Of a stretch of 64,000 nucleotides of DNA, positions 1 through 64,000 are shown piece by piece (the first letter of the stretch is position 1; the number at the start of each line of letters is the position of its first letter). The notes beneath the pieces were generated by a model. The model was given only the letters and a program-made list of their open reading frames with translations. It had not been told where the DNA came from and searched no databases. Made by a program: the position numbers and the translations under genes. This stretch comes from Novipirellula galeiformis (lineage in GTDB: Bacteria > Planctomycetota > Planctomycetia > Pirellulales > Pirellulaceae), in contig NZ_SJPT01000001.1 in the NCBI RefSeq assembly GCF_007860095.1, positions 1,068,212-1,132,211 of the forward strand, written 5' to 3'.

Positions 1-1331
1 ACCGACTCGATCAATTGGCTGATCGAGTAGGGATCGTCCGGAACGATCGTCTCTTTTTCTTGTTCATCGGCTTCAGCAAGCCGTTTGGTAAGCGAACGGA
101 GGCTTTCATCGGCGTCGTCCCGCTGTTTGGCAATCACCGCGTATTGCTGTGCCAGATCGTTGAGCTTGGTTCGCACCGAATCGACAAACCGCAGTTTCTT
201 TAGCGACGAATCGATTTCATCGGTAACCGCCTGCTCTTCTTGCGAGACGATTTCGACCGAAAGCTCTTGTAACGCTTCGACCATGCGGCGATCGAGGTTT
301 TTGCGAGTGCGTTGCAGATTCGTACGCTGAGTCCGTGCCTCTTCACGTGCACCGAGACGCTGAAACAGCGAATCGATTTGGGCTTCGTGAACCAAAATCG
401 CCGAGTCGTCTCCGAGGCTTTTCAGCTGCTTGCTCAATTCATCCACGCGGGTGCTGAGCGAACGCGTTTGCCGCAGCGAGATTTCGTGATGAGTGTCGAC
501 GGTGCGGCGTCGTTCGCTAAAGGCATCGTCAAGCCGCGGCGCATCGGCAAGTTCGTCCAGCTTCTGAAGCAACGAATGCCACTGTGGGATCAACGGCAAT
601 GCGCTTTTGACGGCTCGCAGTTTCGACAATGCGACCGCCGCTTCTTTGACACCGTTCTGCAACTCGTCAACGCGTTGGCACTCTCGATCCAATTCGTCTT
701 TGAGATCGTTGAAGTCGCTCGGAGGGATTTTCGCTAGCTCTAACTCTTTTCGTTTTTCAGCGATTTCGCGAGACAATTGATTGATCGCCCCTCGCGTGCC
801 GCCCGCGACAAACAGCTTGCCCGCCAAGTCATCGAGTTGAGATTGCACGGTTTTTAGTTGGCTCACCCCTGCTCCGGCGGCGAACAGAATTTCACCTAGG
901 TCTCCTTCGCCCTCGAGGATGGCTTGTCCGCCGCGAACGAGTTCCTCGTGCGACAAACCAAAGCGATGTTCAAACGCCTCGCGATCGACGCCACCGAGCA
1001 TCGCGTCGAGAACCGCATCGTCGATCGTTTCATTGTCGTCGGCATCGCGCAGCGTCGCCTTGTTGCCGCGTCGTCGCAGGCACTCCAGCACGTTGCCGTT
1101 ACCATCGGACAACTTGCCACCGACACGGATTTTGCCTGTCGGATGGATGTAATTGTCCTCGGCACGTTTGGACATGCCATACAACAGTGATGTGATCGCC
1201 CGCAGACTCGTCGATTTTCCCGACTCGTTGGGGCCGTAGATGATGTGCAACCGCCGCGGACCGTCGGGCAATTGGATCGAGGTATCGGTGAAACGTCCAA
1301 ACGCTTTTAAATCGAGTCGTTCAATGATCAT
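1..1331 (-). CDS. YhaN/SbcC-like AAA-family ATPase, partial (C-terminus beyond window)
   Basis: This is the N-terminal ~443 residues of an SMC/Rad50-type ATPase; the gene runs off the left edge. It begins at an ATG whose A-T is shared with the stop of the upstream phosphoesterase (TGATG overlap). A Walker A motif, GPNESGKST, lies at about residues 33-41 after a typical ABC-ATPase N-terminus. Two regions further on, FEHRFGLSHEELVRGG matches YhaN-like ATPases, and the rest is Glu/Leu/Arg-rich and likely coiled coil. With the adjacent MPE nuclease it should form an SbcCD/Mre11-Rad50-like end-processing complex (inference from pairing). Whether it has the zinc hook or a complete C-terminal Walker B cannot be seen here. 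Confidence 0.85.
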   Translation of the reverse strand, partial: MIIERLDLKAFGRFTDTSIQLPDGPRRLHIIYGPNESGKSTSLRAITSLLYGMSKRAEDNYIHPTGKIRVGGKLSDGNGNVLECLRRRGNKATLRDADDNETIDDAVLDAMLGGVDREAFEHRFGLSHEELVRGGQAILEGEGDLGEILFAAGAGVSQLKTVQSQLDDLAGKLFVAGGTRGAINQLSREIAEKRKELELAKIPPSDFNDLKDELDRECQRVDELQNGVKEAAVALSKLRAVKSALPLIPQWHSLLQKLDELADAPRLDDAFSERRRTVDTHHEISLRQTRSLSTRVDELSKQLKSLGDDSAILVHEAQIDSLFQRLGAREEARTQRTNLQRTRKNLDRRMVEALQELSVEIVSQEEQAVTDEIDSSLKKLRFVDSVRTKLNDLAQQYAVIAKQRDDADESLRSLTKRLAEADEQEKETIVPDDPYSISQLIES

Positions 1332-2608
1332 CAGTTCGCGTCCTCGCTTCCTTGCAAACGGCCGAGCAATTCCGCGGCAGCGGATTCAATCAGTTCGTCG
1401 ACCCATTGGGCGTTGTCGGCGGAAAAGTTTTCTTCTTGTTCGGGCACTTTCTTGATCAATGCCGCGAATTCATTGGCAATCAATTTGCCACGCTCGGGTG
1501 AGTTGCGTAGGTCGTCAAAAATTTTGGAAACACTCGCCAGTGGTCCTTCCAAATCGCCCATGTCCAATTCGTGATTTGGCGTCGACGTTCGCAAGCGAAA
1601 CTTTTCCATCCACGCTTGTCCAGCACCGTGCGTGATCGCGGTGGCGCGAAGCGACGCTTCTAAACGACGACGACTTTGATGCAGGGCATTGTGGATCGGT
1701 GTTTCTCCGACAATCGAAACGCGAGAAACCAGCAGCCGATCCTCGATCGTTTTGACCGTCTGTTGCAGCCACTGTTCGTATTCTTCGATGATGTCATCGA
1801 CATGCTCGATCTTCGCGGCATTGATTTCGAACGATTCCCAGCGAACGACATCCAGCGGATGAAACGTTCGTGTGCATTTGCCGCGGGAATTGATGTCGAT
1901 GATCACGCAGCCCTTTTCGCCAGATTCGCGAATATGGCGGCCTTGGATATTGCCGCTGAACACGATCGGAGCTCCATCCTCGGTTCCGTGCTCGCCGCGG
2001 ATGTGGATGTGCCCGAGCGCCCAATAGTCGTATTCCTTGGCGGTCAATTCAGCCGGTTTACACGGTGAATAATTATCGTGCCCCTCGGCCCCCGTCAAAC
2101 TGGTGTGCAGCAGTCCGAGGTTGAACATTCCTGAGAGCGGTTTGGGGTACGTTTTCGACAGATCGTCGGTTTCCGCTTTCTTGCGAAACGAGCGACCGTG
2201 CACGGCCACGCCGATCGATTCGAAGATGCGGCAATCGACTTTTTCGGCAGCCAACATGATCTCGCTGCCGTCGGGATTCTTGGGCAGCGGTAACGACGAG
2301 GTCATGATGTTTTGTGCATCATGGTTGCCGCGGATGACCACCAACGGAATGCCCGCACGCGTCAATTTGGCCGCCTGAGCGACAAAGAACAGCCCCGTAT
2401 TTTGATCTCGCCAATCGCCATCGTAGAGATCGCCCGCGATCACGACCAAGTCGACTTCTTCGTCGATCGCCAACCGCACCAAATTCTCCAGCGCGCGACG
2501 CGAGGCGCCACGGATTTGGTCGACCGGAGCATCTTCGTACGATTCCAAGTTTTGCAGCGGGCTGTCCAGATGGATGTCCGCGGCATGTAAGATTCTTCGT
2601 TTACTCAA
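1331..2608 (-). CDS. SbcD/YhaO-like metallophosphoesterase (DNA repair exonuclease)
   Basis: This 425-residue calcineurin-like phosphoesterase has the full metal-site series: D11-x-H13, GDLYD at 59-63, GNHD at 94-97, H167 and GHIH at 198-201. These are the motifs of SbcD/Mre11 nucleases that cut DNA ends with a partner ATPase. The start appears to be TTG at 2608, overlapping the helicase stop (TTGA). It is forced because the metal-binding D11/H13 follow immediately and no ATG or GTG precedes them in frame. The gene is third in a four-gene operon and is fused by overlap both to the helicase upstream and to the ATPase downstream. Function is inferred from motifs and pairing. Confidence 0.88.
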   Translation of the reverse strand: MSKRRILHAADIHLDSPLQNLESYEDAPVDQIRGASRRALENLVRLAIDEEVDLVVIAGDLYDGDWRDQNTGLFFVAQAAKLTRAGIPLVVIRGNHDAQNIMTSSLPLPKNPDGSEIMLAAEKVDCRIFESIGVAVHGRSFRKKAETDDLSKTYPKPLSGMFNLGLLHTSLTGAEGHDNYSPCKPAELTAKEYDYWALGHIHIRGEHGTEDGAPIVFSGNIQGRHIRESGEKGCVIIDINSRGKCTRTFHPLDVVRWESFEINAAKIEHVDDIIEEYEQWLQQTVKTIEDRLLVSRVSIVGETPIHNALHQSRRRLEASLRATAITHGAGQAWMEKFRLRTSTPNHELDMGDLEGPLASVSKIFDDLRNSPERGKLIANEFAALIKKVPEQEENFSADNAQWVDELIESAAAELLGRLQGSEDAN

Positions 2609-5259
2609 TGCTGTCTCAATGAAGGTTGGCGGTTTGCACTTTGACGCGACGACGACGACGCGTGGGCAAAGCGGATCTCGACGTGCTTGACGGGCTCGCT
2701 TTCAGCGACGATCCGTTTTGCAGGCCCCTTGTCATTTTTGTACCAATCAGGGTTTCCCGAACAATACAGCGATTCATTGTCGGCTGTAGGGTCCGCGTCA
2801 CAACCCAGCGCGTGATAGATCAGCGACGCGGCGGTTTTGACTTGAAAGTCCTTTTTCTTGCTCGGCTGAACGATGATGTACAGCGACTGCTTGGCTCGCG
2901 TAATGGCAACATACAACAAACAGAGCGCCTCGGTCATCGAGCTTGCTCCTTGCCCCCCAAACGCGAGTTGCCAGCGGCGATCCAGGAAATGCCAATGCGT
3001 TTGTCCAATATAACGCGTGATTCCGCTGGGCGGTTCGCTCAGCGATTTCATATCCGCAACGCAATTGCCGCTGCTGCGTGTGAGCGGCCCGTCCAACTGC
3101 GGCAACACCACAACATCGAACTCGAGTCCCTTGGATTGATGCACCGTCATCACTCGCACCGGAGCACGCTGAGGCCGTTCGACCCGCTTCTCGCGGACCA
3201 AACGCACGAAGTCTCGCAGTCGCGGGCCAGGATTGTTCTCGTAGGCGATGGCCAGCCGCGTTAATTGTTTCAGCCGCAGCGTGTCGCGGGCGTTGCAGTT
3301 CGCAGCAAGTTTGCCAGCGAGATACTCGACCGTTTGGGCAATCCCATCGCGTTCGACTCGCATCCGAATCGTGTTTTCATTGAGCGACGGATCGACCACC
3401 ATCAACGTTTGTTCGACGTGGAATCGCCAACGCCCATCGCCGGGATGCTCGGCCATCATCAGGGCCGACAACACCGTTTCGACGGCGGCGGAATCGGTCA
3501 GCGGATTGCCCCCTTCTTGGCTGACTTCGATATCGAGTGCCTCCAACCGCATGATCAATTGAGCCACCGCGCCGTTGGTTCGCGTCAGCACCCCGATTGA
3601 TTTGTGCGGCGATTGCTTGTGGATTTCGGCGATTCGTTTTGCGGCGTCATTGAAACTGGCGTCATCGTTAGCCGCTTTGTCGCCGTCTTTGACCGTGTGG
3701 CTGGTTTCGATTTGCACGTAACCAGCAAGCGACTTGTTATTGGCTGCATGCGGTGGGAACTGTTTCGCAAACTTGCGAATCGACTCGGCCTCGTGAGCCG
3801 ATTTGTCCGCCGGGTTTTTCACGTCGCCTTCGGTTGCCATCGGATGACGAACGAGGTTGGAGAACAACGTGTTGACGAACTCGATGATGTCGGGACTGCT
3901 ACGAAAGCTGACGTTTTGTTCGGATTCGGTGATGCCCGCGATCTCGTCGGTCACGGCATCAAAGATTTCGGCCACGCCGCCGCGCCATCCGTAGATCGCT
4001 TGTTTGGTATCACCGACACAGAAAAACGATCGGGCGGTCTGCCATGACGATCCATCACGCTCCGCGGCGGCGGTGTCGCAAGCGTGCATCGCCAACGGAC
4101 GCAGTACTTGCCACTGGGCAGGCGAAGTGTCTTGGAATTCGTCGAGCAAAACATGATCGATCGCGCCGTCCATGCGGTTGGTCAACGAGGCATGGTCGAC
4201 CTTGGCAAACAGGTTGGCCAACCGGACCGCGACGTCTTCGAACCCCAGCACGCGAGTGGCTTGTTTGAGTTGATTGACGTGGAAATCGTAGGCCGCCAAC
4301 ACCTTGCCCGTGGCCTCGTTCTGGGCGCTCAGCAAACTGAGTACCTCGGTTCGCACGGCTGCGTAAACGACGTCCAGTGCCTCGTCGAGTCCATCGGGTA
4401 ACACGCTGCGTCCGAACTTGACATCCTCGCCGGTCCGGCGTGCCTTGGCGATATTCACGATCAACGTTTCATCGGTCAACGTCTTGAAGTCGCCCGTTTC
4501 AGTGACGTCCGCCAACTTTTGCAGCTTGGCTTTCACTGTCTTTTGTTTCGCTTCGGCCTGGCGAAGCTCGCCAGCGACGCGCGTTAAATCTTTTTGCTCG
4601 GGACGTTTCGGAACGACAAGCTTGTGCCATACCTCTTGTTCGCTGCGACGCTGGATACTGTACGCGGTATCGATGACTTGCATCAATTCACGCTGAATCG
4701 AACGCTTGATTTCGCCCTTGCCAAGCATCGTCAGGATTGTGGTCATTTCGCTCGGATTCAGCATCGAAACCACGTTGCTGATCGCTTGTTCTTGGATCCA
4801 CATCTCTTGGATCTCGTCGGTCAATTGCCACGCGGGAGGCAGGTTCAGTTCAAACGGGAACGAACGGGCCAATTGCGTGAACAGACTGTCGAGCGTGCAG
4901 ATCCGCAGGCGATGGATGTTACGCAGGATCTTGTGCAGCAATTGACGGCACGTTTGGTGGTTCAGCGTCGGCACACCGACTTGATCTCGCAATTGCTGTA
5001 GTGCATCGTCATCGTTGTCATCGCCCGCTTTGGAAAGGACCAACAGCACACGGTCCAGGATTTCACCGGCCGCTTTACGAGTAAACGTCGTCGCCAGGAT
5101 CGTCTCGGGCGGCGAGTCTTGCAGCAGAATTCGCAACAACCGAGCGGTCAATTGGTACGTTTTTCCCGTCCCTGCCGACGCGCGGACGAGCGTCGGGCGA
5201 AGTGCGTTGGTTTGTGTCGAGGCGTTCAAGGTGATTTCGTGGGGGTTGGGGAGAGACAT
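2605..5259 (-). CDS. UvrD/AddA-like superfamily 1 DNA helicase
   Basis: This 884-residue SF1A helicase has all the expected motifs in order: Walker A ASAGTGKT (about 27-34), Walker B DEFQDTSPAQW, motif III GDTKQAIYGWRGG, motif IV SFRSSPDIIEF, motif V VMTVHQSKGLEFDVVVLP and motif VI LYVAITRAK. ATG at 5259 is preferred over an upstream TTG (5265), as MSLPNPHE leads into the helicase. Classical AddA is about 1200 residues with a C-terminal nuclease. Here the protein ends soon after motif VI, so the nuclease is missing and is supplied, if at all, by the AddB-like neighbour. The spacing to that gene is about 43 bp. Likely role: unwinding DNA ends during recombinational repair. Confidence 0.88.
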   Translation of the reverse strand: MSLPNPHEITLNASTQTNALRPTLVRASAGTGKTYQLTARLLRILLQDSPPETILATTFTRKAAGEILDRVLLVLSKAGDDNDDDALQQLRDQVGVPTLNHQTCRQLLHKILRNIHRLRICTLDSLFTQLARSFPFELNLPPAWQLTDEIQEMWIQEQAISNVVSMLNPSEMTTILTMLGKGEIKRSIQRELMQVIDTAYSIQRRSEQEVWHKLVVPKRPEQKDLTRVAGELRQAEAKQKTVKAKLQKLADVTETGDFKTLTDETLIVNIAKARRTGEDVKFGRSVLPDGLDEALDVVYAAVRTEVLSLLSAQNEATGKVLAAYDFHVNQLKQATRVLGFEDVAVRLANLFAKVDHASLTNRMDGAIDHVLLDEFQDTSPAQWQVLRPLAMHACDTAAAERDGSSWQTARSFFCVGDTKQAIYGWRGGVAEIFDAVTDEIAGITESEQNVSFRSSPDIIEFVNTLFSNLVRHPMATEGDVKNPADKSAHEAESIRKFAKQFPPHAANNKSLAGYVQIETSHTVKDGDKAANDDASFNDAAKRIAEIHKQSPHKSIGVLTRTNGAVAQLIMRLEALDIEVSQEGGNPLTDSAAVETVLSALMMAEHPGDGRWRFHVEQTLMVVDPSLNENTIRMRVERDGIAQTVEYLAGKLAANCNARDTLRLKQLTRLAIAYENNPGPRLRDFVRLVREKRVERPQRAPVRVMTVHQSKGLEFDVVVLPQLDGPLTRSSGNCVADMKSLSEPPSGITRYIGQTHWHFLDRRWQLAFGGQGASSMTEALCLLYVAITRAKQSLYIIVQPSKKKDFQVKTAASLIYHALGCDADPTADNESLYCSGNPDWYKNDKGPAKRIVAESEPVKHVEIRFAHASSSSRQSANRQPSLRQH

Positions 5260-5302
5260 CAACAATCAGTAGCACGGCAACATCGAAGCAGAACGACGCC
5301 GC

Positions 5303-8197
5303 CTATTCGGAATCATCCATTCCGCCGGCGACGGACATCACGCCGGTTTGCATGATCATGTCGTAGTCGTCGTATTGGATCGGATCGGTGCTCGGCGCAA
5401 AGTCTTCGTCACGGATGCGGCGAACGCAGTCGAGGATCAATTGACGAGCTTGATCCATCAGCGGTTCGTCAAATTCGGCGATGTTGATCTTCGTTTCCTC
5501 GTCCTTGTCGCTGATGTTGAAGTAACCGAGTTGCACTTCGGTTGGATTGGCTTCGATGCCGAGATACGGAATCATCATGCGGTAGAGCGGCAATTGCAGG
5601 TCAATCCACTTGAATCCCTCGTCGGTCTTTTTGAGGTGCTTTTTCTCAGGTTTGTGCCCGTGCGTTTTGTAATCCAAAATCGCCCAGCGTCCTGAATCGG
5701 GATGGTAGTCGATGCGATCGAGTCGGCCGCGAAGTCCCATTTTAAAGCCGTCGACTTCAATACAGGCTCCGTCCCGTTTGTCATCCACGGACGCTTCGGA
5801 TTCTTTGATCACCCAGCCTTCGCTGATGCGTTTTGCTTGTTCGATCGCCACTTTGCGAAGACGTCTTTCCGCTTGCCGGATTTGCAAAGCCACCGCGGTG
5901 GAGGCGGAATCGCCGTATCGCAAGCTCGCGTAGCGGTGCAAATGATGAAGCAGGATTTTTTCGATCTTGTCCGCGTCGGCTTCATCGCGATCGTCGGAAT
6001 CGCCAAACGTTTCTAACGCACCGTGAATCAAATCGCCAAATTGGTTCGCCGCTAATTCCGCGGACATGTCGTCCAGCGGTTTCAGTTTCAGCACATGACG
6101 CAGATAGAAGCGATACGGACATGCCAAGTAATCGTGAAACGCGGTCACGCTCATGGCCTTGACTGGACAGGTGCCGGTCGAAGGGGGCAGCTTGGGGATC
6201 GGCAGCGATGATTCGACGTTCGCAGTGTCCCAGCCGTGCTGGACCACGACTCGCGGTCGGCTTTTTTCGAGTAACAAGCGGATTCGACGAGCCACGTCCT
6301 CGTCCGATGCCGCCGCCAACAATCGGCTGGGCGGTGTCGGAGTTCCATCGGCCGAATTGCGGCCGACGATAAAACGAACCGATTGGCGAGTCGACAGCAA
6401 TAGTTGCATGTTGTAAACGTCGCGGGCAAAGCGGCGATCGTTGTCGGCCATCCGCAATTGGGTTCGCAGCGTGCCTGGCAAAAACGCGTCGTTGGTGACT
6501 GCGGTGGGGACAAACGGATGGTTCAGCCCCAGCACCACCAACGCCTGAGCATCATCCAAGGCAAGGTCCAGCCAACCGAGGATTTCAATGTCGTCGGGTT
6601 TCATCGCATCGACCACACGCAGGTCACCGACGCGATTGGCGATCATTTGCATCGCACTCGCCCCGTCAATTTCGAGATCCAATTCCGCGTTGACCTCGGC
6701 AAACCGCGTTAGCAACCCGCGAACCGAATGCAACGCCATCGCCGTTCGGTCTTGCGGCCCGCTGTCTTCAAGAGCATGGTCTTTCGAAACGCTGCTCGCT
6801 TCGAAAGCGAACAGCGGCAGAGACTCGTCGGCAAGTTCTTCGGGATCAACCTCTTCGGAATCGAGTTGCTCTGAATAGAGCGTCGTTAACCACTGCGAGA
6901 TCGCGCCGCACCATTGCCCCAACGTGCGGTTCGCTCCTTGCAGCGGCGCCATCCATTTTTCAATTCGTTTGGCGACCTGGATCGCCGTGGGATAGTTTTT
7001 CTTTGCCTCCTCGGGCAACGGGTTCGCCAGTTGGATAGGAAAGTGGTTGGCGAGTAGTTGGTCCAACTGCGTTAACCAGGACTTGGCCGCGTCGGGATCC
7101 TGTTTACAGATCCAATCGTGAACATCCGCGTGCCGAACCAGGGTCGCGAGCGATTGCCACGAGCGGGTTTTTAAATAGGACGCGGTTAAATTCAGCAGCC
7201 GCCCGATCGCCGTCCGGTCGATGCTCCAGCCCAGGTTTCGGAACGTATCGACACCGCAGCTTCGCATTTCAAACTCGATCGGGCCGACTTGGGATTCGTC
7301 GGTGACGCCGATCGTGACTTCGTCGACCGGATATTGTTGTGCGAACTCCGCAATCACTTCGGCAACGGTGGTCGCTTGGTCGGCGATATCGCCGGCCGGA
7401 ATCAATTGGTCATCTTCGATCGGCAAGCGGTAATCGGCCCACCTGTTCGTTTCGATACAGCCGAGATCGTCAAATCGCGACGCTTCGTTTTCAGGGGCGG
7501 CGACCATCGCGATGATTTCGCCCTGCATCGCTCGCAGCATCGCAATCTGCAGATGACTCAAGTCGCTCGTCCCAATCATCACGATCGTCGAGTCGGTTTT
7601 ACAGGCGTTGTTGGCCAGCGCATATCGACGTTCGTGGTGCGGGTCGGCCAATCCCGCAGAGGCGAGTCGTTTTAAATACGATTCAAACAACGTCGCAAGC
7701 AGTGTCCATCGTCGCTGGTCGTTTTCGGCTTCGGTTGCGGCAGCCACATCGGCAAACGAAAGTTGGTTCGAGGCCAAATCTTCGTGCAGTCCCCGAATCG
7801 TCGCCGCCAACTCCATCCAAGTATCCGCTTCATCGGACGTCGGTAAGGTGGGGACAAGCGGTTTCAGCGTCTCGGGATTGGTCGCTGCAAGGACTTGGGA
7901 CCAAGCAAGCGTCTGCTCAAAGTCGATCGCCAGTTTGGCGCGGGGCGAATAAAGTTGTTCGGGAAGCCGACCGAGCGTCAGGATTCGGGGCAGACTCAAA
8001 CGCAGATCTGCATTGGCGGCCGCTTCCTTCAATAGCGTCTCGAAACGATAGGAACTTTGCGACGTGGGCAGAACGCAGATCAGTCCCGACAGATCAAATT
8101 GATTCGCCGACGCAAATTTCGTTTTCAGCGATTCCACAGCACGCGGCAGCAGCGGGGCATCCCAGCCAAGAAATTGGGTCGTGATTTGTGGATTCAT
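5303..8197 (-). CDS. AddB-like protein with PD-(D/E)XK nuclease domain
   Basis: This protein of about 964 residues starts the repair operon. The N-terminal two thirds is a helicase-like scaffold without a recognisable Walker A, as expected for an inactive AddB-type subunit. The C-terminus is a PD-(D/E)XK nuclease: an aromatic SVTAFHDYLACPYRFYLR entry motif, FGDLIHGALE, GRLDRIDY with the metal-binding Asp, ILDYKTHG and the QLPLY helix. The cysteine set of Fe-S AddB enzymes is not obvious; only the CPYRF cysteine stands out. ATG 8197 (MNPQITT) is chosen. ATG 8221 and GTG 8266 are alternatives without better ribosome sites. With the AddA-like helicase it should make a single-nuclease helicase-nuclease. 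Confidence 0.85.
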   Translation of the reverse strand: MNPQITTQFLGWDAPLLPRAVESLKTKFASANQFDLSGLICVLPTSQSSYRFETLLKEAAANADLRLSLPRILTLGRLPEQLYSPRAKLAIDFEQTLAWSQVLAATNPETLKPLVPTLPTSDEADTWMELAATIRGLHEDLASNQLSFADVAAATEAENDQRRWTLLATLFESYLKRLASAGLADPHHERRYALANNACKTDSTIVMIGTSDLSHLQIAMLRAMQGEIIAMVAAPENEASRFDDLGCIETNRWADYRLPIEDDQLIPAGDIADQATTVAEVIAEFAQQYPVDEVTIGVTDESQVGPIEFEMRSCGVDTFRNLGWSIDRTAIGRLLNLTASYLKTRSWQSLATLVRHADVHDWICKQDPDAAKSWLTQLDQLLANHFPIQLANPLPEEAKKNYPTAIQVAKRIEKWMAPLQGANRTLGQWCGAISQWLTTLYSEQLDSEEVDPEELADESLPLFAFEASSVSKDHALEDSGPQDRTAMALHSVRGLLTRFAEVNAELDLEIDGASAMQMIANRVGDLRVVDAMKPDDIEILGWLDLALDDAQALVVLGLNHPFVPTAVTNDAFLPGTLRTQLRMADNDRRFARDVYNMQLLLSTRQSVRFIVGRNSADGTPTPPSRLLAAASDEDVARRIRLLLEKSRPRVVVQHGWDTANVESSLPIPKLPPSTGTCPVKAMSVTAFHDYLACPYRFYLRHVLKLKPLDDMSAELAANQFGDLIHGALETFGDSDDRDEADADKIEKILLHHLHRYASLRYGDSASTAVALQIRQAERRLRKVAIEQAKRISEGWVIKESEASVDDKRDGACIEVDGFKMGLRGRLDRIDYHPDSGRWAILDYKTHGHKPEKKHLKKTDEGFKWIDLQLPLYRMMIPYLGIEANPTEVQLGYFNISDKDEETKINIAEFDEPLMDQARQLILDCVRRIRDEDFAPSTDPIQYDDYDMIMQTGVMSVAGGMDDSE

Positions 8198-8493
8198 AGA
8201 TTCGGTGACAAAAAAGGTCATGCGACCGGAGGCGGAAATACAGTAGTGTCGCGATCGGAGTGACACGTCTGGTCAAAACCGAGTGGTTTTTAGGGAAATC
8301 GGTTTATTTACTCGGGTAGAGACGGTCACTAAACCTCCCTGTTTACCTATCTGCTCGAGTTCCGTTCAGAAAGAATAAAAGGACTTGGGGAAATTTACCG
8401 TCTGTAGTGAATGTTCGGGTGCTTGGTTGCCGATACTTCTAAACAAATGGAGTCCCAGGGAAGCCACTACCGTGCGCATGGAGGCGCACCGCG

Positions 8494-9351
8494 ATGATCA
8501 TCTGGTCCATCAAAATATTGAGCAACATTCGTCATGCCATTGCAGGACGCAAATATCCGCACCAGCTTGCTGGGGCGGTTGCGATCGGTGCATTGTTAGG
8601 GATCATTCCGCACGGAAACGTGTTAGCGCTGTTGGTGCTGATCGTTTTGTTGTCGCTGAAGATCAACCACTCGATGGCGGCATTGACCACGATCGGGACG
8701 ACCTTCGCGGCGACCAAGCTCGATCCGTATTCGCATGATGTTGGCAGCTATATTCTGACGCATCCGACGCTCGGTCCCAAGATGGCCAGTTTCTGGAAGT
8801 TGCCTTTGGCGCCGTGGACTGACCTGAACAACACCGTGGTGATGGGAAGTTTTGTGATCGGAGTTGCGGCCTTGCTGCCGATTTTTCTGATCACTTACCC
8901 CGTCTTTCGATTCTTCAAGCCCCAGGAAGACGAGTTGGCCGAGGGGCATCGACGTGACTTGGTTTCCGACGAAGCTCTCAATGCCGAAGAGGACGCCGTG
9001 GTGCTTGTCGACCCCCTTCATCCTGCGGTCACAAAACCACGTCGCGCCGAGCAGTTATCACCAGGGGAGACATCGGTTGCCGATGCGGCGTTGTCGACGG
9101 CCCTTCGGATCGATGAGTCGCATCACGACTCGGAGATGTCGGAATCCCGTGAAGCGACGTCACCCAATGTCACGGTCGAGACGCGAATCGATGTGATTCG
9201 AATGAAAGACCATGTCGAGTCGGGTGATCCAATATCAACAATGTCCTCGGCTGACTTAGACGAGGAATCGACCGATCAGCAGCCGATGGACGAGGCGCTC
9301 CGTTACTTGCTTCGTCAATTGCGCACCTCTCAGCAAAAGGATGCAGCATGA
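8494..9351 (+). CDS. TIGR03546 family membrane protein (DUF2062-like)
   Basis: This 285-residue protein matches, from memory, the TIGR03546 family, which always travels with TIGR03545. Residues ~20-70 hold hydrophobic segments around GAVAIGALLGIIPHGN and LLVLIVLLSL; a further segment, VVMGSFVIGVAALLPIFL, is at ~115-135. After YPVFRFFKP the last ~135 residues are acidic, Ser/Thr-rich and probably disordered; I do not recall this extension as part of the family core. GGAG lies about 10 nt before the ATG. The stop overlaps the next start (ATGA). Function is unknown. The divergent 230 bp to the repair operon should hold both promoters. Confidence 0.82.
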   Translation: MIIWSIKILSNIRHAIAGRKYPHQLAGAVAIGALLGIIPHGNVLALLVLIVLLSLKINHSMAALTTIGTTFAATKLDPYSHDVGSYILTHPTLGPKMASFWKLPLAPWTDLNNTVVMGSFVIGVAALLPIFLITYPVFRFFKPQEDELAEGHRRDLVSDEALNAEEDAVVLVDPLHPAVTKPRRAEQLSPGETSVADAALSTALRIDESHHDSEMSESREATSPNVTVETRIDVIRMKDHVESGDPISTMSSADLDEESTDQQPMDEALRYLLRQLRTSQQKDAA

Positions 9352-11108
9352 TTCGCTGGAGTTTTGTACTGACCCGCATGGTCATCGTGGTTGCCATCAT
9401 CATGTTGCTGCGTTGGGGACTCGGTCCCGTCGCTAGCTACGTAACGAGCAAAGGGATCCAAACCGCCACCGGCGCCAAGGTTGAAATCGGCAGCGCCCAA
9501 GTGGGGTTGTTCCCGCCCCGGGTCACGTATACCGATTTTCACGTTGCGGATCCTCGTAGCGGCAAGGACATGAAAGATGCGTTTAGTGCCGAAACGATCG
9601 AGTTGGTGCTCGATGGAGACGCCTTCTTGCATCGTCGTTGGGTTGCCCGCGATGGCAGGATTACCGGTTTGCAGATTGGTGGCGAGCGCGAAACGTCGGG
9701 GCATTTGCCGGAAGAGCAAGAGGATGCCGCACCCTCGCCCTCGGATGAGCCTTCGTTTTTGACACGGATGATTGCCGCGACCACCGATTCGCTGGGCGAC
9801 GAGGCTACAATGTTGGCCGAGAATCTGGAAACCGTCCGCCGCAGTCGGCAAATCCGTGAGCGATGGGAGACCGAGTACGAAACGTTAGTCGTGCGAGCTC
9901 GCGACTTAGAGAAACAAATTCGCACCATTCGTGACGAAGCGCGTGGGATCGATAATCCGCTGCGAGATTGGCCGCAATTGCAACGCACGCTGGAACAGGC
10001 TCGGCAAGCGCGAAACGAGTTGATGGCGGTGCGGCAAGCAATCGATTCGTTGCCAGAACAAGTGCAGACGGATTTGGCATCGCTTGATGAAGCCAAACAG
10101 ATCGATATGCAAAAGGTCGCAAAGTTCATTCCGGGTGACTTGCAGAACGGAGATGACTTTGGCATCGACATGTTGAAGTTTGCAGTGCAAAAGCAGATCG
10201 ACCAAATTCGCGGTTACCTCGATGGGGGACGCACGATTGCCAACTACACTGTGGTGGCGCCCGAGGGCGAGCGGATTCGCGGTGAAGACTTTGATCTCTG
10301 GGGATCGGACCGCTTAGCACAAGTTTTGGTTCGTCGCTGCGAACTCAGCGGCGTGATGCGTGCCAACGGCGAAGTCTATTCGCTCAAAGGCATCGTCGAA
10401 AACTTGACGCCAACGCCGGAAATGTTGCAAGAGCCGACTCTGGCGAAGTTCCAATTGGATGGGCCTGAAGTGGTGCGTGTTGAGTACGCTCGGGATCGCC
10501 GTCGTGGAGCCGATGTGGATCTGTTGACACTCCATTGGCCTCAGATGGAAGCCAAAACACTCCGCTTGGGCAGCCCCCGTGAAGCGGGGATCAAGATTAG
10601 CGGCGGTCAACACGAGTTGTGGGTGCAACTTCGCAGCGAAGGCGACACCGTCGAAGGTCGTTTTGTCAGTAAGCAAACCGGGTTGCAGATGACGTTGGCC
10701 GTCGACTCAAAGTATGCCAACTCGGCGGGCGTTCAATCGCTTCAATCGAGTTTAGATGCAGTCGATCGGATCGAGATTGATGCCAACTTCAAAGGCCAAT
10801 GGGAGGACCTCGCGTTGCAGATGCATACCAATCTTGGCCAAGTGTTTCGGCGTGCGACCCAAGACGCGGTCAATGATCAATTGGTGGCATCCAAGCAAAA
10901 GCTGCAAGAGAAAGTGGACCAAGCCCATTTAGAGCAAACCTTGGCACTTCGCGAATGGCTGACGTCACAGCAAAGCGAAGCGCGTTCACTGCTTGCCAGT
11001 GCAGATAAGTCGATCGAAGAGATGAGTCAGAAAGTGATGAGCGAAGTCGGCGAAGCGGATGTCTATCTCGGCAAACTGCGAGGAGCATTCGAGAAGAAGT
11101 TGCGTTAG
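9348..11108 (+). CDS. TIGR03545 family protein (AsmA-like membrane-anchored)
   Basis: This is a 586-residue partner of the TIGR03546 gene, coupled by a 4-nt ATGA overlap. One N-terminal transmembrane segment (VLTRMVIVVAIIMLLRWGL, residues ~6-24) is followed by a beta-rich stretch starting TATGAKVEIGSAQV, resembling AsmA/TamB-like N-termini. Then come a long charged helical region with coiled-coil character (~155-260), a second beta-rich region (~300-480) and a helical C-terminus. This layout suggests an envelope protein anchored in the inner membrane. No catalytic motif is visible. Family assignment is from memory of the pair; role unknown. Confidence 0.8.
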   Translation: MIRWSFVLTRMVIVVAIIMLLRWGLGPVASYVTSKGIQTATGAKVEIGSAQVGLFPPRVTYTDFHVADPRSGKDMKDAFSAETIELVLDGDAFLHRRWVARDGRITGLQIGGERETSGHLPEEQEDAAPSPSDEPSFLTRMIAATTDSLGDEATMLAENLETVRRSRQIRERWETEYETLVVRARDLEKQIRTIRDEARGIDNPLRDWPQLQRTLEQARQARNELMAVRQAIDSLPEQVQTDLASLDEAKQIDMQKVAKFIPGDLQNGDDFGIDMLKFAVQKQIDQIRGYLDGGRTIANYTVVAPEGERIRGEDFDLWGSDRLAQVLVRRCELSGVMRANGEVYSLKGIVENLTPTPEMLQEPTLAKFQLDGPEVVRVEYARDRRRGADVDLLTLHWPQMEAKTLRLGSPREAGIKISGGQHELWVQLRSEGDTVEGRFVSKQTGLQMTLAVDSKYANSAGVQSLQSSLDAVDRIEIDANFKGQWEDLALQMHTNLGQVFRRATQDAVNDQLVASKQKLQEKVDQAHLEQTLALREWLTSQQSEARSLLASADKSIEEMSQKVMSEVGEADVYLGKLRGAFEKKLR

Positions 11109-11180
11109 AGGTGGGGCCGTTTCGAGCTTTTCCTCGGGCGACCATCCTGGATAACTTCTCAGGCAGGGCCGCCCCAGAGA

Positions 11181-11202
11181 GGGCTCGCTTCGGGCTCGCT
11201 TC
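11181..11202. repeat. 11-bp tandem duplication (intergenic)
   Basis: Two adjacent copies of gggctcgcttc lie in the 269-bp gap between the convergent TIGR03545 and trpE genes. It is one member of the window-wide set of short tandem duplications. Confidence 0.75.
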
Positions 11203-11377
11203 GCTTGTCAATAAGCTCCCCAACGTTGGAGACTGCTGGCTTAGCTGCATTGCGTCCACCCAGAGCGAGGGTGGGCTGGTTTTGCGATTTATCTAGGCAG
11301 TGCATTGCGACTAAGTCAGTAGTCTCCGGTGTGAGGGCGAGGTAATCGATCCGCGGGGGAAGCGTGTCGCGGCCAGC

Positions 11378-12880
11378 TTAGGAACCGACGCGGGCCACCG
11401 TGATTTCGATTGCCGAGATTAACGCTCGCGCCTTGTTCATGGTTTCCTCGTATTCCGCGTTCGGGTCGCTGTCGGCCACGACGCCGCAGCCGGCTTGGAC
11501 GTAGACGACTCCGTCTTTGGCGACCATCGTTCGCAATGCGATACAGGTATCCATGTTGCCGCGGTAATCAATGTAGCCCACCGCGCCGCCGTAAGGGCCT
11601 CGGCGATGCGGTTCGATCGAATCGATGACTTCCATTGCGCGAACTTTCGGTGCACCGGAAACGGTGCCCGCGGGCAAGACCGCCTTCAATGCGTCAAAGG
11701 CATCGAGTCCTTCGCGAAGTTTGCCTTGCACTTCGCTGCTGATGTGCATCACGTGCGAATAACGTTCGACGACCATCACTTCGGTCAATTCCACCGTACC
11801 AAATTGGGCCACGCGGCCGACATCGTTGCGTCCCAGGTCGACCAGCATCACATGCTCGGCAATTTCTTTGGGATCGGCGAGCAATTCTTTTTCGAGAGCC
11901 TTGTCCTCTTTTTCTGTTTTGCCGCGAGGTCGAGTTCCCGCTAATGGGCGGACGGTGACGACATTGTCAGCGACTCGGCACATGATTTCGGGCGAACACC
12001 CAACCAGGATGCAATCGGATGTACGGACATAGAACATGAACGGGCTGGGATTGACCACTCGCAGTGAGCGATAAATCTCGAACGGATCGACGTCCGTTTT
12101 GACGCTCAACCGTTGGCTGGGGACGACCTGGAAAATATCGCCAGCTCGAATGTATTCCACACAATCGAGTACCGCTTGCCCAAATGATTCACGCGTGAAA
12201 TTGGATTCGATGTTCAAGGGTGGCGACGGTTTGTCGGTCGTCAATTCGTCTGGCGTATGCGCGGTCGGCTGAGAGAGCTTCGCGATCGTTTGGTCAATCT
12301 GCTCTGCCGCTTGTGCGAACGCGGCCTGGGATTGCGCTTGGTCACCGACGTCGCGGCAATCAGCTAGCGAGACGACCGTGATTGTTTTGTCGACGTGATC
12401 AAAGACACATAGGGTGTGATAGAAGGCGAAATCTAGATCGGGTAGATCGCGATCATCGAGCGGCGCATTGGGCAGCTTTTCGACATAGCGAACCACGTCG
12501 TAGCCGGCGTAGCCGATCGCACCGCCAACGAACGGCGGTAAACCGGGGACATCCGCAACACGGTACTTGACGTGCGAGCGGAATGTTTCGAGCGGGTCGG
12601 CGGACTGTAACTGTTCGGTTTTACCGCTGAGTTGATCGGAAATCGTGACGGTGTTGCCGTGGGCTGCGAATCGTTTGATCGGCCCGGAGGCGAGGAAACT
12701 GTAGCGGCCAACTTTCTCGCCACCAATCACGCTTTCAAACAGACAAGCGGGGCTGCCATCGTCTAAAAGTCGAAACGCAGTAACGGGAGTTAACGAGTCG
12801 CTCAATAAACGCCGATACACCGGAACAAAGTCATGTTGGATCGAGAGCGCATCGAAGTCGGCTGATTGAGGGGTTAACAT
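11378..12880 (-). CDS. trpE: Anthranilate synthase component I
   Basis: This 500-residue chorismate-utilising enzyme converts chorismate plus ammonia to anthranilate, the first step of tryptophan synthesis. The N-terminal domain carries an FES...GRYSF segment matching the LLES tryptophan-binding region of TrpE, so feedback inhibition is likely. The C-terminal chorismate-binding domain has [56 protein letters not shown] and [15 protein letters not shown] 12880 is chosen because the frame upstream encodes a low-quality extension from 13039. A run of seven C (coding strand) sits about 20 nt before it. No trpG/D/C follows; the glutaminase partner could be the PabA-like gene at 19.9-20.5 kb. Confidence 0.92.
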
Positions 12881-13075
12881 CGCGATCGACAATTTCTCTA
12901 GGGGGGGCGTTGGTGGGTTCAGGCTTCCGTAGGGATGCAAATACGCTCGCCAGCACACCCGACGGGTGAGGTCGTTACGTTGACACCGAAGGGGGCGGCG
13001 ATAGAATCCCTTTGACGTCCGATCCATTGGAAAACACACACTTTAGCGGCAGTCGCGGCAGCTAGGAATGACACG

Positions 13076-13648
13076 ATGAAATGCCAGTATTGTGAAAAAC
13101 CCGCGACGTTCCATATCACCGAGCTGACGGAACCTGCGGGTCCCAAAATTATGCATCTTTGTGAGGAACACGCACGCGGCTTTTTACAAAAAGAGTCCGA
13201 TAGCCCGGTGGCATCGGTCACCAATGCGCTCGCCAAGCAGCTACAGCTGGGACAATCCAAGAAAGAATTAGCCGAACTGGACCAAAAAGAGTGTCCGGTG
13301 TGTGGAATTAGTTTTTTCGAGTTTCGCAACACCGGGCGACTTGGTTGCCCTTACGATTACAGCTTTTTTGAGACCGATTTGATCCCCCTGCTGACCAATA
13401 TTCACGATGCGATTGAGCATGTCGGCAAACGGCCTCGGCGGTTAGCCGCATCGGCAGATTCTCAAGCGGAAATGATCCAGCTGCGGCGTGAGATGGAAGA
13501 GGCGGTGGAGCTCGAGAATTACGAGCGCGCATCGGAAATCCGTGATGAACTAAAACGAATGGAACGTGAGTTGAGCCGACCCGCAGCAGACGACCCGGCG
13601 TCCGCTGACGAGGACCTCAGTTCACGTGAAGGTGAGAATCAGTCGTGA
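13076..13648 (+). CDS. mcsA: McsA-like zinc-finger/UVR-motif protein, activator of McsB
   Basis: This 190-residue protein has paired cysteine motifs (C3-x2-C6 with C29/H32, then CPVC and a later GCPYDYSFFE) followed by a C-terminal UVR motif (about 145-165, ELENYERASEIRDELKRM). This is the McsA arrangement. McsA is a zinc protein that activates the arginine kinase McsB in the protein quality-control pathway. An AGGA lies about 8 nt upstream of the ATG. It overlaps mcsB by a GTGA junction, so the two are co-translated. CtsR and ClpC, the usual neighbours in Firmicutes, are not present in this window. Confidence 0.9.
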   Translation: MKCQYCEKPATFHITELTEPAGPKIMHLCEEHARGFLQKESDSPVASVTNALAKQLQLGQSKKELAELDQKECPVCGISFFEFRNTGRLGCPYDYSFFETDLIPLLTNIHDAIEHVGKRPRRLAASADSQAEMIQLRREMEEAVELENYERASEIRDELKRMERELSRPAADDPASADEDLSSREGENQS

Positions 13649-14733
13649 ATCAAGAGACGGACTTTACAAGCTTGGCGAAAAGTTCAGGAGAGTGGCTTCG
13701 TGGCACGGGGCCTGAATCCGATATCGTCATTAGCAGCCGCATTCGCTTGGCGCGGAACCTTGCCGATTTTCCCTTCATCCGTCGTTGTACGGATGAGGAC
13801 CGCGACAACATCGAACGCTCCGTTCGCGCTCGCATGGAAGCGATGGAAGATTGGAAAGAGATTCGTTACATCGATATCGAAGAACTTGCCGAAGTCGATC
13901 GCCAATTCCTGGTCGAACGGCAATTGATCAGCCGCGAGATTGCCGAGGCCGATGGCTCGCGCGCCGTCGCAATCGATCCCGGCGAACAGTACAGCGTGAT
14001 GATCAACGAAGAGGATCATTTGCGTATCCAAGTCATGCAAAGCGGCCTCGATTTGCAAACGGCGTGGGCCCGAATCGATGCGTTGGACGACAAACTCGAA
14101 GGTTCGATTCTATATGCGTTTCATGAAAAGTATGGGTACTTAACCGCCTGTCCCACCAATGTCGGAACGGGATTGCGGGTCAGTGTGATGTTGCATCTGC
14201 CTGCACTTGTGATCACCCGCCAGATCGAAAAAGTGTTTCGCAGCATGCAGCGAATCAACGTCACCGTACGCGGCCTCTACGGCGAAGGCTCACAGTACTC
14301 TGGTGACTTCTATCAGGTCAGCAACCAAGTCACGCTGGGGCATAGCGAACAATCCTTGTTGGCTTTGGTCGGTGACGAAGTGGTGCCACAGATCATTCAA
14401 TACGAGCGGAAGGCCCGCGCGTTTTTGATCGAACAAAATCAGCAAGACCTGCACGATGATGTCAGCCGAGCGATGGGGATCTTAAGCACCGCGAAAAAGA
14501 TCAGCAGTGAAGAAACGATGCATTATCTGTCGAAGGTGCGGATGGGCGTGAATCTCGGCTTGATCGGGGACGTCGCTCTCGCCACGATCAACAAGTTGTT
14601 CATTCACACGCAACCGGCCCATCTTCAAAAACTGCACGGTCGCGTGCTCGGATCCTCCGATCGCAACGTCCAACGGGCGACCTACCTGCAGCGGCATTTG
14701 CTGGGCGGCCACGGCCAAGGCGAGTTGAATTAA
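13645..14733 (+). CDS. mcsB: Protein-arginine kinase McsB
   Basis: This 362-residue phosphagen-kinase-family protein starts at GTG within the mcsA stop. The N-terminal SSRIRLARNLADFPF, central CPTNVGTGLRVSVMLHLPAL and RGLYGEGS and the following C-terminal helices match McsB, which phosphorylates arginines on proteins to mark them for ClpCP degradation. The C-terminal phosphoarginine-binding motif, given as RDxxRA in Bacillus, appears here as RNVQRA (340-345), so Asp is replaced by Asn. Length is normal. Function is well supported; the client protease partner is not in the window. Confidence 0.93.
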   Translation: MNQETDFTSLAKSSGEWLRGTGPESDIVISSRIRLARNLADFPFIRRCTDEDRDNIERSVRARMEAMEDWKEIRYIDIEELAEVDRQFLVERQLISREIAEADGSRAVAIDPGEQYSVMINEEDHLRIQVMQSGLDLQTAWARIDALDDKLEGSILYAFHEKYGYLTACPTNVGTGLRVSVMLHLPALVITRQIEKVFRSMQRINVTVRGLYGEGSQYSGDFYQVSNQVTLGHSEQSLLALVGDEVVPQIIQYERKARAFLIEQNQQDLHDDVSRAMGILSTAKKISSEETMHYLSKVRMGVNLGLIGDVALATINKLFIHTQPAHLQKLHGRVLGSSDRNVQRATYLQRHLLGGHGQGELN

Positions 14734-15341
14734 ACGCCGTCGGGTTCCACCGGATCGTGGGGCTAAAACGTATGGGGTTTGAGTAAACCAGCTTTGCGCA
14801 GGATGGGGTTTTTGCGCCAACGGCGTTGAACATCATAGCCTAGGGGGCGCAGCGTGAAATCGCCGCTGCGAATTGATGCTGCAATCCTCGGGCACCGAAC
14901 CGAAATCGGGCGGGGCAACGGTGCTTGGGGAGATCCTTGGTCGGGAGAGCCTGTTCAAACCGGCCGATGACGCCCCGAGCGTGTTTGTATTTGGCCCCTC
15001 TAGAACGGTTGCGCGGGGGCGCGGTGGTGAGTTTGGGGCGAATTCGCTCGGTTTGTCGTGGTTTTTTCGTTCGGGATGATAAACTGGGGGGCTAAGCCCT
15101 ATGCAGGAATGATGCGGTATCGTCCCCCTAAGCCGATGGGGGGAGCCCCGATGGTAGCGAGATCCGCGGCTAATGAACCGCGGCAAATTAACGGTGGCTA
15201 ATGCCATGCGGCTTATTTTGCGGCCCGACTCCTGCCCGGGTGCTTTGAACGGTCGTTGCGATTTGGATGCGATTTTGCAGCCCAAGTGACCGCAGCTAAG
15301 ACAATGCACTGCACTACACGATTTTCACGAAAGTTGGCGGC
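14734..15341. other. Non-coding region between mcsB and the sigma factor gene
   Basis: No convincing reading frame is visible in these 608 bp. Two short palindromic elements occur: a C5/G5 hairpin at about 15124-15142 and ccgcgg-8nt-ccgcgg at about 15163-15182. The distal part should carry the sigma gene promoter, but I cannot assign -35/-10 boxes. Confidence 0.5.
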
Positions 15342-15914
15342 GTGGGCGAAGAGCCTGAACTGATTGACCGAGCACTCCAGGGCGATCGTGCTGCGTTTTC
15401 CCGGTTGGTGGAAGTCAACCAGGACCGTTTGTTCGCGTCGATGATGCAGGTCACCGGTTCGCCTGATGAAGCGGAAGAAGTCGTCCAAGAAGCCTTTATC
15501 CGGGCCTTTGTGAAGCTCGATACGTTTCAGCGAAACAGCCAATTCTTTACTTGGCTATACCGGATCGCCTTTAACAGCGCATTGTCCCGTCGGCGCAAAA
15601 AGCGTGCCCGTATCTCGTTGGACCAATTTCGAGAGCAAAACGGGCTAGAGGTGGTCGACCACTCGCTCGCGGTAGACGAGCCAATGCTTCAACAAGAGCG
15701 GATTGCGATGGTGCGGACTGCGATGCAGCGGTTGACCGACGAGCATCGTTCGATTCTGGTCTTGCGAGAGATGGAGGAGCGATCCTATGAAGCGATTGCC
15801 GAGATCCTTGAGATCTCGATCGGGACGGTGCGCAGCCGCTTGAGCCGGGCGAGGCAGCAATTGAAACTCGCCCTCGAAGCGATCCACCGTGCGGAAGAGT
15901 CGAGTTCTGAGTGA
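15342..15914 (+). CDS. ECF-type RNA polymerase sigma factor
   Basis: This 190-residue sigma-70-family factor has region 2 at ~15-85 (DEAEEVVQEAFIRAFVKLDTF then FFTWLYRIAFNSALSRRRKK) and region 4 at ~125-180 (LTDEHRSILVLREMEERSYEAIAEIL with the TVRSRLSRARQQLK recognition helix). It belongs to the RpoE-like ECF group. The start is GTG at 15342, directly before the family N-terminus. No anti-sigma factor with a zinc-binding or membrane domain follows. The next gene is a small Cys-containing soluble protein, so regulation is unclear. It should redirect transcription to a small regulon, not identifiable here. Confidence 0.9.
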   Translation: MGEEPELIDRALQGDRAAFSRLVEVNQDRLFASMMQVTGSPDEAEEVVQEAFIRAFVKLDTFQRNSQFFTWLYRIAFNSALSRRRKKRARISLDQFREQNGLEVVDHSLAVDEPMLQQERIAMVRTAMQRLTDEHRSILVLREMEERSYEAIAEILEISIGTVRSRLSRARQQLKLALEAIHRAEESSSE

Positions 15915-15942
15915 TTTCTATCCTTCGCGGTTTTGCAATTTG

Positions 15943-16200
15943 ATGTCGACACCCCAGTTTGACGCCTCAAGCGACCCTGATCCGGCAAGAAACGAAGGCG
16001 AGTCCTCTTTCGCTCGGGCTGGGCAGAGACGGAAGCGTCCTTTTCTGGGGATCACCTTTCTGTGCTGTCAAATCTACGGCCGGATCTATCAAAATGCCGA
16101 GCGTTCCGCCTATGTCGGGCATTGTCCTCGTTGTGCAAAGCGGGTGCGGATATTGATCGGTCCCGGCGGGGGCACCTCGCGATTCTTTAGCGCCGGGTAA
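15943..16200 (+). CDS. Small conserved Cys-containing hypothetical protein
   Basis: This 85-residue protein starts 28 bp after the sigma factor, in the same direction. Its C-terminal half, from RKRPFLGITFLCCQIYGRIYQ, carries a CC pair and a CPRC pair ending in a Gly-rich RILIGPGGGTSRFF segment. This looks like a small zinc- or metal-binding knuckle, and I recall similar small proteins in other planctomycetes. The N-terminal 25 residues are polar. ATG 15943 is preferred to an upstream alternative inside the sigma gene. No function can be given; proximity suggests co-transcription with the sigma factor. Confidence 0.7.
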   Translation: MSTPQFDASSDPDPARNEGESSFARAGQRRKRPFLGITFLCCQIYGRIYQNAERSAYVGHCPRCAKRVRILIGPGGGTSRFFSAG

Positions 16201-16721
16201 ACCCGGTCGCAGCAATGTTCTAGGCCGGACCGCAGCGATAGCGAAGTTCGATTCGCGTACGTCACGTTGCCGAGAACGGGACCACCGTTCGTCACGCGTC
16301 TAAGTCGTTGCAATGCTGGGCCTGGACTGCTGCCTGCTCCGACGACGGTCGCAACGTTGACGCCCGGCAAATCAAACTCGCTCGTCCAACGCTCGATTGA
16401 CGTTCAACGCGAGCTAACGGCCTTCTTTGTAAACCCTGAGGATCGTAAACCCCAAGGAACTTGATTGTCGTTGACGTTTGCGAGGATGACTCAGTCGAAG
16501 CGGCATTAAGAATGCGGAGTGAATTTGTCCCCCCCCCTTGTCGATGGCGGTCAACTAAAACTCCAAGCTAGCAAACCATGGACGCAGGCAATTGCCTTGC
16601 GGGTTGCGAGTTCTGCTGTCGAATTGGGCTCGACATTCTGTCTTTCAAGTTAGGATGGAATTGTGTTACGGTTCGAATGCACGAACCGATTTACTCGAAT
16701 TTCTTACGTTTTTTGGCAGCT
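16201..16721. other. Non-coding gap with a nine-C tract
   Basis: Some 520 bp without a supported gene. A homopolymeric run of nine C lies at 16529-16537. The frame of the next gene is open back to 16578, but the extra residues look non-conserved and Cys-rich. Confidence 0.45.
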
Positions 16722-17249
16722 ATGTTAGGCGAATACCACGTCAGCCGATGTACGCGGAATTGTCATGCGCTGCATCGTCCTTTGCGCGAAGGCGAGTGGT
16801 ACTATTCCGTGGTGATGGAATCGGGGGATGATTACGTCCGTCGAGATTTTTCTGCGGAAAGTTGGAAAGGTCCGCCCGAGGAAGCCATTGGGTGGTGGAA
16901 ATGCCGCATGCCTAGCGCTTCGGAAAAGAAGCTGGTGCTTGCTCCGCCGGAAGTCTTGATCGATCTGTTGCGCCAAATGAGTAGTTTTCCGGACAAGGCC
17001 AAGACGCGTTATCTACTGGCGATCATGTTGATGCGAAAGCGTCTCGTGCGTCCCTGGGAAGGCACGCCCGACGACTCGCTCTCCGAGGGCATGATGCGAT
17101 TGGAAGTGCTCGCCGATTCTTCGACGATCGATGTGATGCCGTGTGAAATTACGCGTGCCGAAGCCGATCCGTTGCGGGACGAGTTAAATGATTTGCTGTA
17201 TTGCGAAGCGGATGTGGTAAGCGCCGACGACGAACCTTCAACCGTTTAA
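16722..17249 (+). CDS. Conserved hypothetical protein
   Basis: This protein of about 175 residues is of unknown function. From ATG 16722 it begins with LGEYHVSRCTRNC, two Cys spaced by three residues, then LHRPLREGEWYYSVVMESG, DDYVRRDFS and a WKGPPEEAIGWWKCRMP segment. I recognise this pattern only as a planctomycete family without a known role. The C-terminal half is helical and acidic at the end. An upstream in-frame ATG at 16578 would add 48 residues that do not resemble the family start. It lies 22 bp before the lipoprotein-like gene and may share its transcript. Confidence 0.65.
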   Translation: MLGEYHVSRCTRNCHALHRPLREGEWYYSVVMESGDDYVRRDFSAESWKGPPEEAIGWWKCRMPSASEKKLVLAPPEVLIDLLRQMSSFPDKAKTRYLLAIMLMRKRLVRPWEGTPDDSLSEGMMRLEVLADSSTIDVMPCEITRAEADPLRDELNDLLYCEADVVSADDEPSTV

Positions 17250-17271
17250 CGATCCCAGGAGAAAAGCACGG

Positions 17272-18228
17272 ATGCGAACATGGCTGTGGATCGGAACGTT
17301 GATGATTTGTTTCGTCTCAGGCGGCGCGTCGTGCGCGCGCCGTGAGCCCCCGATGCCCTTTCCGCCTCCGCCGGTCGCGTTGAACGAAACCCCCAGCGTC
17401 GAGGAGCTGGCGACGGTCATGAACCGGACCTCTTCGATTCAGCAATTGTCGACCAACACCGCTACGGTCGAGGTGTTGACGATGCCCAACATTCCAAAGC
17501 TGAGTGCGACCTTGAGTCTGCAGCGAGAACGCCGTTTTCGGTTGCGCGCTAGTTTGCCAATCGTGCTGGGGGCGGGCATGGATTTAGGCAGCAACGAGGA
17601 CGTGTTTTGGTTCGAAGTCCCCGAAGGGATGTCCAAGACGCTCTACTACGCGGAGCACGAAAAGTATCGTCAGCAATTACAGCGAGCCATTTTGCCCGTT
17701 GATCCGACCTGGATCATGGACGCGCTTGGCTTGGTGCAGCTCGATCCCTCCACGGTGGTCGCAGGTCCGCTGAAACGCGCCGATGGTAAGTTAGAGATTC
17801 GTAGTGTGGTGCAGATGCCCGATGGGTTGTATCAACGCGTCTATTTTCTCGAAGCCGCTGCGGGATACGTAACGAACCAGTTTTTGTATTCCCCCGATGG
17901 TCGTTTGATCGCGCAGAGCACGGCGACGAATCATCGCTACTATCCCGAGCACCAATCGGCACTGCCGCATCAAGTGGAATTGCATTTGACGCCCACGATG
18001 GGGCCGCCGCTGGGGATGAAGATCAGTATTGGGACGTATGCCGTGAACCAATTGCTAAGCGGAGATCCTCAGCTGTTCACGATGCCGCAAAACGCGTCTC
18101 AAGCGGTTGATTTGACGACGTTGTCTGGGACCGCCAACGCGGTTCAAGCGACGCCTGCGACGGAGTACACCGCTGATCTTAGGATGGCGATGCCGTTGCG
18201 TGGAACGATGCAGTCATCCCTTCGCTGA
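17272..18228 (+). CDS. Probable exported lipoprotein of unknown function
   Basis: This 318-residue protein is preceded by a clear AGGAG. Residues 1-22 form a signal peptide (RTWLWIGTLMICFVSGGASC). The Cys at 22 makes a weak lipobox (GAS-C). Residues ~50-250 look beta-rich, with an SATLSLQRERRFRLRASLPI strand pair and repeated short strands reminiscent of LolA/DUF4292-type outer-membrane lipoprotein carriers. That similarity is my impression only. The C-terminus is Ala/Thr-rich. The gene ends 8 bp from the convergent beta-RFAP synthase gene. Confidence 0.7.
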   Translation: MRTWLWIGTLMICFVSGGASCARREPPMPFPPPPVALNETPSVEELATVMNRTSSIQQLSTNTATVEVLTMPNIPKLSATLSLQRERRFRLRASLPIVLGAGMDLGSNEDVFWFEVPEGMSKTLYYAEHEKYRQQLQRAILPVDPTWIMDALGLVQLDPSTVVAGPLKRADGKLEIRSVVQMPDGLYQRVYFLEAAAGYVTNQFLYSPDGRLIAQSTATNHRYYPEHQSALPHQVELHLTPTMGPPLGMKISIGTYAVNQLLSGDPQLFTMPQNASQAVDLTTLSGTANAVQATPATEYTADLRMAMPLRGTMQSSLR

Positions 18229-18235
18229 CGTACGT

Positions 18236-19177
18236 TCAACGCAACTCGATTTGTCGAGGAGTGTTTTGGGCGTGCGTGAACAGGGCATGCACCTCCGCCG
18301 GATCGAAGGTGTTGGCAACAAACGCTTGTGCTTGACCACGGGTCGCGAACCAGGCGAAAACCGAGGGCCCCCAACTGCTCTGCCCTACCCCTTTGACGCC
18401 ATTGCGGCGTAGCGTATCGACGAGCGATGTCACGGCGTGGCCATTGTAGGGGCCTTGTTGGACCGATTCGAATAACCGCCCGCTGTCGCGATTGTATTGG
18501 TGCACGACGTCGCTAAACGCATCAAAGTCACCGCGTTGGATCGCGGGAAACATGTCCTCGGTGATCTGCTTGCGAAACCTCGCGCGTTGCTCGGCGGTGG
18601 TCGGCCGCAGCTTGGCGAATTGGTTGACTTCCACCTCGCCGCTGATCGTTGAGGTTTCACCGACCGGTCGCAGGATGGCGACGCACCATGGTTTGGGGAT
18701 TTCTAAACGTTGTTGGATGGGATTGAGTTCAGAGGTGTGGTCGGTGTCTTCGTAGATGAGTCCCCCACGCAGATAACCATGGATTCCGACCGCAGACCGG
18801 CGACCGCGATTGGCGATGCGAAAGGCGATCGTTTCATCAGAAAGGGGCGGATTCAAGAGCCGACAGATCGCCTCGGCCACCGCCATCGCAAGCTGGGTCC
18901 CCGTGCCCAGGCCGGTGTGGGCGGCGGGGCGACGCGTGATTTCGATCTGGCAAGCCGGCAACGCGGAGAGTTTGAATTGATGGCGATAACGTTGGGCAAT
19001 CGCAAGCACGCGGTCGGCGGCAATCTGCGAGCCTGAGAATCGGTCCGCGCGGCGTACAATCACTTCTGTGATGGGATCATCGATCATCACGCCGACTCCC
19101 CCAAAGGGCTTCGCCGTATCCAATAAACCGAAATGAAGTCGTGATCCCGTGGTCACGCGCACCTGCTGGATTGTCAT
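18236..19177 (-). CDS. Beta-ribofuranosylaminobenzene 5'-phosphate synthase family (GHMP fold)
   Basis: This protein of about 313 residues has the GHMP-kinase signature (HTGLGTGTQLAMAVAEAI, ~87-104) and an N-terminal TTGSRLHFGLLD segment characteristic of beta-RFAP synthases. The enzyme condenses p-aminobenzoate (or 4-hydroxybenzoate) with PRPP, releasing CO2, as the first committed step of methanopterin synthesis. ATG 19177 (MTIQQVRV) is chosen over 19222, whose extension is not family-like. Upstream lie DUF447 and a PabA-like amidotransferase in the same direction. The context supports an H4MPT-dependent C1 pathway, known in many planctomycetes. Confidence 0.88.
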   Translation of the reverse strand: MTIQQVRVTTGSRLHFGLLDTAKPFGGVGVMIDDPITEVIVRRADRFSGSQIAADRVLAIAQRYRHQFKLSALPACQIEITRRPAAHTGLGTGTQLAMAVAEAICRLLNPPLSDETIAFRIANRGRRSAVGIHGYLRGGLIYEDTDHTSELNPIQQRLEIPKPWCVAILRPVGETSTISGEVEVNQFAKLRPTTAEQRARFRKQITEDMFPAIQRGDFDAFSDVVHQYNRDSGRLFESVQQGPYNGHAVTSLVDTLRRNGVKGVGQSSWGPSVFAWFATRGQAQAFVANTFDPAEVHALFTHAQNTPRQIELR

Positions 19178-19256
19178 GTGCTCACAATACCAGCATGAAG
19201 GCATCCCTTCCACGGCGGGCAAAACGAGAGCGTTGACCTACCGCTCGGATTCGTCG

Positions 19257-19877
19257 CTACACCGAACCGCCGGGGTGAGGGCTTGCGTATTGCTCCGCAA
19301 TCGCCTGCGTTAAAAATTGGAATGCGGCTTCCTCCGCTGCGCCCCCGGTTTTGTCGACCAGGGTTTGCAGATGACGTAGCTCCGATTCGACTTCTTGACG
19401 AGGTAAAAGGTGTGTTCGAGTCGCCAGAATCGCGGCCTCAATCACGGCATACTTGGCACGATTGAATCCGAAAAAGGGACGCACGATACCCGACTTGATT
19501 ACTCGGCAGGTCATGTCCGCACGTGGGGGATGATCGTCGATCGATTCCACGTCGACGGCGAACCAGCGGTGGCAATCGTGTAGTACCCAATAGCGTTCGT
19601 TCTCGATCGGTTGAACCCATTGCCGCAGCGTGTCCTGGTCGCCGAGTTGGCCCACCGCTGCGCGTGCGAACAAATCCACGTCGTCGGTCACATGCACGAC
19701 CGCGCGCCGGGTTTGCATGAGGTTCTGAAACGTCCGCGAGGAATGGAAGGGACGCAGTACCATTGTCTCGTCTTCCGGGTTGGAATGAGCGAGAGTTTCC
19801 GAGACAAGAGGCCCCATCGGCGCGATGTTGACTCGCCCCTCTTGATTCATCGTGGTCACGATCGATTCCAAGATCAC
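19257..19877 (-). CDS. DUF447 family protein (flavin-reductase-like split barrel)
   Basis: This 206-residue protein starts MILESIVTTMNQEGRVNIAPMGP, the DUF447 N-terminus. The family has an FMN-binding split-barrel fold and is found beside methanopterin genes in methanogens, methylotrophs and planctomycetes. Key segments are LRPFHSSRTFQNL and VHVTDDVDLFARAA, and a C-terminal helical domain follows (~140-200). Its start is GTG at 19877, overlapping the PabA stop (GTGA). The exact step is not known to me; the operon places it in H4MPT synthesis. Eighty bases separate it from the beta-RFAP synthase gene. Confidence 0.85.
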   Translation of the reverse strand: MILESIVTTMNQEGRVNIAPMGPLVSETLAHSNPEDETMVLRPFHSSRTFQNLMQTRRAVVHVTDDVDLFARAAVGQLGDQDTLRQWVQPIENERYWVLHDCHRWFAVDVESIDDHPPRADMTCRVIKSGIVRPFFGFNRAKYAVIEAAILATRTHLLPRQEVESELRHLQTLVDKTGGAAEEAAFQFLTQAIAEQYASPHPGGSV

Positions 19878-20464
19878 AGAACAAGTTCCTGGCGTCGTTT
19901 GGATGCGATCGTGAAAAAATTCTCAATCAAGCGATTGCCTTGGTCGGTTAAGATGGATTCAGGATGAAATTGGACACCGAACAGGGGCAAGGTGCGGTGT
20001 TGAATCCCCATGATCACCCCGTCGTCGGTTTGGGCGGTGATCTCCAATTCGCTGGGGAACGTAGCTCGATCAATCGCCAGTGAATGATAACGTCCGACCT
20101 TCATCGGCAACGCACAATTTTCGAAGATCCCGTGGCCATGATGCGTGATTGGCGATTGGATGCCGTGCTCCGGGCTGCAACGTACCACGAGGCCGCCGAA
20201 GGCGACGCCGATCGATTGATGGCCAAGGCAAACGCCGAGCATCGGTATTTGCGCTGACAATTCTCGAATCACCTGCACCGAGCATCCTGCCTCGCCGGGA
20301 TGCTTCGGTCCGGGGGAGATCACAATGGCTTCGGGATCGAGGGCCCGACATCCGGGGGCGTCGATTTCATCACTACGGATCACGCGAGTTTCGCGTCCGA
20401 GTCGACGAAAGTAGCGAGCGAGGTTGTGGACAAAGGAGTCGTAGTTGTCCAGCAGTAAGATCAT
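19874..20464 (-). CDS. pabA: Anthranilate/aminodeoxychorismate synthase glutaminase (PabA/TrpG)
   Basis: This 196-residue class I glutamine amidotransferase carries the complete triad: Cys79 in GVCLGHQS and His167/Glu169 in VQFHPES. It begins MILLLDNYDSFVHNLARY, typical of PabA/TrpG. It supplies ammonia to a chorismate-binding subunit making anthranilate or aminodeoxychorismate. Since it is translationally coupled to DUF447 and followed by beta-RFAP synthase, p-aminobenzoate for methanopterin (and folate) is the likelier product, though it may also serve TrpE 7 kb away. No pabB lies in the window. Confidence 0.9.
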   Translation of the reverse strand: MILLLDNYDSFVHNLARYFRRLGRETRVIRSDEIDAPGCRALDPEAIVISPGPKHPGEAGCSVQVIRELSAQIPMLGVCLGHQSIGVAFGGLVVRCSPEHGIQSPITHHGHGIFENCALPMKVGRYHSLAIDRATFPSELEITAQTDDGVIMGIQHRTLPLFGVQFHPESILTDQGNRLIENFFTIASKRRQELVL

Positions 20465-20612
20465 TCGATACCGCTTTTAATGGATCGGGTCTAGCAGGCT
20501 GTTGATTTCGTCGATGGATTGACGCACCTCGGTAAGCCGTGGGCCATCAGGCACCGGTCAAGGTGCCAAGTCCGGTCGCTCACGCACCGCGGCGGACTCC
20601 ATCGACATGCCG

Positions 20613-21086
20613 CTATCGCCGTGGTTTGGCAAACTTAATCTTTTCGATCAGTTTGACAACTTCGTTGCCGTCTTTGTAGCCGCTCACCGCGGTGATGGAC
20701 TTGATCACGTTTTCGTAGCGTAAGTTGTAATCGGTATCAATTTCCAGCTCGGGCCCTTCGTCCTCTTCGCCGGGAGTGGTCGAGCCGATTTGCGAAATAA
20801 TTCTCGCTCGCAATTCGTCATAATCGGTACCCAAGTCCGAGTCATTGAGCGCCATCGATGCCAGTCGTCCTTCGGAATCGGCTCGCAAACGCAGTTTCAA
20901 TCCGAGGTCGGTAGGATCCGCCACACCTTGGCTGTCACCCAGCGGCATCCGGACGCTGAAGTCACCTTCCATTTCCACCACTTTGAAAGTCATCACGAAG
21001 AACACCAACAGCAGAAAGACGATGTCAATCATGCTCGTCATGTTGAGTTCGTTCTTCTCGTTTTCACCTTGGTTGCGGATTTTCAT
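20613..21086 (-). CDS. ExbD/TolR-like biopolymer transport protein (second copy)
   Basis: This 157-residue protein has one transmembrane helix (~19-38, MIDIVFLLLVFFVMTFKV) containing the proton-path Asp21, then a periplasmic domain. It is the last gene of the TPR/ExbB/ExbD operon and overlaps the preceding ExbD by ATGA. A perfect AAGGAGG precedes its start, unusual in this window. ExbD proteins work with ExbB-type channels to turn proton motive force into motion. Two different ExbD paralogues follow one ExbB here; TonB is not seen. Confidence 0.9.
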   Translation of the reverse strand: MKIRNQGENEKNELNMTSMIDIVFLLLVFFVMTFKVVEMEGDFSVRMPLGDSQGVADPTDLGLKLRLRADSEGRLASMALNDSDLGTDYDELRARIISQIGSTTPGEEDEGPELEIDTDYNLRYENVIKSITAVSGYKDGNEVVKLIEKIKFAKPRR

Positions 21087-21520
21087 CGGTTGTCCTCCTT
21101 CACTCGCAGCGCAAAGTTGACGAGCTTTTGTTCCTGGGCGACGCGGATGACTTCTTGGACATCACCGGCTGCGGTGTCCTTGTGAGCGCGGATGACCACA
21201 TTGGCATCCTCTGCCGTTTTGCCTTCCGATTCGATCACGGTCAATTCGCGAAGCAAACCGACTCGTAGCGTTTCCACCGTGTAGTCGTCTCCACCGAGCA
21301 CGATTTCACCATCCATTGCCACGTGCAAGATGATGGGGAACTCGAGCGGGACTTCGGGGGGCTTCACTAATTGGCTATTAGGCAACACGACGCGATCGTT
21401 CGCTTCGGTTTGGGCAAAGTTGATCAATACCATAAAGAACGCGATCAACTGGAACGTCATGTCGATCATCGGCGTCAGGTCGCCTTCGGCCAAGTCGGGT
21501 TTTTTCGATTTGACACGCAT
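21083..21520 (-). CDS. ExbD/TolR-like biopolymer transport protein (first copy)
   Basis: This 145-residue protein has the ExbD layout: basic N-terminus, a helix with Asp20 in LTPMIDMTFQLIAFFMVLIN, and a periplasmic region containing a VILPNSQ-like stretch (RVVLPNSQ) and GGDDYTVETL. Its start directly abuts the stop of the ExbB-type gene, so the two are translated together. The sequence differs clearly from the following ExbD, suggesting a heteromeric ExbD dimer rather than a recent duplication (inference). Confidence 0.9.
   Translation of the reverse strand: MRVKSKKPDLAEGDLTPMIDMTFQLIAFFMVLINFAQTEANDRVVLPNSQLVKPPEVPLEFPIILHVAMDGEIVLGGDDYTVETLRVGLLRELTVIESEGKTAEDANVVIRAHKDTAAGDVQEVIRVAQEQKLVNFALRVKEDNR
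21094..21100 (-). promoter_or_regulatory. Strong ribosome binding site of second exbD
   Basis: AAGGAGG on the minus strand, seven bases before the ATG and inside the upstream exbD coding region. It is the best Shine-Dalgarno match I noticed in the window. Confidence 0.75.
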
Positions 21521-22372
21521 TTAATTCTTGGTCCCTTGAGGTTGAACGTCCTCAAAACGGCTCATCAAGTTTTCACTTGTCACGCCGATTTCAAGCAGCA
21601 TGCGTGAGACGCGGTTACGCAAAATGTTGTAGGCTGCGATGGCGGGAATCGCGATCGCCAAACCGATCAAGGTGGTGAAGAGTGCCGTCGAAATACCGGC
21701 TGCCAAATCAGCGGGTTTCGGTGAGGCACCGCCGAGTGCGATGACTTGGAACGATTCGATCATCCCATGAACCGTACCAAACAAACCGATCATCGGGCTG
21801 AGGTTACCGATCAATGCCATGTAACTGAGCCGGTGCTCGAGCTTCATGCTTTCCTCTTCGCCGACTTCCTGCATCCCCTCGAGCGCCTTGTTGTAACCAC
21901 GCGACAGGCGAGCCAGTCCAGCGGACAGGACTTGGCCAAGAACCGACTCGTCGGCTTTGGCCATGTCATAGGCTTCTTGGAATTGTTTCTCGTTTAATTT
22001 CTCTTCAAAGCCTTCGACTAATTCATGCGGACAGAGTGTGTCACGACGAGCTGCCAAGACATTCATCACAAAGAGCGAGACGAGGGTGATCGAAAGGACC
22101 AGGAATACAAACGAGTAGCTAAGTCCGAGTGATTCAATCGTCCACGCCAACAAGTTCTGGTCGCTCGATTTTTTTGCAGCACCCTGGGTGGCATCCTCGG
22201 CGGCACCATCATCCGCTGCAGCAGCGGGGCCGTCCGCTGGAGCGTCCGCCGGGGCGGCAGCGGCCGGGGCGGGGTCGCCGAATTCCGCCGCAGCGTCATC
22301 TTGTGCCGTTGCGTTTGCAACAAGAAAAAACGATCCCAGGATCGCGAGACACAGGCAACGAAACGTGGGCAT
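21521..22372 (-). CDS. MotA/TolQ/ExbB proton channel family protein
   Basis: This protein of about 283 residues begins with a signal sequence (PTFRCLCLAILGSFFLVANA then AQ), followed by an Ala/Pro/Asp-rich low-complexity spacer (~25-65) and the ExbB core. The core has three membrane segments: a first around SLGLSYSFVFLVLSITLVSL, a second at IGNLSPMIGLFGTVHGMIES and a third at ISTALFTTLIGLAIAIPAIA. ATG 22372 gives a clean signal peptide; the frame extends to 22429. The extended exported N-terminus is common in planctomycete and Bacteroidetes homologues. It should form a pentameric channel with the two downstream ExbD proteins. Confidence 0.9.
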   Translation of the reverse strand: MPTFRCLCLAILGSFFLVANATAQDDAAAEFGDPAPAAAAPADAPADGPAAAADDGAAEDATQGAAKKSSDQNLLAWTIESLGLSYSFVFLVLSITLVSLFVMNVLAARRDTLCPHELVEGFEEKLNEKQFQEAYDMAKADESVLGQVLSAGLARLSRGYNKALEGMQEVGEEESMKLEHRLSYMALIGNLSPMIGLFGTVHGMIESFQVIALGGASPKPADLAAGISTALFTTLIGLAIAIPAIAAYNILRNRVSRMLLEIGVTSENLMSRFEDVQPQGTKN

Positions 22373-22913
22373 GCCAAACGTTTGGAAACGGGCTGGAAGT
22401 AGACGGGAACCGCAGGCAGGGAACATCAACGAGACTCTCTATGATAAGAAACGAAAGCGTTTAGTTTAGATTTCGAAGGTTTCACTCTCTCGCTTCGGTT
22501 CGCAATTCGACGTCCGAGAGGGAGTTCTAGCATTTGAATAGAATAGTCGACCAAAAGTACCCTCGCACCCTCCCTAGGGACTGAAACGTTTTAGAAAGGG
22601 GGGATTGTGTTCCGCTTGCAACGACTCCGAAAAGGTCGGTGGGACACGTTGCGAAGCGTTTTGAGGGATCAAGTTTGTGGTCTTTTTACTGGAGCCGCGT
22701 TGCGATTTCGGCCGACGTTGCACCCACGCTGCGATCACGAATGTGGGGCCGCCGGGCGGAGATTCTAAAGTGGCGTCTTTTCATAACCCGAAGCGTCAGC
22801 GAGGGAATGTCACTCTTGCCCCGGTCCCTCGCTAACGCTTCGGGTTATGGTTTGCTGGGAAAAACGGGAATGGTGCCCCTTCAATAAACGGAGCCCCCGA
22901 TTACTTCCCAATT
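22373..22913. other. Gap between ExbB-type gene and TPR gene, containing a REP-like palindrome
   Basis: About 540 bp without a supported gene within an otherwise collinear operon-like array. It holds the large inverted repeat at 22782-22849, described separately. Confidence 0.6.
22782..22849. repeat. REP-like palindromic element, 25-bp arms
   Basis: Arms at 22782-22806 and 22825-22849 are complementary at 24 of 25 positions around an 18-nt loop. Each arm contains the acccgaagcgt(c/t)agcga core. From memory this core recurs in intergenic DNA of Rhodopirellula genomes and gives the recurring false peptide RSVSEG. It may act as a transcript-end hairpin for the TPR gene or as a mobile REP/RAYT-type element. 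Confidence 0.85.
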
Positions 22914-23945
22914 CTACTTCCCGAATCCAGGATAACGTTGTTGCAGTTCTTGGCGGGCTTCGGCTCCTCGTTCGGGTTTGCCGACTTTCGGCCAAAGCTC
23001 GATTAGTTTTGACAAGGCAACAGCGTGGGCGTCGCTTTGACCCGAAAACAACAGGTGCGTGTGAAGGTAAGCCATGATGGCCCCTTCGTTGTCCCCTTTG
23101 GCTTCATAGATGGCCCCTTGAGCGTTGTAGATTCGAGCGGCCATCTCCACATCCGTAGGATTCATCTCGCTGATCAACGTGGAAACCAAGGTCAACCCAT
23201 CGTCGGCCTTGTTTTGGATTGCCAGCGCGGACGCCTTGCCTGCTTTGGAGAGTGATTGCAATCGGGCCGCTTCGACGGAGTCCACTTTCAACCCGATCAC
23301 CTTGTCGAACTCGGTGCTGGCGGCCTCGGCATCGCCTCCGTGCAAGTGAACCATCCCGGTCAAATAGACCTGCTCGATCTTGGCCGTTGTGGTGGGAGCT
23401 TGGCGGAGGGAGCCATAGAACTTCAGCGCGCCCTCTTTGTCATCCAGCGCGAGGGCAAGGTCGCCGAGCACTTTGGCGGCTTCAAAAAAGTGCCACGAGT
23501 CACGGTGCTTCGATGCAAAGCCGAGCATGGTTTGTTTGGCCGCTTGTTTGTTTCCCTTGCCCGCGATCGCCAATTGGCTCATCGAATACGCCGTGTAGAA
23601 CAACGCGTCGGCTTTGATCACGTCGCGTGGCAGATCGTCAACGTTGACGGTTTTGAGCTCTTGCAGCGCTTGGTCGTATTGGCCATCAAGGGCGAACTCG
23701 CGTCCTTTGGTCAATGCCGGCGGATCTCCGGCGAACAGGACTTTGACGATCTCGCCAGCAACAAAATTCTGGGGATTGCCGCCAACCTTTGCCTGGATCC
23801 CTTGCGGACTGGTTTGCGATACCGAACCAATCACAGGAGACCCGGTCGCGGGGTAGATCCGATCGTTTTGTGCCTGAGCCGTATTGGTTACCAGGGTCAG
23901 TCCCGCCATCATGGCCAGCGGTAGCACGACGTTGAAGTATTTCAT
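22914..23945 (-). CDS. Exported TPR-like protein
   Basis: This protein of about 343 residues starts with a signal peptide (KYFNVVLPLAMMAGLTLVTN, ending TAQAQ). ATG 23945 is preferred to GTG 23951, two codons upstream. The mature part is helical with TPR-like pairs, for example GREFALDGQYDQALQELK, DKEGALKFYGSL and AKGDNEGAIMAYLHTHLL. It probably binds partner proteins in the periplasm. It lies between the large TPR gene and the ExbB/ExbD genes, in the same direction. This fits a planctomycete arrangement in which TPR proteins accompany Exb/Tol-type motors. No enzyme motif is visible. Confidence 0.8.
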   Translation of the reverse strand: MKYFNVVLPLAMMAGLTLVTNTAQAQNDRIYPATGSPVIGSVSQTSPQGIQAKVGGNPQNFVAGEIVKVLFAGDPPALTKGREFALDGQYDQALQELKTVNVDDLPRDVIKADALFYTAYSMSQLAIAGKGNKQAAKQTMLGFASKHRDSWHFFEAAKVLGDLALALDDKEGALKFYGSLRQAPTTTAKIEQVYLTGMVHLHGGDAEAASTEFDKVIGLKVDSVEAARLQSLSKAGKASALAIQNKADDGLTLVSTLISEMNPTDVEMAARIYNAQGAIYEAKGDNEGAIMAYLHTHLLFSGQSDAHAVALSKLIELWPKVGKPERGAEARQELQQRYPGFGK

Positions 23946-24138
23946 GTTCACTCAGTGAGTTTGATGCTGAAAAGGATTCGCTGTTTTGGGGATTAGCGAG
24001 TGCGGTTTGGGTAGCGGTGAGGTGCGAAGCCTCGCGAGTTTTTTTTTCGATGTGGGCTAACGCAGTGAATGTTTTTTAATGCGGCGAGTGGGCGGTTCAC
24101 GCTACGAACGGTCGTGATCACACCCTCGCCGACGCGAC

Positions 24139-27100
24139 TTAGCTGGCCGGTGCCAAGGGGCTTAGCCCGGTCACCGTGACGCCAATCTCTTTTTGGATTT
24201 GACGCAGCAGCGAATCGAACTTCGCTCGTTGTTCTTTGCCACCGAGTTCGGGGTAAATGCCTTCGACTTGGGTAATGTCGGTTTCGGCTCGCTTCATGAT
24301 CGAGTTGTCTTTCGCACGACGCCCCCAGAGGAATCGAGACAAGGCAATGTGATAGCGAGCGTCATAGAAAATTTCGCTGAATTGCTCTTTGCCATTGGTC
24401 AGCTTGCTGATCTTGCCCCAACCCCAAATCGTGTTTTGTTTGTTCGGGCCTGGACGGCCTCCGTTGAGCGCGGTTTGGTAAGCACGCGGTGCAAATTTAT
24501 CAGGAAGGTCCCCTGCCCATTTTTCATAGGCGGTGGCCGCTTCGACTTGAGCGTCCAGCATGGTTGGTTTTTCCAGCAAGATTTTTTCGAGCACGTCGAG
24601 TGAATCTTTGTATTGGCCGAGCAACCGATGGGCGCGGGCGAGTTGGAACTGAACCGCCAGCGAGACATCGGGATTTTGGGCGACGAGTTGCTGGTAGGTT
24701 GTTACCGACGTTTCGAGTAATTCCTTGGCGCGGCCGCTGGCTTTCCCATCCGTCGGAGACATCGCGGCCTCACCGAGTTGAACCAGCGTTTGTACGATCC
24801 ACTGCAAGGTTGCCGGATCTTTGCTTGTTTCGGCAATCTGGCTTAAGAAGATACGGAACGCATCGATCAACTTTTCTTTCTTCGCATCGGGAGCTGTCTT
24901 TAGTTCCTCTTTCAGACTTTGTGCCATGGAGATGTAGATGGACGTCAGTCGTTTTTGTCCCTCTTCGCCGCTATAGCTTTTGCGAAGTTTGTCCATGGCA
25001 CCGGTAGCTCGTTTGAGCAGCGCATCGGGGTCGCTGCCATCGCTTGTCATGCGTTGCACGATCGTGGTCAACTCGGTCGCGAAGATGTCGCCACGAAACG
25101 CTTCGTCTTTTTCGTCAACCTTGGCGATCAGTTTGACCGGGCCATACGTTTCGTGGTCGAGCGTGGCGAGGGCTTTGGCATCGTCCCCTTGTCGCAAATA
25201 GACTTTCGCCAACACTAACGCGGCGTGCAAACCCTCGGCTTCGATCAAACCGGCGGTGATTCCGGCTAAGCCTTTGGTCAATTCGGCTTGAGAATCCCCT
25301 AGCAATTGATTGGCCAAATCGTCGTTCTTGGCCTGTCGAGCGAGAATGGATTGGTTCCAAAGCAATTGTCCCATCAGCCGCTCGAAACTCGCTCGCTCGG
25401 GGCCGGCGGGCATCTTAGCGACCAGCGTTTTGGCTTGATCCCATTCATCTTTTTGCAGCGCCAAGCGAATCAGGATGCCCTGCGCGGCGGCGGCTTGAGG
25501 ATCATCCGGCCATGTCTTGGTTAAGAAATCGCCAACCGCAGTCAGCTGGGAAACTAGATTCACATTCTGATCTTGGGGGACCTCCGCGAGCAATTTTTGC
25601 AGTGAGCTCAACGCGACCAGCCCGCCTTTGAGTCCGACATCGGTGCCCGGCGCCGTGCGTGCCAAGGAGCCCCCAACCACCGCGGCATCGCGATAGTGGC
25701 CCACTTGGTAGAGCAACACCGCATAAAAGTGTTTTGCTTGGTTGAGTGTTTCGTGGTCTGCCCCGCGTCCGATCATCGTGACCCCGCGACGCAGCGTTTC
25801 GATGGCGAGATAGCGAGTGTCGTTTAATTGTTTTTCCAGATCCTCGAGTTGTTTTTTGCGGTCGGGATCGTCGCTTTTTTGTTCCGCGAGCAAGGTGAAC
25901 GCTTGGCGAAGTTCCTCACCGAGCTGAAACAATTCACGAGCCGACGCGAAGGCTTCTTCGAGATTTTCAGGGTCCTCGGCTTTGGGCAACTCGGCCGGCG
26001 ACGACGTGTCGATGCCTAGCTCGGCAAGCAGTTTGGCCGATTCTTCGGCGTGCTCGCCAGGGAATTTTTCGATTTCGATCAACAGTTGACGCCCGGACGT
26101 CTCGGCTCGTTTGAGGTCCGGTTTCTTCTGATCCTTGGTGTCTTTCGTTTTGGCAAGGTAGGCTTTGGCAAGGTCCAATTTGAGCTGCAGTGCCGCAGGC
26201 GTGCGGCGCTCGTTGGGCCGCAGGGAATCAACCAACCCTTGGCCTCGTTCGATTGCCGGAGCGTATTCGGGCGGCGATTTTTCCAGCCAGATTTGGGTCA
26301 GACCACTGGTCGCGATAAAGCGACTTTCACGTAGCGGGTCGGCATCGGGTTGTTCGAGCATCCGCAGGAAACTATCCAGTGCCGCCTCGGTTTGGCCGAG
26401 CATTTTTTGAGTTTGCCCCAGGTGCAGGATCGCGATCGCCCCGGTCACGTAGCCGTCATAATTGTCCGCGAGATCCTTGAAGTGGACGATCGCTTCCTCG
26501 AGCAGCGTTTTGCCTTCTTTGCCGGGGTCGGCATAGGTGGTTGCAGCGAGTCGGCGTGCATCTCCGGCGTTCAGTTTGGCTTCCAGGAAATCCGCACGGT
26601 ATTGAGAACGCTGTTCGGCGAGCTTGGGGTTCTCGTCTGCATTGATCTTTTCGCCCTGCATCTCCTTCAGCTTGCCACGCAGATTTTCGATGATCGCGTC
26701 GAACGTTTTCGCAGCACTGATGTACGATTCACGCGCCGCTGTTTTTTTGGCGTCATCGGGGTTCAGCATCATCAAGGTGTTGGCACGCACCAATTGCAGT
26801 TTGCCGAGTTGCAGTCGCGCTTCGGGAACTCGAGGGTGTGAATCGTTCTTTAGAAATTCAGCGATCGCGGATTCCGCGTCCACGAAAAACTGGTCCCGAT
26901 CGGTCGCACTGCGGGCATTCACGCCAGCTTCGATATAGGTTTGCGCTTTTTCCAACGCGACCGCATCCTTGAGCGACGGGTCCACGCCGGGGTATTGGTC
27001 GAGACGATCCAGGTAAGCCAATGCGGTATCAAAGTACCCGGCTGCGCGTAAACGTTTCAGAAAGTCTTCGGCGGGCTCTCCCTGGGCGAACGCCTGCGAG

Positions 27101-27222
27101 GAAAACAGGCTCGATAGCCCCAGGGATAACAACATCGCCACGATCGTTAGACGACCGCCTCCACGGCGAAGTGAATTCAGGAATAAGCGATTCCGCGAAT
27201 AGAAAACGAGCATGGCGACCAT
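24139..27222 (-). CDS. Large exported tetratricopeptide-repeat protein
   Basis: This 1027-residue protein has an N-terminal signal/anchor (~27-46, TIVAMLLSLGLSSLFSSQAF) after a basic stretch. The remainder is almost wholly alpha-helical with many degenerate TPR units, such as GYFDTALAYLDRLDQYPGV, LGQTEAALDSFLRML, VGHYRDAAVVGGSLA and LGQYKDSLDVLEKIL. ATG 27222 and 27213 are both possible starts. It is the first gene of the five-gene TPR-TPR-ExbB-ExbD-ExbD series. A scaffold or cargo-binding role in the periplasm is inferred; nothing in the sequence shows its partner. Confidence 0.8.
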   Translation of the reverse strand: MVAMLVFYSRNRLFLNSLRRGGGRLTIVAMLLSLGLSSLFSSQAFAQGEPAEDFLKRLRAAGYFDTALAYLDRLDQYPGVDPSLKDAVALEKAQTYIEAGVNARSATDRDQFFVDAESAIAEFLKNDSHPRVPEARLQLGKLQLVRANTLMMLNPDDAKKTAARESYISAAKTFDAIIENLRGKLKEMQGEKINADENPKLAEQRSQYRADFLEAKLNAGDARRLAATTYADPGKEGKTLLEEAIVHFKDLADNYDGYVTGAIAILHLGQTQKMLGQTEAALDSFLRMLEQPDADPLRESRFIATSGLTQIWLEKSPPEYAPAIERGQGLVDSLRPNERRTPAALQLKLDLAKAYLAKTKDTKDQKKPDLKRAETSGRQLLIEIEKFPGEHAEESAKLLAELGIDTSSPAELPKAEDPENLEEAFASARELFQLGEELRQAFTLLAEQKSDDPDRKKQLEDLEKQLNDTRYLAIETLRRGVTMIGRGADHETLNQAKHFYAVLLYQVGHYRDAAVVGGSLARTAPGTDVGLKGGLVALSSLQKLLAEVPQDQNVNLVSQLTAVGDFLTKTWPDDPQAAAAQGILIRLALQKDEWDQAKTLVAKMPAGPERASFERLMGQLLWNQSILARQAKNDDLANQLLGDSQAELTKGLAGITAGLIEAEGLHAALVLAKVYLRQGDDAKALATLDHETYGPVKLIAKVDEKDEAFRGDIFATELTTIVQRMTSDGSDPDALLKRATGAMDKLRKSYSGEEGQKRLTSIYISMAQSLKEELKTAPDAKKEKLIDAFRIFLSQIAETSKDPATLQWIVQTLVQLGEAAMSPTDGKASGRAKELLETSVTTYQQLVAQNPDVSLAVQFQLARAHRLLGQYKDSLDVLEKILLEKPTMLDAQVEAATAYEKWAGDLPDKFAPRAYQTALNGGRPGPNKQNTIWGWGKISKLTNGKEQFSEIFYDARYHIALSRFLWGRRAKDNSIMKRAETDITQVEGIYPELGGKEQRAKFDSLLRQIQKEIGVTVTGLSPLAPAS

Positions 27223-27419
27223 GAGCTGGTGGAATTAGAGGTTTGCTGCCGCTGCGAGAAGTCGAGGCGAAGGAAATTGCGCGATCCGCGGCTAAAAACG
27301 CTATTCTATCTAATGGTTACCGGCGACATCTGCGATTGTACGCCAAAGTTCCCCCAACCCTAGATTAAGGTCCCCGAGTCGCGCCTTCAAGCACGACCTG
27401 CGATTCCCGGACAGATCCG

Positions 27420-28895
27420 ATGAAAATCCCATCTCAATTTAACGAAGATAGCCTTTATAATCGCCCCAAACCTCGCGGTGAAACGGTGCAAGATTACCGC
27501 CGTTTGATCCGCCTCGGCATGGGGTTAGCCTTGGTCTTGGTGGTCATGCGTCAAGCGGCGAGCCCACGTCTGTATGAGCCCTTCTTTGGTGCGGTGCCGA
27601 ACCAGGGGCGGGTTGTTCAGGATCAGGTTCCGGTGGATGCCACACGCCCAGACCGCCGCACGGCCGCAAACCGTTCGGGCGATGGGGGGCCGGGCGATGA
27701 GAGGCCGGGCGAGGCGAAGATGGCGGTGCCGGCGTCGGCCATTTCAGCAGCGGATGTTTCGGCAGCAACGGACGAGGTCGCTCCGGAAATGTTGTCCGAT
27801 GCGAGCGTGATTGCGGCGATCATCCCTGAGAGCGAGCAACAACTCTGGCTGGCTTCTCTATTGCGGATACGACGCCAACAAGCGATTCCTCAATTCACGG
27901 TGCTTGAAACCGGTTGGACGGTTCCGTTAGCGGATCTTAGGCTGCCGGAGACGGAGGGATCGGAGCAAGGGGCTGAGGGCAATCGGTCTTCGCAGCGTCT
28001 GCAGGCATGGCGTGCTTTAATCGAGCAAATCGCTTCGGATCCAGCGAGTTTCGATTCCCGAGGCTTCGATTCCCGAGGTGAGGTTCAGCAGCAAGATTGG
28101 GAGCGGATGGATGCGTTGATTGCGGCGTTGGATGTCGCAGCGGCCCAACGCGTTGCGAAATCGGCGGTTTGGCAATCCAAGGATCGCGACGCGTTGTACC
28201 GCTACTTGGATCAGGCTCGCGATGCGGGCGTGGAGCAACGCTCGGCCGCTGCGCCACCGAGCGTACCTCAAGTCGGCGTACTGCCGTTACTTCAACAGCC
28301 CGAAGTTTATTTGGATAAAATGGTCGCGTTTTCGGGCAAGGTTGCCCGCGTCGAAAAGCATGCAGCCACCTCCAACGAGTTCGAAATTGTTGATTATTGG
28401 CATTTGTGGCTGCGTCCCCTTGATGGCGCCGATCGTCCGTTACTGGCGGTCGTCGGTGAGGTCCCTGCCTCAATCGCAAGTTTAATCTCCGCAACGAATT
28501 TGATTGACAATGGGCCCCCGTTATTGATCCAAGGGCGATTTCTAAAGCGGCTTGCGTATCGATCCGGCAAGGGAGCGGATTTAGCACCGGTCATTGTCGG
28601 TCGCGTTGTGATGGCGCCTGCGGCGATCGATTCCGGTTCGACTCCGGGAACGACCGATCTCGTTGCCCCCGAGGGCGTCTCGAGCCAGGTTTGGACCATG
28701 GTTGTGATCGCCGTGCTGATCGGAGTGGGGTTGGCTGGCGCGGTGATGTGGAGAACGACGGTGTCGGCAAAACGGAGTCGCCAGATTCGCAATACCAAGC
28801 GGAAGGATCCGAGCGATTTTTTGGAGCAGATCGGGCAATCAAACGGCGAGCATGACGCTCAATCCGTGCGTGATGAATCAAGAGAAAACAGATGA
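27420..28895 (+). CDS. Membrane protein of unknown function (first of a coupled pair)
   Basis: This 491-residue protein is anchored at both ends: a helix at ~30-45 (RLGMGLALVLVVMRQA) and one near the C-terminus (VWTMVVIAVLIGVGLAGAVM). A Ser/Gly/Ala-rich linker (~65-115) includes 15-bp repeats at 27676-27719. The periplasmic region includes a beta-rich module (PEVYLDKMVAFSGKVARVEK ... FEIVDYWHLWLRPLD) that looks OB-like. A similar module seems present in the next gene's product. A second pair of 15-bp copies lies at 28050-28079 (FDSRGFDSRG). I do not recognise the family. Confidence 0.7.
   Translation: MKIPSQFNEDSLYNRPKPRGETVQDYRRLIRLGMGLALVLVVMRQAASPRLYEPFFGAVPNQGRVVQDQVPVDATRPDRRTAANRSGDGGPGDERPGEAKMAVPASAISAADVSAATDEVAPEMLSDASVIAAIIPESEQQLWLASLLRIRRQQAIPQFTVLETGWTVPLADLRLPETEGSEQGAEGNRSSQRLQAWRALIEQIASDPASFDSRGFDSRGEVQQQDWERMDALIAALDVAAAQRVAKSAVWQSKDRDALYRYLDQARDAGVEQRSAAAPPSVPQVGVLPLLQQPEVYLDKMVAFSGKVARVEKHAATSNEFEIVDYWHLWLRPLDGADRPLLAVVGEVPASIASLISATNLIDNGPPLLIQGRFLKRLAYRSGKGADLAPVIVGRVVMAPAAIDSGSTPGTTDLVAPEGVSSQVWTMVVIAVLIGVGLAGAVMWRTTVSAKRSRQIRNTKRKDPSDFLEQIGQSNGEHDAQSVRDESRENR
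27676..27719 (+). repeat. 15-bp imperfect tandem repeat, about 3 copies
   Basis: Units starting cgggcgat at 27676, 27691 and 27706, in frame, encode a GDGGPGDERPGEAK stretch in the linker of the membrane protein. Confidence 0.65.
28050..28079 (+). repeat. 15-bp tandem duplication, 2 copies
   Basis: Two copies of ttcgattcccgagg(c/t), in frame, give FDSRG-FDSRG within the hypothetical membrane protein. Confidence 0.8.
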
Positions 28896-30292
28896 CACAA
28901 GACGGTTTTCAGGTGAGGGAATTGATGACATTGGCAGTTCGCCGGTGGTTGGGGTGCGTCGTGATGATGTGTTCCGCAGCGCCGTTGAACGCGGAGGTGG
29001 ATCTGTTGCAATTAGCTGGATTTGATGCGCCGCGTATCGAGAAACTCTACCCCGCGAACGAGGAGGAATCGATTGGTGAGTTGGCAAAGTTGGTCTACCG
29101 ATTGAATCGATTGAGCCGGGAATCTTTGCAGGGTTCAATCCCAGGCGATGGCGCTGGCGGTCTCCACGGATCCGATATCCGTTTAGGTCGCGTCGTGCTC
29201 GTCGAAGGGCGTGTGGGCAAGGTCCAATCGCTTGCCGTTCCGGATCGATTGATCGAGTTTTTAGGATTGCGCACGCTGGAACGTGTCACCCTTGATGTTG
29301 CCGATTCGACGGAGGTTCGCAGTGTCGAAGTCGTCACTTCGGGGCTACCGCCGGACACCGCGATCGGAGACCGTGTGAGCGGACTGGGAGTCGTCATCGA
29401 AACAAGGGAATCCAGTGGTGATCAAGGCAACGCCGTGGTGGCGATCGCCGCATTGCCGCTGCAGTGGTTTCCGGAGAATCCGCAGCGGGTGGGCTGGAAA
29501 TTGCTGACGGAATTGGGCGTGGGTCTGGGGCAGCTTCCTGGAGTGGCGTCCCGCAATCGTCAACCGCTTTCGAGTGACGATACCGAACTGTTTTATCAGA
29601 TGCTCTCGGCCGCGGAGCGGATCTCGCAAACGCCGTCGGCGGATCGCGTGGCCCCCGCAGCGGTCGAGCCGATCGAATTGTTAAAGAACCCCACGCAATT
29701 CACGGGCGAATGGATCCGCATGGATGTTGAGGTGGTTCAGATCACGCGGATTTCGGTGACTGAGCCGTCACGCGTGAACCAGCTCGGTGCGGACCATTAT
29801 TACCAAATCGATGCGATGGGAGATCTCGGCGACGTCAAGGTCAAGATTGATTCAAGTGGGGATGCCGCCGACGGCGGTCCTGTTTTTCAAAACCGCTTTC
29901 CGATTTCGCTTGTGTTCAAGACGCTTCCGGGATTTTTACAGGCGAAGCTTGACGCGTTGGGAAAGGCGGACTCGATTGTCGTAGACATCACCGTGCCGGT
30001 TTCGGTGGATGCATTTTTCTTTCGCCTGTGGAGTTATCCGACTGCCTACATGGAGCGATTCGGTGGCGGCGATCAATTCGGGCCGTTGTTGATCGGTGCC
30101 GATATGATCAATCGCGAGCCGACCAGTGCCGACCCGGCCGGTGTGAAAATCTTCGGCAAGATTGCCGCGGTCGCAGTCGGGATGGGGATGTTGGCGATGT
30201 TGGTTTGGAGCCATCGCATCCGTCGTGGCGATCGCGTGGTGCAGCAGCAGCGAAAACAACGCGAGGCCGAAGAGCTCCGGTTGCCCGAGTAG
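28892..30292 (+). CDS. Exported membrane-anchored protein of unknown function (second of the pair)
   Basis: This 466-residue protein starts in the stop of its upstream partner (ATGA), so both are co-translated. A signal-like segment (AVRRWLGCVVMMCSAAPLNA, ~13-33) precedes an exported region, and a C-terminal helix (IAAVAVGMGMLAMLVW) is followed by a basic/acidic tail. Two beta-rich modules are visible: ~95-180 (GRVVLVEGRVGKVQSLAVPD...) and ~255-340 (NPTQFTGEWIRMDVEVVQI...). The second resembles the module of the partner protein. Possibly OB-fold or nucleic-acid/haem-chaperone-like, but this is a guess. No family recognised. Confidence 0.7.
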   Translation: MTQDGFQVRELMTLAVRRWLGCVVMMCSAAPLNAEVDLLQLAGFDAPRIEKLYPANEEESIGELAKLVYRLNRLSRESLQGSIPGDGAGGLHGSDIRLGRVVLVEGRVGKVQSLAVPDRLIEFLGLRTLERVTLDVADSTEVRSVEVVTSGLPPDTAIGDRVSGLGVVIETRESSGDQGNAVVAIAALPLQWFPENPQRVGWKLLTELGVGLGQLPGVASRNRQPLSSDDTELFYQMLSAAERISQTPSADRVAPAAVEPIELLKNPTQFTGEWIRMDVEVVQITRISVTEPSRVNQLGADHYYQIDAMGDLGDVKVKIDSSGDAADGGPVFQNRFPISLVFKTLPGFLQAKLDALGKADSIVVDITVPVSVDAFFFRLWSYPTAYMERFGGGDQFGPLLIGADMINREPTSADPAGVKIFGKIAAVAVGMGMLAMLVWSHRIRRGDRVVQQQRKQREAEELRLPE

Positions 30293-30391
30293 GCAACGGA
30301 ATCGACATTCGACTAAAATTTTCGCCCTCAGGAAGGGGCAGCCCGGTGGGCCAGAAACCGAGGCTCAGAAATCTAGGGATCCTCTACTTGA

Positions 30392-31447
<1,056 letters not shown>

Positions 31448-31663
31448 CAGAGCTTGCTAGCGTTGCGACGGAACTTGAAGGTTCTTTGGCTCAGGGATGT
31501 GCTTCAGCGTTGACACCTACGAGCGATTGCGCGTAGGTTTATGGCATCCATCTGACGCCGTAGCCTTGTCCGTGAAGTTGATGTTTGGCACGCATTTTTA
31601 GTGCGTGTCGCGAGATCACAGGATGACGTGGGGCGTGGGCCTTCCTCTTACATTCGGTTGGTT

Positions 31664-32599
31664 ATGAGTCGTTTTCATTCTTCGGCAATTTGGGGATCTT
31701 CCCAAGCAAAAGAAACCTCCCACGACACACCTCCAACGCCAGATTCAGGCGACCCTCCGCAACACGATTCGGTCGCACCTTCGGGAAACGCACCTTCGGG
31801 AAACGACACCGGTGGACTCTTTCACCCGTCATCGTGGCACGAAGCGTTGACCGAGTCGGATCAATTCAGTGGGGTTGAGAATCCGTTCGCTCCCTCCAAG
31901 GGGGTTGGTGCACAAACCGCGTTCTTTTTGCCACTGCATTATGAAGCCAATTACGAGTATCCCCTCGTGATTTGGTTGCACAGTGACGGCTTCAATGAGA
32001 ACCAAGTCACCCAAGTGATGCCTCACATCAGCCTGCGGAATTATCTTGCTGTGGGAGTGCGAGCGAGTTGTGCAACCGATTCATCAGGGCACTGTTACGA
32101 GTGGCGGACACGTCCGGGGGCGATCCAAACCGCTTATGAGAATGTCTTGCATGCGGTCGACCAGGCGGTGGAGCGTTTTTCGGTCAACCCGTCACGCATC
32201 GTGCTGGCGGGATACCAGAGCGGTGGCGCGATGGCGATGCGGATTGCGCTGCGTGATCCGGCGCGATTTGCGGGAGTGGTTTCGCTCGGCGCGCGGATGC
32301 CCCGCGGATGTCGATCGTTGGCGAATTTGTCCGAGGTGCGCTCGCGGCGGTTACCGATGCTGTGGCAATGGGCGACCGAAAGCTCCGATTTTGACGCTGC
32401 GGAGCTTGACCAAGATATGCGTAGCGCGATGATGATTCACGCTCAATTAGAAATCCGTCAATATCGTGATGATGACGAGATGAATACGGTCGCACTCGCG
32501 GACGTCAACGAATGGATCATGAATAATGTAGTGTCACGCTCCAATGGCCGTTCCAAAGATTCTTGGGCAACCTCGCCCACTCAGTTTTCTTCGAATTAA
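31664..32599 (+). CDS. Alpha/beta-hydrolase-fold protein, catalytic triad apparently lost
   Basis: This protein of about 311 residues has a polar, Ser/Pro-rich N-terminus followed by an esterase/PHB-depolymerase-like fold (YPLVIWLHSDGFNENQ, VNPSRIVLAGYQSGGAMAM). Against the usual nucleophile elbow G-F-S-Q-G-G, the sequence reads G-Y-Q-S-G-G, so the nucleophile position is Gln. The strand that normally carries the acid reads LPMLWQWATESSD instead of the GxxDxxV pattern. Where the catalytic His is expected (YPGxGHxI), it reads YRDDDEMNTV. All three triad positions therefore seem replaced. A non-catalytic binding protein is likely. A 15-bp duplication lies at 31775-31804. Confidence 0.75.
   Translation: MSRFHSSAIWGSSQAKETSHDTPPTPDSGDPPQHDSVAPSGNAPSGNDTGGLFHPSSWHEALTESDQFSGVENPFAPSKGVGAQTAFFLPLHYEANYEYPLVIWLHSDGFNENQVTQVMPHISLRNYLAVGVRASCATDSSGHCYEWRTRPGAIQTAYENVLHAVDQAVERFSVNPSRIVLAGYQSGGAMAMRIALRDPARFAGVVSLGARMPRGCRSLANLSEVRSRRLPMLWQWATESSDFDAAELDQDMRSAMMIHAQLEIRQYRDDDEMNTVALADVNEWIMNNVVSRSNGRSKDSWATSPTQFSSN
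31775..31804 (+). repeat. 15-bp perfect tandem duplication, 2 copies
   Basis: Two adjacent copies of gcaccttcgggaaac, in frame, in the disordered N-terminal segment of the hydrolase-fold protein. Confidence 0.85.
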
Positions 32600-32875
32600 A
32601 ATAGTCGGATCAGCCTTGTTTGAGCTCGAGAATGAGCCACTTTCGGGTGGTTTTTGATGCTCGATTTAGGGAAGGCTTCGATTGCGATTGAAGTCTCTGC
32701 TTTGGATTGAAGGCATTGCTAACGCACTGCCGCCCCGCCGACAAAATTGATTTTGCCCACCCTTTCAGCGACCCGACGTGTTTCTTCGTCCTCAGGTACG
32801 CTATGCTGATGCGTCCCCGCTCTCCCTTTAGCGACCGATTTTTCGCTTGATTACGCTTTGCCTGAACGAGAAACG

Positions 32876-33331
32876 ATGACCCGCGAAGACAGCCGCAGCG
32901 ACGACGATATCCCGCAAGAAGCCGTGCCCGCAACGGAGGCTCAATCGTCCACCAAGGCGCCGGCCGGAGGGAAGCGAATTTTGATTGTGGATGACGACCA
33001 TGAAATCGTCGAATCGGTTCGCTATGCGCTTGAGGGAGAGGGCCACGAGGTCGTGGTCGCTCGCGATGGTAACCAGGGGCTTGCCTTGGCCGAGCGGGAG
33101 AACCCGGATTTGATGATCTTGGACATGATGATGCCAAAGCGGAGTGGCTTTCTCGTGCTGGAAAAGTTGCGGCGAATTCGCGACGTGCCTTTGCCCGTGA
33201 TCATGATTACCGGCAATGAGGGAAGTCGACACAAGGCGTACGCGGAATTGCTCGGCGTGAGCGACTACATCCGCAAGCCGTTTCCGATGGACCGCTTGAT
33301 CAAAGCGGTGAACAAGTTGCTCGAGTCGTGA
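32876..33331 (+). CDS. Single-domain response regulator (receiver only)
   Basis: This protein of about 151 residues has a polar 30-residue leader, then one CheY-like receiver. The acidic cluster is DDD at 39-41, the phospho-acceptor is Asp83 in MILDMMMPKRSG, the switch Thr is T112 in MITGNEG and the Lys is K134 in YIRKPF. No output domain follows, so it should act by protein contact or as a phosphorelay intermediate. ATG 32876 is preceded by GAGAAA. Its stop overlaps the DUF423 start (GTGA). No histidine kinase is adjacent. Confidence 0.9.
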   Translation: MTREDSRSDDDIPQEAVPATEAQSSTKAPAGGKRILIVDDDHEIVESVRYALEGEGHEVVVARDGNQGLALAERENPDLMILDMMMPKRSGFLVLEKLRRIRDVPLPVIMITGNEGSRHKAYAELLGVSDYIRKPFPMDRLIKAVNKLLES

Positions 33332-33750
33332 ACAAAAACTCGCTTCAAAAACGGATTCTTGTGGCGGCTGCTATTTGTGGCGCGCTGGGAGTATTGATCG
33401 GGGCCTTCGGGGCTCATGGGCTTGCCGGTTTCTTGGAGTCGCGTGGCTTAGACGCCGAAACGATCGCGAAACGAAGCGACCAATTCGATGTGGGCGCGCG
33501 ATACCATCTCGTGCATGCGGTCGTCCTGCTGTCGCTCGCGGCGGTCCCGTTTGGGGCGGATCGCATTCGCCGCGTGGCGTCATGGCTGTTCTTGCTAGGG
33601 ATCGTTTTCTTCAGCGGCAGCCTTTATTTGCTGGTGGTGTTCAACGTGCCCAAGTTCGGGGCGGTCACGCCGATTGGCGGTCTGCTTTGGATCTTTGGTT
33701 GGATCACGCTGCTCGGCTTAGTGAAGAATCGTGACGTTTCGGACCGCTAG
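33328..33750 (+). CDS. DUF423 family membrane protein (YgdD-like)
   Basis: This 140-residue protein has four hydrophobic segments: ILVAAAICGALGVLIGAFGA, HLVHAVVLLSLAAVPF, VASWLFLLGIVFFSGSLYLLVVF and GGLLWIFGWITLLGLV. It shows the DUF423 hallmarks: a GAFGAHGL motif near the N-terminus, an RYHLVHA segment and a GAVTPIGG loop. It starts with GTG inside the stop of the receiver gene, so translation is coupled. The family is widespread and its function is not established. Confidence 0.9.
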   Translation: MNKNSLQKRILVAAAICGALGVLIGAFGAHGLAGFLESRGLDAETIAKRSDQFDVGARYHLVHAVVLLSLAAVPFGADRIRRVASWLFLLGIVFFSGSLYLLVVFNVPKFGAVTPIGGLLWIFGWITLLGLVKNRDVSDR

Positions 33751-33812
33751 GGCGTGCACTCTCGGTTGCGGTGTTTAGCGGTGTGGGCGTTTCGGAGCGT
33801 TTCTCTACCGTC

Positions 33813-33846
33813 TTCAAAAACTTAAGCTCGATTCAAAAACTTAAGC
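33813..33846. repeat. 15-bp direct repeat at 19-bp spacing
   Basis: Two copies of ttcaaaaacttaagc, at 33813 and 33832, lie in the 168-bp gap upstream of pyrB. They could be a tandem-duplication product or a pair of regulator sites. Confidence 0.7.
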
Positions 33847-33918
33847 CAGGGTGCTCGCGGAAACGCAATAAATCTCGTACCCTCGACGCCACGATCATTT
33901 CCGAATTTCCTTCACTGT

Positions 33919-34935
33919 ATGAAGATCGAAAAGATGTCCGAGGCGGATGTAATCGACATAGCGTTTCCAGAAAACTGGCATCGACGTCATTTGCTGGATC
34001 TGGAGAGTCTCTCAGCCGGCGAAATCCAAATTCTGTTGGATACGGCACAGAAGTTGAAAGAGTTGACCGGCGGTTGCCGCAACAAACTTTCCTTGCTAGC
34101 GGGGAAAACTCTCGCCAATCTGTTCTTCGAGAACAGCACGCGAACTCGCAATAGTTTTTCGTTGGCCGCCAAGCGGCTCGGTGCCGACACCGTCGAATTT
34201 AGTAGCGGGGGCAGTAGTGTCGCGAAGGGAGAGACCTTCGTGGACACCGCGAAAACCATCGAAGCGATGGGGGTGGATTGGGTTTGTACTCGGCACCTCA
34301 CGCCGGGGACGCCTCATTTGTTGGCGCGTGAACTTCGTTGCAGTGTGATCAACGCTGGCGATGGGCCGCACGAGCATCCCACTCAAGGCTTGCTCGATAT
34401 GTTGACGATCCGCCAACATCGCGGACGACTCGATGGATTGACCGTGGCCTTGGTTGGCGATATCTCCCATAGCCGAACCGCACGAAGCAATATTTGGGGA
34501 CTCAGCAAACTCGGAGCCCACGTGATTATCTGTGGGCCGCCGACGTTGGTCAGTCCTCGATGGCAGGAGTTGGGGTTCGAGGTTGCCCACAATTTGGACG
34601 CGATTTTGCATCGTTGTGATGTGTTGAACTTGTTACGCATCCAATTCGAGCGTCAGCGTGCTCGTCCCTTTCCGAGTGTTCATGAATACGCGGCGTTGTA
34701 TGCGATGACAGGAGCTCGGATGCGTCGTGCCAAAGACGACATCTTGATTATGGCTCCCGGCCCCATTAACCGTGGCGTCGAGATTACTCCGGAAGTCGCC
34801 GACGGGCCGCACTCGGTCATTCTTGAGCAGGTCACTAACGGGATTGCCGTTCGAATGGCTGCATTGTGGTTGCTCTCCGGGGCGCAAGACGCATTAAACT
34901 CAACGACGCAGGTCGAACCTTTGCACTATGTCTGA
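33919..34935 (+). CDS. pyrB: Aspartate carbamoyltransferase catalytic subunit
   Basis: This 338-residue enzyme joins carbamoyl phosphate and aspartate in pyrimidine synthesis. Carbamoyl-phosphate site residues S73-T-R-T-R77 are in [10 protein letters not shown]104 is in GSSVAKGE, and HPTQ is at 153-156. The aspartate-binding region includes [14 protein letters not shown] and later GPINRGVEI. Length suits the class that forms complexes with a dihydroorotase-like partner, and the next gene is one, overlapping by 8 nt. ATG 33919 is used; the MSEADV Met five codons later is an alternative. Confidence 0.94.
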
Positions 34936-36211
34936 TTTACTGATTGAAAATGGACGTTTGGTTGACCCCAGCCAAGGGATTGACCGTCCAGCACGCTTGT
35001 TGATTGTGGGCGGAGTTGTCGCGGCGATTGATCCCAGTGATGCGGACATCCCCGAGGGGTGTCAACGCATTGACGCAACCGGTTGTATTGTGGCACCGGG
35101 CTTAGTGGATTTGGGAGTCGAGCTGCGCGAGCCAGGCAGCGAAGAGGACGAAACGATTCAATCGGGTAGCGATGCCGCACTCGCAGGTGGCTTCACTTCG
35201 ATTTTGTGTACGGCGAATACCGAGCCGGTCATCGATTCGCCCGGAGCGGTAGAGTTTGTGCGTCAAAAAGCGGCTCGTGCCAATGGCGTTCGCGTGCATG
35301 TGATCGGTTGCCTTAGCCGACAGCGTGAAGGCGAGCAGATGGCTGAACTTGGCTTGTTGGCTGAGGCCGGGGCGGTCGCGTTTAGTGACGCACCGCGACC
35401 GATCGCTAACGATGCACTCCTGAAGCGATCGTTGGATTATTGCCGGATGCTCAATCGGGTCATTTTTGATATCCCCGAGATCCCCGAGCTCGCCGAAAAT
35501 GGGGTGATGCACGAAGGCCAAGTTTCGTTGACGCTTGGATTGCGAGGGTTGCCAACCGAGGCAGAGGACTTGGCGGTGGCGCGGGATGTGCGTTTAGCCG
35601 AAGCGACGGCAGGTCGATTGCACGTCGGTCCGGTCAGCACGATGGGGGCGGTGGACATGATTCGCCGCGTCAAGTCGCGTGAAATTGCCGTGACGGCTTC
35701 AGTGTGCCCGCACAACCTGTGTTTGCTCGACACGGAACTGCGTTCGTATGATTCGCGATTCAAAGTCCACCCGCCACTGCGCAGTGTGCGTCACGTGGAA
35801 ATGTTGCGTGAGGCGGTTGCCGACGGAACCATCGACGCGATTCAAAGCGGCCACCGGCCACGAAGTCGCGAAAAGAAAATGAATGACCTTGATCTCGCTC
35901 CGTTTGGTGCCGCGACGCTGGAAACGACGCTTTCGACCGTTTCCAAGTTCATGATCGATAACGGCATCCTCACCTGGTCCGCAGCGATCGATCGGCTTTC
36001 AACCGCGCCAGCGCGAATCGCATCGATCCCCGGCGGAACGTTGGCGGTCGGTTCGTTGGGAGACGTGGTGGTGATCGACCCCAATGCGACCTGGCGAGTG
36101 GATGCCGCTGAATTCCGTTCGAATTGCATTAGCAGTCCGTTGGATGGGCACGAGCTCTCGTCGCGAGTGACCCATACGATCGTCGGCGGCGTGGTTCGCT
36201 TTCAGGCTTAA
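34928..36211 (+). CDS. pyrC: Dihydroorotase-like protein without metal ligands (PyrC', PyrB partner)
   Basis: This 427-residue amidohydrolase-fold protein aligns end to end with type I dihydroorotase: [70 protein letters not shown]. The metal ligands are gone. The HxH motif reads GVE (63-65), the His of HVST is Pro235, PHH is PHN (261-263), and the Asp of TDHAPH is Gly308. It should not hydrolyse dihydroorotate. Inactive PyrC' proteins of this kind are known (for example in Pseudomonas) to be needed for PyrB assembly. The 8-nt overlap with pyrB fits. An active dihydroorotase must be elsewhere. Confidence 0.9.
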
Positions 36212-36310
36212 GCTCGGCTTTCGAGCCCTAGGCTAGCCGCCGCCATCGGCAACAGGATCTTTGGGTGGGATGGCTCCCGCAGGGGATTGGTTTTCGTTAT
36301 CCTTTGGGGT

Positions 36311-37168
36311 ATGAAAATCGCAAAGTACATCGATGCCTCGGGCTCGCCGCGTATCGCTTGGGTGAATGATACGGAATTGGTTCCGCTTCAAACTAACGAG
36401 CAAATCAAGTCTCTTGCCGACATCATTGCCGCTGAGAATCCAATTCTAGCGGCGCGGTCATTGGTGACCGATGCTCCGATTGCGATCGACGATTCGATTG
36501 ATTGGTTGCCGCCGATCGATCATCAAGAAGTGTGGGCAGCCGGCGTGACGTACAAGCGAAGCCAAGCCGCGCGGATGGAAGAGTCCGAAGCGGCGGCGTC
36601 CTGCTATGACCGCGTTTACGTTGCGGAACGCCCCGAGTTGTTTTTCAAGGCAACTCCGCATCGTGTTAGTGGCCACAATCAACCGCTGCGGATTCGCCGG
36701 GATGCGAAATGGAATGTTCCTGAACCCGAGGTCACCTTGGTGCTCAGTGCGAAGATGAAGATCGTCGGTTTGACCGTCGGCAACGACATGAGTTCCCGGG
36801 ACATCGAAGGCGAGAATCCGCTCTATTTGCCACAAGCGAAATGCTACAACCAATGTGCTGGACTCGGCCCCTGGGTGGCGCTGTTCGATACGCTTCCGCC
36901 GCCCTCGGCGATCGGAATCGATTTAAAGATTCATCGCGAGAGCCAAGTCGTGTTTGATCAGCAAATTACCGCAGCGGAGATGGCGCGCAGTTTCGAGGAT
37001 CTGGTTCAGTGGCTTTCGCGTGATAACGATTTTCCCAATGGTGCTTTCCTGATGACGGGAACCGGTATCATTCCGGCAAGCGACTTTACGCTTCATGTTG
37101 GCGATCGAGTCGAGATCACCATCGATGGAATTGGGACCTTGTCTAATTCCATTGTCCAGTCGTCGTGA
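36311..37168 (+). CDS. FAH-family protein, likely 2-keto-3-deoxy sugar-acid dehydratase/hydrolase
   Basis: This protein of about 285 residues has the C-terminal fumarylacetoacetase fold. The metal-binding E138-P-E140 lies in [13 protein letters not shown] and Asp159 in [21 protein letters not shown]; a MTGTGIIP segment is near the end. The [15 protein letters not shown] form is that of enzymes acting on 2-keto-3-deoxy acids such as 2-keto-3-deoxy-arabinonate. The next gene encodes a dioxovalerate-type aldehyde dehydrogenase. Together they would turn a keto-deoxy-pentonate into 2-oxoglutarate (inferred from pairing). ATG 36311 begins at the family start, MKIAKYID. Confidence 0.85.
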
Positions 37169-37317
37169 GCTTCCTGTGGCGATGAGATGTCGCCGTCCGT
37201 TGAGTTGAATAAATCTCGCTGCGTTTGGCAGCGCAGTACGTCGCTTTCGCGAGGCAAATCGCGATCCTTGTGTTTCCGTTGCACCATTCGTTTTCTTTTC
37301 GATTAGGTTTCGATTCA

Positions 37318-38910
37318 ATGTCCCAAACCCCTTCCACCGTTCGTCCCGTTTTGATCAACGGCATTTGGCGTGACGCTGACTTTAGCAGCACGTTTCAGGC
37401 AACGGATCCGAATACAAATGAAGTGTTGGCAGCAACGTTTCCCGTCAGTGCTTGGAGCGATTGCGATGCCGCGCTCGACGCGGCGGTCGAGGCCGCCACG
37501 GCGCTGCGCCGAGTCAGCAAGGCCAAGATCGCTGAGTTCTTAGAAGCCTATGCCGATGGGATCGAGGCAGCGAAAGAGGCTCTTGTGGATGCTGCCTTTG
37601 CCGAGACGGGGCTCGCGCGAAGTCCTCGTTTGGGCGACGTCGAGTTGCCGCGGACCAGCAATCAATTGCGTGCCGCCGCCGCTGCGTGCCGTAGTGGGAA
37701 TTGGGCTGCGGCGACGATCGATACCAAGGCGGGGATCCGTTCCTGCTTCGAAGCGATTGGACCCGTGTGTGTGTTCGGTCCAAATAACTTCCCCTTCGCT
37801 TTCGGCAGTGTGTCGGGAGGCGATTTTGCCGCCGCGATCGCTGCGGGGAATCCCGTCATTGGCAAAGCCAATAGTTCGCATCCCGAAACAACCCGCTTGT
37901 TCGCAGAGATTGCCCTGCGGGCGCTCAAGCAAGCCGGGTTACCCGAAGCAACGGTTCAGTTGATTTATCGAACGAGCCATGCGGATGGGGAGCGTTTGGT
38001 TTCGGACCCTCGTGTTGGCGCTACCGGATACACCGGCAGCCGCACTGCAGGGTTGAAGCTCAAGGCTGCCGCGGATGCGGTGGGCAAGCCGATTTATCTC
38101 GAGCTCTCGAGTGTCAATCCCGTTGTGATGACCTCCACGGCGCTCCAGCAGCGTGGCGACGAAATCGCAAACGACTTTGTTACCAGCGTTTTGATGGGCA
38201 CGGGGCAATTTTGTACCAACCCCGGGATGGTGCTGCTGCAATCAGGCGAGCCGAGCGAGAGGTTTATCGCGACCGTGAAAGAGCGTTTTGCTTCGGCGCC
38301 GGCCGGGACGCTATTGTCGCCTGCGGTGTCCACGAGCTTGTCTCAGAGCGTCAAGACGCTGTGTGGGTTTGGGGCGGAGTTGCTGACCGGTGGGGGCGAG
38401 CCTGAGTCGGGGCGTTGTGCTTACGCAAACACGTTGCTGCGAGTCAGTGGCAGCGATTTCTTGAGCCATCCCGAAGGCTTCCAAACCGAAGCGTTCGGCA
38501 ACGCCGCGTTGATGGTGGTGGCGGACAATCTCGACGAGTTAACCGAGTCGATCTCGCGTTTGGAGGGCAATTTAACAGGGTGTATCTATTCGGCGGCGGA
38601 CGGCAGTGATGAAGCGGCCTATGAGAAGATTGCCTTCGAGTTGATTCCCAAGGTCGGCCGTATTTTGAATGATAAGATGCCAACCGGCGTGGCGGTTAGC
38701 GCCGCGATGAACCACGGCGGCCCCTACCCCGCGACCGGACATCCCGGGTTCACTGCGGTTGGTGTTCCAGCAGCGTTGGTCCGGTTTGCCAAGTTAACGT
38801 CGTACGACAATGTGCGCGAGTCGCGGTTGCCGGAACTGTTGAGAAATGAGCCGCCGACTGAGGACACTTGGCGAAATGTTGATGGCCAGTGGACCCAGGC
38901 GAGCGTCTAG
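37318..38910 (+). CDS. Aldehyde dehydrogenase, 2,5-dioxovalerate (alpha-ketoglutarate semialdehyde) type
   Basis: This protein of about 530 residues belongs to the aldehyde dehydrogenase superfamily. The cofactor/oxyanion region FGPNNFPFAFGS is at ~153-164, the general-base Glu262 in YLELSSVNPVV and the catalytic Cys299 in GTGQFCTNPG. The NFPFAF, TGSRTAG and SSVNPV motifs and length fit the NADP-dependent 2,5-dioxovalerate dehydrogenase group, which oxidises the semialdehyde to 2-oxoglutarate. ATG 37318 is chosen; the frame runs back to 37225 with no family match. It follows the FAH-family gene by 149 bp in the same direction. Confidence 0.88.
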   Translation: MSQTPSTVRPVLINGIWRDADFSSTFQATDPNTNEVLAATFPVSAWSDCDAALDAAVEAATALRRVSKAKIAEFLEAYADGIEAAKEALVDAAFAETGLARSPRLGDVELPRTSNQLRAAAAACRSGNWAAATIDTKAGIRSCFEAIGPVCVFGPNNFPFAFGSVSGGDFAAAIAAGNPVIGKANSSHPETTRLFAEIALRALKQAGLPEATVQLIYRTSHADGERLVSDPRVGATGYTGSRTAGLKLKAAADAVGKPIYLELSSVNPVVMTSTALQQRGDEIANDFVTSVLMGTGQFCTNPGMVLLQSGEPSERFIATVKERFASAPAGTLLSPAVSTSLSQSVKTLCGFGAELLTGGGEPESGRCAYANTLLRVSGSDFLSHPEGFQTEAFGNAALMVVADNLDELTESISRLEGNLTGCIYSAADGSDEAAYEKIAFELIPKVGRILNDKMPTGVAVSAAMNHGGPYPATGHPGFTAVGVPAALVRFAKLTSYDNVRESRLPELLRNEPPTEDTWRNVDGQWTQASV

Positions 38911-39067
38911 TTTGTGGCGTCAAAGCCGGTCCAAGTGGCTCGTTGGGCTCACTCCCTCGGCTTGCTCCCTCGGCTTACTGAGTGACCGCCGTTTTCCGGA
39001 ATATGCTGTGCAGCCTGCTTCGTTTTCGGGTAGGGCTTCTAACCGATTCCGACGTTGCGGTCGAGTG

Positions 39068-40030
39068 TCAGCGGGGGGCTTCGCGTGGCGCTTGCCACCA
39101 CTTCGGTGGCGAGCTTTCGTAGCTGACCCAGGTTTGGCTCTCGGGATGACAAAAGCTGAGTTGGTGAGCATGGAGACACATCGGCGGATCGGTCATCGTG
39201 TGAGTTTGTTGCTCGCCGATGGTTTTGTTTGGCAAGTACAGCAGGTCGCCTAGGATGGGAAAGCCGAGCGACCAGCAGTGGACGCGAATTTGATTCGTAC
39301 GTCCTGTTAGCGGAATCGCCTCAAGCAAGGTGGTGTTGTCGGGCAAGCGTTGGATGACTTTAAAGTCGGTGCGCGCCGTTTGCCCACTTTCGCAAGTCAC
39401 GCGAGCGCCGACCGAGAGTCGCCGCTTCATTACGTCCGAGGCGTGAGCGATCGAAAGGTCACAGCGATGTTCTTCCCACGGGACCTCGCCCTGCACGCGA
39501 GCAAGGTAGCGTTTTTTGACTTCGCGTCGTTCAAATTGAGGTTGGACGAAGCCAGCCGCCGCTGCGGTGCGGCACAACACAGCAACTCCTGTTGTGTTGG
39601 CGTCGAGTCGATGGGCAACGCGGAGTTTTTCACCTTCGTAAAAGTCTTCGAGCATCCACGAAAGTGTGTTGCGGTGAAACCGGCCGCTGGGGTGGATTGG
39701 CAGCGGAGCGGGTTTGTCGACGACGAGGATCGACGCGTCTCGATGCAGGATCGTGATCGCCGCATTCACGTCCGGTTCGACCACGTCTTTCATGATCTGG
39801 ACAAAGCAGTCCCCGGCGCGCACGACGCGTTCGGCGCGAGCGGGGAAAAGGTCGATTGAGATTTCACCGGCTTGGATCCAGCCCAGCCACGATTCACGCG
39901 GCGTGGGAGGGTGGTACATGCCCAGGAAGTCAATCAGCTTCATTCCCGCAAACTTCGCTTTGACACGGATCGTGCGGCGGTTCTCGTAGGGAGCACTGCC
40001 GGGAAGCGGGTCGACAACGAAGCTTTTCAT
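39068..40030 (-). CDS. RluA-family pseudouridine synthase
   Basis: This 320-residue protein has an N-terminal S4-like region (RVKAKFAGMKLIDFLGMY, then GWIQAGEISID) and the RluA catalytic domain. The catalytic Asp is in VAHRLDANTTGVAVLCR, and the C-terminus has a TGRTNQIRVHCWSLGFPILGD motif. It isomerises uridines in rRNA or tRNA; the exact site cannot be told. It begins 7 bp after the end of rho in the same direction, so it is likely the second gene of a rho-rluA transcript. Confidence 0.9.
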   Translation of the reverse strand: MKSFVVDPLPGSAPYENRRTIRVKAKFAGMKLIDFLGMYHPPTPRESWLGWIQAGEISIDLFPARAERVVRAGDCFVQIMKDVVEPDVNAAITILHRDASILVVDKPAPLPIHPSGRFHRNTLSWMLEDFYEGEKLRVAHRLDANTTGVAVLCRTAAAAGFVQPQFERREVKKRYLARVQGEVPWEEHRCDLSIAHASDVMKRRLSVGARVTCESGQTARTDFKVIQRLPDNTTLLEAIPLTGRTNQIRVHCWSLGFPILGDLLYLPNKTIGEQQTHTMTDPPMCLHAHQLSFCHPESQTWVSYESSPPKWWQAPREAPR

Positions 40031-40037
40031 GGGGGAT

Positions 40038-41396
40038 TTACAGGGACGTCTTGGCGCCGCTGATCAACTTGATGAATTCGTCATTGCTGTCGAATCGCCC
40101 CAGTTGCTTAGTGAGCTGTTCCATGGCATCCACCGGATGCATGCTGCTAAGCGTGCGGCGTAGCATCGTCACGGCTTCATAGGTTTCTTCGTCATGAAGC
40201 AGTTCTTCACGGCGAGTTCCGCTCTGGCTGATGTCGATCGATGGCCATACGCGGCGATCCGCTAGGCGGCGATCGAGCACCAATTCCATGTTGCCGGTGC
40301 CTTTGAACTCTTGGAAGATCGCCTCGTCCATGCGGCTGTTGGTGTCGACCAAGGCGGTGCCGATGATCGTCAACGAGCCACCTTCTTGGAATGCACGTGC
40401 CGTCGCAAATAGCTTCTTGGGGATGTCCATCGCTTTGATGTCCAATCCACCTGACATCGTGGCCCCACCGCGTCCGCCGCGTCCAACCCATTTGTTGAAC
40501 GCGCGGGCAAGTCGAGTGATCGAATCGAGCATCAGGAAGACGTCTTGCCCCATTTCGGCAAGTCGTTTCGCCCGATCAATCACGAGTTGGCTGAGTCGCA
40601 CGTGGCTTTCCACGTCCATATCCAAACTGCTGGCAACGACTTCGCCGCCCAACACGTTGCGGCGCATGTCGGTGACTTCCTCGGGGCGTTCATCCACCAA
40701 CAGTACGATCAATTTGACTTCGGGATGGTTTTGCGTGATTCCTGTTGCGATATCTTGCAACATCACCGTCTTCCCGCTGCGTGGCGGTGCAACGATTAGC
40801 GCTCGTTGTCCTTTCCCCATCGGGGCAAGTAGGTCGACGACGCGATTGGTCAGTGGTTTTCGGCCGCATTCCAATCGGAGCCATTGTTCGGGGTTGATGG
40901 CGGTCAGGGAGTCGAAGTTTTTGACTTCGAGATACGCCTCGGGTGCCATGCCATCAATATCGACAATTTCACGTACACGGGGGCCTTGCTGGCGGCGTGC
41001 TTGTTGGACCATCGCTTTGAGATAGACGCCTTGGCGAAGTCCAAATTTCTCGATCATCGTGCCGGGAACAAAGGGATCGCTGCGTTCGCGGGCATAGTTG
41101 TTTTCGATGCTGCGCAGGAAGCCGTATCCATTGGGGTGCAATTCAAGGATACCGAGGCTTTCCTCGAGCGGCGCATCGCTGGGGATGTCCGCTGGTTCGC
41201 CTTCGTTGTGTTGTCCGCCACCTTGGCCGCCCCGGTCACCGCCACCGCCACCACCGCCGCCACCACGGCGGCGCCGTCGCACGCGAGGTTTTCCGTTGCC
41301 GCCGCCGTTGTTATTGTTGCCGCCGTTGCCGTGAGGGCCTGAGGGCCCGTTACCGGAACCGCTGCGGCCACGACTGGTCCGTTTCTTTTTAGCCAT
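40038..41396 (-). CDS. rho: Transcription termination factor Rho
   Basis: This 452-residue hexameric RNA-dependent ATPase has a Ser/Gly/Arg/Asn-rich N-terminal segment (~5-55, with GGNNNNGGGN and RRRRGGGGGGGGGDRGG). The cold-shock RNA-binding domain follows (~75-130, LGILELHPNGYGFLRS), then the ATPase core with Walker A LIVAPPRSGKTVMLQDIA, LLVDERPEEVTDM, FLMLDSITRLARAFN and the R-loop/C-terminal SGTRREELLHDEE. ATG 41396 (MAKKKRTSRG) is chosen; the frame upstream to 41573 is not Rho-like. The Gly-rich, basic insert is seen in other planctomycete and high-GC Rho proteins and probably adds RNA binding. Confidence 0.95.
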   Translation of the reverse strand: MAKKKRTSRGRSGSGNGPSGPHGNGGNNNNGGGNGKPRVRRRRRGGGGGGGGGDRGGQGGGQHNEGEPADIPSDAPLEESLGILELHPNGYGFLRSIENNYARERSDPFVPGTMIEKFGLRQGVYLKAMVQQARRQQGPRVREIVDIDGMAPEAYLEVKNFDSLTAINPEQWLRLECGRKPLTNRVVDLLAPMGKGQRALIVAPPRSGKTVMLQDIATGITQNHPEVKLIVLLVDERPEEVTDMRRNVLGGEVVASSLDMDVESHVRLSQLVIDRAKRLAEMGQDVFLMLDSITRLARAFNKWVGRGGRGGATMSGGLDIKAMDIPKKLFATARAFQEGGSLTIIGTALVDTNSRMDEAIFQEFKGTGNMELVLDRRLADRRVWPSIDISQSGTRREELLHDEETYEAVTMLRRTLSSMHPVDAMEQLTKQLGRFDSNDEFIKLISGAKTSL

Positions 41397-42421
41397 TTTT
41401 GATCCAGATGCGCTTGAAGCGTCGTCCAACAGGTCGCGAGTTGCGTGCTTGCAAGGATCAACCTTCGCGGAGTTTAGGGGCATTGCGGTTGTTTGAATGC
41501 CAGTCTCGCGTGAAGGCGACCACACAAAAGGTCGTTGGAACGCTCCGCTTGAAAGCGGGAAATCGAAGAACACCGCACGAATTCAAAGGAAAAAAGCCTA
41601 CCAGGAGTACGGCGGTGACATGCCCTGGGAAGGCGAAACAATAAGTGGGGGGGGGTGGATGGGCGATCGCCGGATCGCTACAGAAAGGGAACTAGACGAA
41701 TGATCCGAAGATCCGTGCCTGAGAAGCAGGCGTCGCTGCGGTTTCCATGGGACCTAGTCTCGTAGACAAGCCCAGTGGAATCACAGAGTGTCGAGTGCGA
41801 CTTAAAATCCATTCAGTATTAAGTTAGGAGACGTGCGATTGAGAGGCCAATCGTGAATTGAAAACGAAGTGTTGGGGATGAGGCGACCATCGCAATGCGA
41901 AAGCGGCAAGCAACCTCGGTAACTTGTGTTTGATCGATCGCCCTCGTAATCTCAAGCCAGTAGCCGTTTGGCGAGCGTAACTGCTTTTTCCTCAAGCAAG
42001 CCACTGAGAGGGACGTGATCAAGCGTCCATTGGGAGAGGTGGGCAGCTAAACTTGTATTGAGCTAATCAATTCAATTTAGCGCCGACCTTCATAACGCTC
42101 ACAAATATAACTCCGGATTTCGGGAAGTCAATAGCTGCTGTGAGTTGGCGGCCGGTTGGGAAAACCCGGGGGGAATGGGAGGCCTTGGTCGGATGGCTGC
42201 CGATTGTGGAGTTCGTGGGAAATGATCGCGGGGAATCACGCGGTAGCCGGCCCCGAAGTTTTTATGTGACGGTGCTCCAAGTTTGTCCCCACTTGGGGCG
42301 ATTTCGTGTTTCAGAAGGCGAGGAATTCGGGCGGCACGCCTTCCAGCCGTTGACGCGGCGTAATGTCAGACGGCGGAGAGACTGTGTCAGACGGCGGAGA
42401 GACCGCTCCTTAGGCAGCCGG
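41397..42421. other. 1-kb region without a supported gene
   Basis: I see only short, basic, non-convincing frames here. The region holds the rho promoter, a run of nine G at 41647-41655 and a 19-bp direct repeat at 42364-42403. An unannotated small RNA could fit but nothing shows it. Confidence 0.5.
42364..42403. repeat. 19-bp direct repeat, period 21
   Basis: Two perfect copies of tgtcagacggcggagagac, starting at 42364 and 42385, lie just past the 3' end of the diguanylate cyclase gene. Confidence 0.85.
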
Positions 42422-44257
42422 TCAACTTCCCGATGCGACGACCTGAGGAGGCGAACTCGGCTCCGCTTTGAGCGGCAAACCGGACGGGGGCGGTGCCGCG
42501 GAGTTCGGGGCCGCTGCGATCGCGGGTGATTTCGTTTTCGCTGCGCTGGTCGCTTGGTCGGGGACGTTGGACGCGGGGACAGCGGACTCGGGGACAGCGG
42601 ACTCGGGGACAGCGGACTCGGGGACAGCGGACTCGGGGACAGCGGACTCGGGGACAGCGGACTCGGTAGTCTGCTTCAGATCCGACTCGGGGGAGGTCGC
42701 ATTGTCGCGGTTGGCAGGTGCGGGCGAGACAGGTGCGGGCGAGACAGGTGCGGGCGAGACAGGTGCGGGCGAGACAGGTGCGGGCGAGACAGGTGCGGGC
42801 GAGACAGGTGCGGGCGTTCGCGCAATCGCCTCGTCGAGTGTTTCGTCTGGTTCGACCGCGATCACGGAAATATCGAGCTTCGATGACTCGTGGGTGCTTG
42901 GCTCTCCGAATTGCAGCGATTCCGCCGAGGAGCGGATTTGTTTGACTTTTTCCTGCGCCGTGTCGTCATTGATTCCAGGCATGCAAACCAGCAGGGTCGA
43001 GTCGTCCTCGGCTCCGATGCGATCGACGCTTCGCATCGTTGCGCGGACAATTTGAAGCAGCGTGCGCATGGAGCCGGCTGCGGGAGCCCCGCTGACGTGT
43101 AGCTGCATGACCTGGGTCGGCAAGCCAATCGATTTGGATCGTTCCTGAAGTTCGGCAAACGAGCCGGTCAATGCCGCACGGTCCGGCAAGCTTGAGAACG
43201 CCCCGTGGTTAGGGCGGGCGGCTGGCACCCGCGGTTGCGGTTTGGGGGCGGCCGTTTGGTTGGCGGGAGGGATGGCTACGGTGGGCAAGGCTTCATCGAT
43301 ATCGGGAATCGATGATGGTTCATCGCCAAGGGTGATCAATTCGGGTGTGTTCACGTCCATCCAATGCCCGCAATTTCGTCCTTGATTCTTAGAGTGGTAC
43401 ATCGCCGAGTCTGCTCTCTCGATCCACTGTTCAATCGATTCGGCCTCGAGTGGTTCGGCCAGTCCAATGCTGGCGGTGACGGCAAGTTGTTTACCCTCGA
43501 ATTCAACGAGGTGTTGTCCGATTGCGGCACGCGCCGATTCGACAATCTGTTTGGATTCCTCGACCGTGTATCCATCGATAATCGCGGCGAATTCTTCGCC
43601 ACCAAAACGGGCGACGATACCGTAGGACTTCAAGCGTGCGTGCAGCATGTTGGCGACCACTTTGAGCACTTCGTCACCGGCGCGATGGCCGTGTTCGTCG
43701 TTGAATTTCTTAAAGTGGTCGACGTCAAGCAGCATCAGCGTGCCCGCGCGCCCAGGGCCGAGTGCATGGCGTCGCGCCAAGTGCTCGTCAAACGCTCCGC
43801 GGTTGGAAACGCGGGTCAAGGCGTCGGTCTGGGCCCTTCGTTCGGCAGATTCAAGTTGGTCGGCTTGTTCCGAGATGCGGCTTTGTGCCGTCTGCAGCTT
43901 GCTTTGCATGGTTTGATTTGCGTCGATCAAGCGATTGACGACCTCACCCAGTTCGTCGGCCGAAAAGGAGGTTTCCGACGATAACGCATCGCTGACCGCC
44001 TGGACGCTGCTTTGATGTAAGTCCACATCCATTGCCATCGTGATGGCATATTCACGGAGTCGGTCCGCTGCAGCGGCAAGCCGCTCGTATTCCCCTTTGA
44101 CATGGTCGAGTTCCGACCGGTCAATCATCGATCTGTCGTCGTTTAGGTCGGCGGGGTCCACGCCCCAGCCAATCGCATGCATGATCCATCCGCAAACGAG
44201 TCCGACGCCGGCGCAGCTAAGTGCGATCGCTAAATCGAGAAACATCATCAGGGCCAT
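42422..44257 (-). CDS. Diguanylate cyclase with a second, degenerate GGDEF domain and repeat tail
   Basis: This 611-residue protein has an N-terminal membrane helix (~5-28), a helical linker (~50-140) and an intact GGDEF domain with GGEEF at 219-223 and DALTRVSNRGAFDE upstream, so c-di-GMP synthesis is expected. The RxxD inhibitory site is not seen at its usual place. Residues ~355-480 resemble a second GGDEF with DRIGAEDDSTLLVCMPG in place of RxGGDEF, thus inactive. The tail carries seven APVSP-type and six ESAVP-type pentapeptides encoded by 15-bp tandem repeats, and ends Pro/Ala-rich. The tail may be a flexible, length-variable spacer. Confidence 0.9.
   Translation of the reverse strand: MALMMFLDLAIALSCAGVGLVCGWIMHAIGWGVDPADLNDDRSMIDRSELDHVKGEYERLAAAADRLREYAITMAMDVDLHQSSVQAVSDALSSETSFSADELGEVVNRLIDANQTMQSKLQTAQSRISEQADQLESAERRAQTDALTRVSNRGAFDEHLARRHALGPGRAGTLMLLDVDHFKKFNDEHGHRAGDEVLKVVANMLHARLKSYGIVARFGGEEFAAIIDGYTVEESKQIVESARAAIGQHLVEFEGKQLAVTASIGLAEPLEAESIEQWIERADSAMYHSKNQGRNCGHWMDVNTPELITLGDEPSSIPDIDEALPTVAIPPANQTAAPKPQPRVPAARPNHGAFSSLPDRAALTGSFAELQERSKSIGLPTQVMQLHVSGAPAAGSMRTLLQIVRATMRSVDRIGAEDDSTLLVCMPGINDDTAQEKVKQIRSSAESLQFGEPSTHESSKLDISVIAVEPDETLDEAIARTPAPVSPAPVSPAPVSPAPVSPAPVSPAPVSPAPANRDNATSPESDLKQTTESAVPESAVPESAVPESAVPESAVPESAVPASNVPDQATSAAKTKSPAIAAAPNSAAPPPSGLPLKAEPSSPPQVVASGS
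42575..42664 (-). repeat. 15-bp tandem repeat, 6 perfect copies (ESAVP array)
   Basis: Six identical units ggggacagcggactc (plus strand) lie head to tail, in frame with the diguanylate cyclase gene on the minus strand. Identity between copies implies recent expansion or gene conversion. Confidence 0.95.
42715..42816 (-). repeat. 15-bp tandem repeat, 6 full copies plus a partial one (APVSP array)
   Basis: Units caggtgcgggcgaga (plus strand) are perfectly repeated from 42715, with a partial seventh ending at 42816. The array is distinct in sequence from the neighbouring 42575 array but has the same unit length. Confidence 0.95.
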
Positions 44258-44495
44258 TCGTAACGCGGATGCAAGTCATTGGACCGCTTCGTCCAATTGG
44301 TGGGGCCGAGGCGGAGTCGAATTTTCCGGTCCGAACACGCGGTCCCCCATGGGGTATAGGTCGTGTTGCCGCTGCGCTGCGTTTTCATGCCGCAACGCGA
44401 ACGCCTTTTTCAACCACCTTCGAGCGTCGTGATGCGGTTGCAATGGTTGTGAGGGCTGGCGGGGGAATGCACTTGAGTTTCGTCGCCGAGACTTG

Positions 44496-44521
44496 CGGCA
44501 TCGGGCAACGGCATCGGGCAA
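44496..44521. repeat. 13-bp perfect tandem duplication
   Basis: Two adjacent copies of cggcatcgggcaa in non-coding DNA. Confidence 0.85.
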
Positions 44522-44850
44522 TGCAGCTTCGCAACTTGACTCCTTTTTTCGGATTTCCGATTGTGATAGCAAACCACGTTAATCTTGGGTTGTCGGCAAA
44601 CCTTTAGAGAATCCGTCTCGATTCACATAGGCAAAAATCTGGAAATGTGTGATATTTGAGTGAACTCCCATCGCTCATCAAAAATTCGCTTGCTGAACTC
44701 ACTTGAAGTGTTTGTCAGTTAGTAAATGCGGGCATGACGCATGCTTGCACGAATTGGCGCTGATGTCGCAATCGATTGCGATGGTACGGGTTCAGATCCA
44801 TCGGCTGATATCACTCGACATTGGATGTTTGCCGTCTTCGCGACATCTTC

Positions 44851-44856
44851 AGGGAG
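44851..44856 (+). promoter_or_regulatory. Ribosome binding site of the BON protein gene
   Basis: AGGGAG six bases before ATG 44863. This fixes the start against the in-frame upstream codon at 44821. Confidence 0.7.
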
Positions 44857-44862
44857 AAGACT

Positions 44863-45087
44863 ATGATTCAGAGACCTTGTCATCAGAACATTGCCACCGC
44901 TGCGAATGCGATTCTTGCGAAAAGCTCAGTTGCAGAGTTGCGTCGGTTGCGCGTCGATGAGAGCGCCAGCGAATTGAAGCTAAGCGGACGGGTGCGCAGT
45001 TTCTATCACAAGCAACTCGCACAAGAGACCGTGCGCATCGTGGCCGGTGCGTTACGTGTGAACAACACGGTTCATGTTAGCGGTTGA
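44863..45087 (+). CDS. Small BON-domain protein
   Basis: This 74-residue protein consists of little more than one BON domain (VAELRRLRVDESASELKLSG, then RVRSFYHKQLAQETVRIVAG and VNNTVHV at the end). BON modules bind membranes or other envelope proteins. No signal peptide is visible in the short N-terminus (MIQRPCHQNIATAANAIL), so a cytoplasmic or non-classical location is possible. It stands alone between divergent and convergent neighbours. Planctomycetes have several such stand-alone BON proteins, as far as I recall; role unknown. Confidence 0.75.
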   Translation: MIQRPCHQNIATAANAILAKSSVAELRRLRVDESASELKLSGRVRSFYHKQLAQETVRIVAGALRVNNTVHVSG

Positions 45088-45094
45088 TTCCGCT

Positions 45095-45127
45095 GGGAAG
45101 GGGGCCGAGAAACGCCCTGGCCTTCCC
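45095..45127 (+). terminator. Candidate hairpin terminator after the BON gene
   Basis: GGGAAGG/CCTTCCC stem with a 3-nt bulge and two further G-C pairs, starting 8 nt past the stop codon. The lack of a T-tract makes it a weak call. Confidence 0.3.
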
Positions 45128-45268
45128 TTGCTCGCGGTGCGTCACCCAGGTGATCTTTTCTAGCACGCGGCCCTTTCGAGCATGCCTTTCTTTAAACCAC
45201 TCAGCAAATCGCTGGGATCAACCAGCCGCTTGGCGAGCGCCGCGGCTTCCTGGGGCGAGCTCCACGAT

Positions 45269-45325
45269 GTCTCTCGTTGAGCTTCGCGTCTCTCGTTGAG
45301 CTTCGCGTCTCTCGTTGAGCTTCGC
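45269..45325. repeat. 19-bp tandem repeat, 3 perfect copies
   Basis: Three identical units gtctctcgttgagcttcgc lie in non-coding DNA, followed by a diverged fourth (gatgttctgggttgagctccgc). The period is not a multiple of three and no gene is involved. Confidence 0.92.
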
Positions 45326-45399
45326 GATGTTCTGGGTTGAGCTCCGCAGGCGATTGCCACGCGGAGCATGAACGCGTTTCGATCGGTTTTACCCGCGAA

Positions 45400-46662
45400 T
45401 TAGCGTCGTCGACGGGTGACTTTCCGATGCATCGGATTTAGCTTCTGAGCCGGCTTCTTTACCGCCTCTTGGGCTGCGGGGGCCGCGACCACCGTCGCCG
45501 GTGGATCGAGACCTTCAAAGTGGTCCCGTTTTAATTGCTTGTTGATCCGTTGTTCGATGCTCGTCAGGTTGTCGCCTTCGCCTGGGACGACGAAGGTGAA
45601 GGCAATCCCGTCACGCCCCATTCGCCCGGTGCGTCCCACCCGATGGACATAATCGTCGCAGTCTTGTGGCATGTCGTAGTTGATGATGTGCGAAATCGTG
45701 CTGATGTCGATTCCGCGACCGACCACATCGGTGGCGACTAAGATTTGCAGTTTGTCGTCACGCAATTGCTGTAAAACGCGATCGCGTTCACGTTGGGCCA
45801 AGTCACCATGCATGCTGCCGCAGGCAGGGTACGTACGGCTCAATTGGCGATGAAGCCGATCGGTTCCCCGTTTGGTGCGACAGAAAATGATTGCTTGTTT
45901 CGGATTCTCGCGTTCGAGCAATCGCTCCAGCAGTTCGAGTTTCTTGTCGTGAGAAACGGTGAAATAGCGTTGTTCGATCGTGTCGACGGCGATGTCTTTG
46001 TCGCAGCAGTCAATGACGGCGGGTTCGTGCATGTAGGATTCCGCCAATTTGCGAACGGTCGGCGGAAGCGTCGCCGAGAGGAGTAGCGTTTGCCGGTCCT
46101 TGGAGCACTTTCGCAGAATGCGTTCGATTTGAGGGCGGAATCCGATGTCGAGCATGCGGTCGGCTTCATCCAAAACGACGCACCAAACATTATTGGTGCG
46201 AAGGGATCGTCGCTGCAGGTGATCGTGCAGTCGGCCTGGGGTGCCGACCACAATCTGGACACCGTTTTCAAGTTGCCGCAATTGCCGCTTGATATCTTTG
46301 CCCCCAGCCAGGACGGCGACTTCGGTGGGAACGCCATGAGCGAGCCGTTGCGTTTCCCGCCCGACCTGGTCGGCTAATTCTCGCGTTGGCACGATGATGA
46401 TCGCTTGCGGATCTCGGCATTCTTCGAGCGGATCGAGCTGCTCAAGGATTGGGATCGCAAACGCGGCGGTTTTACCCGTGCCGGTGCGTGCCTGACCGAT
46501 AACATCCTCGCCTTCCAAAGCCAGCGGGATTAATTGAGCCTGGATCGGACTTGGAGTTTCAAATCCAGCGTGTTTCAGGGCACGCCGCATCACAGGCGAT
46601 AGATCGAGATCGTCAAATCGAGGGATCCCGGCAGTTTCTGACTCTTGTACCACGTAATTCAT
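45400..46662 (-). CDS. DEAD-box RNA helicase (RhlE-like)
   Basis: This protein of about 420 residues has an N-terminal Q motif (FDDLDLSPVMRRALKHAGFE ... PIQ), motif I ARTGTGKTAAFAIPIL, VPTRELADQV, DEAD in VLDEADRMLDIGF, SAT in LLSATLPP, and motif VI HRVGRTGRMGRDG. The Ala/Lys-rich C-terminus ends in a basic KVTRRRR tail, as in RhlE-type helicases. They unwind short RNA duplexes in ribosome assembly or mRNA decay. ATG 46662 (MNYVVQESE) is used; the upstream frame to 46797 overlaps the permease gene and is not conserved-looking. Confidence 0.92.
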   Translation of the reverse strand: MNYVVQESETAGIPRFDDLDLSPVMRRALKHAGFETPSPIQAQLIPLALEGEDVIGQARTGTGKTAAFAIPILEQLDPLEECRDPQAIIIVPTRELADQVGRETQRLAHGVPTEVAVLAGGKDIKRQLRQLENGVQIVVGTPGRLHDHLQRRSLRTNNVWCVVLDEADRMLDIGFRPQIERILRKCSKDRQTLLLSATLPPTVRKLAESYMHEPAVIDCCDKDIAVDTIEQRYFTVSHDKKLELLERLLERENPKQAIIFCRTKRGTDRLHRQLSRTYPACGSMHGDLAQRERDRVLQQLRDDKLQILVATDVVGRGIDISTISHIINYDMPQDCDDYVHRVGRTGRMGRDGIAFTFVVPGEGDNLTSIEQRINKQLKRDHFEGLDPPATVVAAPAAQEAVKKPAQKLNPMHRKVTRRRR

Positions 46663-46705
46663 GGCGTAAGTGTATCGTGCGGGTTCGATTTGCACTACGC
46701 GGCTT

Positions 46706-48034
46706 TTATGCGGGTTTTTTTGCAGAAATGGAGGCTGCGGCAGTGGGGGTGTGTCTACGCAGCCGTCGCGAGGCTTGAAAACGGCGAATGATTTCATCGA
46801 CCAAAACGCTTGTCAAAAGCGCGATGCCGATGATGACCATTTCCCATTCTTGAGGGATTTCCAGCACGACAATGGCTTTGTAGAGACAGCGCATCACGGC
46901 CGCCCCTGCAATCACGCCCAGAATGGCTCCGCGGCCCCCCCGCAGCGAACAACCGCCCAGCACTGCCGCCGCAATCGCGTAAAGTTCATAAAAAGAGCCG
47001 CTGGATCCCGGTTGAATCGAGTTCCATTCCAGCAGGAACAGGATTCCAGCGAGTCCCGCCAACACCGCGCTGACGACGTACGACAAGATGATCAGCCGGT
47101 CGCTCGCGACGCCGCTGTAAATTGCTGCCTGTTTGTTCTCGCCAGTAGCAAGCAAATGTCGCCCCCAGACGGTGCGATTGAGGAATATCCAAGCTACCAA
47201 CGCGACGATCGCCAACAACACGCCGGTCACGGGAAAGTCGATCCAGACCAGTTCCGCCAACGAGTCGCGTTCCCCCGAGATCTTTCCAATCAGAGGCACC
47301 GGGATCTGGAATGCCTTGCCGGTGACGGTGGCCTTGAAATCCGACAATGCACTCAACAGCCCGACTTGGTCGTCGCCCGTCCAGACTCGAGCCATCCCGC
47401 GATAAATCAACAAACCGCACAGTGTCACCACAAACGGTTGCAAGTTCGCCCGCGTGATTAGGATTCCGTGGATGTATCCCAACAAGGCTGCGAATAAAAG
47501 CACGATGGCACAGGCGAGCAGAGGCGGTGTGTAGCGGATCTTGTCGATTTTTACCGCAAGCCCTGCTTGGATCGAGCGCAATGAGTCGTGCGTTTGGATC
47601 CAAACTTGATCCTCGACCTGGATGCTGCGATAGACATTGAGCGTGGATTCGCCTCGGTAGCTTTCATAAACCAAGCGATCACCGTCGCGCAACTCAGGCG
47701 GCGGGTCAACGAGTCGCAGCGAGGGTTTGTCCGAGGCCTCGGTAGGATCGTTTTGCACCGCAGCGATCGTGCTGGCAAAGTCGGTGCGTTCGTAACGAAT
47801 GTGAATGACTTGAACCAACATCACGCCGCATAACGCGATCATCGAACCGATCGAGAGGTCGATGCCGCCAGTGATGATCACCATCGCCACGCCGATCGAG
47901 ATCAACCCATAGAGGCTGGTGTCACGCACCAAGGTTTTCAGGTTCGCAGGCGCAACGAAGACACCATTGATACAGGAGGTGATGACAATGATTGCGATCA
48001 ATAACGCAAAAATGCCAATGTTTTTAAAGTGCAC
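46706..48034 (-). CDS. Ribose-type sugar ABC transporter permease with a large inserted loop
   Basis: This 442-residue protein of the RbsC family is identified by ITGGIDLSIGSMIAL (~54-68) and the later GYIHGILITRANLQPFVVTL, RTVWGRHLLATGENKQAA and AVLGGCSLRGGRGAILG. It starts with GTG, forced by a hydrophobic N-terminal helix. Typical RbsC is about 320-340 residues. Here ~88 residues (about 80-168, polar and beta-like: ELRDGDRLVYESYRG...) are inserted between the second and third membrane segments. No periplasmic binding-protein gene is adjacent. Substrate cannot be assigned; a sugar is likely from the family. Confidence 0.88.
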   Translation of the reverse strand: MHFKNIGIFALLIAIIVITSCINGVFVAPANLKTLVRDTSLYGLISIGVAMVIITGGIDLSIGSMIALCGVMLVQVIHIRYERTDFASTIAAVQNDPTEASDKPSLRLVDPPPELRDGDRLVYESYRGESTLNVYRSIQVEDQVWIQTHDSLRSIQAGLAVKIDKIRYTPPLLACAIVLLFAALLGYIHGILITRANLQPFVVTLCGLLIYRGMARVWTGDDQVGLLSALSDFKATVTGKAFQIPVPLIGKISGERDSLAELVWIDFPVTGVLLAIVALVAWIFLNRTVWGRHLLATGENKQAAIYSGVASDRLIILSYVVSAVLAGLAGILFLLEWNSIQPGSSGSFYELYAIAAAVLGGCSLRGGRGAILGVIAGAAVMRCLYKAIVVLEIPQEWEMVIIGIALLTSVLVDEIIRRFQASRRLRRHTPTAAASISAKKPA

Positions 48035-48131
48035 GTTTCTGTTTCAACCTCGGACGGAAGCGTAAACTAAATCGGGGCATTGCCCTGGGGACTCCGCCCC
48101 TGCGACTTGCCGCGGCGACGCAGGAGAGGAT

Positions 48132-48192
48132 CGGACGCTGTGAAATTGCGGACGCTGTGAAATTACGGACATCGAAATTGCGGACATCATCC
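48132..48192. repeat. Compound 17/15-bp tandem repeat
   Basis: Two copies of cggacgctgtgaaatt(g/a) (period 17) are followed by cggacatcgaaattg and cggacatcat (period 15). The block lies between the ABC permease and ATPase genes and touches the ATPase 3' end. Confidence 0.8.
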
Positions 48193-49773
48193 CTGGGTGA
48201 GGCACTCTTCGGGACGGATCCCCACCGCCAAACGCATGATGGCTTCTTCGCTCATCTGTGGCCGCAATAGAGAGCCGCTGATCTTACCTTCGTGCATCAC
48301 GATGACACGATCGGCTAATGCCAGCACTTCTTCCATTTCACTACTGACAAACAGGATTGCCATGCCCTGGTTGGCCAACGTTTCTAGCAGCCGATAGATT
48401 TCTTCCTTCGCCCCAACGTCGACGCCTCGGGTGGGTTCGTCGAGCAATAAAACTTTGGGGTGTTCGATCAACCATTTTCCCAACGCAATCTTTTGTTGGT
48501 TCCCGCCCGACAAATCGGCAATGGTGGTTGTTTGCGATGCGGTTTTGACTTGCAAACGATCGATCAGATCCGCAGTGACTTGTGTTTGCCAGCGGTTGCT
48601 TACCCAGGGGGCGCAATGGCAATCGGAGATCCCCACGATCGTCGCGTTTTCTCGAATCGAGGATTGGAGGAGTAGCCCCGTCCGCTTACGGTCTTCGGGC
48701 ACGAACGCGAGTCCCGCCTTGATCGCCTCGCGAACATTGCCATTGGTAATGGAGACGCCCGCGACTTCGATTTGACCCTGTAGCGGAGGCAAGACACCGA
48801 AGATCGATTCCAGTAGTTCGCTTCGACCGGAGCCCATCAAGCCTGCGATGCCAACGATTTCACCGGCGCAAAGCGAAATGTCAACCGCTCCGCTGGCCGG
48901 AAATCGGCTTTCGAGCCCGCTGACCTTCAAGACGCTTGGGCCTGGCGTGACCGGAGAGCCTAGCGTGACCGGCGTTCGCTCGAACCTTTGGTCCAGCTCG
49001 CGGCCCACCATCCGCGAGACCATGGCGTCGTGATGGATTTGGTCGTTTTTAAGCGGGGCGTCTCGATCAAGCGTTCCTGCGTTCCGGCCATCGCGTAGGA
49101 CTTCGACGCGATCGGCCAAGCGGGTGACTTCGCTGAGCCGATGCGAGATATAAATCACGCTTACGTTGGCGGCGCGAAGCGATTCAACGACTTCGAATAA
49201 TCGTTCCGCTTCACGCGGGCTTAGGCTACTGGTCGGCTCATCCATGATCACGACCGAGGCATCGCTGGAAATGGCTTTAGCGACTTCGACCAATTGTCGC
49301 GACGCGGTCGACAAGGTCGCGACAGAGGTGCGTGGCGAAAGATCGAATCCGACACGGCGGAGCGCGAGTTCGGCCAGGGATTCCATTTTTTTTCGGTCCA
49401 CGAAACCGAACCGGTTGGGTTCGCGGCCGAGAAAAATGTTTTCCGCGACAGACAAGTTTTCGTGCAGGTTCAATTCTTGGTGGATCAGCGACACGCCCGC
49501 CGAGATCGCTGCGGCCGTCGAGGAGAAGTGAACCGCTACGCCATCGAGCAGGATTTGCCCACGATCGGGCGCCTCGATCCCGGTGAAAATTTTCATCAAC
49601 GTGCTTTTGCCAGCGCCGTTTTCGCCGATGACCGCAAGCGTTTCGCCCCCCATCACGTGCAACGATACCTCGTCCAACGCTAGTACGCCGGGAAACCGCT
49701 TAGAGACGTTGCGGACCGCCAGTCTCGGCGACGTTAAAGCCGTGCGTGAATTTGTAGCGGTTGGCTGGGGCAT
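48187..49773 (-). CDS. Ribose-type sugar ABC transporter ATP-binding protein (two ATPase domains)
   Basis: This protein of about 528 residues has two tandem ABC ATPase domains. The first has Walker A GENGAGKSTLMKIF and VVIMDEPTSSLSPRE. The second has a degenerate Walker A GLMGSGRSELLESI but an intact LSGGNQQKIALGKWL signature and VLLLDEPTRGVD, the usual RbsA/MglA pattern. ATG 49773 is chosen; the 75-residue upstream extension to 49998 is not family-like. Its permease partner follows after 152 bp. Together they would import a sugar, but the binding protein must come from elsewhere. Confidence 0.92.
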   Translation of the reverse strand: MPQPTATNSRTALTSPRLAVRNVSKRFPGVLALDEVSLHVMGGETLAVIGENGAGKSTLMKIFTGIEAPDRGQILLDGVAVHFSSTAAAISAGVSLIHQELNLHENLSVAENIFLGREPNRFGFVDRKKMESLAELALRRVGFDLSPRTSVATLSTASRQLVEVAKAISSDASVVIMDEPTSSLSPREAERLFEVVESLRAANVSVIYISHRLSEVTRLADRVEVLRDGRNAGTLDRDAPLKNDQIHHDAMVSRMVGRELDQRFERTPVTLGSPVTPGPSVLKVSGLESRFPASGAVDISLCAGEIVGIAGLMGSGRSELLESIFGVLPPLQGQIEVAGVSITNGNVREAIKAGLAFVPEDRKRTGLLLQSSIRENATIVGISDCHCAPWVSNRWQTQVTADLIDRLQVKTASQTTTIADLSGGNQQKIALGKWLIEHPKVLLLDEPTRGVDVGAKEEIYRLLETLANQGMAILFVSSEMEEVLALADRVIVMHEGKISGSLLRPQMSEEAIMRLAVGIRPEECLTQG

Positions 49774-50125
49774 GATGCTTAGGTTGACAAGGGGATGGCT
49801 TAGTTTAGCCGTTGCCGAGAACCCAGGGGGGAGCCTTCGCGAGCTGAACCTAATTCTTTTCCCCCGCAGGATCGGCACAGCAGGCACGATAGGCGGTGCG
49901 ATCGCAAGAGAAGGAAGGGTTTGCAGACAAAACGTGTGTTCGTCGTCAATGCGATGACGATCACGTGACGAGAGTGCAGTTGATATTGCCCAATTCACTG
50001 TACCGAGTTTGCCCCACCCCTTGAGACCTAGCTCGCTTTGCGAACGCGTAACGTGAGACCGTCTAACCTTGCCGCTTGCGCAGGCAGCGTCAGCGCGCTC
50101 GGACTTCCATCTGGAGAATGCACGG
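49774..50125. other. Divergent promoter region between the ABC ATPase and histidine-kinase-like genes
   Basis: About 350 bp without a supported gene; expected to hold two divergent promoters. No clear operator palindrome seen. Confidence 0.45.
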
Positions 50126-51616
50126 ATGTCATCATCAGAAATTGCCCCTCATCGGCAGCAGAACCCACGTGATTTTTCCAGTCTCGTCGGTCATGCGGTT
50201 CAATCGCGTTCGCTGAACCGCGATTCACATCCCAATTTGGATGCTGGTTTTGAGAGCACGGTCAATGCGATCGTGCAAATGATGAGCGAAACGGCAAGCG
50301 ATTTACGAACTCCGCTTGCTGCAGTGCGTCAAGCGATGCGAGGCATTGCCGATGGAGAGGGAGGGGCGATCAATGCCCGCCAATCGCAATCGCTGCGTGA
50401 CGCAATGGATCAATGTGATTGCATGGACCAGATCGTGGGTGAAATGATGCAACTACAGCGATTGCGTGCTGGGTTGCCGAGGGTTCGCCGCAGTTGGGTT
50501 GCGGTCACCGAGATTCGTGATGCGGTGAATGAATCACTTCGTCCATGGTCGCTTCAAGGCCATGTCGATGTTTTATGGGACGGCGCCGACAATCCCCAGC
50601 TGTTAGTGTTTGCCGATCCCGACATGCTTCGTCGCTTGTTGGTGAATCTTGTCGCCAGCGCGATTCGGACGTCGCGAGAACAGGAAGCCATTCTGGTTCG
50701 TTTACAAGTGGCACCCTGTGGTGGTGCGGTCACGTGGTCGGTTGTCGATCGTGGTCAGGGCATTTCACAGCAGGAAATGAAGCAGATTGAATTTCACCCC
50801 AAAGCGTCGGCGGATGGCAATGGGCTGGGGCTAACGATCAGTCGTCAGTTGGCGACGCTGCATTTTTCAACGCTTCGCCTGCGGTCTCGACTCGGTTTCG
50901 GAACCGAGGTCAGCTTCCAGACTCCCGTCTCTGGACCAAAGTCGGTTGCGGAGTCTTGGGTTCGATGGCGTCAGCGTGGTGCGGTGATTCGACAACCGCT
51001 TCACGATCGATCGTCATCGGAATCGGTCTCAAGTCGAATCCAACGCCAAGTTCGCTTGGACCCGCCGATGTTGTCGGTGGAACTTGGGCACGATAACGCC
51101 CGGCCACGCATCGAGAATCTGGCCACCGTGAGGACGGTCTCGCTGGGCGCTGCGATGTCGCGGTCGACCGCCGACGAGTTCGACACAATGCTGCAAAACG
51201 AAGCCTGGTTGTTTGATCTCGTTTACCGCGTTGATACGCGTCGTTGGATCTGGTTGTTAGACTCCGATTCGGACGAGGCCATGCGTCGCTGCGAAGCGAT
51301 TGCCGACGTGGCCCGTTTACGATTTGGCTCGGTGCGATTGGATTGGGGACAGCCCCATTTCATTGATCTTGCACACCGCGGTGCTGCGGTAAAGCTCAGT
51401 GACCTATTGGTCCGTGAGACGCTCCAGGCGTCGTCGCCCAGTACCGTTGCCGACGCAAATCAAGTTCGTTTGGGCACCGCACCGATCGAAAGTTCTCCGG
51501 TCGCAACGGAGCGACTCGATGAAGAACTCCGCCGTTTAAGTCAGCGTATTCGCCGGCAAAGTGAGGCGTTTCACCGTCAAGCCGAGAATTTGCGTCCGCA
51601 GCAACCGCCTCAGTAG
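50126..51616 (+). CDS. Histidine-kinase-like protein lacking the phospho-acceptor His
   Basis: This protein of about 497 residues starts at ATG 50126, preceded by GGAG. The dimerisation helix reads MMSETASDLRTPLAAVR (52-68) where active kinases have SHELRTPL, so Ser58 replaces the His. The HATPase domain (~150-265) keeps DRGQGIS and GLGLTIS, but the N-box reads LVNLVASAIR, with Ser for the second Asn. It may bind ATP without autophosphorylating. No membrane or sensory domain is present before it. The ~220-residue C-terminus (RSTADEFDTMLQNEAWLFDL ...) is a second module I do not recognise. No response regulator is adjacent. Confidence 0.8.
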   Translation: MSSSEIAPHRQQNPRDFSSLVGHAVQSRSLNRDSHPNLDAGFESTVNAIVQMMSETASDLRTPLAAVRQAMRGIADGEGGAINARQSQSLRDAMDQCDCMDQIVGEMMQLQRLRAGLPRVRRSWVAVTEIRDAVNESLRPWSLQGHVDVLWDGADNPQLLVFADPDMLRRLLVNLVASAIRTSREQEAILVRLQVAPCGGAVTWSVVDRGQGISQQEMKQIEFHPKASADGNGLGLTISRQLATLHFSTLRLRSRLGFGTEVSFQTPVSGPKSVAESWVRWRQRGAVIRQPLHDRSSSESVSSRIQRQVRLDPPMLSVELGHDNARPRIENLATVRTVSLGAAMSRSTADEFDTMLQNEAWLFDLVYRVDTRRWIWLLDSDSDEAMRRCEAIADVARLRFGSVRLDWGQPHFIDLAHRGAAVKLSDLLVRETLQASSPSTVADANQVRLGTAPIESSPVATERLDEELRRLSQRIRRQSEAFHRQAENLRPQQPPQ

Positions 51617-51764
51617 CAAGCGGGTGTCCCGTTTAGGGTGCTGCTTGATCACCCGATTCGAACGCGAGCATCGATGCCAGTCGCGTGTTCGCAAACTCGC
51701 GTTCTTGATCCTTCACGCTGGAATGGCGTTGAGATTCGGAATGGCGGTGGGATTCGGATTTACC

Positions 51765-51794
51765 TTCTCTCGCTCGACCTTCTCTCGCTCGACC
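51765..51794. repeat. 15-bp perfect tandem duplication (intergenic)
   Basis: Two adjacent copies of ttctctcgctcgacc in the 236-bp gap between convergent genes. Confidence 0.85.
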
Positions 51795-51852
51795 GTCGCT
51801 CAGGAAGGCCTGAGCTACCGAAGCCCTCCTGGGGGCGATCCCAACCGCTCGA

Positions 51853-53328
51853 TCACGGAGGCAGGATGCGGTTTCCTTGTTGCATGCCTTCGGTTTGACG
51901 GCGGAAGATCTCGGGGAGATTGCTCGGATACCGTTGGGTTGCTCCGACCCCCGATTCCGGTGGAAAATCAGATCCGCGAGCCGCCGATCCCAAGGGGGTC
52001 GTCAACGTATCGTCGATCGTTTTCAGGTAGGATTGTAGCTTCCAAGCGGGAATGACCGAGACGCCTAACTCGCGTGCGAGTTGCTTGATCTTGCCGATCG
52101 CGACCACTTGTTCTTGGTTGACTTCCTCTCCGCCGATATTGTCATTCTCGTCGACCACCAGGAATCGAACGCTCGCGTCCAAGGTGCCTTCGACCACGCC
52201 GGTTGAGGAAATCTCGGCAACCACGGTCGCGCCGGCCGTGGTGATCATGCCCTTGATGGCTTCGTTATCGGGCCGTTGGTCCCCATCGATATCAATTTCA
52301 CCTGCCAAGGCAATCTTCACTTTGCGGCCTGGAGCCCAGAACGGCGAGTAGATCAAATCGTTGGGAATGATCGGGTGGCGGATATCGGGGCGGGCAACCA
52401 CACGTGCCTCGGCCAAGTGATCCGCCAAGATGCGAGTGACTTGAATGGTCGCTTTGACCTTCGCATCACTGAGACGTGTTTCATTGCCTCCGATGACGCC
52501 AAACGTCACCCCGGGGCGTAGGTCGTCGGCCGAGCCAAGATTAATGGTGACCGTTTCACCACGCACAAAACGAATATTGCCTTGCACGGTCTCGAATTGA
52601 TCGCTGCGCAGTTTCACCAACTCGATCTTTTGAGTTCCGATCGTGTTTTGATGCTGACTGAGTTTACGTTCGAGCTTCGTTTTTTCTTCGTTCGTGGTCT
52701 GCCGATAACGCGTGAACTCCTGGACGGTTTTGGTCAAACTGTCGCGGGTGTCCTCTTTTTCTTTGTTGATTCGATCGCGGTCTTGGGCGAAGAGTTGACG
52801 CTCCTGGTCAAGTTTCTTTTGCACATCGTCGGCTCGTTGTTCGGCAACCTGTTGAGCTTTTTGAGCGATTTGGATGTCGCTTTCGGCTTGCGCCTTGATC
52901 TGTTCGACTTCTTTTAACAGTGTGTCGTACTGCTCGTTACGCGAACGAATCGTGTTCATCAGGAACTGTGGCACCTTGGGGTAACTCGGGCTTTCCGCAT
53001 CGTCCCCGGAAAGCAGTGCCATGTCACGCACAAATTGCTGTTCGATCAGCTGCATTTCGGGATCGCCGCTGGCACTTTGCTTGAGCAGTTCGAGTTCCGC
53101 CTCGCTCATGCTGCCGACACCGAGCATCGATTTCATCAATCGCGCTTGGTCATCCTTTTGCTTCAATTCAGTGGTTCTCGACTGCAATTGGTCTTTCGCT
53201 TTGTCAGCTTCGATCGATTGCACGTTCGCCGATTGCCAAAAAAAGAAATTGAGCGCAGCGGAGAGAACCAAAAAGATGAGACAGGCAATTAAGCTGCCAC
53301 GAATGACAGAATCGTCGCGTGCGGCCAT
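51853..53328 (-). CDS. Membrane-anchored coiled-coil protein of unknown function
   Basis: This protein of about 491 residues begins at ATG 53328 with a short basic/polar stretch and one transmembrane helix (~11-31, GSLIACLIFLVLSAALNFFF). Residues ~35-245 are strongly helical and charged, Gln/Lys/Glu/Asp-rich, a likely coiled coil. A beta-rich domain follows (~255-420, with NIRFVRGETVTINLGSADDL and RPGVTFGVIG), then a short Pro/Gln-rich tail. Orientation suggests an N-in anchor with a periplasmic stalk. It diverges from the type II secretion genes, with 362 bp between them. I recognise no named family. Confidence 0.7.
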   Translation of the reverse strand: MAARDDSVIRGSLIACLIFLVLSAALNFFFWQSANVQSIEADKAKDQLQSRTTELKQKDDQARLMKSMLGVGSMSEAELELLKQSASGDPEMQLIEQQFVRDMALLSGDDAESPSYPKVPQFLMNTIRSRNEQYDTLLKEVEQIKAQAESDIQIAQKAQQVAEQRADDVQKKLDQERQLFAQDRDRINKEKEDTRDSLTKTVQEFTRYRQTTNEEKTKLERKLSQHQNTIGTQKIELVKLRSDQFETVQGNIRFVRGETVTINLGSADDLRPGVTFGVIGGNETRLSDAKVKATIQVTRILADHLAEARVVARPDIRHPIIPNDLIYSPFWAPGRKVKIALAGEIDIDGDQRPDNEAIKGMITTAGATVVAEISSTGVVEGTLDASVRFLVVDENDNIGGEEVNQEQVVAIGKIKQLARELGVSVIPAWKLQSYLKTIDDTLTTPLGSAARGSDFPPESGVGATQRYPSNLPEIFRRQTEGMQQGNRILPP

Positions 53329-53690
53329 GTTTTTCTTGTTTGGAGCAAGGGGAATGAAAAGGAGAAGCGAGCGGCAAGAGATCGCAACAACGGCTTGATG
53401 CAGCACGTCTGCACCCTAACAGCATATTTGCGCATTTACCGCATTCTACTATCGCGGGGCACAATTACGTATGAAAGACGTCGGTTTCGGGTACTTTTTC
53501 CAATTCTACGCATGTTGCGGGCAAATCGCTCTGAAAAAAATTCGAGAATAGAACGCCGCGGGACTCTCGCTTGCCTGCAAACACCGAATTTGCGCGGAAC
53601 CTTTGCGGTTGGTCACGGTTAGTATATTGTTGACGATCCCATTGGAGTTCCCCCCCCCATTCCTTTCCCATTGAAGACACTGCAGTCCTG
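53329..53690. other. Divergent region upstream of the type II secretion operon, with a C9 tract
   Basis: No gene seen. An AT-rich part lies at ~53430-53560, and nine C occur at 53650-53658, about 32 bp before the gspG start. The tract may sit in the 5' leader or promoter. Confidence 0.5.
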
Positions 53691-54161
53691 ATGAATTGCC
53701 ATTTGCAAACCTCGTTCGCTTGTATTCGTGGCCCCCGTCGTGGGGGTTCTGGCGTCCGCCTCTCTGGCCGCAGAAGGAAGGGCTTTACCCTGCTTGAGCT
53801 GTTGCTCGTGTTGTCGATCCTGGTCGTGATCGGCGGGATCGCGATCATGAATCTCGGTGGTGCCCAAGAAGATGCTTACCGCGACTCCACCACCACTCAG
53901 CTCAATTCGCTCAAGCAAGCGATCGAGCGTTATCGCATCAAATTGGGCTCGCTGCCTGAAACACTCGAATCGCTGAAGGACGGTCCCAGCGACGCGGCCA
54001 AGAAAGCGAAGTGGACTCGCCCGATTTTGGACGAAATCCCGAACGACGCCTGGGGAAATCCGTTGGTCTATTCGCTTAGCAGCGGAAAGTATGAAATCCG
54101 AAGTGCCGGCCCTGATGCCCAAGTCAACACGGATGATGACATCACGGCGGAAGGCTCCTAA
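53691..54161 (+). CDS. gspG: Type II secretion major pseudopilin GspG
   Basis: This 156-residue pseudopilin has a basic 34-residue leader ending RRRKG, then the processed N-terminus FTLLELLLVLSILVVIGGIA with Glu5. The globular part has NSLKQAIERYRIKLGSLPET, DEIPNDAWGNPLVYSL and a C-terminal SAGPDAQVNTDDDI, where the Asp cluster corresponds to the calcium site of GspG. It would form the core of the secretion pseudopilus after cleavage by prepilin peptidase. First of seven tightly linked genes. Confidence 0.93.
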   Translation: MNCHLQTSFACIRGPRRGGSGVRLSGRRRKGFTLLELLLVLSILVVIGGIAIMNLGGAQEDAYRDSTTTQLNSLKQAIERYRIKLGSLPETLESLKDGPSDAAKKAKWTRPILDEIPNDAWGNPLVYSLSSGKYEIRSAGPDAQVNTDDDITAEGS

Positions 54162-54164
54162 CAC

Positions 54165-54170
54165 GGGAGA
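54165..54170 (+). promoter_or_regulatory. Ribosome binding site deciding the GspH-like start
   Basis: GGGAGA, seven bases before GTG 54178. It supports that start over ATG 54133/54136, which lie inside gspG. Confidence 0.55.
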
Positions 54171-54177
54171 CTTGTCT

Positions 54178-54813
54178 GTGGATCGTCGCACCGCCTTTAC
54201 CCTGCTTGAATTGCTGCTTTCGATTTCCTTGATCGCGGCGATCGCGGCGGTGGTGATTCCGAATATTACATCGATGCTGGGGGACCAGCGTCTGTCGCGT
54301 GCCGCAGAGCAATTGCAAATCGAGATGACTCGTTTGCGAATTGATGCGATGCGGCAAGGACGCGTGTTGATGCTCGAGGCTACCGTCGATGCCAATACGT
54401 TGACGACGCGGCCCTTCTTTTCGATCAGCGATGCGGTGGAAACGGCCGATAGGGCCGGCGGGGTATCCAGTTTAATGCAGGGGGCCGATCAAGCATCCGC
54501 AGTCGTCATGCCGTTGCCCACCGATGCGGAGGTGGAAACCACGATCGAGTTGCCCGAGGCGGTGGTCATTGAATCGGTCCAGGTCGTTTCGTCGGCTCGA
54601 TCGTTGACGCTCGCCCAGCAGGGAGGCGATCCCAGCGTGGGATCCGCTGGTTCGCAACCAACGCAAGCGGTGTGGTTCTATCCCGATGGAACCACTAGCA
54701 CCGCAGCCATCGTGTTGATTCATCCCGAAGTGGGACGCATCACGGTTCAACTTCGCGGGATCACCGGAGAGGTGACCGTGGGAGACATGACGGTGGCGGA
54801 GGGAATACGATGA
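54178..54813 (+). CDS. GspH-like minor pseudopilin
   Basis: This protein of about 211 residues has a short leader and prepilin helix (FTLLELLLSISLIAAIAAVV). The residue before the Phe is Ala (RRTA-F), not the usual Gly at -1. Leaders of this type are cleaved less well in studied prepilins. The globular part carries LSRAAEQLQIEMTRLRIDAMR, then beta strands and a Gly/Thr-rich FYPDGTTST end, as in GspH. GTG 54178 is preferred because of GGGAGA upstream; ATG 54136 would overlap gspG. The stop overlaps the next start (ATGA). Confidence 0.82.
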   Translation: MDRRTAFTLLELLLSISLIAAIAAVVIPNITSMLGDQRLSRAAEQLQIEMTRLRIDAMRQGRVLMLEATVDANTLTTRPFFSISDAVETADRAGGVSSLMQGADQASAVVMPLPTDAEVETTIELPEAVVIESVQVVSSARSLTLAQQGGDPSVGSAGSQPTQAVWFYPDGTTSTAAIVLIHPEVGRITVQLRGITGEVTVGDMTVAEGIR

Positions 54814-55403
54814 GTCGATCTTTGAGTCGATCTTCCGGGCGCTCGGACGCACCTGGGCGCTCGGACGTACCCGGGCACTCGGACGCACCTGGGCGCTCGG
54901 ACGCACCTGGGCACTCGGACGCACCGAAAAAAGGCACAGGATTGTTGAAACGCAGAGGGTTTTCGCTGCTGGAAATTCTGCTTTCGATCGCGATTCTCGG
55001 CGGCTCGTTGGCGGTTTTAAGCCAGTTGGCGTTGACCGGAACCGATGCGGCTCGCGAAGCACGCGAGTTATCGATGGCACAAATGATCTGTCAAACGAAG
55101 CTATCGGAGATCCTACTTCAGAATGTCTCCCCGCAAAGCGTTCCGAACTCCTCCGTGGAATCAAGCGACAGCGGTTCGATGGTACCGTTTTTCTACTCCG
55201 TCGATGTTCAACCTGCGTCGTTGGACGGCTTGTTGGCGGTACGTGTGACGGTCGAGGCGAGCGATCCCGATGGAGGCCCTGCTCTGGCGACCTACTCGTT
55301 AACGCGATGGATGATCGATCCCGCGCTAGGGCTCGAAGCAGCCGAGGCCGCCGAGCAAGCCGCCAAAGATGCCGAAGCATCCACTTCTCAGGAGGCGGGG
55401 TGA
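54810..55403 (+). CDS. GspI-like minor pseudopilin with a repeat-expanded leader
   Basis: This 197-residue protein has a prepilin motif (KRRG-FSLLEILLSIAILGG, then SLAVLSQL) about 48 residues in. The leader before it is unusually long: 12-bp and 18-bp tandem repeats encode SLSRS and then five GRSDAPG/GHSDAPG units. The mature part (~145 residues) has AREARELSMAQMICQTKLSEIL and a beta-rich body as in GspI, and an Ala/Glu-rich end. The leader repeats would be cut off by the prepilin peptidase, so their number may drift freely. Overlaps genes at both ends. Confidence 0.82.
   Translation: MSRSLSRSSGRSDAPGRSDVPGHSDAPGRSDAPGHSDAPKKGTGLLKRRGFSLLEILLSIAILGGSLAVLSQLALTGTDAAREARELSMAQMICQTKLSEILLQNVSPQSVPNSSVESSDSGSMVPFFYSVDVQPASLDGLLAVRVTVEASDPDGGPALATYSLTRWMIDPALGLEAAEAAEQAAKDAEASTSQEAG
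54811..54834 (+). repeat. 12-bp tandem duplication
   Basis: Two copies of tgagtcgatctt at the extreme 5' end of the GspI-like gene, starting at the second base of its ATG. Confidence 0.8.
54840..54925 (+). repeat. 18-bp tandem repeat, about 5 copies
   Basis: Units of the form c(g/a)ctcggacg(c/t)acc(t/c)ggg start at 54840, 54858, 54876, 54894 and 54912 (last partial). They encode hexapeptides R/H-S-D-A/V-P-G in the pseudopilin leader. Confidence 0.9.
55390..55395 (+). promoter_or_regulatory. Ribosome binding site of the GspJ-like gene
   Basis: AGGAGG seven bases before ATG 55403. It settles the start against the upstream in-frame codon at 55307. Confidence 0.7.
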
Positions 55404-56467
55404 TGAATCAACGTCGCGTTTTGAATTCGAATCTCGCTGGCCGCCAAATTTGGCCGCCCTCACGGGCCAAGTCGGCCAAGCACGCGACCGCCTCGGGCTT
55501 CACGCTGCTAGAGTTGATCTTAACTCTGTCGCTTTCGGTTGTTTTGATGATGTTGATCGGCGGTGCGTTTCAATTCTACGCCGACACCATGAACACACGT
55601 GACATGGATGTTCGCCAAGTACAACTTGCCAGAGCGGTGCTGCAAATGATTGAAGATGATTTGCGCTGCACTTCGCATCCTCAGCCCATTGATTCGGCGG
55701 CCCTAGAAACGTTGCTGGTTTCGATGGCTTCTCAGAGTGTCGCCGGAGCAAGTGGTGCCGGAAACGCGGCCGCAGGCGAAGATCTTTCTGCAGCCGGCAT
55801 TGCGAGTGGAGAGGACGCGATGGTCGATGACGCGGCGAGCGGGGTGACAGCCGATGCCACGCTTGATTTACAACTTGGTGGATCGGTGCTGCAGCGACCG
55901 GGGTTGATTGGCAACCAATATCAAATCCAAATCGACTTGAGCCGGTTGCCGCGTTTGGAGGAGTACACGGTCATGATGGACGCTTCGACGGCGACCCTGG
56001 ATGACATCCCCAGCGATCTGAAGACGGTGACGTACTTTGTTCAGGATGCCGGAGTCATCGGCGGGGTGACCGATGTTTTCGCAGACCAAAATACGGCGGC
56101 GATGGAGGCCGCCGGAGGGCTTGTGCGTCGATCGCTCGATCGCGCGGCAACGGTGTATGCCGTCGACAGCGGCGCGATCTCGACTTTGAACCAAACCGGT
56201 GAGCTACTTGCTCCGGAGATTATCAGTATCGAGTTTGGCTACTGGGACGGCTTGATGTGGTTGACCCAGTGGAGCAGCGATGAAATGGGTGAGTTGCCCG
56301 CGGCCGTGCAAGTGCGGTTGACCATGAATGATCCCACGATCGCGGCCGCAAACGAATCGGGGATGTCCACTACCAGTGCGATTCGCACGTTCACGCATGT
56401 CGTTCGTTTGCCGCTGAGCCGACCGGTGGAACAAGCCGAGACCGAGTTGGCGGAGGTGGGGCTATGA
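55403..56467 (+). CDS. GspJ-like minor pseudopilin
   Basis: This protein of about 354 residues starts at ATG 55403 within the stop of the previous gene (TGATG). A ~34-residue basic leader ends TASG, followed by FTLLELILTLSLSVVLMMLI with Glu5. GspJ-type features are QVQLARAVLQMIEDDLRCTS after the helix and the C-terminal IEFGYWDGLMWLTQWSS segment. It is longer than usual GspJ (about 200), mainly through an Ala/Gly-rich insert (~105-155). Its stop overlaps the gspK start. Confidence 0.85.
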   Translation: MNQRRVLNSNLAGRQIWPPSRAKSAKHATASGFTLLELILTLSLSVVLMMLIGGAFQFYADTMNTRDMDVRQVQLARAVLQMIEDDLRCTSHPQPIDSAALETLLVSMASQSVAGASGAGNAAAGEDLSAAGIASGEDAMVDDAASGVTADATLDLQLGGSVLQRPGLIGNQYQIQIDLSRLPRLEEYTVMMDASTATLDDIPSDLKTVTYFVQDAGVIGGVTDVFADQNTAAMEAAGGLVRRSLDRAATVYAVDSGAISTLNQTGELLAPEIISIEFGYWDGLMWLTQWSSDEMGELPAAVQVRLTMNDPTIAAANESGMSTTSAIRTFTHVVRLPLSRPVEQAETELAEVGL

Positions 56468-58128
56468 ACGCTGTGTTTGAATCGCGTCAATCCCGACGCC
56501 GTCTCGCTAAACGTCCTCGCGGCGGCTTCTTTTTGGTGCTGGTGCTCGTCGTCGTTGCTGTGGCAACCATGGCGGTCTATTCGTTTACCGAGTTGATGGT
56601 GGCCTATGATGATTCAGCCAACCTGTCGGGCGACTTGGTCCAAGCGCGCGTGAATGTGGAATCCGGTGTCGATACGATTCGGTTGCTGTTATCGCAACCG
56701 CCGAGCACACGTGTCGATTACGGGGGTGTCTTCAACAATCCTTCGATGTTCCAAGCGATCACCGTCTCTGCGGGAGTGGATGGAGTGACGCCCGCGAACT
56801 TCACCGTCGTCGCACCTGGGTTGACCGAGACGGGAACCTTAGGCGGGATTCGATTTGGGCTTCAAAATGAGTCCGCGCGTTTGAACATCAACACTTTGAC
56901 AGTGCTCGAAAAAAACTCCGACCTGTTGGTTCCCTCGTTGGCGCTGACCGGCGCCGATACGGAGGAGGTGGATGCGGAAAACTTGGCCGTTTCGCTGTTA
57001 ATGGCATTGCCGGGAATGACGTTGGAGGTTGCCGATGCGATTCTCGATTGGCTCGACGAGGATGACGAAATGCGGCCTTCGGGCGCCGAGCTTGACTATT
57101 ACATGACGCTGCCGACGCCCTACTCGCCCAGCAACGGACCGATCCAAAGCGTCGAAGAATTACTGTTGGTACGCGGCGTCACCCCGACGCTGTTGTTCGG
57201 TGCCGACGCGAATCGCAATGGGGTGCTCGATGCGGACGAGCAACAACGTTACGGCATTAGCATCGATTCGCCCGGAGCATTGGGTTGGGCGGCTTACTTG
57301 ACGGTCTACGGCGCCGAAGGGAACAAGACTCGCGATGGCTTGCCCCGCGTCAACGTCAACAACGATGACTTGGAAGTGCTTTACGAACAGCTCTCCGAAG
57401 CGTTGGGCAACGACCTCTACGCGACCTATATCATGGCCTATCGCCTCTACGGCGTTTCCTCCGTTGCAGCGATCAACCGTGATGGCAACAGCGGTGCTGG
57501 TAATGCGAAATCGGCGGGAATGTGGACGGCAGACATGTTCGAGAAGCTCGATTTGAGTGCCGGTGGGGGAACGAAAGTCAACCAAATCCTCGATTTGATT
57601 GGATCCAAGGTGACGATTGGAAGCGGGGACAACCAGCAAAGCTACACCTCGCCGCTGGCCGAGGATCCGATTTCGATGGCGCTCTATCTGCCTCTGTTGA
57701 TGGACATTTTGACGACGCAGGAGGTCGACTCGCTGCCCGGGCGGATTAATCTCAATGAGTGCCCGGCGGAACTGCTGTATGGAATTCCTCTGCTCGATGA
57801 AGAGACTGCTCAAGCCTTAATCGAAGCACGGTCAAACGACTCGGATGACCCTAATCGCGAGTTTGCGACCTGGCCGATGGTCGAAGGAATCTTGACGCTC
57901 GAGCAAATGAGAACCTTGATGCCGTTATTGACCGGAGGGGGCGATGTGTTTCGTGCTCAATTGGTCGGATATTTCGAGCAATCCGGGATTTCGAGTCGCA
58001 GCGAAGTTATTATTGATGCAACGAGTGTGAACCCCAAAATAATCTCCTGGAACGAACTCAGCCATCTGGGACGCGGCTTCGATCTGTCCGTGTTGGGCCA
58101 GCGATCGGCCATCCTCTCCAGCGAATGA
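56464..58128 (+). CDS. gspK: GspK-like pseudopilus tip protein
   Basis: This 554-residue protein has a basic leader (SRRRLAKRPRGG) and hydrophobic helix (FFLVLVLVVVAVATMAVYSF) with no Glu5, as is normal for GspK. Helix-hairpin-helix-like segments follow: LLMALPGMTLEVADAILDWL, VEELLLVRGVTP and LYGIPLLDEETAQALIEAR. A DANRNGVLDADE loop is EF-hand-like, plausible for the calcium binding reported in GspK. It should cap the pseudopilus with the H/I/J pseudopilins. Much longer than the ~320-residue enterobacterial GspK, as in other planctomycetes. Confidence 0.88.
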   Translation: MNAVFESRQSRRRLAKRPRGGFFLVLVLVVVAVATMAVYSFTELMVAYDDSANLSGDLVQARVNVESGVDTIRLLLSQPPSTRVDYGGVFNNPSMFQAITVSAGVDGVTPANFTVVAPGLTETGTLGGIRFGLQNESARLNINTLTVLEKNSDLLVPSLALTGADTEEVDAENLAVSLLMALPGMTLEVADAILDWLDEDDEMRPSGAELDYYMTLPTPYSPSNGPIQSVEELLLVRGVTPTLLFGADANRNGVLDADEQQRYGISIDSPGALGWAAYLTVYGAEGNKTRDGLPRVNVNNDDLEVLYEQLSEALGNDLYATYIMAYRLYGVSSVAAINRDGNSGAGNAKSAGMWTADMFEKLDLSAGGGTKVNQILDLIGSKVTIGSGDNQQSYTSPLAEDPISMALYLPLLMDILTTQEVDSLPGRINLNECPAELLYGIPLLDEETAQALIEARSNDSDDPNREFATWPMVEGILTLEQMRTLMPLLTGGGDVFRAQLVGYFEQSGISSRSEVIIDATSVNPKIISWNELSHLGRGFDLSVLGQRSAILSSE

Positions 58129-58141
58129 CGCCAAAATAAAT

Positions 58142-59764
58142 ATGCCTAAAAAGTTAGCTATCGATTGGGACGAAACGGAGCTGCGTTTCGTTGCGGCTCA
58201 GTGCACCGGGACGCAAGTCACGATCACCGATGCCGCAGTCATTCCAATGCTGCCCTCGGGGATCTTTGAGACGCTGCGCAAAGCGATCTCCGAGCATGGT
58301 CTCGAGAAAACGGAAACCTTGGTCGCAATCGGACGTGGCAAAGCGGAATTGCGCGAGTTGCAATTCCCGCCCGTGCCCGACGAAGAGTTACCGGATATCG
58401 TTCGCTTTCAAGCGATTCGCACGTTCGCCTCAGCTGGCGAAAGTGCAACGATCGACTACCTCGTTACCCATCGCACTTCGGCCAATGTGAACGCCATCGT
58501 GGCCGCCGTGGCTCCCCCCAAATTAGAAGAGGTCAAAGAGGTCTGTGCCGCTGCCTCGTTGCCGGTCAATCGAATTACCCTACGTCCTCTGTCCGCTGCG
58601 GCGTTCTTTCTCACCCGTTCCAACGCATTGGCAACCGAGGGCGATGTCGTCTTAATCGATCTGCTTTCGCATGACGCTGAGATTGTGGTGTCGCGCGACA
58701 ACAAGGTGATCTTTGTGCGTACCGTGCGGATGCCGACGGACGCATCGGCGCGGCCAAGAGCACTCGTTAATGAACTCAAACGAAGCTTGTTGGCGTGTGG
58801 TAGCAAGTCGCCTGAGAAAATTGTGTTGTGGGGCCGAGAAGCGGTTCACCGCAGTGATGTTGCCCTCCTTTCCGAAGCGATCGACACGCCGGTGGAAGTC
58901 GCCAACCCCTTTGATTTGGTCGACGTCGATGCGAAGCTCAAATCGCAGTTGCCTGATCATGTCGGACGTCTCGCCCCCTTGGTAGGCTTGTTGGTTTGTG
59001 ATGAAACTCATGCGGGACGTCTGATTGACTTTTTACATCCGCGCGAGCGAGTCGAAGAAAAAAAGGACCACCGACGCACTGCGTTGTTTGTCGGAGTGCC
59101 CGTGGCCGCGGTCCTGCTATTGGGCTACTTCGGTTATCACAAGCTGAGTAAGCTTGACGCCGAAATCGAGCGGCTTAGCAAAGCCAACGCGGCAATGAAA
59201 ATGCCTGTGGAGGAAGCGGAGCAATTCATTGCCGAAACCGAAAAAGTAGACCAGTTTCTTGACGCCGATGCGATTTGGATTGACGAGATTCGCACGCTGG
59301 CAACGAAGCTGCCCCCAGCCGAAGAAGTGATCTTAAAGTCGATCGTGGCGACCAGCGATATTCGATCGGGCGTGAGCACGGTCGTGCTCAGCGGTTCGGC
59401 CACCCACCCCAGTGTGATCGAGAAACTCGAAGCGTCGATTCGAGATGAAAATCATAGCGTCACCAGCGAAGGTGCCAGCGAGCAAGACGCCAAAAACGCC
59501 TATCGCTGGGTCTTTACCGAGAAAATAGCCATCCCGCCGCACTACGCTCGCGTCCAACGTTATGCGGGGATCGAAGCCGCATTGGCCGCCACTGAAGCGG
59601 CGTCCGAAGATCCGATGGAAAACGCTGCGGAGGATACGGTGGAGGATTCCGATCCGGCTTCGAAGCCAGCGGCTCTCGAATCGAATATTCCCAAGGAATC
59701 AGATATCCCCAATGAATCGGATGCCGAGACGTCCGTGGTCCCCTCGGCCGAGGTGCAATCATGA
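58142..59764 (+). CDS. GspL/PilM-like assembly protein
   Basis: This 540-residue protein begins PKKLAIDWDETELRFVAA, an actin/PilM-like ATPase-fold start. The cytoplasmic part (~1-300) includes VVLIDLLSHDAEIVVSRDNK. One transmembrane helix follows (~318-336, ALFVGVPVAAVLLLGYFGYH), then a periplasmic coiled coil (DAEIERLSKANAAMKMPVEE) and a ferredoxin-like domain, as in GspL or a PilM-PilN fusion. The last ~60 residues are acidic and low-complexity, with an 18-bp repeat at 59678-59728. It overlaps the GspM-like gene by ATGA. It should link the secretion ATPase to the pseudopilus. Confidence 0.85.
   Translation: MPKKLAIDWDETELRFVAAQCTGTQVTITDAAVIPMLPSGIFETLRKAISEHGLEKTETLVAIGRGKAELRELQFPPVPDEELPDIVRFQAIRTFASAGESATIDYLVTHRTSANVNAIVAAVAPPKLEEVKEVCAAASLPVNRITLRPLSAAAFFLTRSNALATEGDVVLIDLLSHDAEIVVSRDNKVIFVRTVRMPTDASARPRALVNELKRSLLACGSKSPEKIVLWGREAVHRSDVALLSEAIDTPVEVANPFDLVDVDAKLKSQLPDHVGRLAPLVGLLVCDETHAGRLIDFLHPRERVEEKKDHRRTALFVGVPVAAVLLLGYFGYHKLSKLDAEIERLSKANAAMKMPVEEAEQFIAETEKVDQFLDADAIWIDEIRTLATKLPPAEEVILKSIVATSDIRSGVSTVVLSGSATHPSVIEKLEASIRDENHSVTSEGASEQDAKNAYRWVFTEKIAIPPHYARVQRYAGIEAALAATEAASEDPMENAAEDTVEDSDPASKPAALESNIPKESDIPNESDAETSVVPSAEVQS
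59678..59728 (+). repeat. 18-bp imperfect tandem repeat, nearly 3 copies
   Basis: Units starting gaatc at 59678, 59696 and 59714 encode ESNIPK-ESDIPN-ESDAE near the C-terminus of the GspL-like protein. Confidence 0.65.
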
Positions 59765-60984
59765 ACCAACGCGAACGTTTCTTGGCGATTGCGATCGCAG
59801 GTCTTGTAGGGGTGGTTGCCATTCAATGGGGGCTCAGTCGATACCAAACCGCCCTGCGCAGCCGGACCACGCGGATCGCCGCTTTGCAGAACGAGAAGCT
59901 CAAACTCGAAGACCGCTTGCTCGATGGCGCGTATGCCGACCGTCAATTGGGTGAGTACTTGTCGCGATCGTTGCCCGGCGATCCCGAGCGAGCACATAGC
60001 GATTACCAAAGTTGGTTGCTCGACGCGGTTGAGCAAAATGGGGTAACCAACCCGCGAGTCAATCGCACAAACATGCTTCCGGTGGGCGACCTTTATCAAC
60101 GGCTTTCTTATAGCATTGATGGGCGAACCGATCTGCCGAAATTGATTGACTTTTTGCACGCGTTTTATGCCAAAGATTATTTGCATCGAATGAGTAAGCT
60201 TGCAATCACACCGGCGCGTGACGAAGCGAGTCGTTTTGATGTGAAGATCAGTGTCGATGTGATTGCACTTTCCGCAGCGGCCGAGAATGCCAAGGCACCG
60301 CAGGGGACATCGTGGCGCGTCGAACCGCTTGTCGCTGCCTATCGCGAACCGATTTTGAACCGCAACTTTTTCGAGCCTCCCAACAAGGCGCCCCAATTCA
60401 CGGGCAAGCCGGTGGTCGATGCGGTTGTCGGCAAAGAATCGACCACCCCGCTGACCTTCAAGGACCCCGAAGGGCACAAGCTTCGCTTTGAGCTGATCGA
60501 ATCATCACCCGACTTTGTGCGGCTCGATGAGACGACCGGGACGCTGACGCTCAACTCCGACACGAAGCAAGAGTTTGAAGTCCAGGTGCGCGTGACCGAT
60601 GACGGCTATCCCAACCGGACCACGGAGCAGAAATTGTTGGTCAAAGTGGGCGATCCGCCCCCGCCGCCGGAACCGCCCGCGGTGAAACCGATGTTTGATG
60701 ACTCGACGCAGACGGTGTTGACCGCATTGGTCCAAGGACGCGACGATTGGACGGCATGGATGAATGTTCGCACCAAGGGTAAAACACTCAAATTGCGGGT
60801 CGATGACGAGTTCGAGATCGGTAGCCTCAAAGGAAAAGTGATTGAGGTGACTCCCCGATTTGTGTTGCTTGAGATCGATGGCCGCCAATTTGAACTGAAA
60901 CCCGCCGGGGTGCTCTCGGACGCAGCCAAGCGATCCGAATCGACCCCAGCTGAACCTTCCTCAGCTGAACCGACAATCGAGTGA
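59761..60984 (+). CDS. GspM-like protein fused to a cadherin-like and a GspC/PilP-like domain
   Basis: This 407-residue protein has an N-terminal helix (RFLAIAIAGLVGVVAIQWGL), a short coiled coil (RTTRIAALQNEKLKLEDRLL) and a GspM/PilO-like ferredoxin region (~60-175). Then comes a cadherin/Ig-like module (~220-295, LTFKDPEGHKLRFELIE ... VRVTDDGYPNRT) and a Pro-rich linker (PPPPPEPP). The C-terminal ~60 residues (VNVRTKGKTLKLRVDDEFEI-like strands, GKVIEVTPRFVLLEIDGRQF) resemble the HR domain of GspC or PilP, which contacts the secretin. Combining these in one chain is unusual. A 15-bp near-repeat encodes AEPSSAEPT at 60947-60974. Confidence 0.75.
   Translation: MNQRERFLAIAIAGLVGVVAIQWGLSRYQTALRSRTTRIAALQNEKLKLEDRLLDGAYADRQLGEYLSRSLPGDPERAHSDYQSWLLDAVEQNGVTNPRVNRTNMLPVGDLYQRLSYSIDGRTDLPKLIDFLHAFYAKDYLHRMSKLAITPARDEASRFDVKISVDVIALSAAAENAKAPQGTSWRVEPLVAAYREPILNRNFFEPPNKAPQFTGKPVVDAVVGKESTTPLTFKDPEGHKLRFELIESSPDFVRLDETTGTLTLNSDTKQEFEVQVRVTDDGYPNRTTEQKLLVKVGDPPPPPEPPAVKPMFDDSTQTVLTALVQGRDDWTAWMNVRTKGKTLKLRVDDEFEIGSLKGKVIEVTPRFVLLEIDGRQFELKPAGVLSDAAKRSESTPAEPSSAEPTIE
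60947..60974 (+). repeat. 15-bp partial tandem duplication
   Basis: cagctgaacc recurs at 60947 and 60962 with period 15, in frame, at the 3' end of the GspM-like gene. Confidence 0.55.
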
Positions 60985-61748
60985 TGACCGTTTTGAGCTC
61001 GCATGCCTCCGCCATCCGGTGCGACAACGTGACCGTCGAGTTCGACGACGGCACGCGCGCGGTGGACCGGATCGATGCCGAGTTTCCAGCCGGGAAAATC
61101 ACCTCGCTGATTGGCCCGAGCGGCTGTGGGAAAACGACGTTGCTGCGATTGATCGCGGGGCTTCAACGGCCGACGTCGGGCGGTGTGCGTTTGGATCCTC
61201 CCGCAGCCCAACCTGCGGGAGAGGTTGCGTTTGTGTTCCAGCAACCCTCCCTGCTCCCTTGGCGAGACGCGTTAGGGAATGTCTTGTTGCCGCTCGAACT
61301 AGTGTCACGCGACACGGGGGCACAGCAGCGAGAGAGAGCGGCGGCGGTGTTGCAGACGGTGGGGCTGGGCGATGCCATGGGCCGGATGCCGCATGAGCTT
61401 TCCGGAGGGATGAAAATGCGGGTTTCGCTGGCCCGGGCCCTGGTCACCGAGCCTCGCGTTTTGCTGATGGACGAGCCGTTTGCGGCGCTCGACGACATGT
61501 TACGCAACGCACTCGGGCAACTGTTGTTACAACTTTGGAGTGATTTCTCGCTGACCGTCGTGATGGTGACTCACAATATCGCGGAGTCCTGTTTGTTGTC
61601 CCATCAAATCCAAGTCATGCAACAGGGCTCGATCGCACAGATGATTGAGAACCCATTGCCGTGGCCCCGCAACGCAGCCCTTCGTCGTACGGCGGAGTTT
61701 GGAATGTTTTATGGGGTGATTAGTGATTCGTTGAGGGAGCCATCGTGA
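60984..61748 (+). CDS. ABC transporter ATP-binding protein (nitrate/sulfonate/taurine type)
   Basis: This protein of about 254 residues has Walker A GPSGCGKTTLLRLIAG, Q-loop VFQQPSLLPWRDALGN, signature LSGGMKMRVSLARALV and Walker B VLLMDEPFAALDDM, as in SsuB/TauB/ThiZ. ATG 60984 shares its A with the GspM-like stop (TGATG); GTG 60981 is possible. Its permease partner overlaps by 4 nt. Substrate is not readable: sulfonate, nitrate and pyrimidine precursors are all known for this group. Its coupling to the end of a secretion operon is odd and may be chance. Confidence 0.9.
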   Translation: MTVLSSHASAIRCDNVTVEFDDGTRAVDRIDAEFPAGKITSLIGPSGCGKTTLLRLIAGLQRPTSGGVRLDPPAAQPAGEVAFVFQQPSLLPWRDALGNVLLPLELVSRDTGAQQRERAAAVLQTVGLGDAMGRMPHELSGGMKMRVSLARALVTEPRVLLMDEPFAALDDMLRNALGQLLLQLWSDFSLTVVMVTHNIAESCLLSHQIQVMQQGSIAQMIENPLPWPRNAALRRTAEFGMFYGVISDSLREPS

Positions 61749-62542
61749 ACGGTTTCCGCTGCTGGAAAACGATGAGCTCCACTGCGGCGCCTATTGTCGT
61801 AGGCGTTTTGATCCTAGTTGCGCTATGGAAGGGGGTGATTGGGTTCTTTGAATTGCCTCCGATTCTATTGCCGGCACCGCGTCAAGTTTTGGCAACCGCG
61901 TTCGAGGAAAGAGAATCGCTAGTTCGTGGGACGTGGGTTACGGGGGTGGCGGCGACGGTGGGGTTGTTTACGGCGGTCGTGTTAGGATCGGTAGTCGCCG
62001 TTGCTTTTAGTCTATCGATGGCGATTCGCAAGGCGTTCTTTCCCTACGTGGTGTTCTTGCAAACCGTTCCCATCGTCGCGATTGCGCCGCTGCTGATTAC
62101 GTGGAGCGGTTATCAATTTCGCACCGTCGTGATCGTGACCGTGATCGTTTGCTTGTTTCCGATCGTCAATAGTGTGACCGAGGGATTGCTGGCGATGCAG
62201 CGAGATTTGAACGATCTGTTCCGTTTGTACGGTGCATCGAGAATTCAGCGACTGTTGAAGTTGCAACTGCCAACGGCGATTCCCTATTTAGTGCTCGGTA
62301 CGAAAACGAGTAGCGGACTTGCTGTGATTGGGGCTATCGTTGCCGAGTTTTTTGTCGGCAACGGCTCGAATTACGACGGGCTCGGAACGCTGATGACGGG
62401 ATGGCAAGGGTTTCAACGAACCGACGCGCTGATCGCGGCAATCTTTGCCTCCACGATGTTAGGGTTATTGCTTTTCGGAGTCGTCAATCTACTATCGGCA
62501 ACCGTGTTGCGTCGTTGGACGTCCGGCGATCGGGATCGCTAA
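61745..62542 (+). CDS. ABC transporter permease (SsuC/TauC/ThiX type)
   Basis: This 265-residue permease has six hydrophobic segments, beginning APIVVGVLILVALWKGVIGF. The family loop LFRLYGASRIQRLLKLQLPTAIPYL, the EAA contact with the ATPase, lies at ~158-182, preceded by FPIVNSVTEGL. It starts with GTG in the stop of the ATPase gene (GTGA). No periplasmic substrate-binding protein is adjacent on either side, so the transporter is incomplete here. Confidence 0.9.
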   Translation: MNGFRCWKTMSSTAAPIVVGVLILVALWKGVIGFFELPPILLPAPRQVLATAFEERESLVRGTWVTGVAATVGLFTAVVLGSVVAVAFSLSMAIRKAFFPYVVFLQTVPIVAIAPLLITWSGYQFRTVVIVTVIVCLFPIVNSVTEGLLAMQRDLNDLFRLYGASRIQRLLKLQLPTAIPYLVLGTKTSSGLAVIGAIVAEFFVGNGSNYDGLGTLMTGWQGFQRTDALIAAIFASTMLGLLLFGVVNLLSATVLRRWTSGDRDR

Positions 62543-62693
62543 CGACTTCATTCGCTCTGCTTTTCATGCGCCGTCGGTTCGCTTACGCTTTGATGTGGTT
62601 GCGACTTGATGGTCCTGTGTCAATTGCTTGGAGCGTGATCGGTCCGATCCAACGCTTGGTTCGGACTGTGAGGCTGAATAAAGCCCATCAGCG

Positions 62694-62744
62694 ATCGAAC
62701 GTAGACAAATCGAACGTAGACAAATCGAACGTAGACAAATCGAA
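62694..62744. repeat. 15-bp tandem repeat, 3 perfect copies plus a partial one, upstream of pntA
   Basis: Units atcgaacgtagacaa start at 62694, 62709 and 62724, with a partial fourth (atcgaa). The array ends about 22 bp before the pntA ATG. It lies in the 5' leader or promoter, so copy number could affect expression. Confidence 0.92.
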
Positions 62745-62765
62745 GATTCGAAAACGGGGAACATA

Positions 62766-63899
62766 ATGCGAATCGGGGTGCCCAAGGAAACTTGGCCGGG
62801 TGAGTTGCGGACGGCGCTGGTGCCAGCCAACGCTAAGAAGCTCATCCGAGCTGGCTTTGAAATTGTTGCCGAGTCCGGTTTGGGGCAAGGAGCGGGATTT
62901 AGTGACCATGACTACACCGAGGCGGGGGTCAAATTACAATCCAATCACCAATCGGTTGTCGCCGATGCGGACTTGGTCTTGCGTGTTCGTAAGCCCTCGG
63001 CGTCGGAAGTCGGCTGGCTCCGACGAGGAGCGATTCAGGTTAGTTTTTTGGATCCGTTCAATGAACGCGCGCTCGTAGACGCCTTGGCCGAGCAAGGGGT
63101 CACGGCCATTTCGATGGAAATGATCCCGCGAAGCACGCGCGCTCAAAAAATGGATGCACTCTCCTCTCAGGACAATTTGGCTGGCTACGTCACCGTGATC
63201 CAAGCGGCCTATCACAGCATCAAAGCGTTTCCGATGATGATGACTCCGTCGGGCACGATTCGCCCCTGCCGAGTGTTTGTGATCGGCGTGGGGGTTGCGG
63301 GATTGCAAGCGATCGCGACGGCGAAGCGACTCGGGGCCCGCGTCGAAGCGTTCGACACGCGTCCTGTGACGGCCGAGCAAGTTCGCTCGTTGGGGGCGAA
63401 GTTTGTTGAGATCGATTTGGGCGAAGTGGGGCAAACCGAGCAAGGCTACGCCAAGGCGCTGACGGAAGAACAAATTGCGTTGCAGAAAGAAGGCCAGAAG
63501 AAGGTGATCGCCGAGTCGGATGTGGTCATCACGACCGCGAAATTGTTCGGCCGCCCCGCACCCCGCATCGTCTCGCGAGATATGCTCGAGGCGATGCAAC
63601 CGGGCAGCGTGGTCGTCGACATGGCGGTCGAAACCGGGGGCAACGTCGAGGGGGCAGTTCTCGATCAAGTCACCGAGATCGGTGGCGTGAAGGTGATCGG
63701 GCAAGGTAACTTGCCGTCGCAGGTTAGCCGCAATGCGAGTGAAATGTACTCCAATAATCTGGTGAATTTAATCGAAGAGTTTTGGGACGTTGACAACAAG
63801 CAAATGGTGTTGGATCCCGAGGACGAAATCATCCGTTTGGCGGTCATCACGCGAGCCGGTGAAATCGTCAACGAAACGATCCGAAATCTAAACACGTAA
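62766..63899 (+). CDS. pntA: NAD(P) transhydrogenase subunit alpha part 1
   Basis: This 377-residue dI domain of proton-translocating transhydrogenase begins MRIGVPKETWPGELRTALVP. It has RSTRAQKMDALSSQDNLAGY, the NAD-binding VIGVGVAGLQAIATAKRLGA with EAFDTRP, and DMAVETGGNVEGA. The enzyme moves hydride from NADH to NADP+ using the proton gradient. The protein ends after dI, so this is the split three-subunit form, and the next gene starts the membrane part. No strong Shine-Dalgarno is seen before the ATG; a 15-bp repeat array lies just upstream. Confidence 0.94.
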   Translation: MRIGVPKETWPGELRTALVPANAKKLIRAGFEIVAESGLGQGAGFSDHDYTEAGVKLQSNHQSVVADADLVLRVRKPSASEVGWLRRGAIQVSFLDPFNERALVDALAEQGVTAISMEMIPRSTRAQKMDALSSQDNLAGYVTVIQAAYHSIKAFPMMMTPSGTIRPCRVFVIGVGVAGLQAIATAKRLGARVEAFDTRPVTAEQVRSLGAKFVEIDLGEVGQTEQGYAKALTEEQIALQKEGQKKVIAESDVVITTAKLFGRPAPRIVSRDMLEAMQPGSVVVDMAVETGGNVEGAVLDQVTEIGGVKVIGQGNLPSQVSRNASEMYSNNLVNLIEEFWDVDNKQMVLDPEDEIIRLAVITRAGEIVNETIRNLNT

Positions 63900-63912
63900 G
63901 TGAGGACCCATC

Positions 63913-64000
63913 ATGGGAATGGAAGCGGTTTATCTCGGTTTTGTTTTAATGCTGTCGATTTTCTTGGGATTTGAATTGATTTCAAAGGTCCCTGCGACGC
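63913..64000 (+). CDS. NAD(P) transhydrogenase subunit alpha part 2, partial
   Basis: Only the first 29 codons are inside the window: MGMEAVYLGFVLMLSIFLGF then ELISKVPAT. This is the start of the small membrane subunit (PntAB-type) with its first helix. It lies 13 bp after pntA, and a GAGG is upstream. The gene continues past the right edge. Confidence 0.8.
   Translation, partial: MGMEAVYLGFVLMLSIFLGFELISKVPAT

What the first reader, a model, noticed from the sequence alone, without database searches (positions are those of the whole stretch)
11181..62744. Window-wide scatter of short tandem duplications, unit length mostly 15 bp, in coding and non-coding DNA
By reading I found at least 17 loci with 2-7 adjacent copies of an 11-21 bp unit: 11181, 27676, 28050, 31775, 33813, 42364, 42575, 42715, 44496, 45269, 48132, 51765, 54811, 54840, 59678, 60947 and 62694. 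The unit sequences are unrelated, so this is not one repeat family but a recurrent process. Periods of 15 (and 18) dominate inside genes, as selection for frame would give, yet 15-bp periods also occur in non-coding DNA (51765, 62694), where frame cannot explain them. Copies are often identical, so events look recent. A polymerase-slippage or break-repair habit producing ~15-bp duplications is a possible cause.
Basis: partly seen in the sequence, partly recalled or inferred. Interest (0 to 1): 0.72.

Follow-up and report, generated by a model that had tools for sequence, protein, structure and literature searches.

The report
Genome-wide habit of ~15-base tandem duplications
This planctomycete bacterium's genome is strewn with short stretches, mostly 12 to 19 bases long, copied right next to themselves, several times more densely than in the relatives sampled, which points to a mutation process with a preferred size.

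Summary
All 17 listed loci are there (9 with two perfect adjacent copies). The window has 9 perfect tandem duplications of unit >=11 bp against a mean of 0.02 in 50 Markov shuffles. In 1.6 Mb of the same 7.4-Mb genome (a Pirellulaceae bacterium near Novipirellula maiorica) there are 163 perfect runs, 142 arrays, in 139 unit groups. Outside genes the unit length is a hump: 94 of 107 at 12-19 bp, mean 15.1; only 5 at 10-11. Inside genes 50 of 52 are multiples of three. So '15' is the in-frame value at the centre of a size preference. Copies of graded divergence occur, so the process is long-running. Noncoding density is 4 to 8 times that of the relatives sampled and 2.3 times that of a gammaproteobacterial sample, yet both show the same hump. 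Microhomology is above chance, but 32 of 55 clean events have 0-1 bp, which argues against simple slippage at birth. I favour re-joining of a ~15-nt displaced or filled-in strand, then slippage that adds copies; this step is inferred. PolA nuclease, MutS, ExoVII and RecJ are present; Ku was not found.

The parts
11181..11203 (.). 11-bp unit x 2.1, perfect, between genes
27676..27712 (+). 15-bp unit x 2.5, imperfect, inside gene 27420-28895
28048..28078 (+). 15-bp unit x 2, inside gene 27420-28895
31433..31477 (+). 21-bp unit x 2.1 (TRF 79% matches) across the 3' end of gene 30404-31447; the alignment to same-genus genome G002 lacks 21 bases here
31774..31810 (.). 15-bp unit x 2.1 perfect (2.4 copies by TRF), between genes by the gene caller (inside ORF 31601-32599 if its upstream start is used)
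33812..33849 (.). 19-bp unit x 2 with 3 mismatches, between genes
38952..38976 (.).
   Evidence: gene positions
42364..42405 (.). 21-bp unit x 2 with 1 mismatch, between genes
42558..42666 (-). 15-bp unit x 7.3 in the GGDEF protein gene 42422-44257, coding a run of PESAV pentapeptides in its C-terminal tail
42715..42816 (-). 15-bp unit x 6.8 perfect in the same gene, coding a run of PAPVS pentapeptides
44496..44521 (.). 13-bp unit x 2 perfect, between genes
45269..45326 (.). 19-bp unit x 3.05 perfect, between genes
48132..48188 (.). 17-bp and 15-bp overlapping units, imperfect, between genes (last two bases touch gene 48187-49773)
51720..51758 (.).
51762..51794 (.). 15-bp unit x 2.2 perfect, same convergent intergenic stretch
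54811..54834 (+). 12-bp unit x 2 perfect at the end of gene 54178-54813
54837..54925 (+). 18-bp unit x 4.9 (90%), upstream of, or in the first codons of, a gene with a match just under the cut-off to N_methyl (21.0 bits, cut-off 21.2); not seen in the aligned stretches of G002 and R. maiorica
59685..59722 (+). 18-bp unit x 2.1 imperfect, inside gene 58142-59764
60941..60970 (+). 15-bp unit x 2 with 3 mismatches near the end of gene 59761-60984; bases missing in the alignments to G002 and R. maiorica
62694..62744 (.). 15-bp unit x 3.4 perfect, between genes; not repeated in the aligned stretch of R. maiorica

Best explanation
A long-running, genome-wide mutational process makes tandem duplications with a preferred unit of about 15 nt (12-19), and its products are unusually dense in this Novipirellula-like lineage. 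Step 1, birth: a ~15-nt stretch is copied once beside itself. I infer (about 35% likely as a molecular statement) that a strand of this patch length, displaced as a flap or exposed as a staggered end, is re-synthesised and joined back instead of trimmed, with 3-9 bp of microhomology helping in roughly a quarter to a third of cases. Step 2, growth: existing pairs gain or lose whole copies by ordinary slippage (3 to 10 copies seen; the mechanism is inferred). Step 3, filter: measured against the noncoding density, nearly every out-of-frame event and about two thirds of in-frame ones are missing from genes, so 15, 18 and 21 are what remain. Shown: the excess, the size hump, the frame filter, mixed ages, the density difference between genomes, limited microhomology. 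Inferred: the enzyme-level cause, and that the high density reflects a high rate of gain and not a low rate of loss.
For: Nearly chance-free excess. Noncoding size hump: 94 of 107 at 12-19; mean 15.1, sd 2.35 for the 102 with unit <=23; 5 events at 10-11 against 37 at 14-15, p = 2e-7 if equal. Coding: 50 of 52 multiples of three against 34 of 107 noncoding, p = 5e-16; in-frame survival about 0.32 and out-of-frame about 0.006 of the noncoding density. Noncoding perfect density per 100 kb: own 37.8, G002 8.6 (6 events), G001 0 (in 12 kb), G013+G008 5.6 (3), G020+G022+G029+G030 4.9 (3), gammaproteobacteria 16.6 (20); relatives outside the genus pooled 7.3-fold lower, p = 2e-10. Same hump in relatives (10 events of 12, units 34 and 42 left out) and gammaproteobacteria (19 of 20, unit 29 left out), Kolmogorov-Smirnov p = 0.99 and 0.35. 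Pairs with 1, 2 and 3 mismatches in similar excess. Microhomology >=3 bp in 16 of 55 clean two-copy events against 3.4 +/- 1.8 by chance, but 32 of 55 have 0-1 bp. No hairpin preference and no convincing cut-site motif.
Against: The molecular cause was not seen. The flap nuclease domain of PolA is present in all 15 genomes searched, own included, so a lost flap nuclease does not explain the density. Ku is not found, so joining would need another route. Density is not rate: a lower loss of copies would look alike. Inside genes, imperfect pairs (<=2 mismatches) are as dense in G002 (9.8 per 100 kb) and G001 (7.6) as in the own genome (8.5), so for older pairs the rise is genus-wide; and imperfect noncoding pairs are as dense in the gammaproteobacteria (32.4) as in G002 (28.5). 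Microhomology can be under-counted when an edge base has mutated. Outside genes there is also an excess at 7-9 bp (28, 21 and 12 against 16.5, 4.1 and 0.9 expected), partly from a few recurrent heptamer and octamer arrays, so the spectrum may have two humps.
Confidence: 0.55

Rival explanations
1. Ordinary replication slippage between short direct repeats that already lay about 15 bp apart (ABA becomes ABABA), with no special ruler.
For: Microhomology is above chance (16 of 55 with >=3 bp against 3.4), arrays have grown to 3-10 copies, and the same ABA to ABABA form, with a 16-bp unit as one example, is described for flap-nuclease-deficient yeast (PMC5677150, section 11).
Against: Slippage should favour shorter units (established view, recalled), yet units of 10-11 bp number 5 and those of 14-15 bp 37 outside genes. 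23 of 55 clean events have no microhomology (chance 30.4 +/- 4.0). Units fold slightly less than random intergenic stretches of the same length (-0.23 against -0.48 +/- 0.11 kcal/mol), and units with 10 flanking bases fold as random ones do.
Confidence: 0.25
2. Staggered double-strand breaks filled in and joined end to end, as in mammalian small tandem duplications made by non-homologous end joining.
For: A fixed stagger would give a narrow size spread and near-chance microhomology, as in more than half of the events here; fill-in at 3' overhangs makes such duplications in mammalian cells (PMC8355091, passages).
Against: No Ku was found in this genome (of 14 control genomes the search found it in Bacillus subtilis). 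Microhomology is above chance. No convincing cut-site motif.
Confidence: 0.15
3. The duplications are favoured by selection, as regulatory or protein-linker variation, and the mutation rate is ordinary.
For: Some arrays code for repeats in a Pro/Ala-rich tail and copy number variation there could be useful.
Against: Perfect runs are about 9.6-fold less dense in genes than outside and densest between convergent genes (30 of 94 events in 15.6% of the intergenic bases, p = 8e-5), where one expects least regulation; units are mostly unrelated.
Confidence: 0.03
4. Sequencing or assembly artefact.
For: The assembly is a draft of 30 contigs with gaps; one poly-C run counted twice at first lay against a gap (left out from then on).
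Against: 50 of 52 coding events keep the frame, which an artefact would not do; copies of graded divergence exist; same-genus genomes also show more imperfect copies and more arrays of >=4 copies than the other relatives.
Confidence: 0.02

Closest known systems
Short-unit bacterial satellites / VNTRs (survey PMC6749651: Rhodopirellula baltica 29 satellites, 4.06 per Mb)
   Same: Scattered tandem arrays with short units, many with units that are multiples of three; a relative, Rhodopirellula baltica, is already in that survey's table.
   Different: 80 of 96 noncoding events of unit 12-25 have only two copies, which the survey (at least four) does not count; a size hump near 15 bp outside genes and a density difference between relatives are not in the passages I read. 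By TRF 45 of 460 arrays have >=4 copies, 28 per Mb, but with a looser method than the survey's.
Flap-type duplications of rad27/FEN1-deficient yeast (PMC5677150)
   Same: ABA to ABABA tandem duplications, one example with a 16-bp unit, and further copy number change at the same site.
   Different: There B spans 1-91 bp and repeats A of 1-21 bp flank the events; here the size is narrow, 32 of 55 clean events have 0-1 bp of flanking repeat, and the PolA 5' nuclease domain is present.
Small tandem duplications by fill-in and end joining in mammalian cells (PMC8355091)
   Same: Tandem duplication without need of flanking homology, with size depending on the overhang and where fill-in starts.
   Different: There they are strongly reduced without Ku80 (11.7% against 60.9% of events); no Ku found here.

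Membership tests
Bacterial satellites / VNTRs | Adjacent near-identical copies of a unit of 10 bp or more | tested here: met
Bacterial satellites / VNTRs | At least four copies (survey definition) | tested here: not met
   Met by 45 of 460 TRF arrays only; 80 of 96 noncoding events of unit 12-25 have two copies
Bacterial satellites / VNTRs | Copy number varies between strains of the species | not testable with these tools
   No second strain of this species was met: the genus search covered three genomes, the own and two other species
Slippage-born duplications (ABA to ABABA) | Flanking direct repeat of a few bp in most events | tested here: not met
   32 of 55 clean two-copy noncoding events have 0-1 bp; 16 of 55 have >=3 bp, above chance
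Slippage-born duplications (ABA to ABABA) | Frequency falls steadily with unit length | tested here: not met
   5 events at 10-11 bp against 37 at 14-15 bp
Flap-nuclease-deficiency duplications | Flap nuclease missing or damaged | tested here: not met
   PF02739 present in 15 of 15 genomes, own included; activity not testable
Ku-dependent end-joining duplications | Ku encoded | tested here: not met
   PF02735: 0 matches in the own genome; among 14 controls found in B. subtilis
Dispersed repeat / mobile element family | Units related in sequence across loci | tested here: not met
   163 runs fall in 139 groups by shared 10-mers, 123 of them single; one group of four arrays at separate places shares a short dispersed sequence

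The most novel reading that the evidence does not exclude
Bacteria share a duplication process with a physical ruler of about 15 nt, seen here because its products are unusually dense in one planctomycete genus; the ruler is the length of a repair or priming patch (such as a primer or an excised oligonucleotide), so these genomes record, as fossil duplications, how often such patches are mis-joined.
Probability: 0.3. Interest if true: 0.8.

Novelty: new variant of a known kind. Interest (0 to 1): 0.52.

Why it matters
Short tandem duplications are how new repeats, and thus new variable loci and protein linkers, are born. Simple slippage predicts that short units should be commonest; a spectrum that nearly starts at 12 and peaks near 15 outside genes points to a first step with a fixed length. 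A lineage with a several-fold higher density may be a natural mutator for this class, so comparing its close strains could identify the responsible enzyme. It also means that 15-bp repeats in genes need no protein-level explanation: they can be the in-frame members of a general spectrum.

Tried and rejected
Lost repair gene: PolA 5' nuclease domain (15 of 15 genomes), MutS ATPase domain (14 of 15, own included), ExoVII large subunit (15 of 15) and RecJ (15 of 15) are present in the own genome, so none of these explains the density. A second MutS-like gene of the own genome seemed to hold two stops; reading the locus showed that the gene ends normally and the match ran past its stop, so that lead was dropped.

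Hairpin-driven slippage: units are, if anything, less foldable than random intergenic stretches, and units with flanks are no different. Cut-site motif: of 16 positions around the duplication ends one (-4, C in 33 of 70 ends) stood out (chi-square 16.2), not convincing after correction.

A ruler in unit plus microhomology, or unit minus microhomology, was tried on 51 noncoding two-copy events: the unit length alone has the smallest spread (sd 2.5 against 5.0 and 4.1).

Gene ends: the excess between convergent genes is the same for perfect and for older pairs (ratio to divergent 2.64 and 2.68) and goes the same way, not significantly (p = 0.19 and 0.24), in gammaproteobacteria and relatives. 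I could not separate a mutational cause at gene ends from selection.

Orthologous sites: 21 window stretches were aligned to G002 and, where held, R. maiorica; two (42364, 42558) had no match. A gain in the own lineage is clear at 31433 and 60947 and likely at 54837 and 62694; at 21265 and 26149 (weak TRF rows) the similarity is shared with G002, so these are old or chance; the other sites are too diverged to tell.

Literature: ten searches listed no paper whose title or abstract start speaks of a ~15-bp duplication preference in bacteria; lists were capped at 8-20 rows and the library is open-access only. Seen: PMC6749651 outline, abstract and passages; PMC4807772 passages (it gives tandem repeat content per planctomycete genome); PMC5677150 passages and section 11; PMC8355091 passages. 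Recalled only, not checked: the 12-13 nt UvrABC patch, bacterial primer lengths, the decline of slippage with unit length, and earlier work on paired-nick duplications in plants.
Full report
WHAT WAS CLAIMED.

All 17 loci are there; 9 have two perfect adjacent copies and the others 1-3 mismatches. TRF lists 38 rows at score >=30. Perfect duplications of unit >=11 bp number 9 in the window against a mean of 0.02 and a maximum of 1 in 50 Markov shuffles. By a simple dicodon gene caller of mine, 10 of the 17 are outside genes, 6 inside and 1 at an edge; start sites are uncertain for two of them.

IT IS GENOME-WIDE. The window is G000:C1:1068212-1132211 of a 7.40-Mb, 30-contig genome. I read 1.6 Mb of the 7.4 Mb, in five contigs; the stretches were chosen by position (one of them around the window) and not by content. 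They hold 163 perfect runs of unit >=11 bp, 10.2 per 100 kb. Runs of one array were counted apart; merging runs under 60 bp apart leaves 142 arrays, and the units fall into 139 groups by shared 10-mers, 123 of them single. A fifth-order Markov control of the first 1.2 Mb gives 0.67 at 11 bp, 0.33 at 13 bp and none at other lengths of 12 bp or more. Two entries were one poly-C run beside a gap; single-base units were left out from then on.

SIZE. Outside genes (107 runs in 283 kb) the units are 11: 4, 12: 9, 13: 12, 14: 20, 15: 17, 16: 15, 17: 10, 18: 4, 19: 7, 20: 2, 21: 1, then six stragglers from 23 to 41 (three of them at 24). The mean is 15.1 and the sd 2.35 for the 102 with unit <=23. Units of 10 bp occur once there. 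Inside genes 50 of 52 are multiples of three and 32 of the 52 are 15, against 34 of 107 multiples of three outside (p = 5e-16). Four runs across gene edges were left out of this split. If the noncoding density is taken as neutral, about 32% of in-frame and 0.6% of out-of-frame duplications survive in genes; several coding arrays count as more than one run, so the in-frame figure is if anything high. A result against a single hump is the extra at 7-9 bp outside genes (28, 21 and 12 against 16.5, 4.1 and 0.9); several of these are arrays of a few recurrent heptamers and octamers, which looks like a different thing, but I did not prove it.

AGE. Adjacent pairs of unit 12-19 bp outside genes number 109, 89, 94 and 185 with no, one, two and three mismatches, against about 8 (a gap effect), 1, 11 and 84 in shuffles (my sums of the rows). 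So the process is long-running and not one recent burst. About 3.3% of the intergenic bases examined lie in such pairs.

WHO ELSE HAS IT. Perfect noncoding duplications per 100 kb: own 37.8; same-genus G002 8.6 (6 in 70 kb); same-genus G001, from five contigs, none in 12 kb; G013 and G008 together 5.6; G020, G022, G029 and G030 together 4.9; 77 gammaproteobacterial loci 16.6 (20 in 120 kb). The own genome exceeds each of them (p from 0.013 to 1e-6). Small extra samples: R. maiorica L129 0 in 14 kb, R. europaea 1 in 21 kb, Aporhodopirellula 0 in 21 kb, E. coli 0 in 50 kb, coding and noncoding together. Imperfect pairs tell a partly different story: with <=2 mismatches the noncoding densities are own 86.7, G001 50.8, G002 28.5, other relatives 14.8 and 13.0, gammaproteobacteria 32.4, and inside genes own 8.5, G001 7.6, G002 9.8, other relatives 1.7 and 3.8, gammaproteobacteria 2.1. 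By TRF, arrays of >=4 copies are 28, 25 and 31 per Mb in own, G002 and G001 (45, 7 and 2 arrays), 1.25 in the six other relatives (1 array) and 8.5 in the gammaproteobacteria (11). So older pairs and arrays are raised in the whole genus, and fresh perfect pairs outside genes most of all in this genome. The size hump is shared: 10 events in relatives and 19 in gammaproteobacteria do not differ from the own spectrum (three units of 29, 34 and 42 bp left out), and imperfect pairs peak at 14-15 in relatives and 14-16 in gammaproteobacteria, though with mismatch limits that grow with unit length.

JUNCTIONS. In the raw set of 90 two-copy events flanking matches were much commoner than chance, but part of this came from decayed third copies. 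After removing 33 of 96 noncoding events with a diverged extra copy, and setting aside 8 with three or more copies, 55 two-copy events remained: 23 with no microhomology (chance 30.4 +/- 4.0), 9 with one base, 7 with two and 16 with three or more (chance 3.4 +/- 1.8; never above 8 in 400 trials). So microhomology helps, but more than half of the events have at most one base of it. Events with two or more bases tend to be 14-17 bp (18 of 23) and those with none or one 12-14 bp (19 of 32), a small difference that I leave open. There is no hairpin preference and no convincing motif.

PLACE. Intergenic events are densest between convergent genes (30 of 94 in 15.6% of the bases, p = 8e-5; 30 against 13.8 expected after matching for length); tandem and divergent gene pairs have equal densities overall, and in tandem pairs the events lie somewhat nearer the upstream gene's end (44 events, mean position 0.42). 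Young and older pairs show the same bias. Relatives and gammaproteobacteria lean the same way, not significantly. Less constraint at gene ends, or a process tied to transcription ends, could both do this.

CAUSE. Ku was not found. PolA's 5' nuclease domain, MutS, ExoVII and RecJ are present. The near-minimum at 12 and the spread of 2.4 bp argue for a first step with a fixed patch length. I therefore favour re-joining of a displaced or filled-in strand of about 15 nt, followed by slippage that changes copy number. The comparison with flap-type duplications in yeast lacking Rad27 and with fill-in duplications in mammalian cells is one of working principle; neither membership test is met. That the patch is a primer or a repair oligonucleotide is a guess from recalled lengths. 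A high density could also come from slow loss of copies, which I could not test.

VERDICT. A true, quantitatively strong and genome-wide feature. Short satellites in a relative were already on record (R. baltica, PMC6749651). New, as far as the ten searches show, are the ~15-bp spectrum outside genes, its frame-filtered image inside genes, its thinner presence in distant bacteria and its high density in this lineage.

Noticed in passing
window 42422-44257 (-): GGDEF (diguanylate cyclase) protein whose C-terminal tail carries two pentapeptide arrays, PAPVS and PESAV, each from a nearly perfect or perfect 15-bp array.
   Followed up: partly
L242:1716-1822: A 14-bp unit repeated 7.6 times (98%) begins five bases after the stop codon of a MutS-like gene (G000:C4).
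   Followed up: partly
own genome sample, C1_0-400k 62326 and 200849, C3 443, C5 46183: Four arrays share a short dispersed sequence of the GCTCTGTCCC type, which also flanks other arrays.
   Followed up: no
own genome sample, intergenic: Recurrent heptamer (ACTCAAG, up to 14.6 copies) and related octamer arrays (GGGAGACA type, both orientations) at several places.
   Followed up: no
own genome sample, C1_0-400k 59129: A perfect 13-bp unit repeated ten times outside genes, the longest perfect array of unit >=11 bp listed in the first 1.2 Mb.
   Followed up: no
intergenic DNA of the 1.6-Mb sample: Tandem duplications are about 2.6 times denser between convergent than between divergent genes, in young and older pairs alike.
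   Followed up: partly
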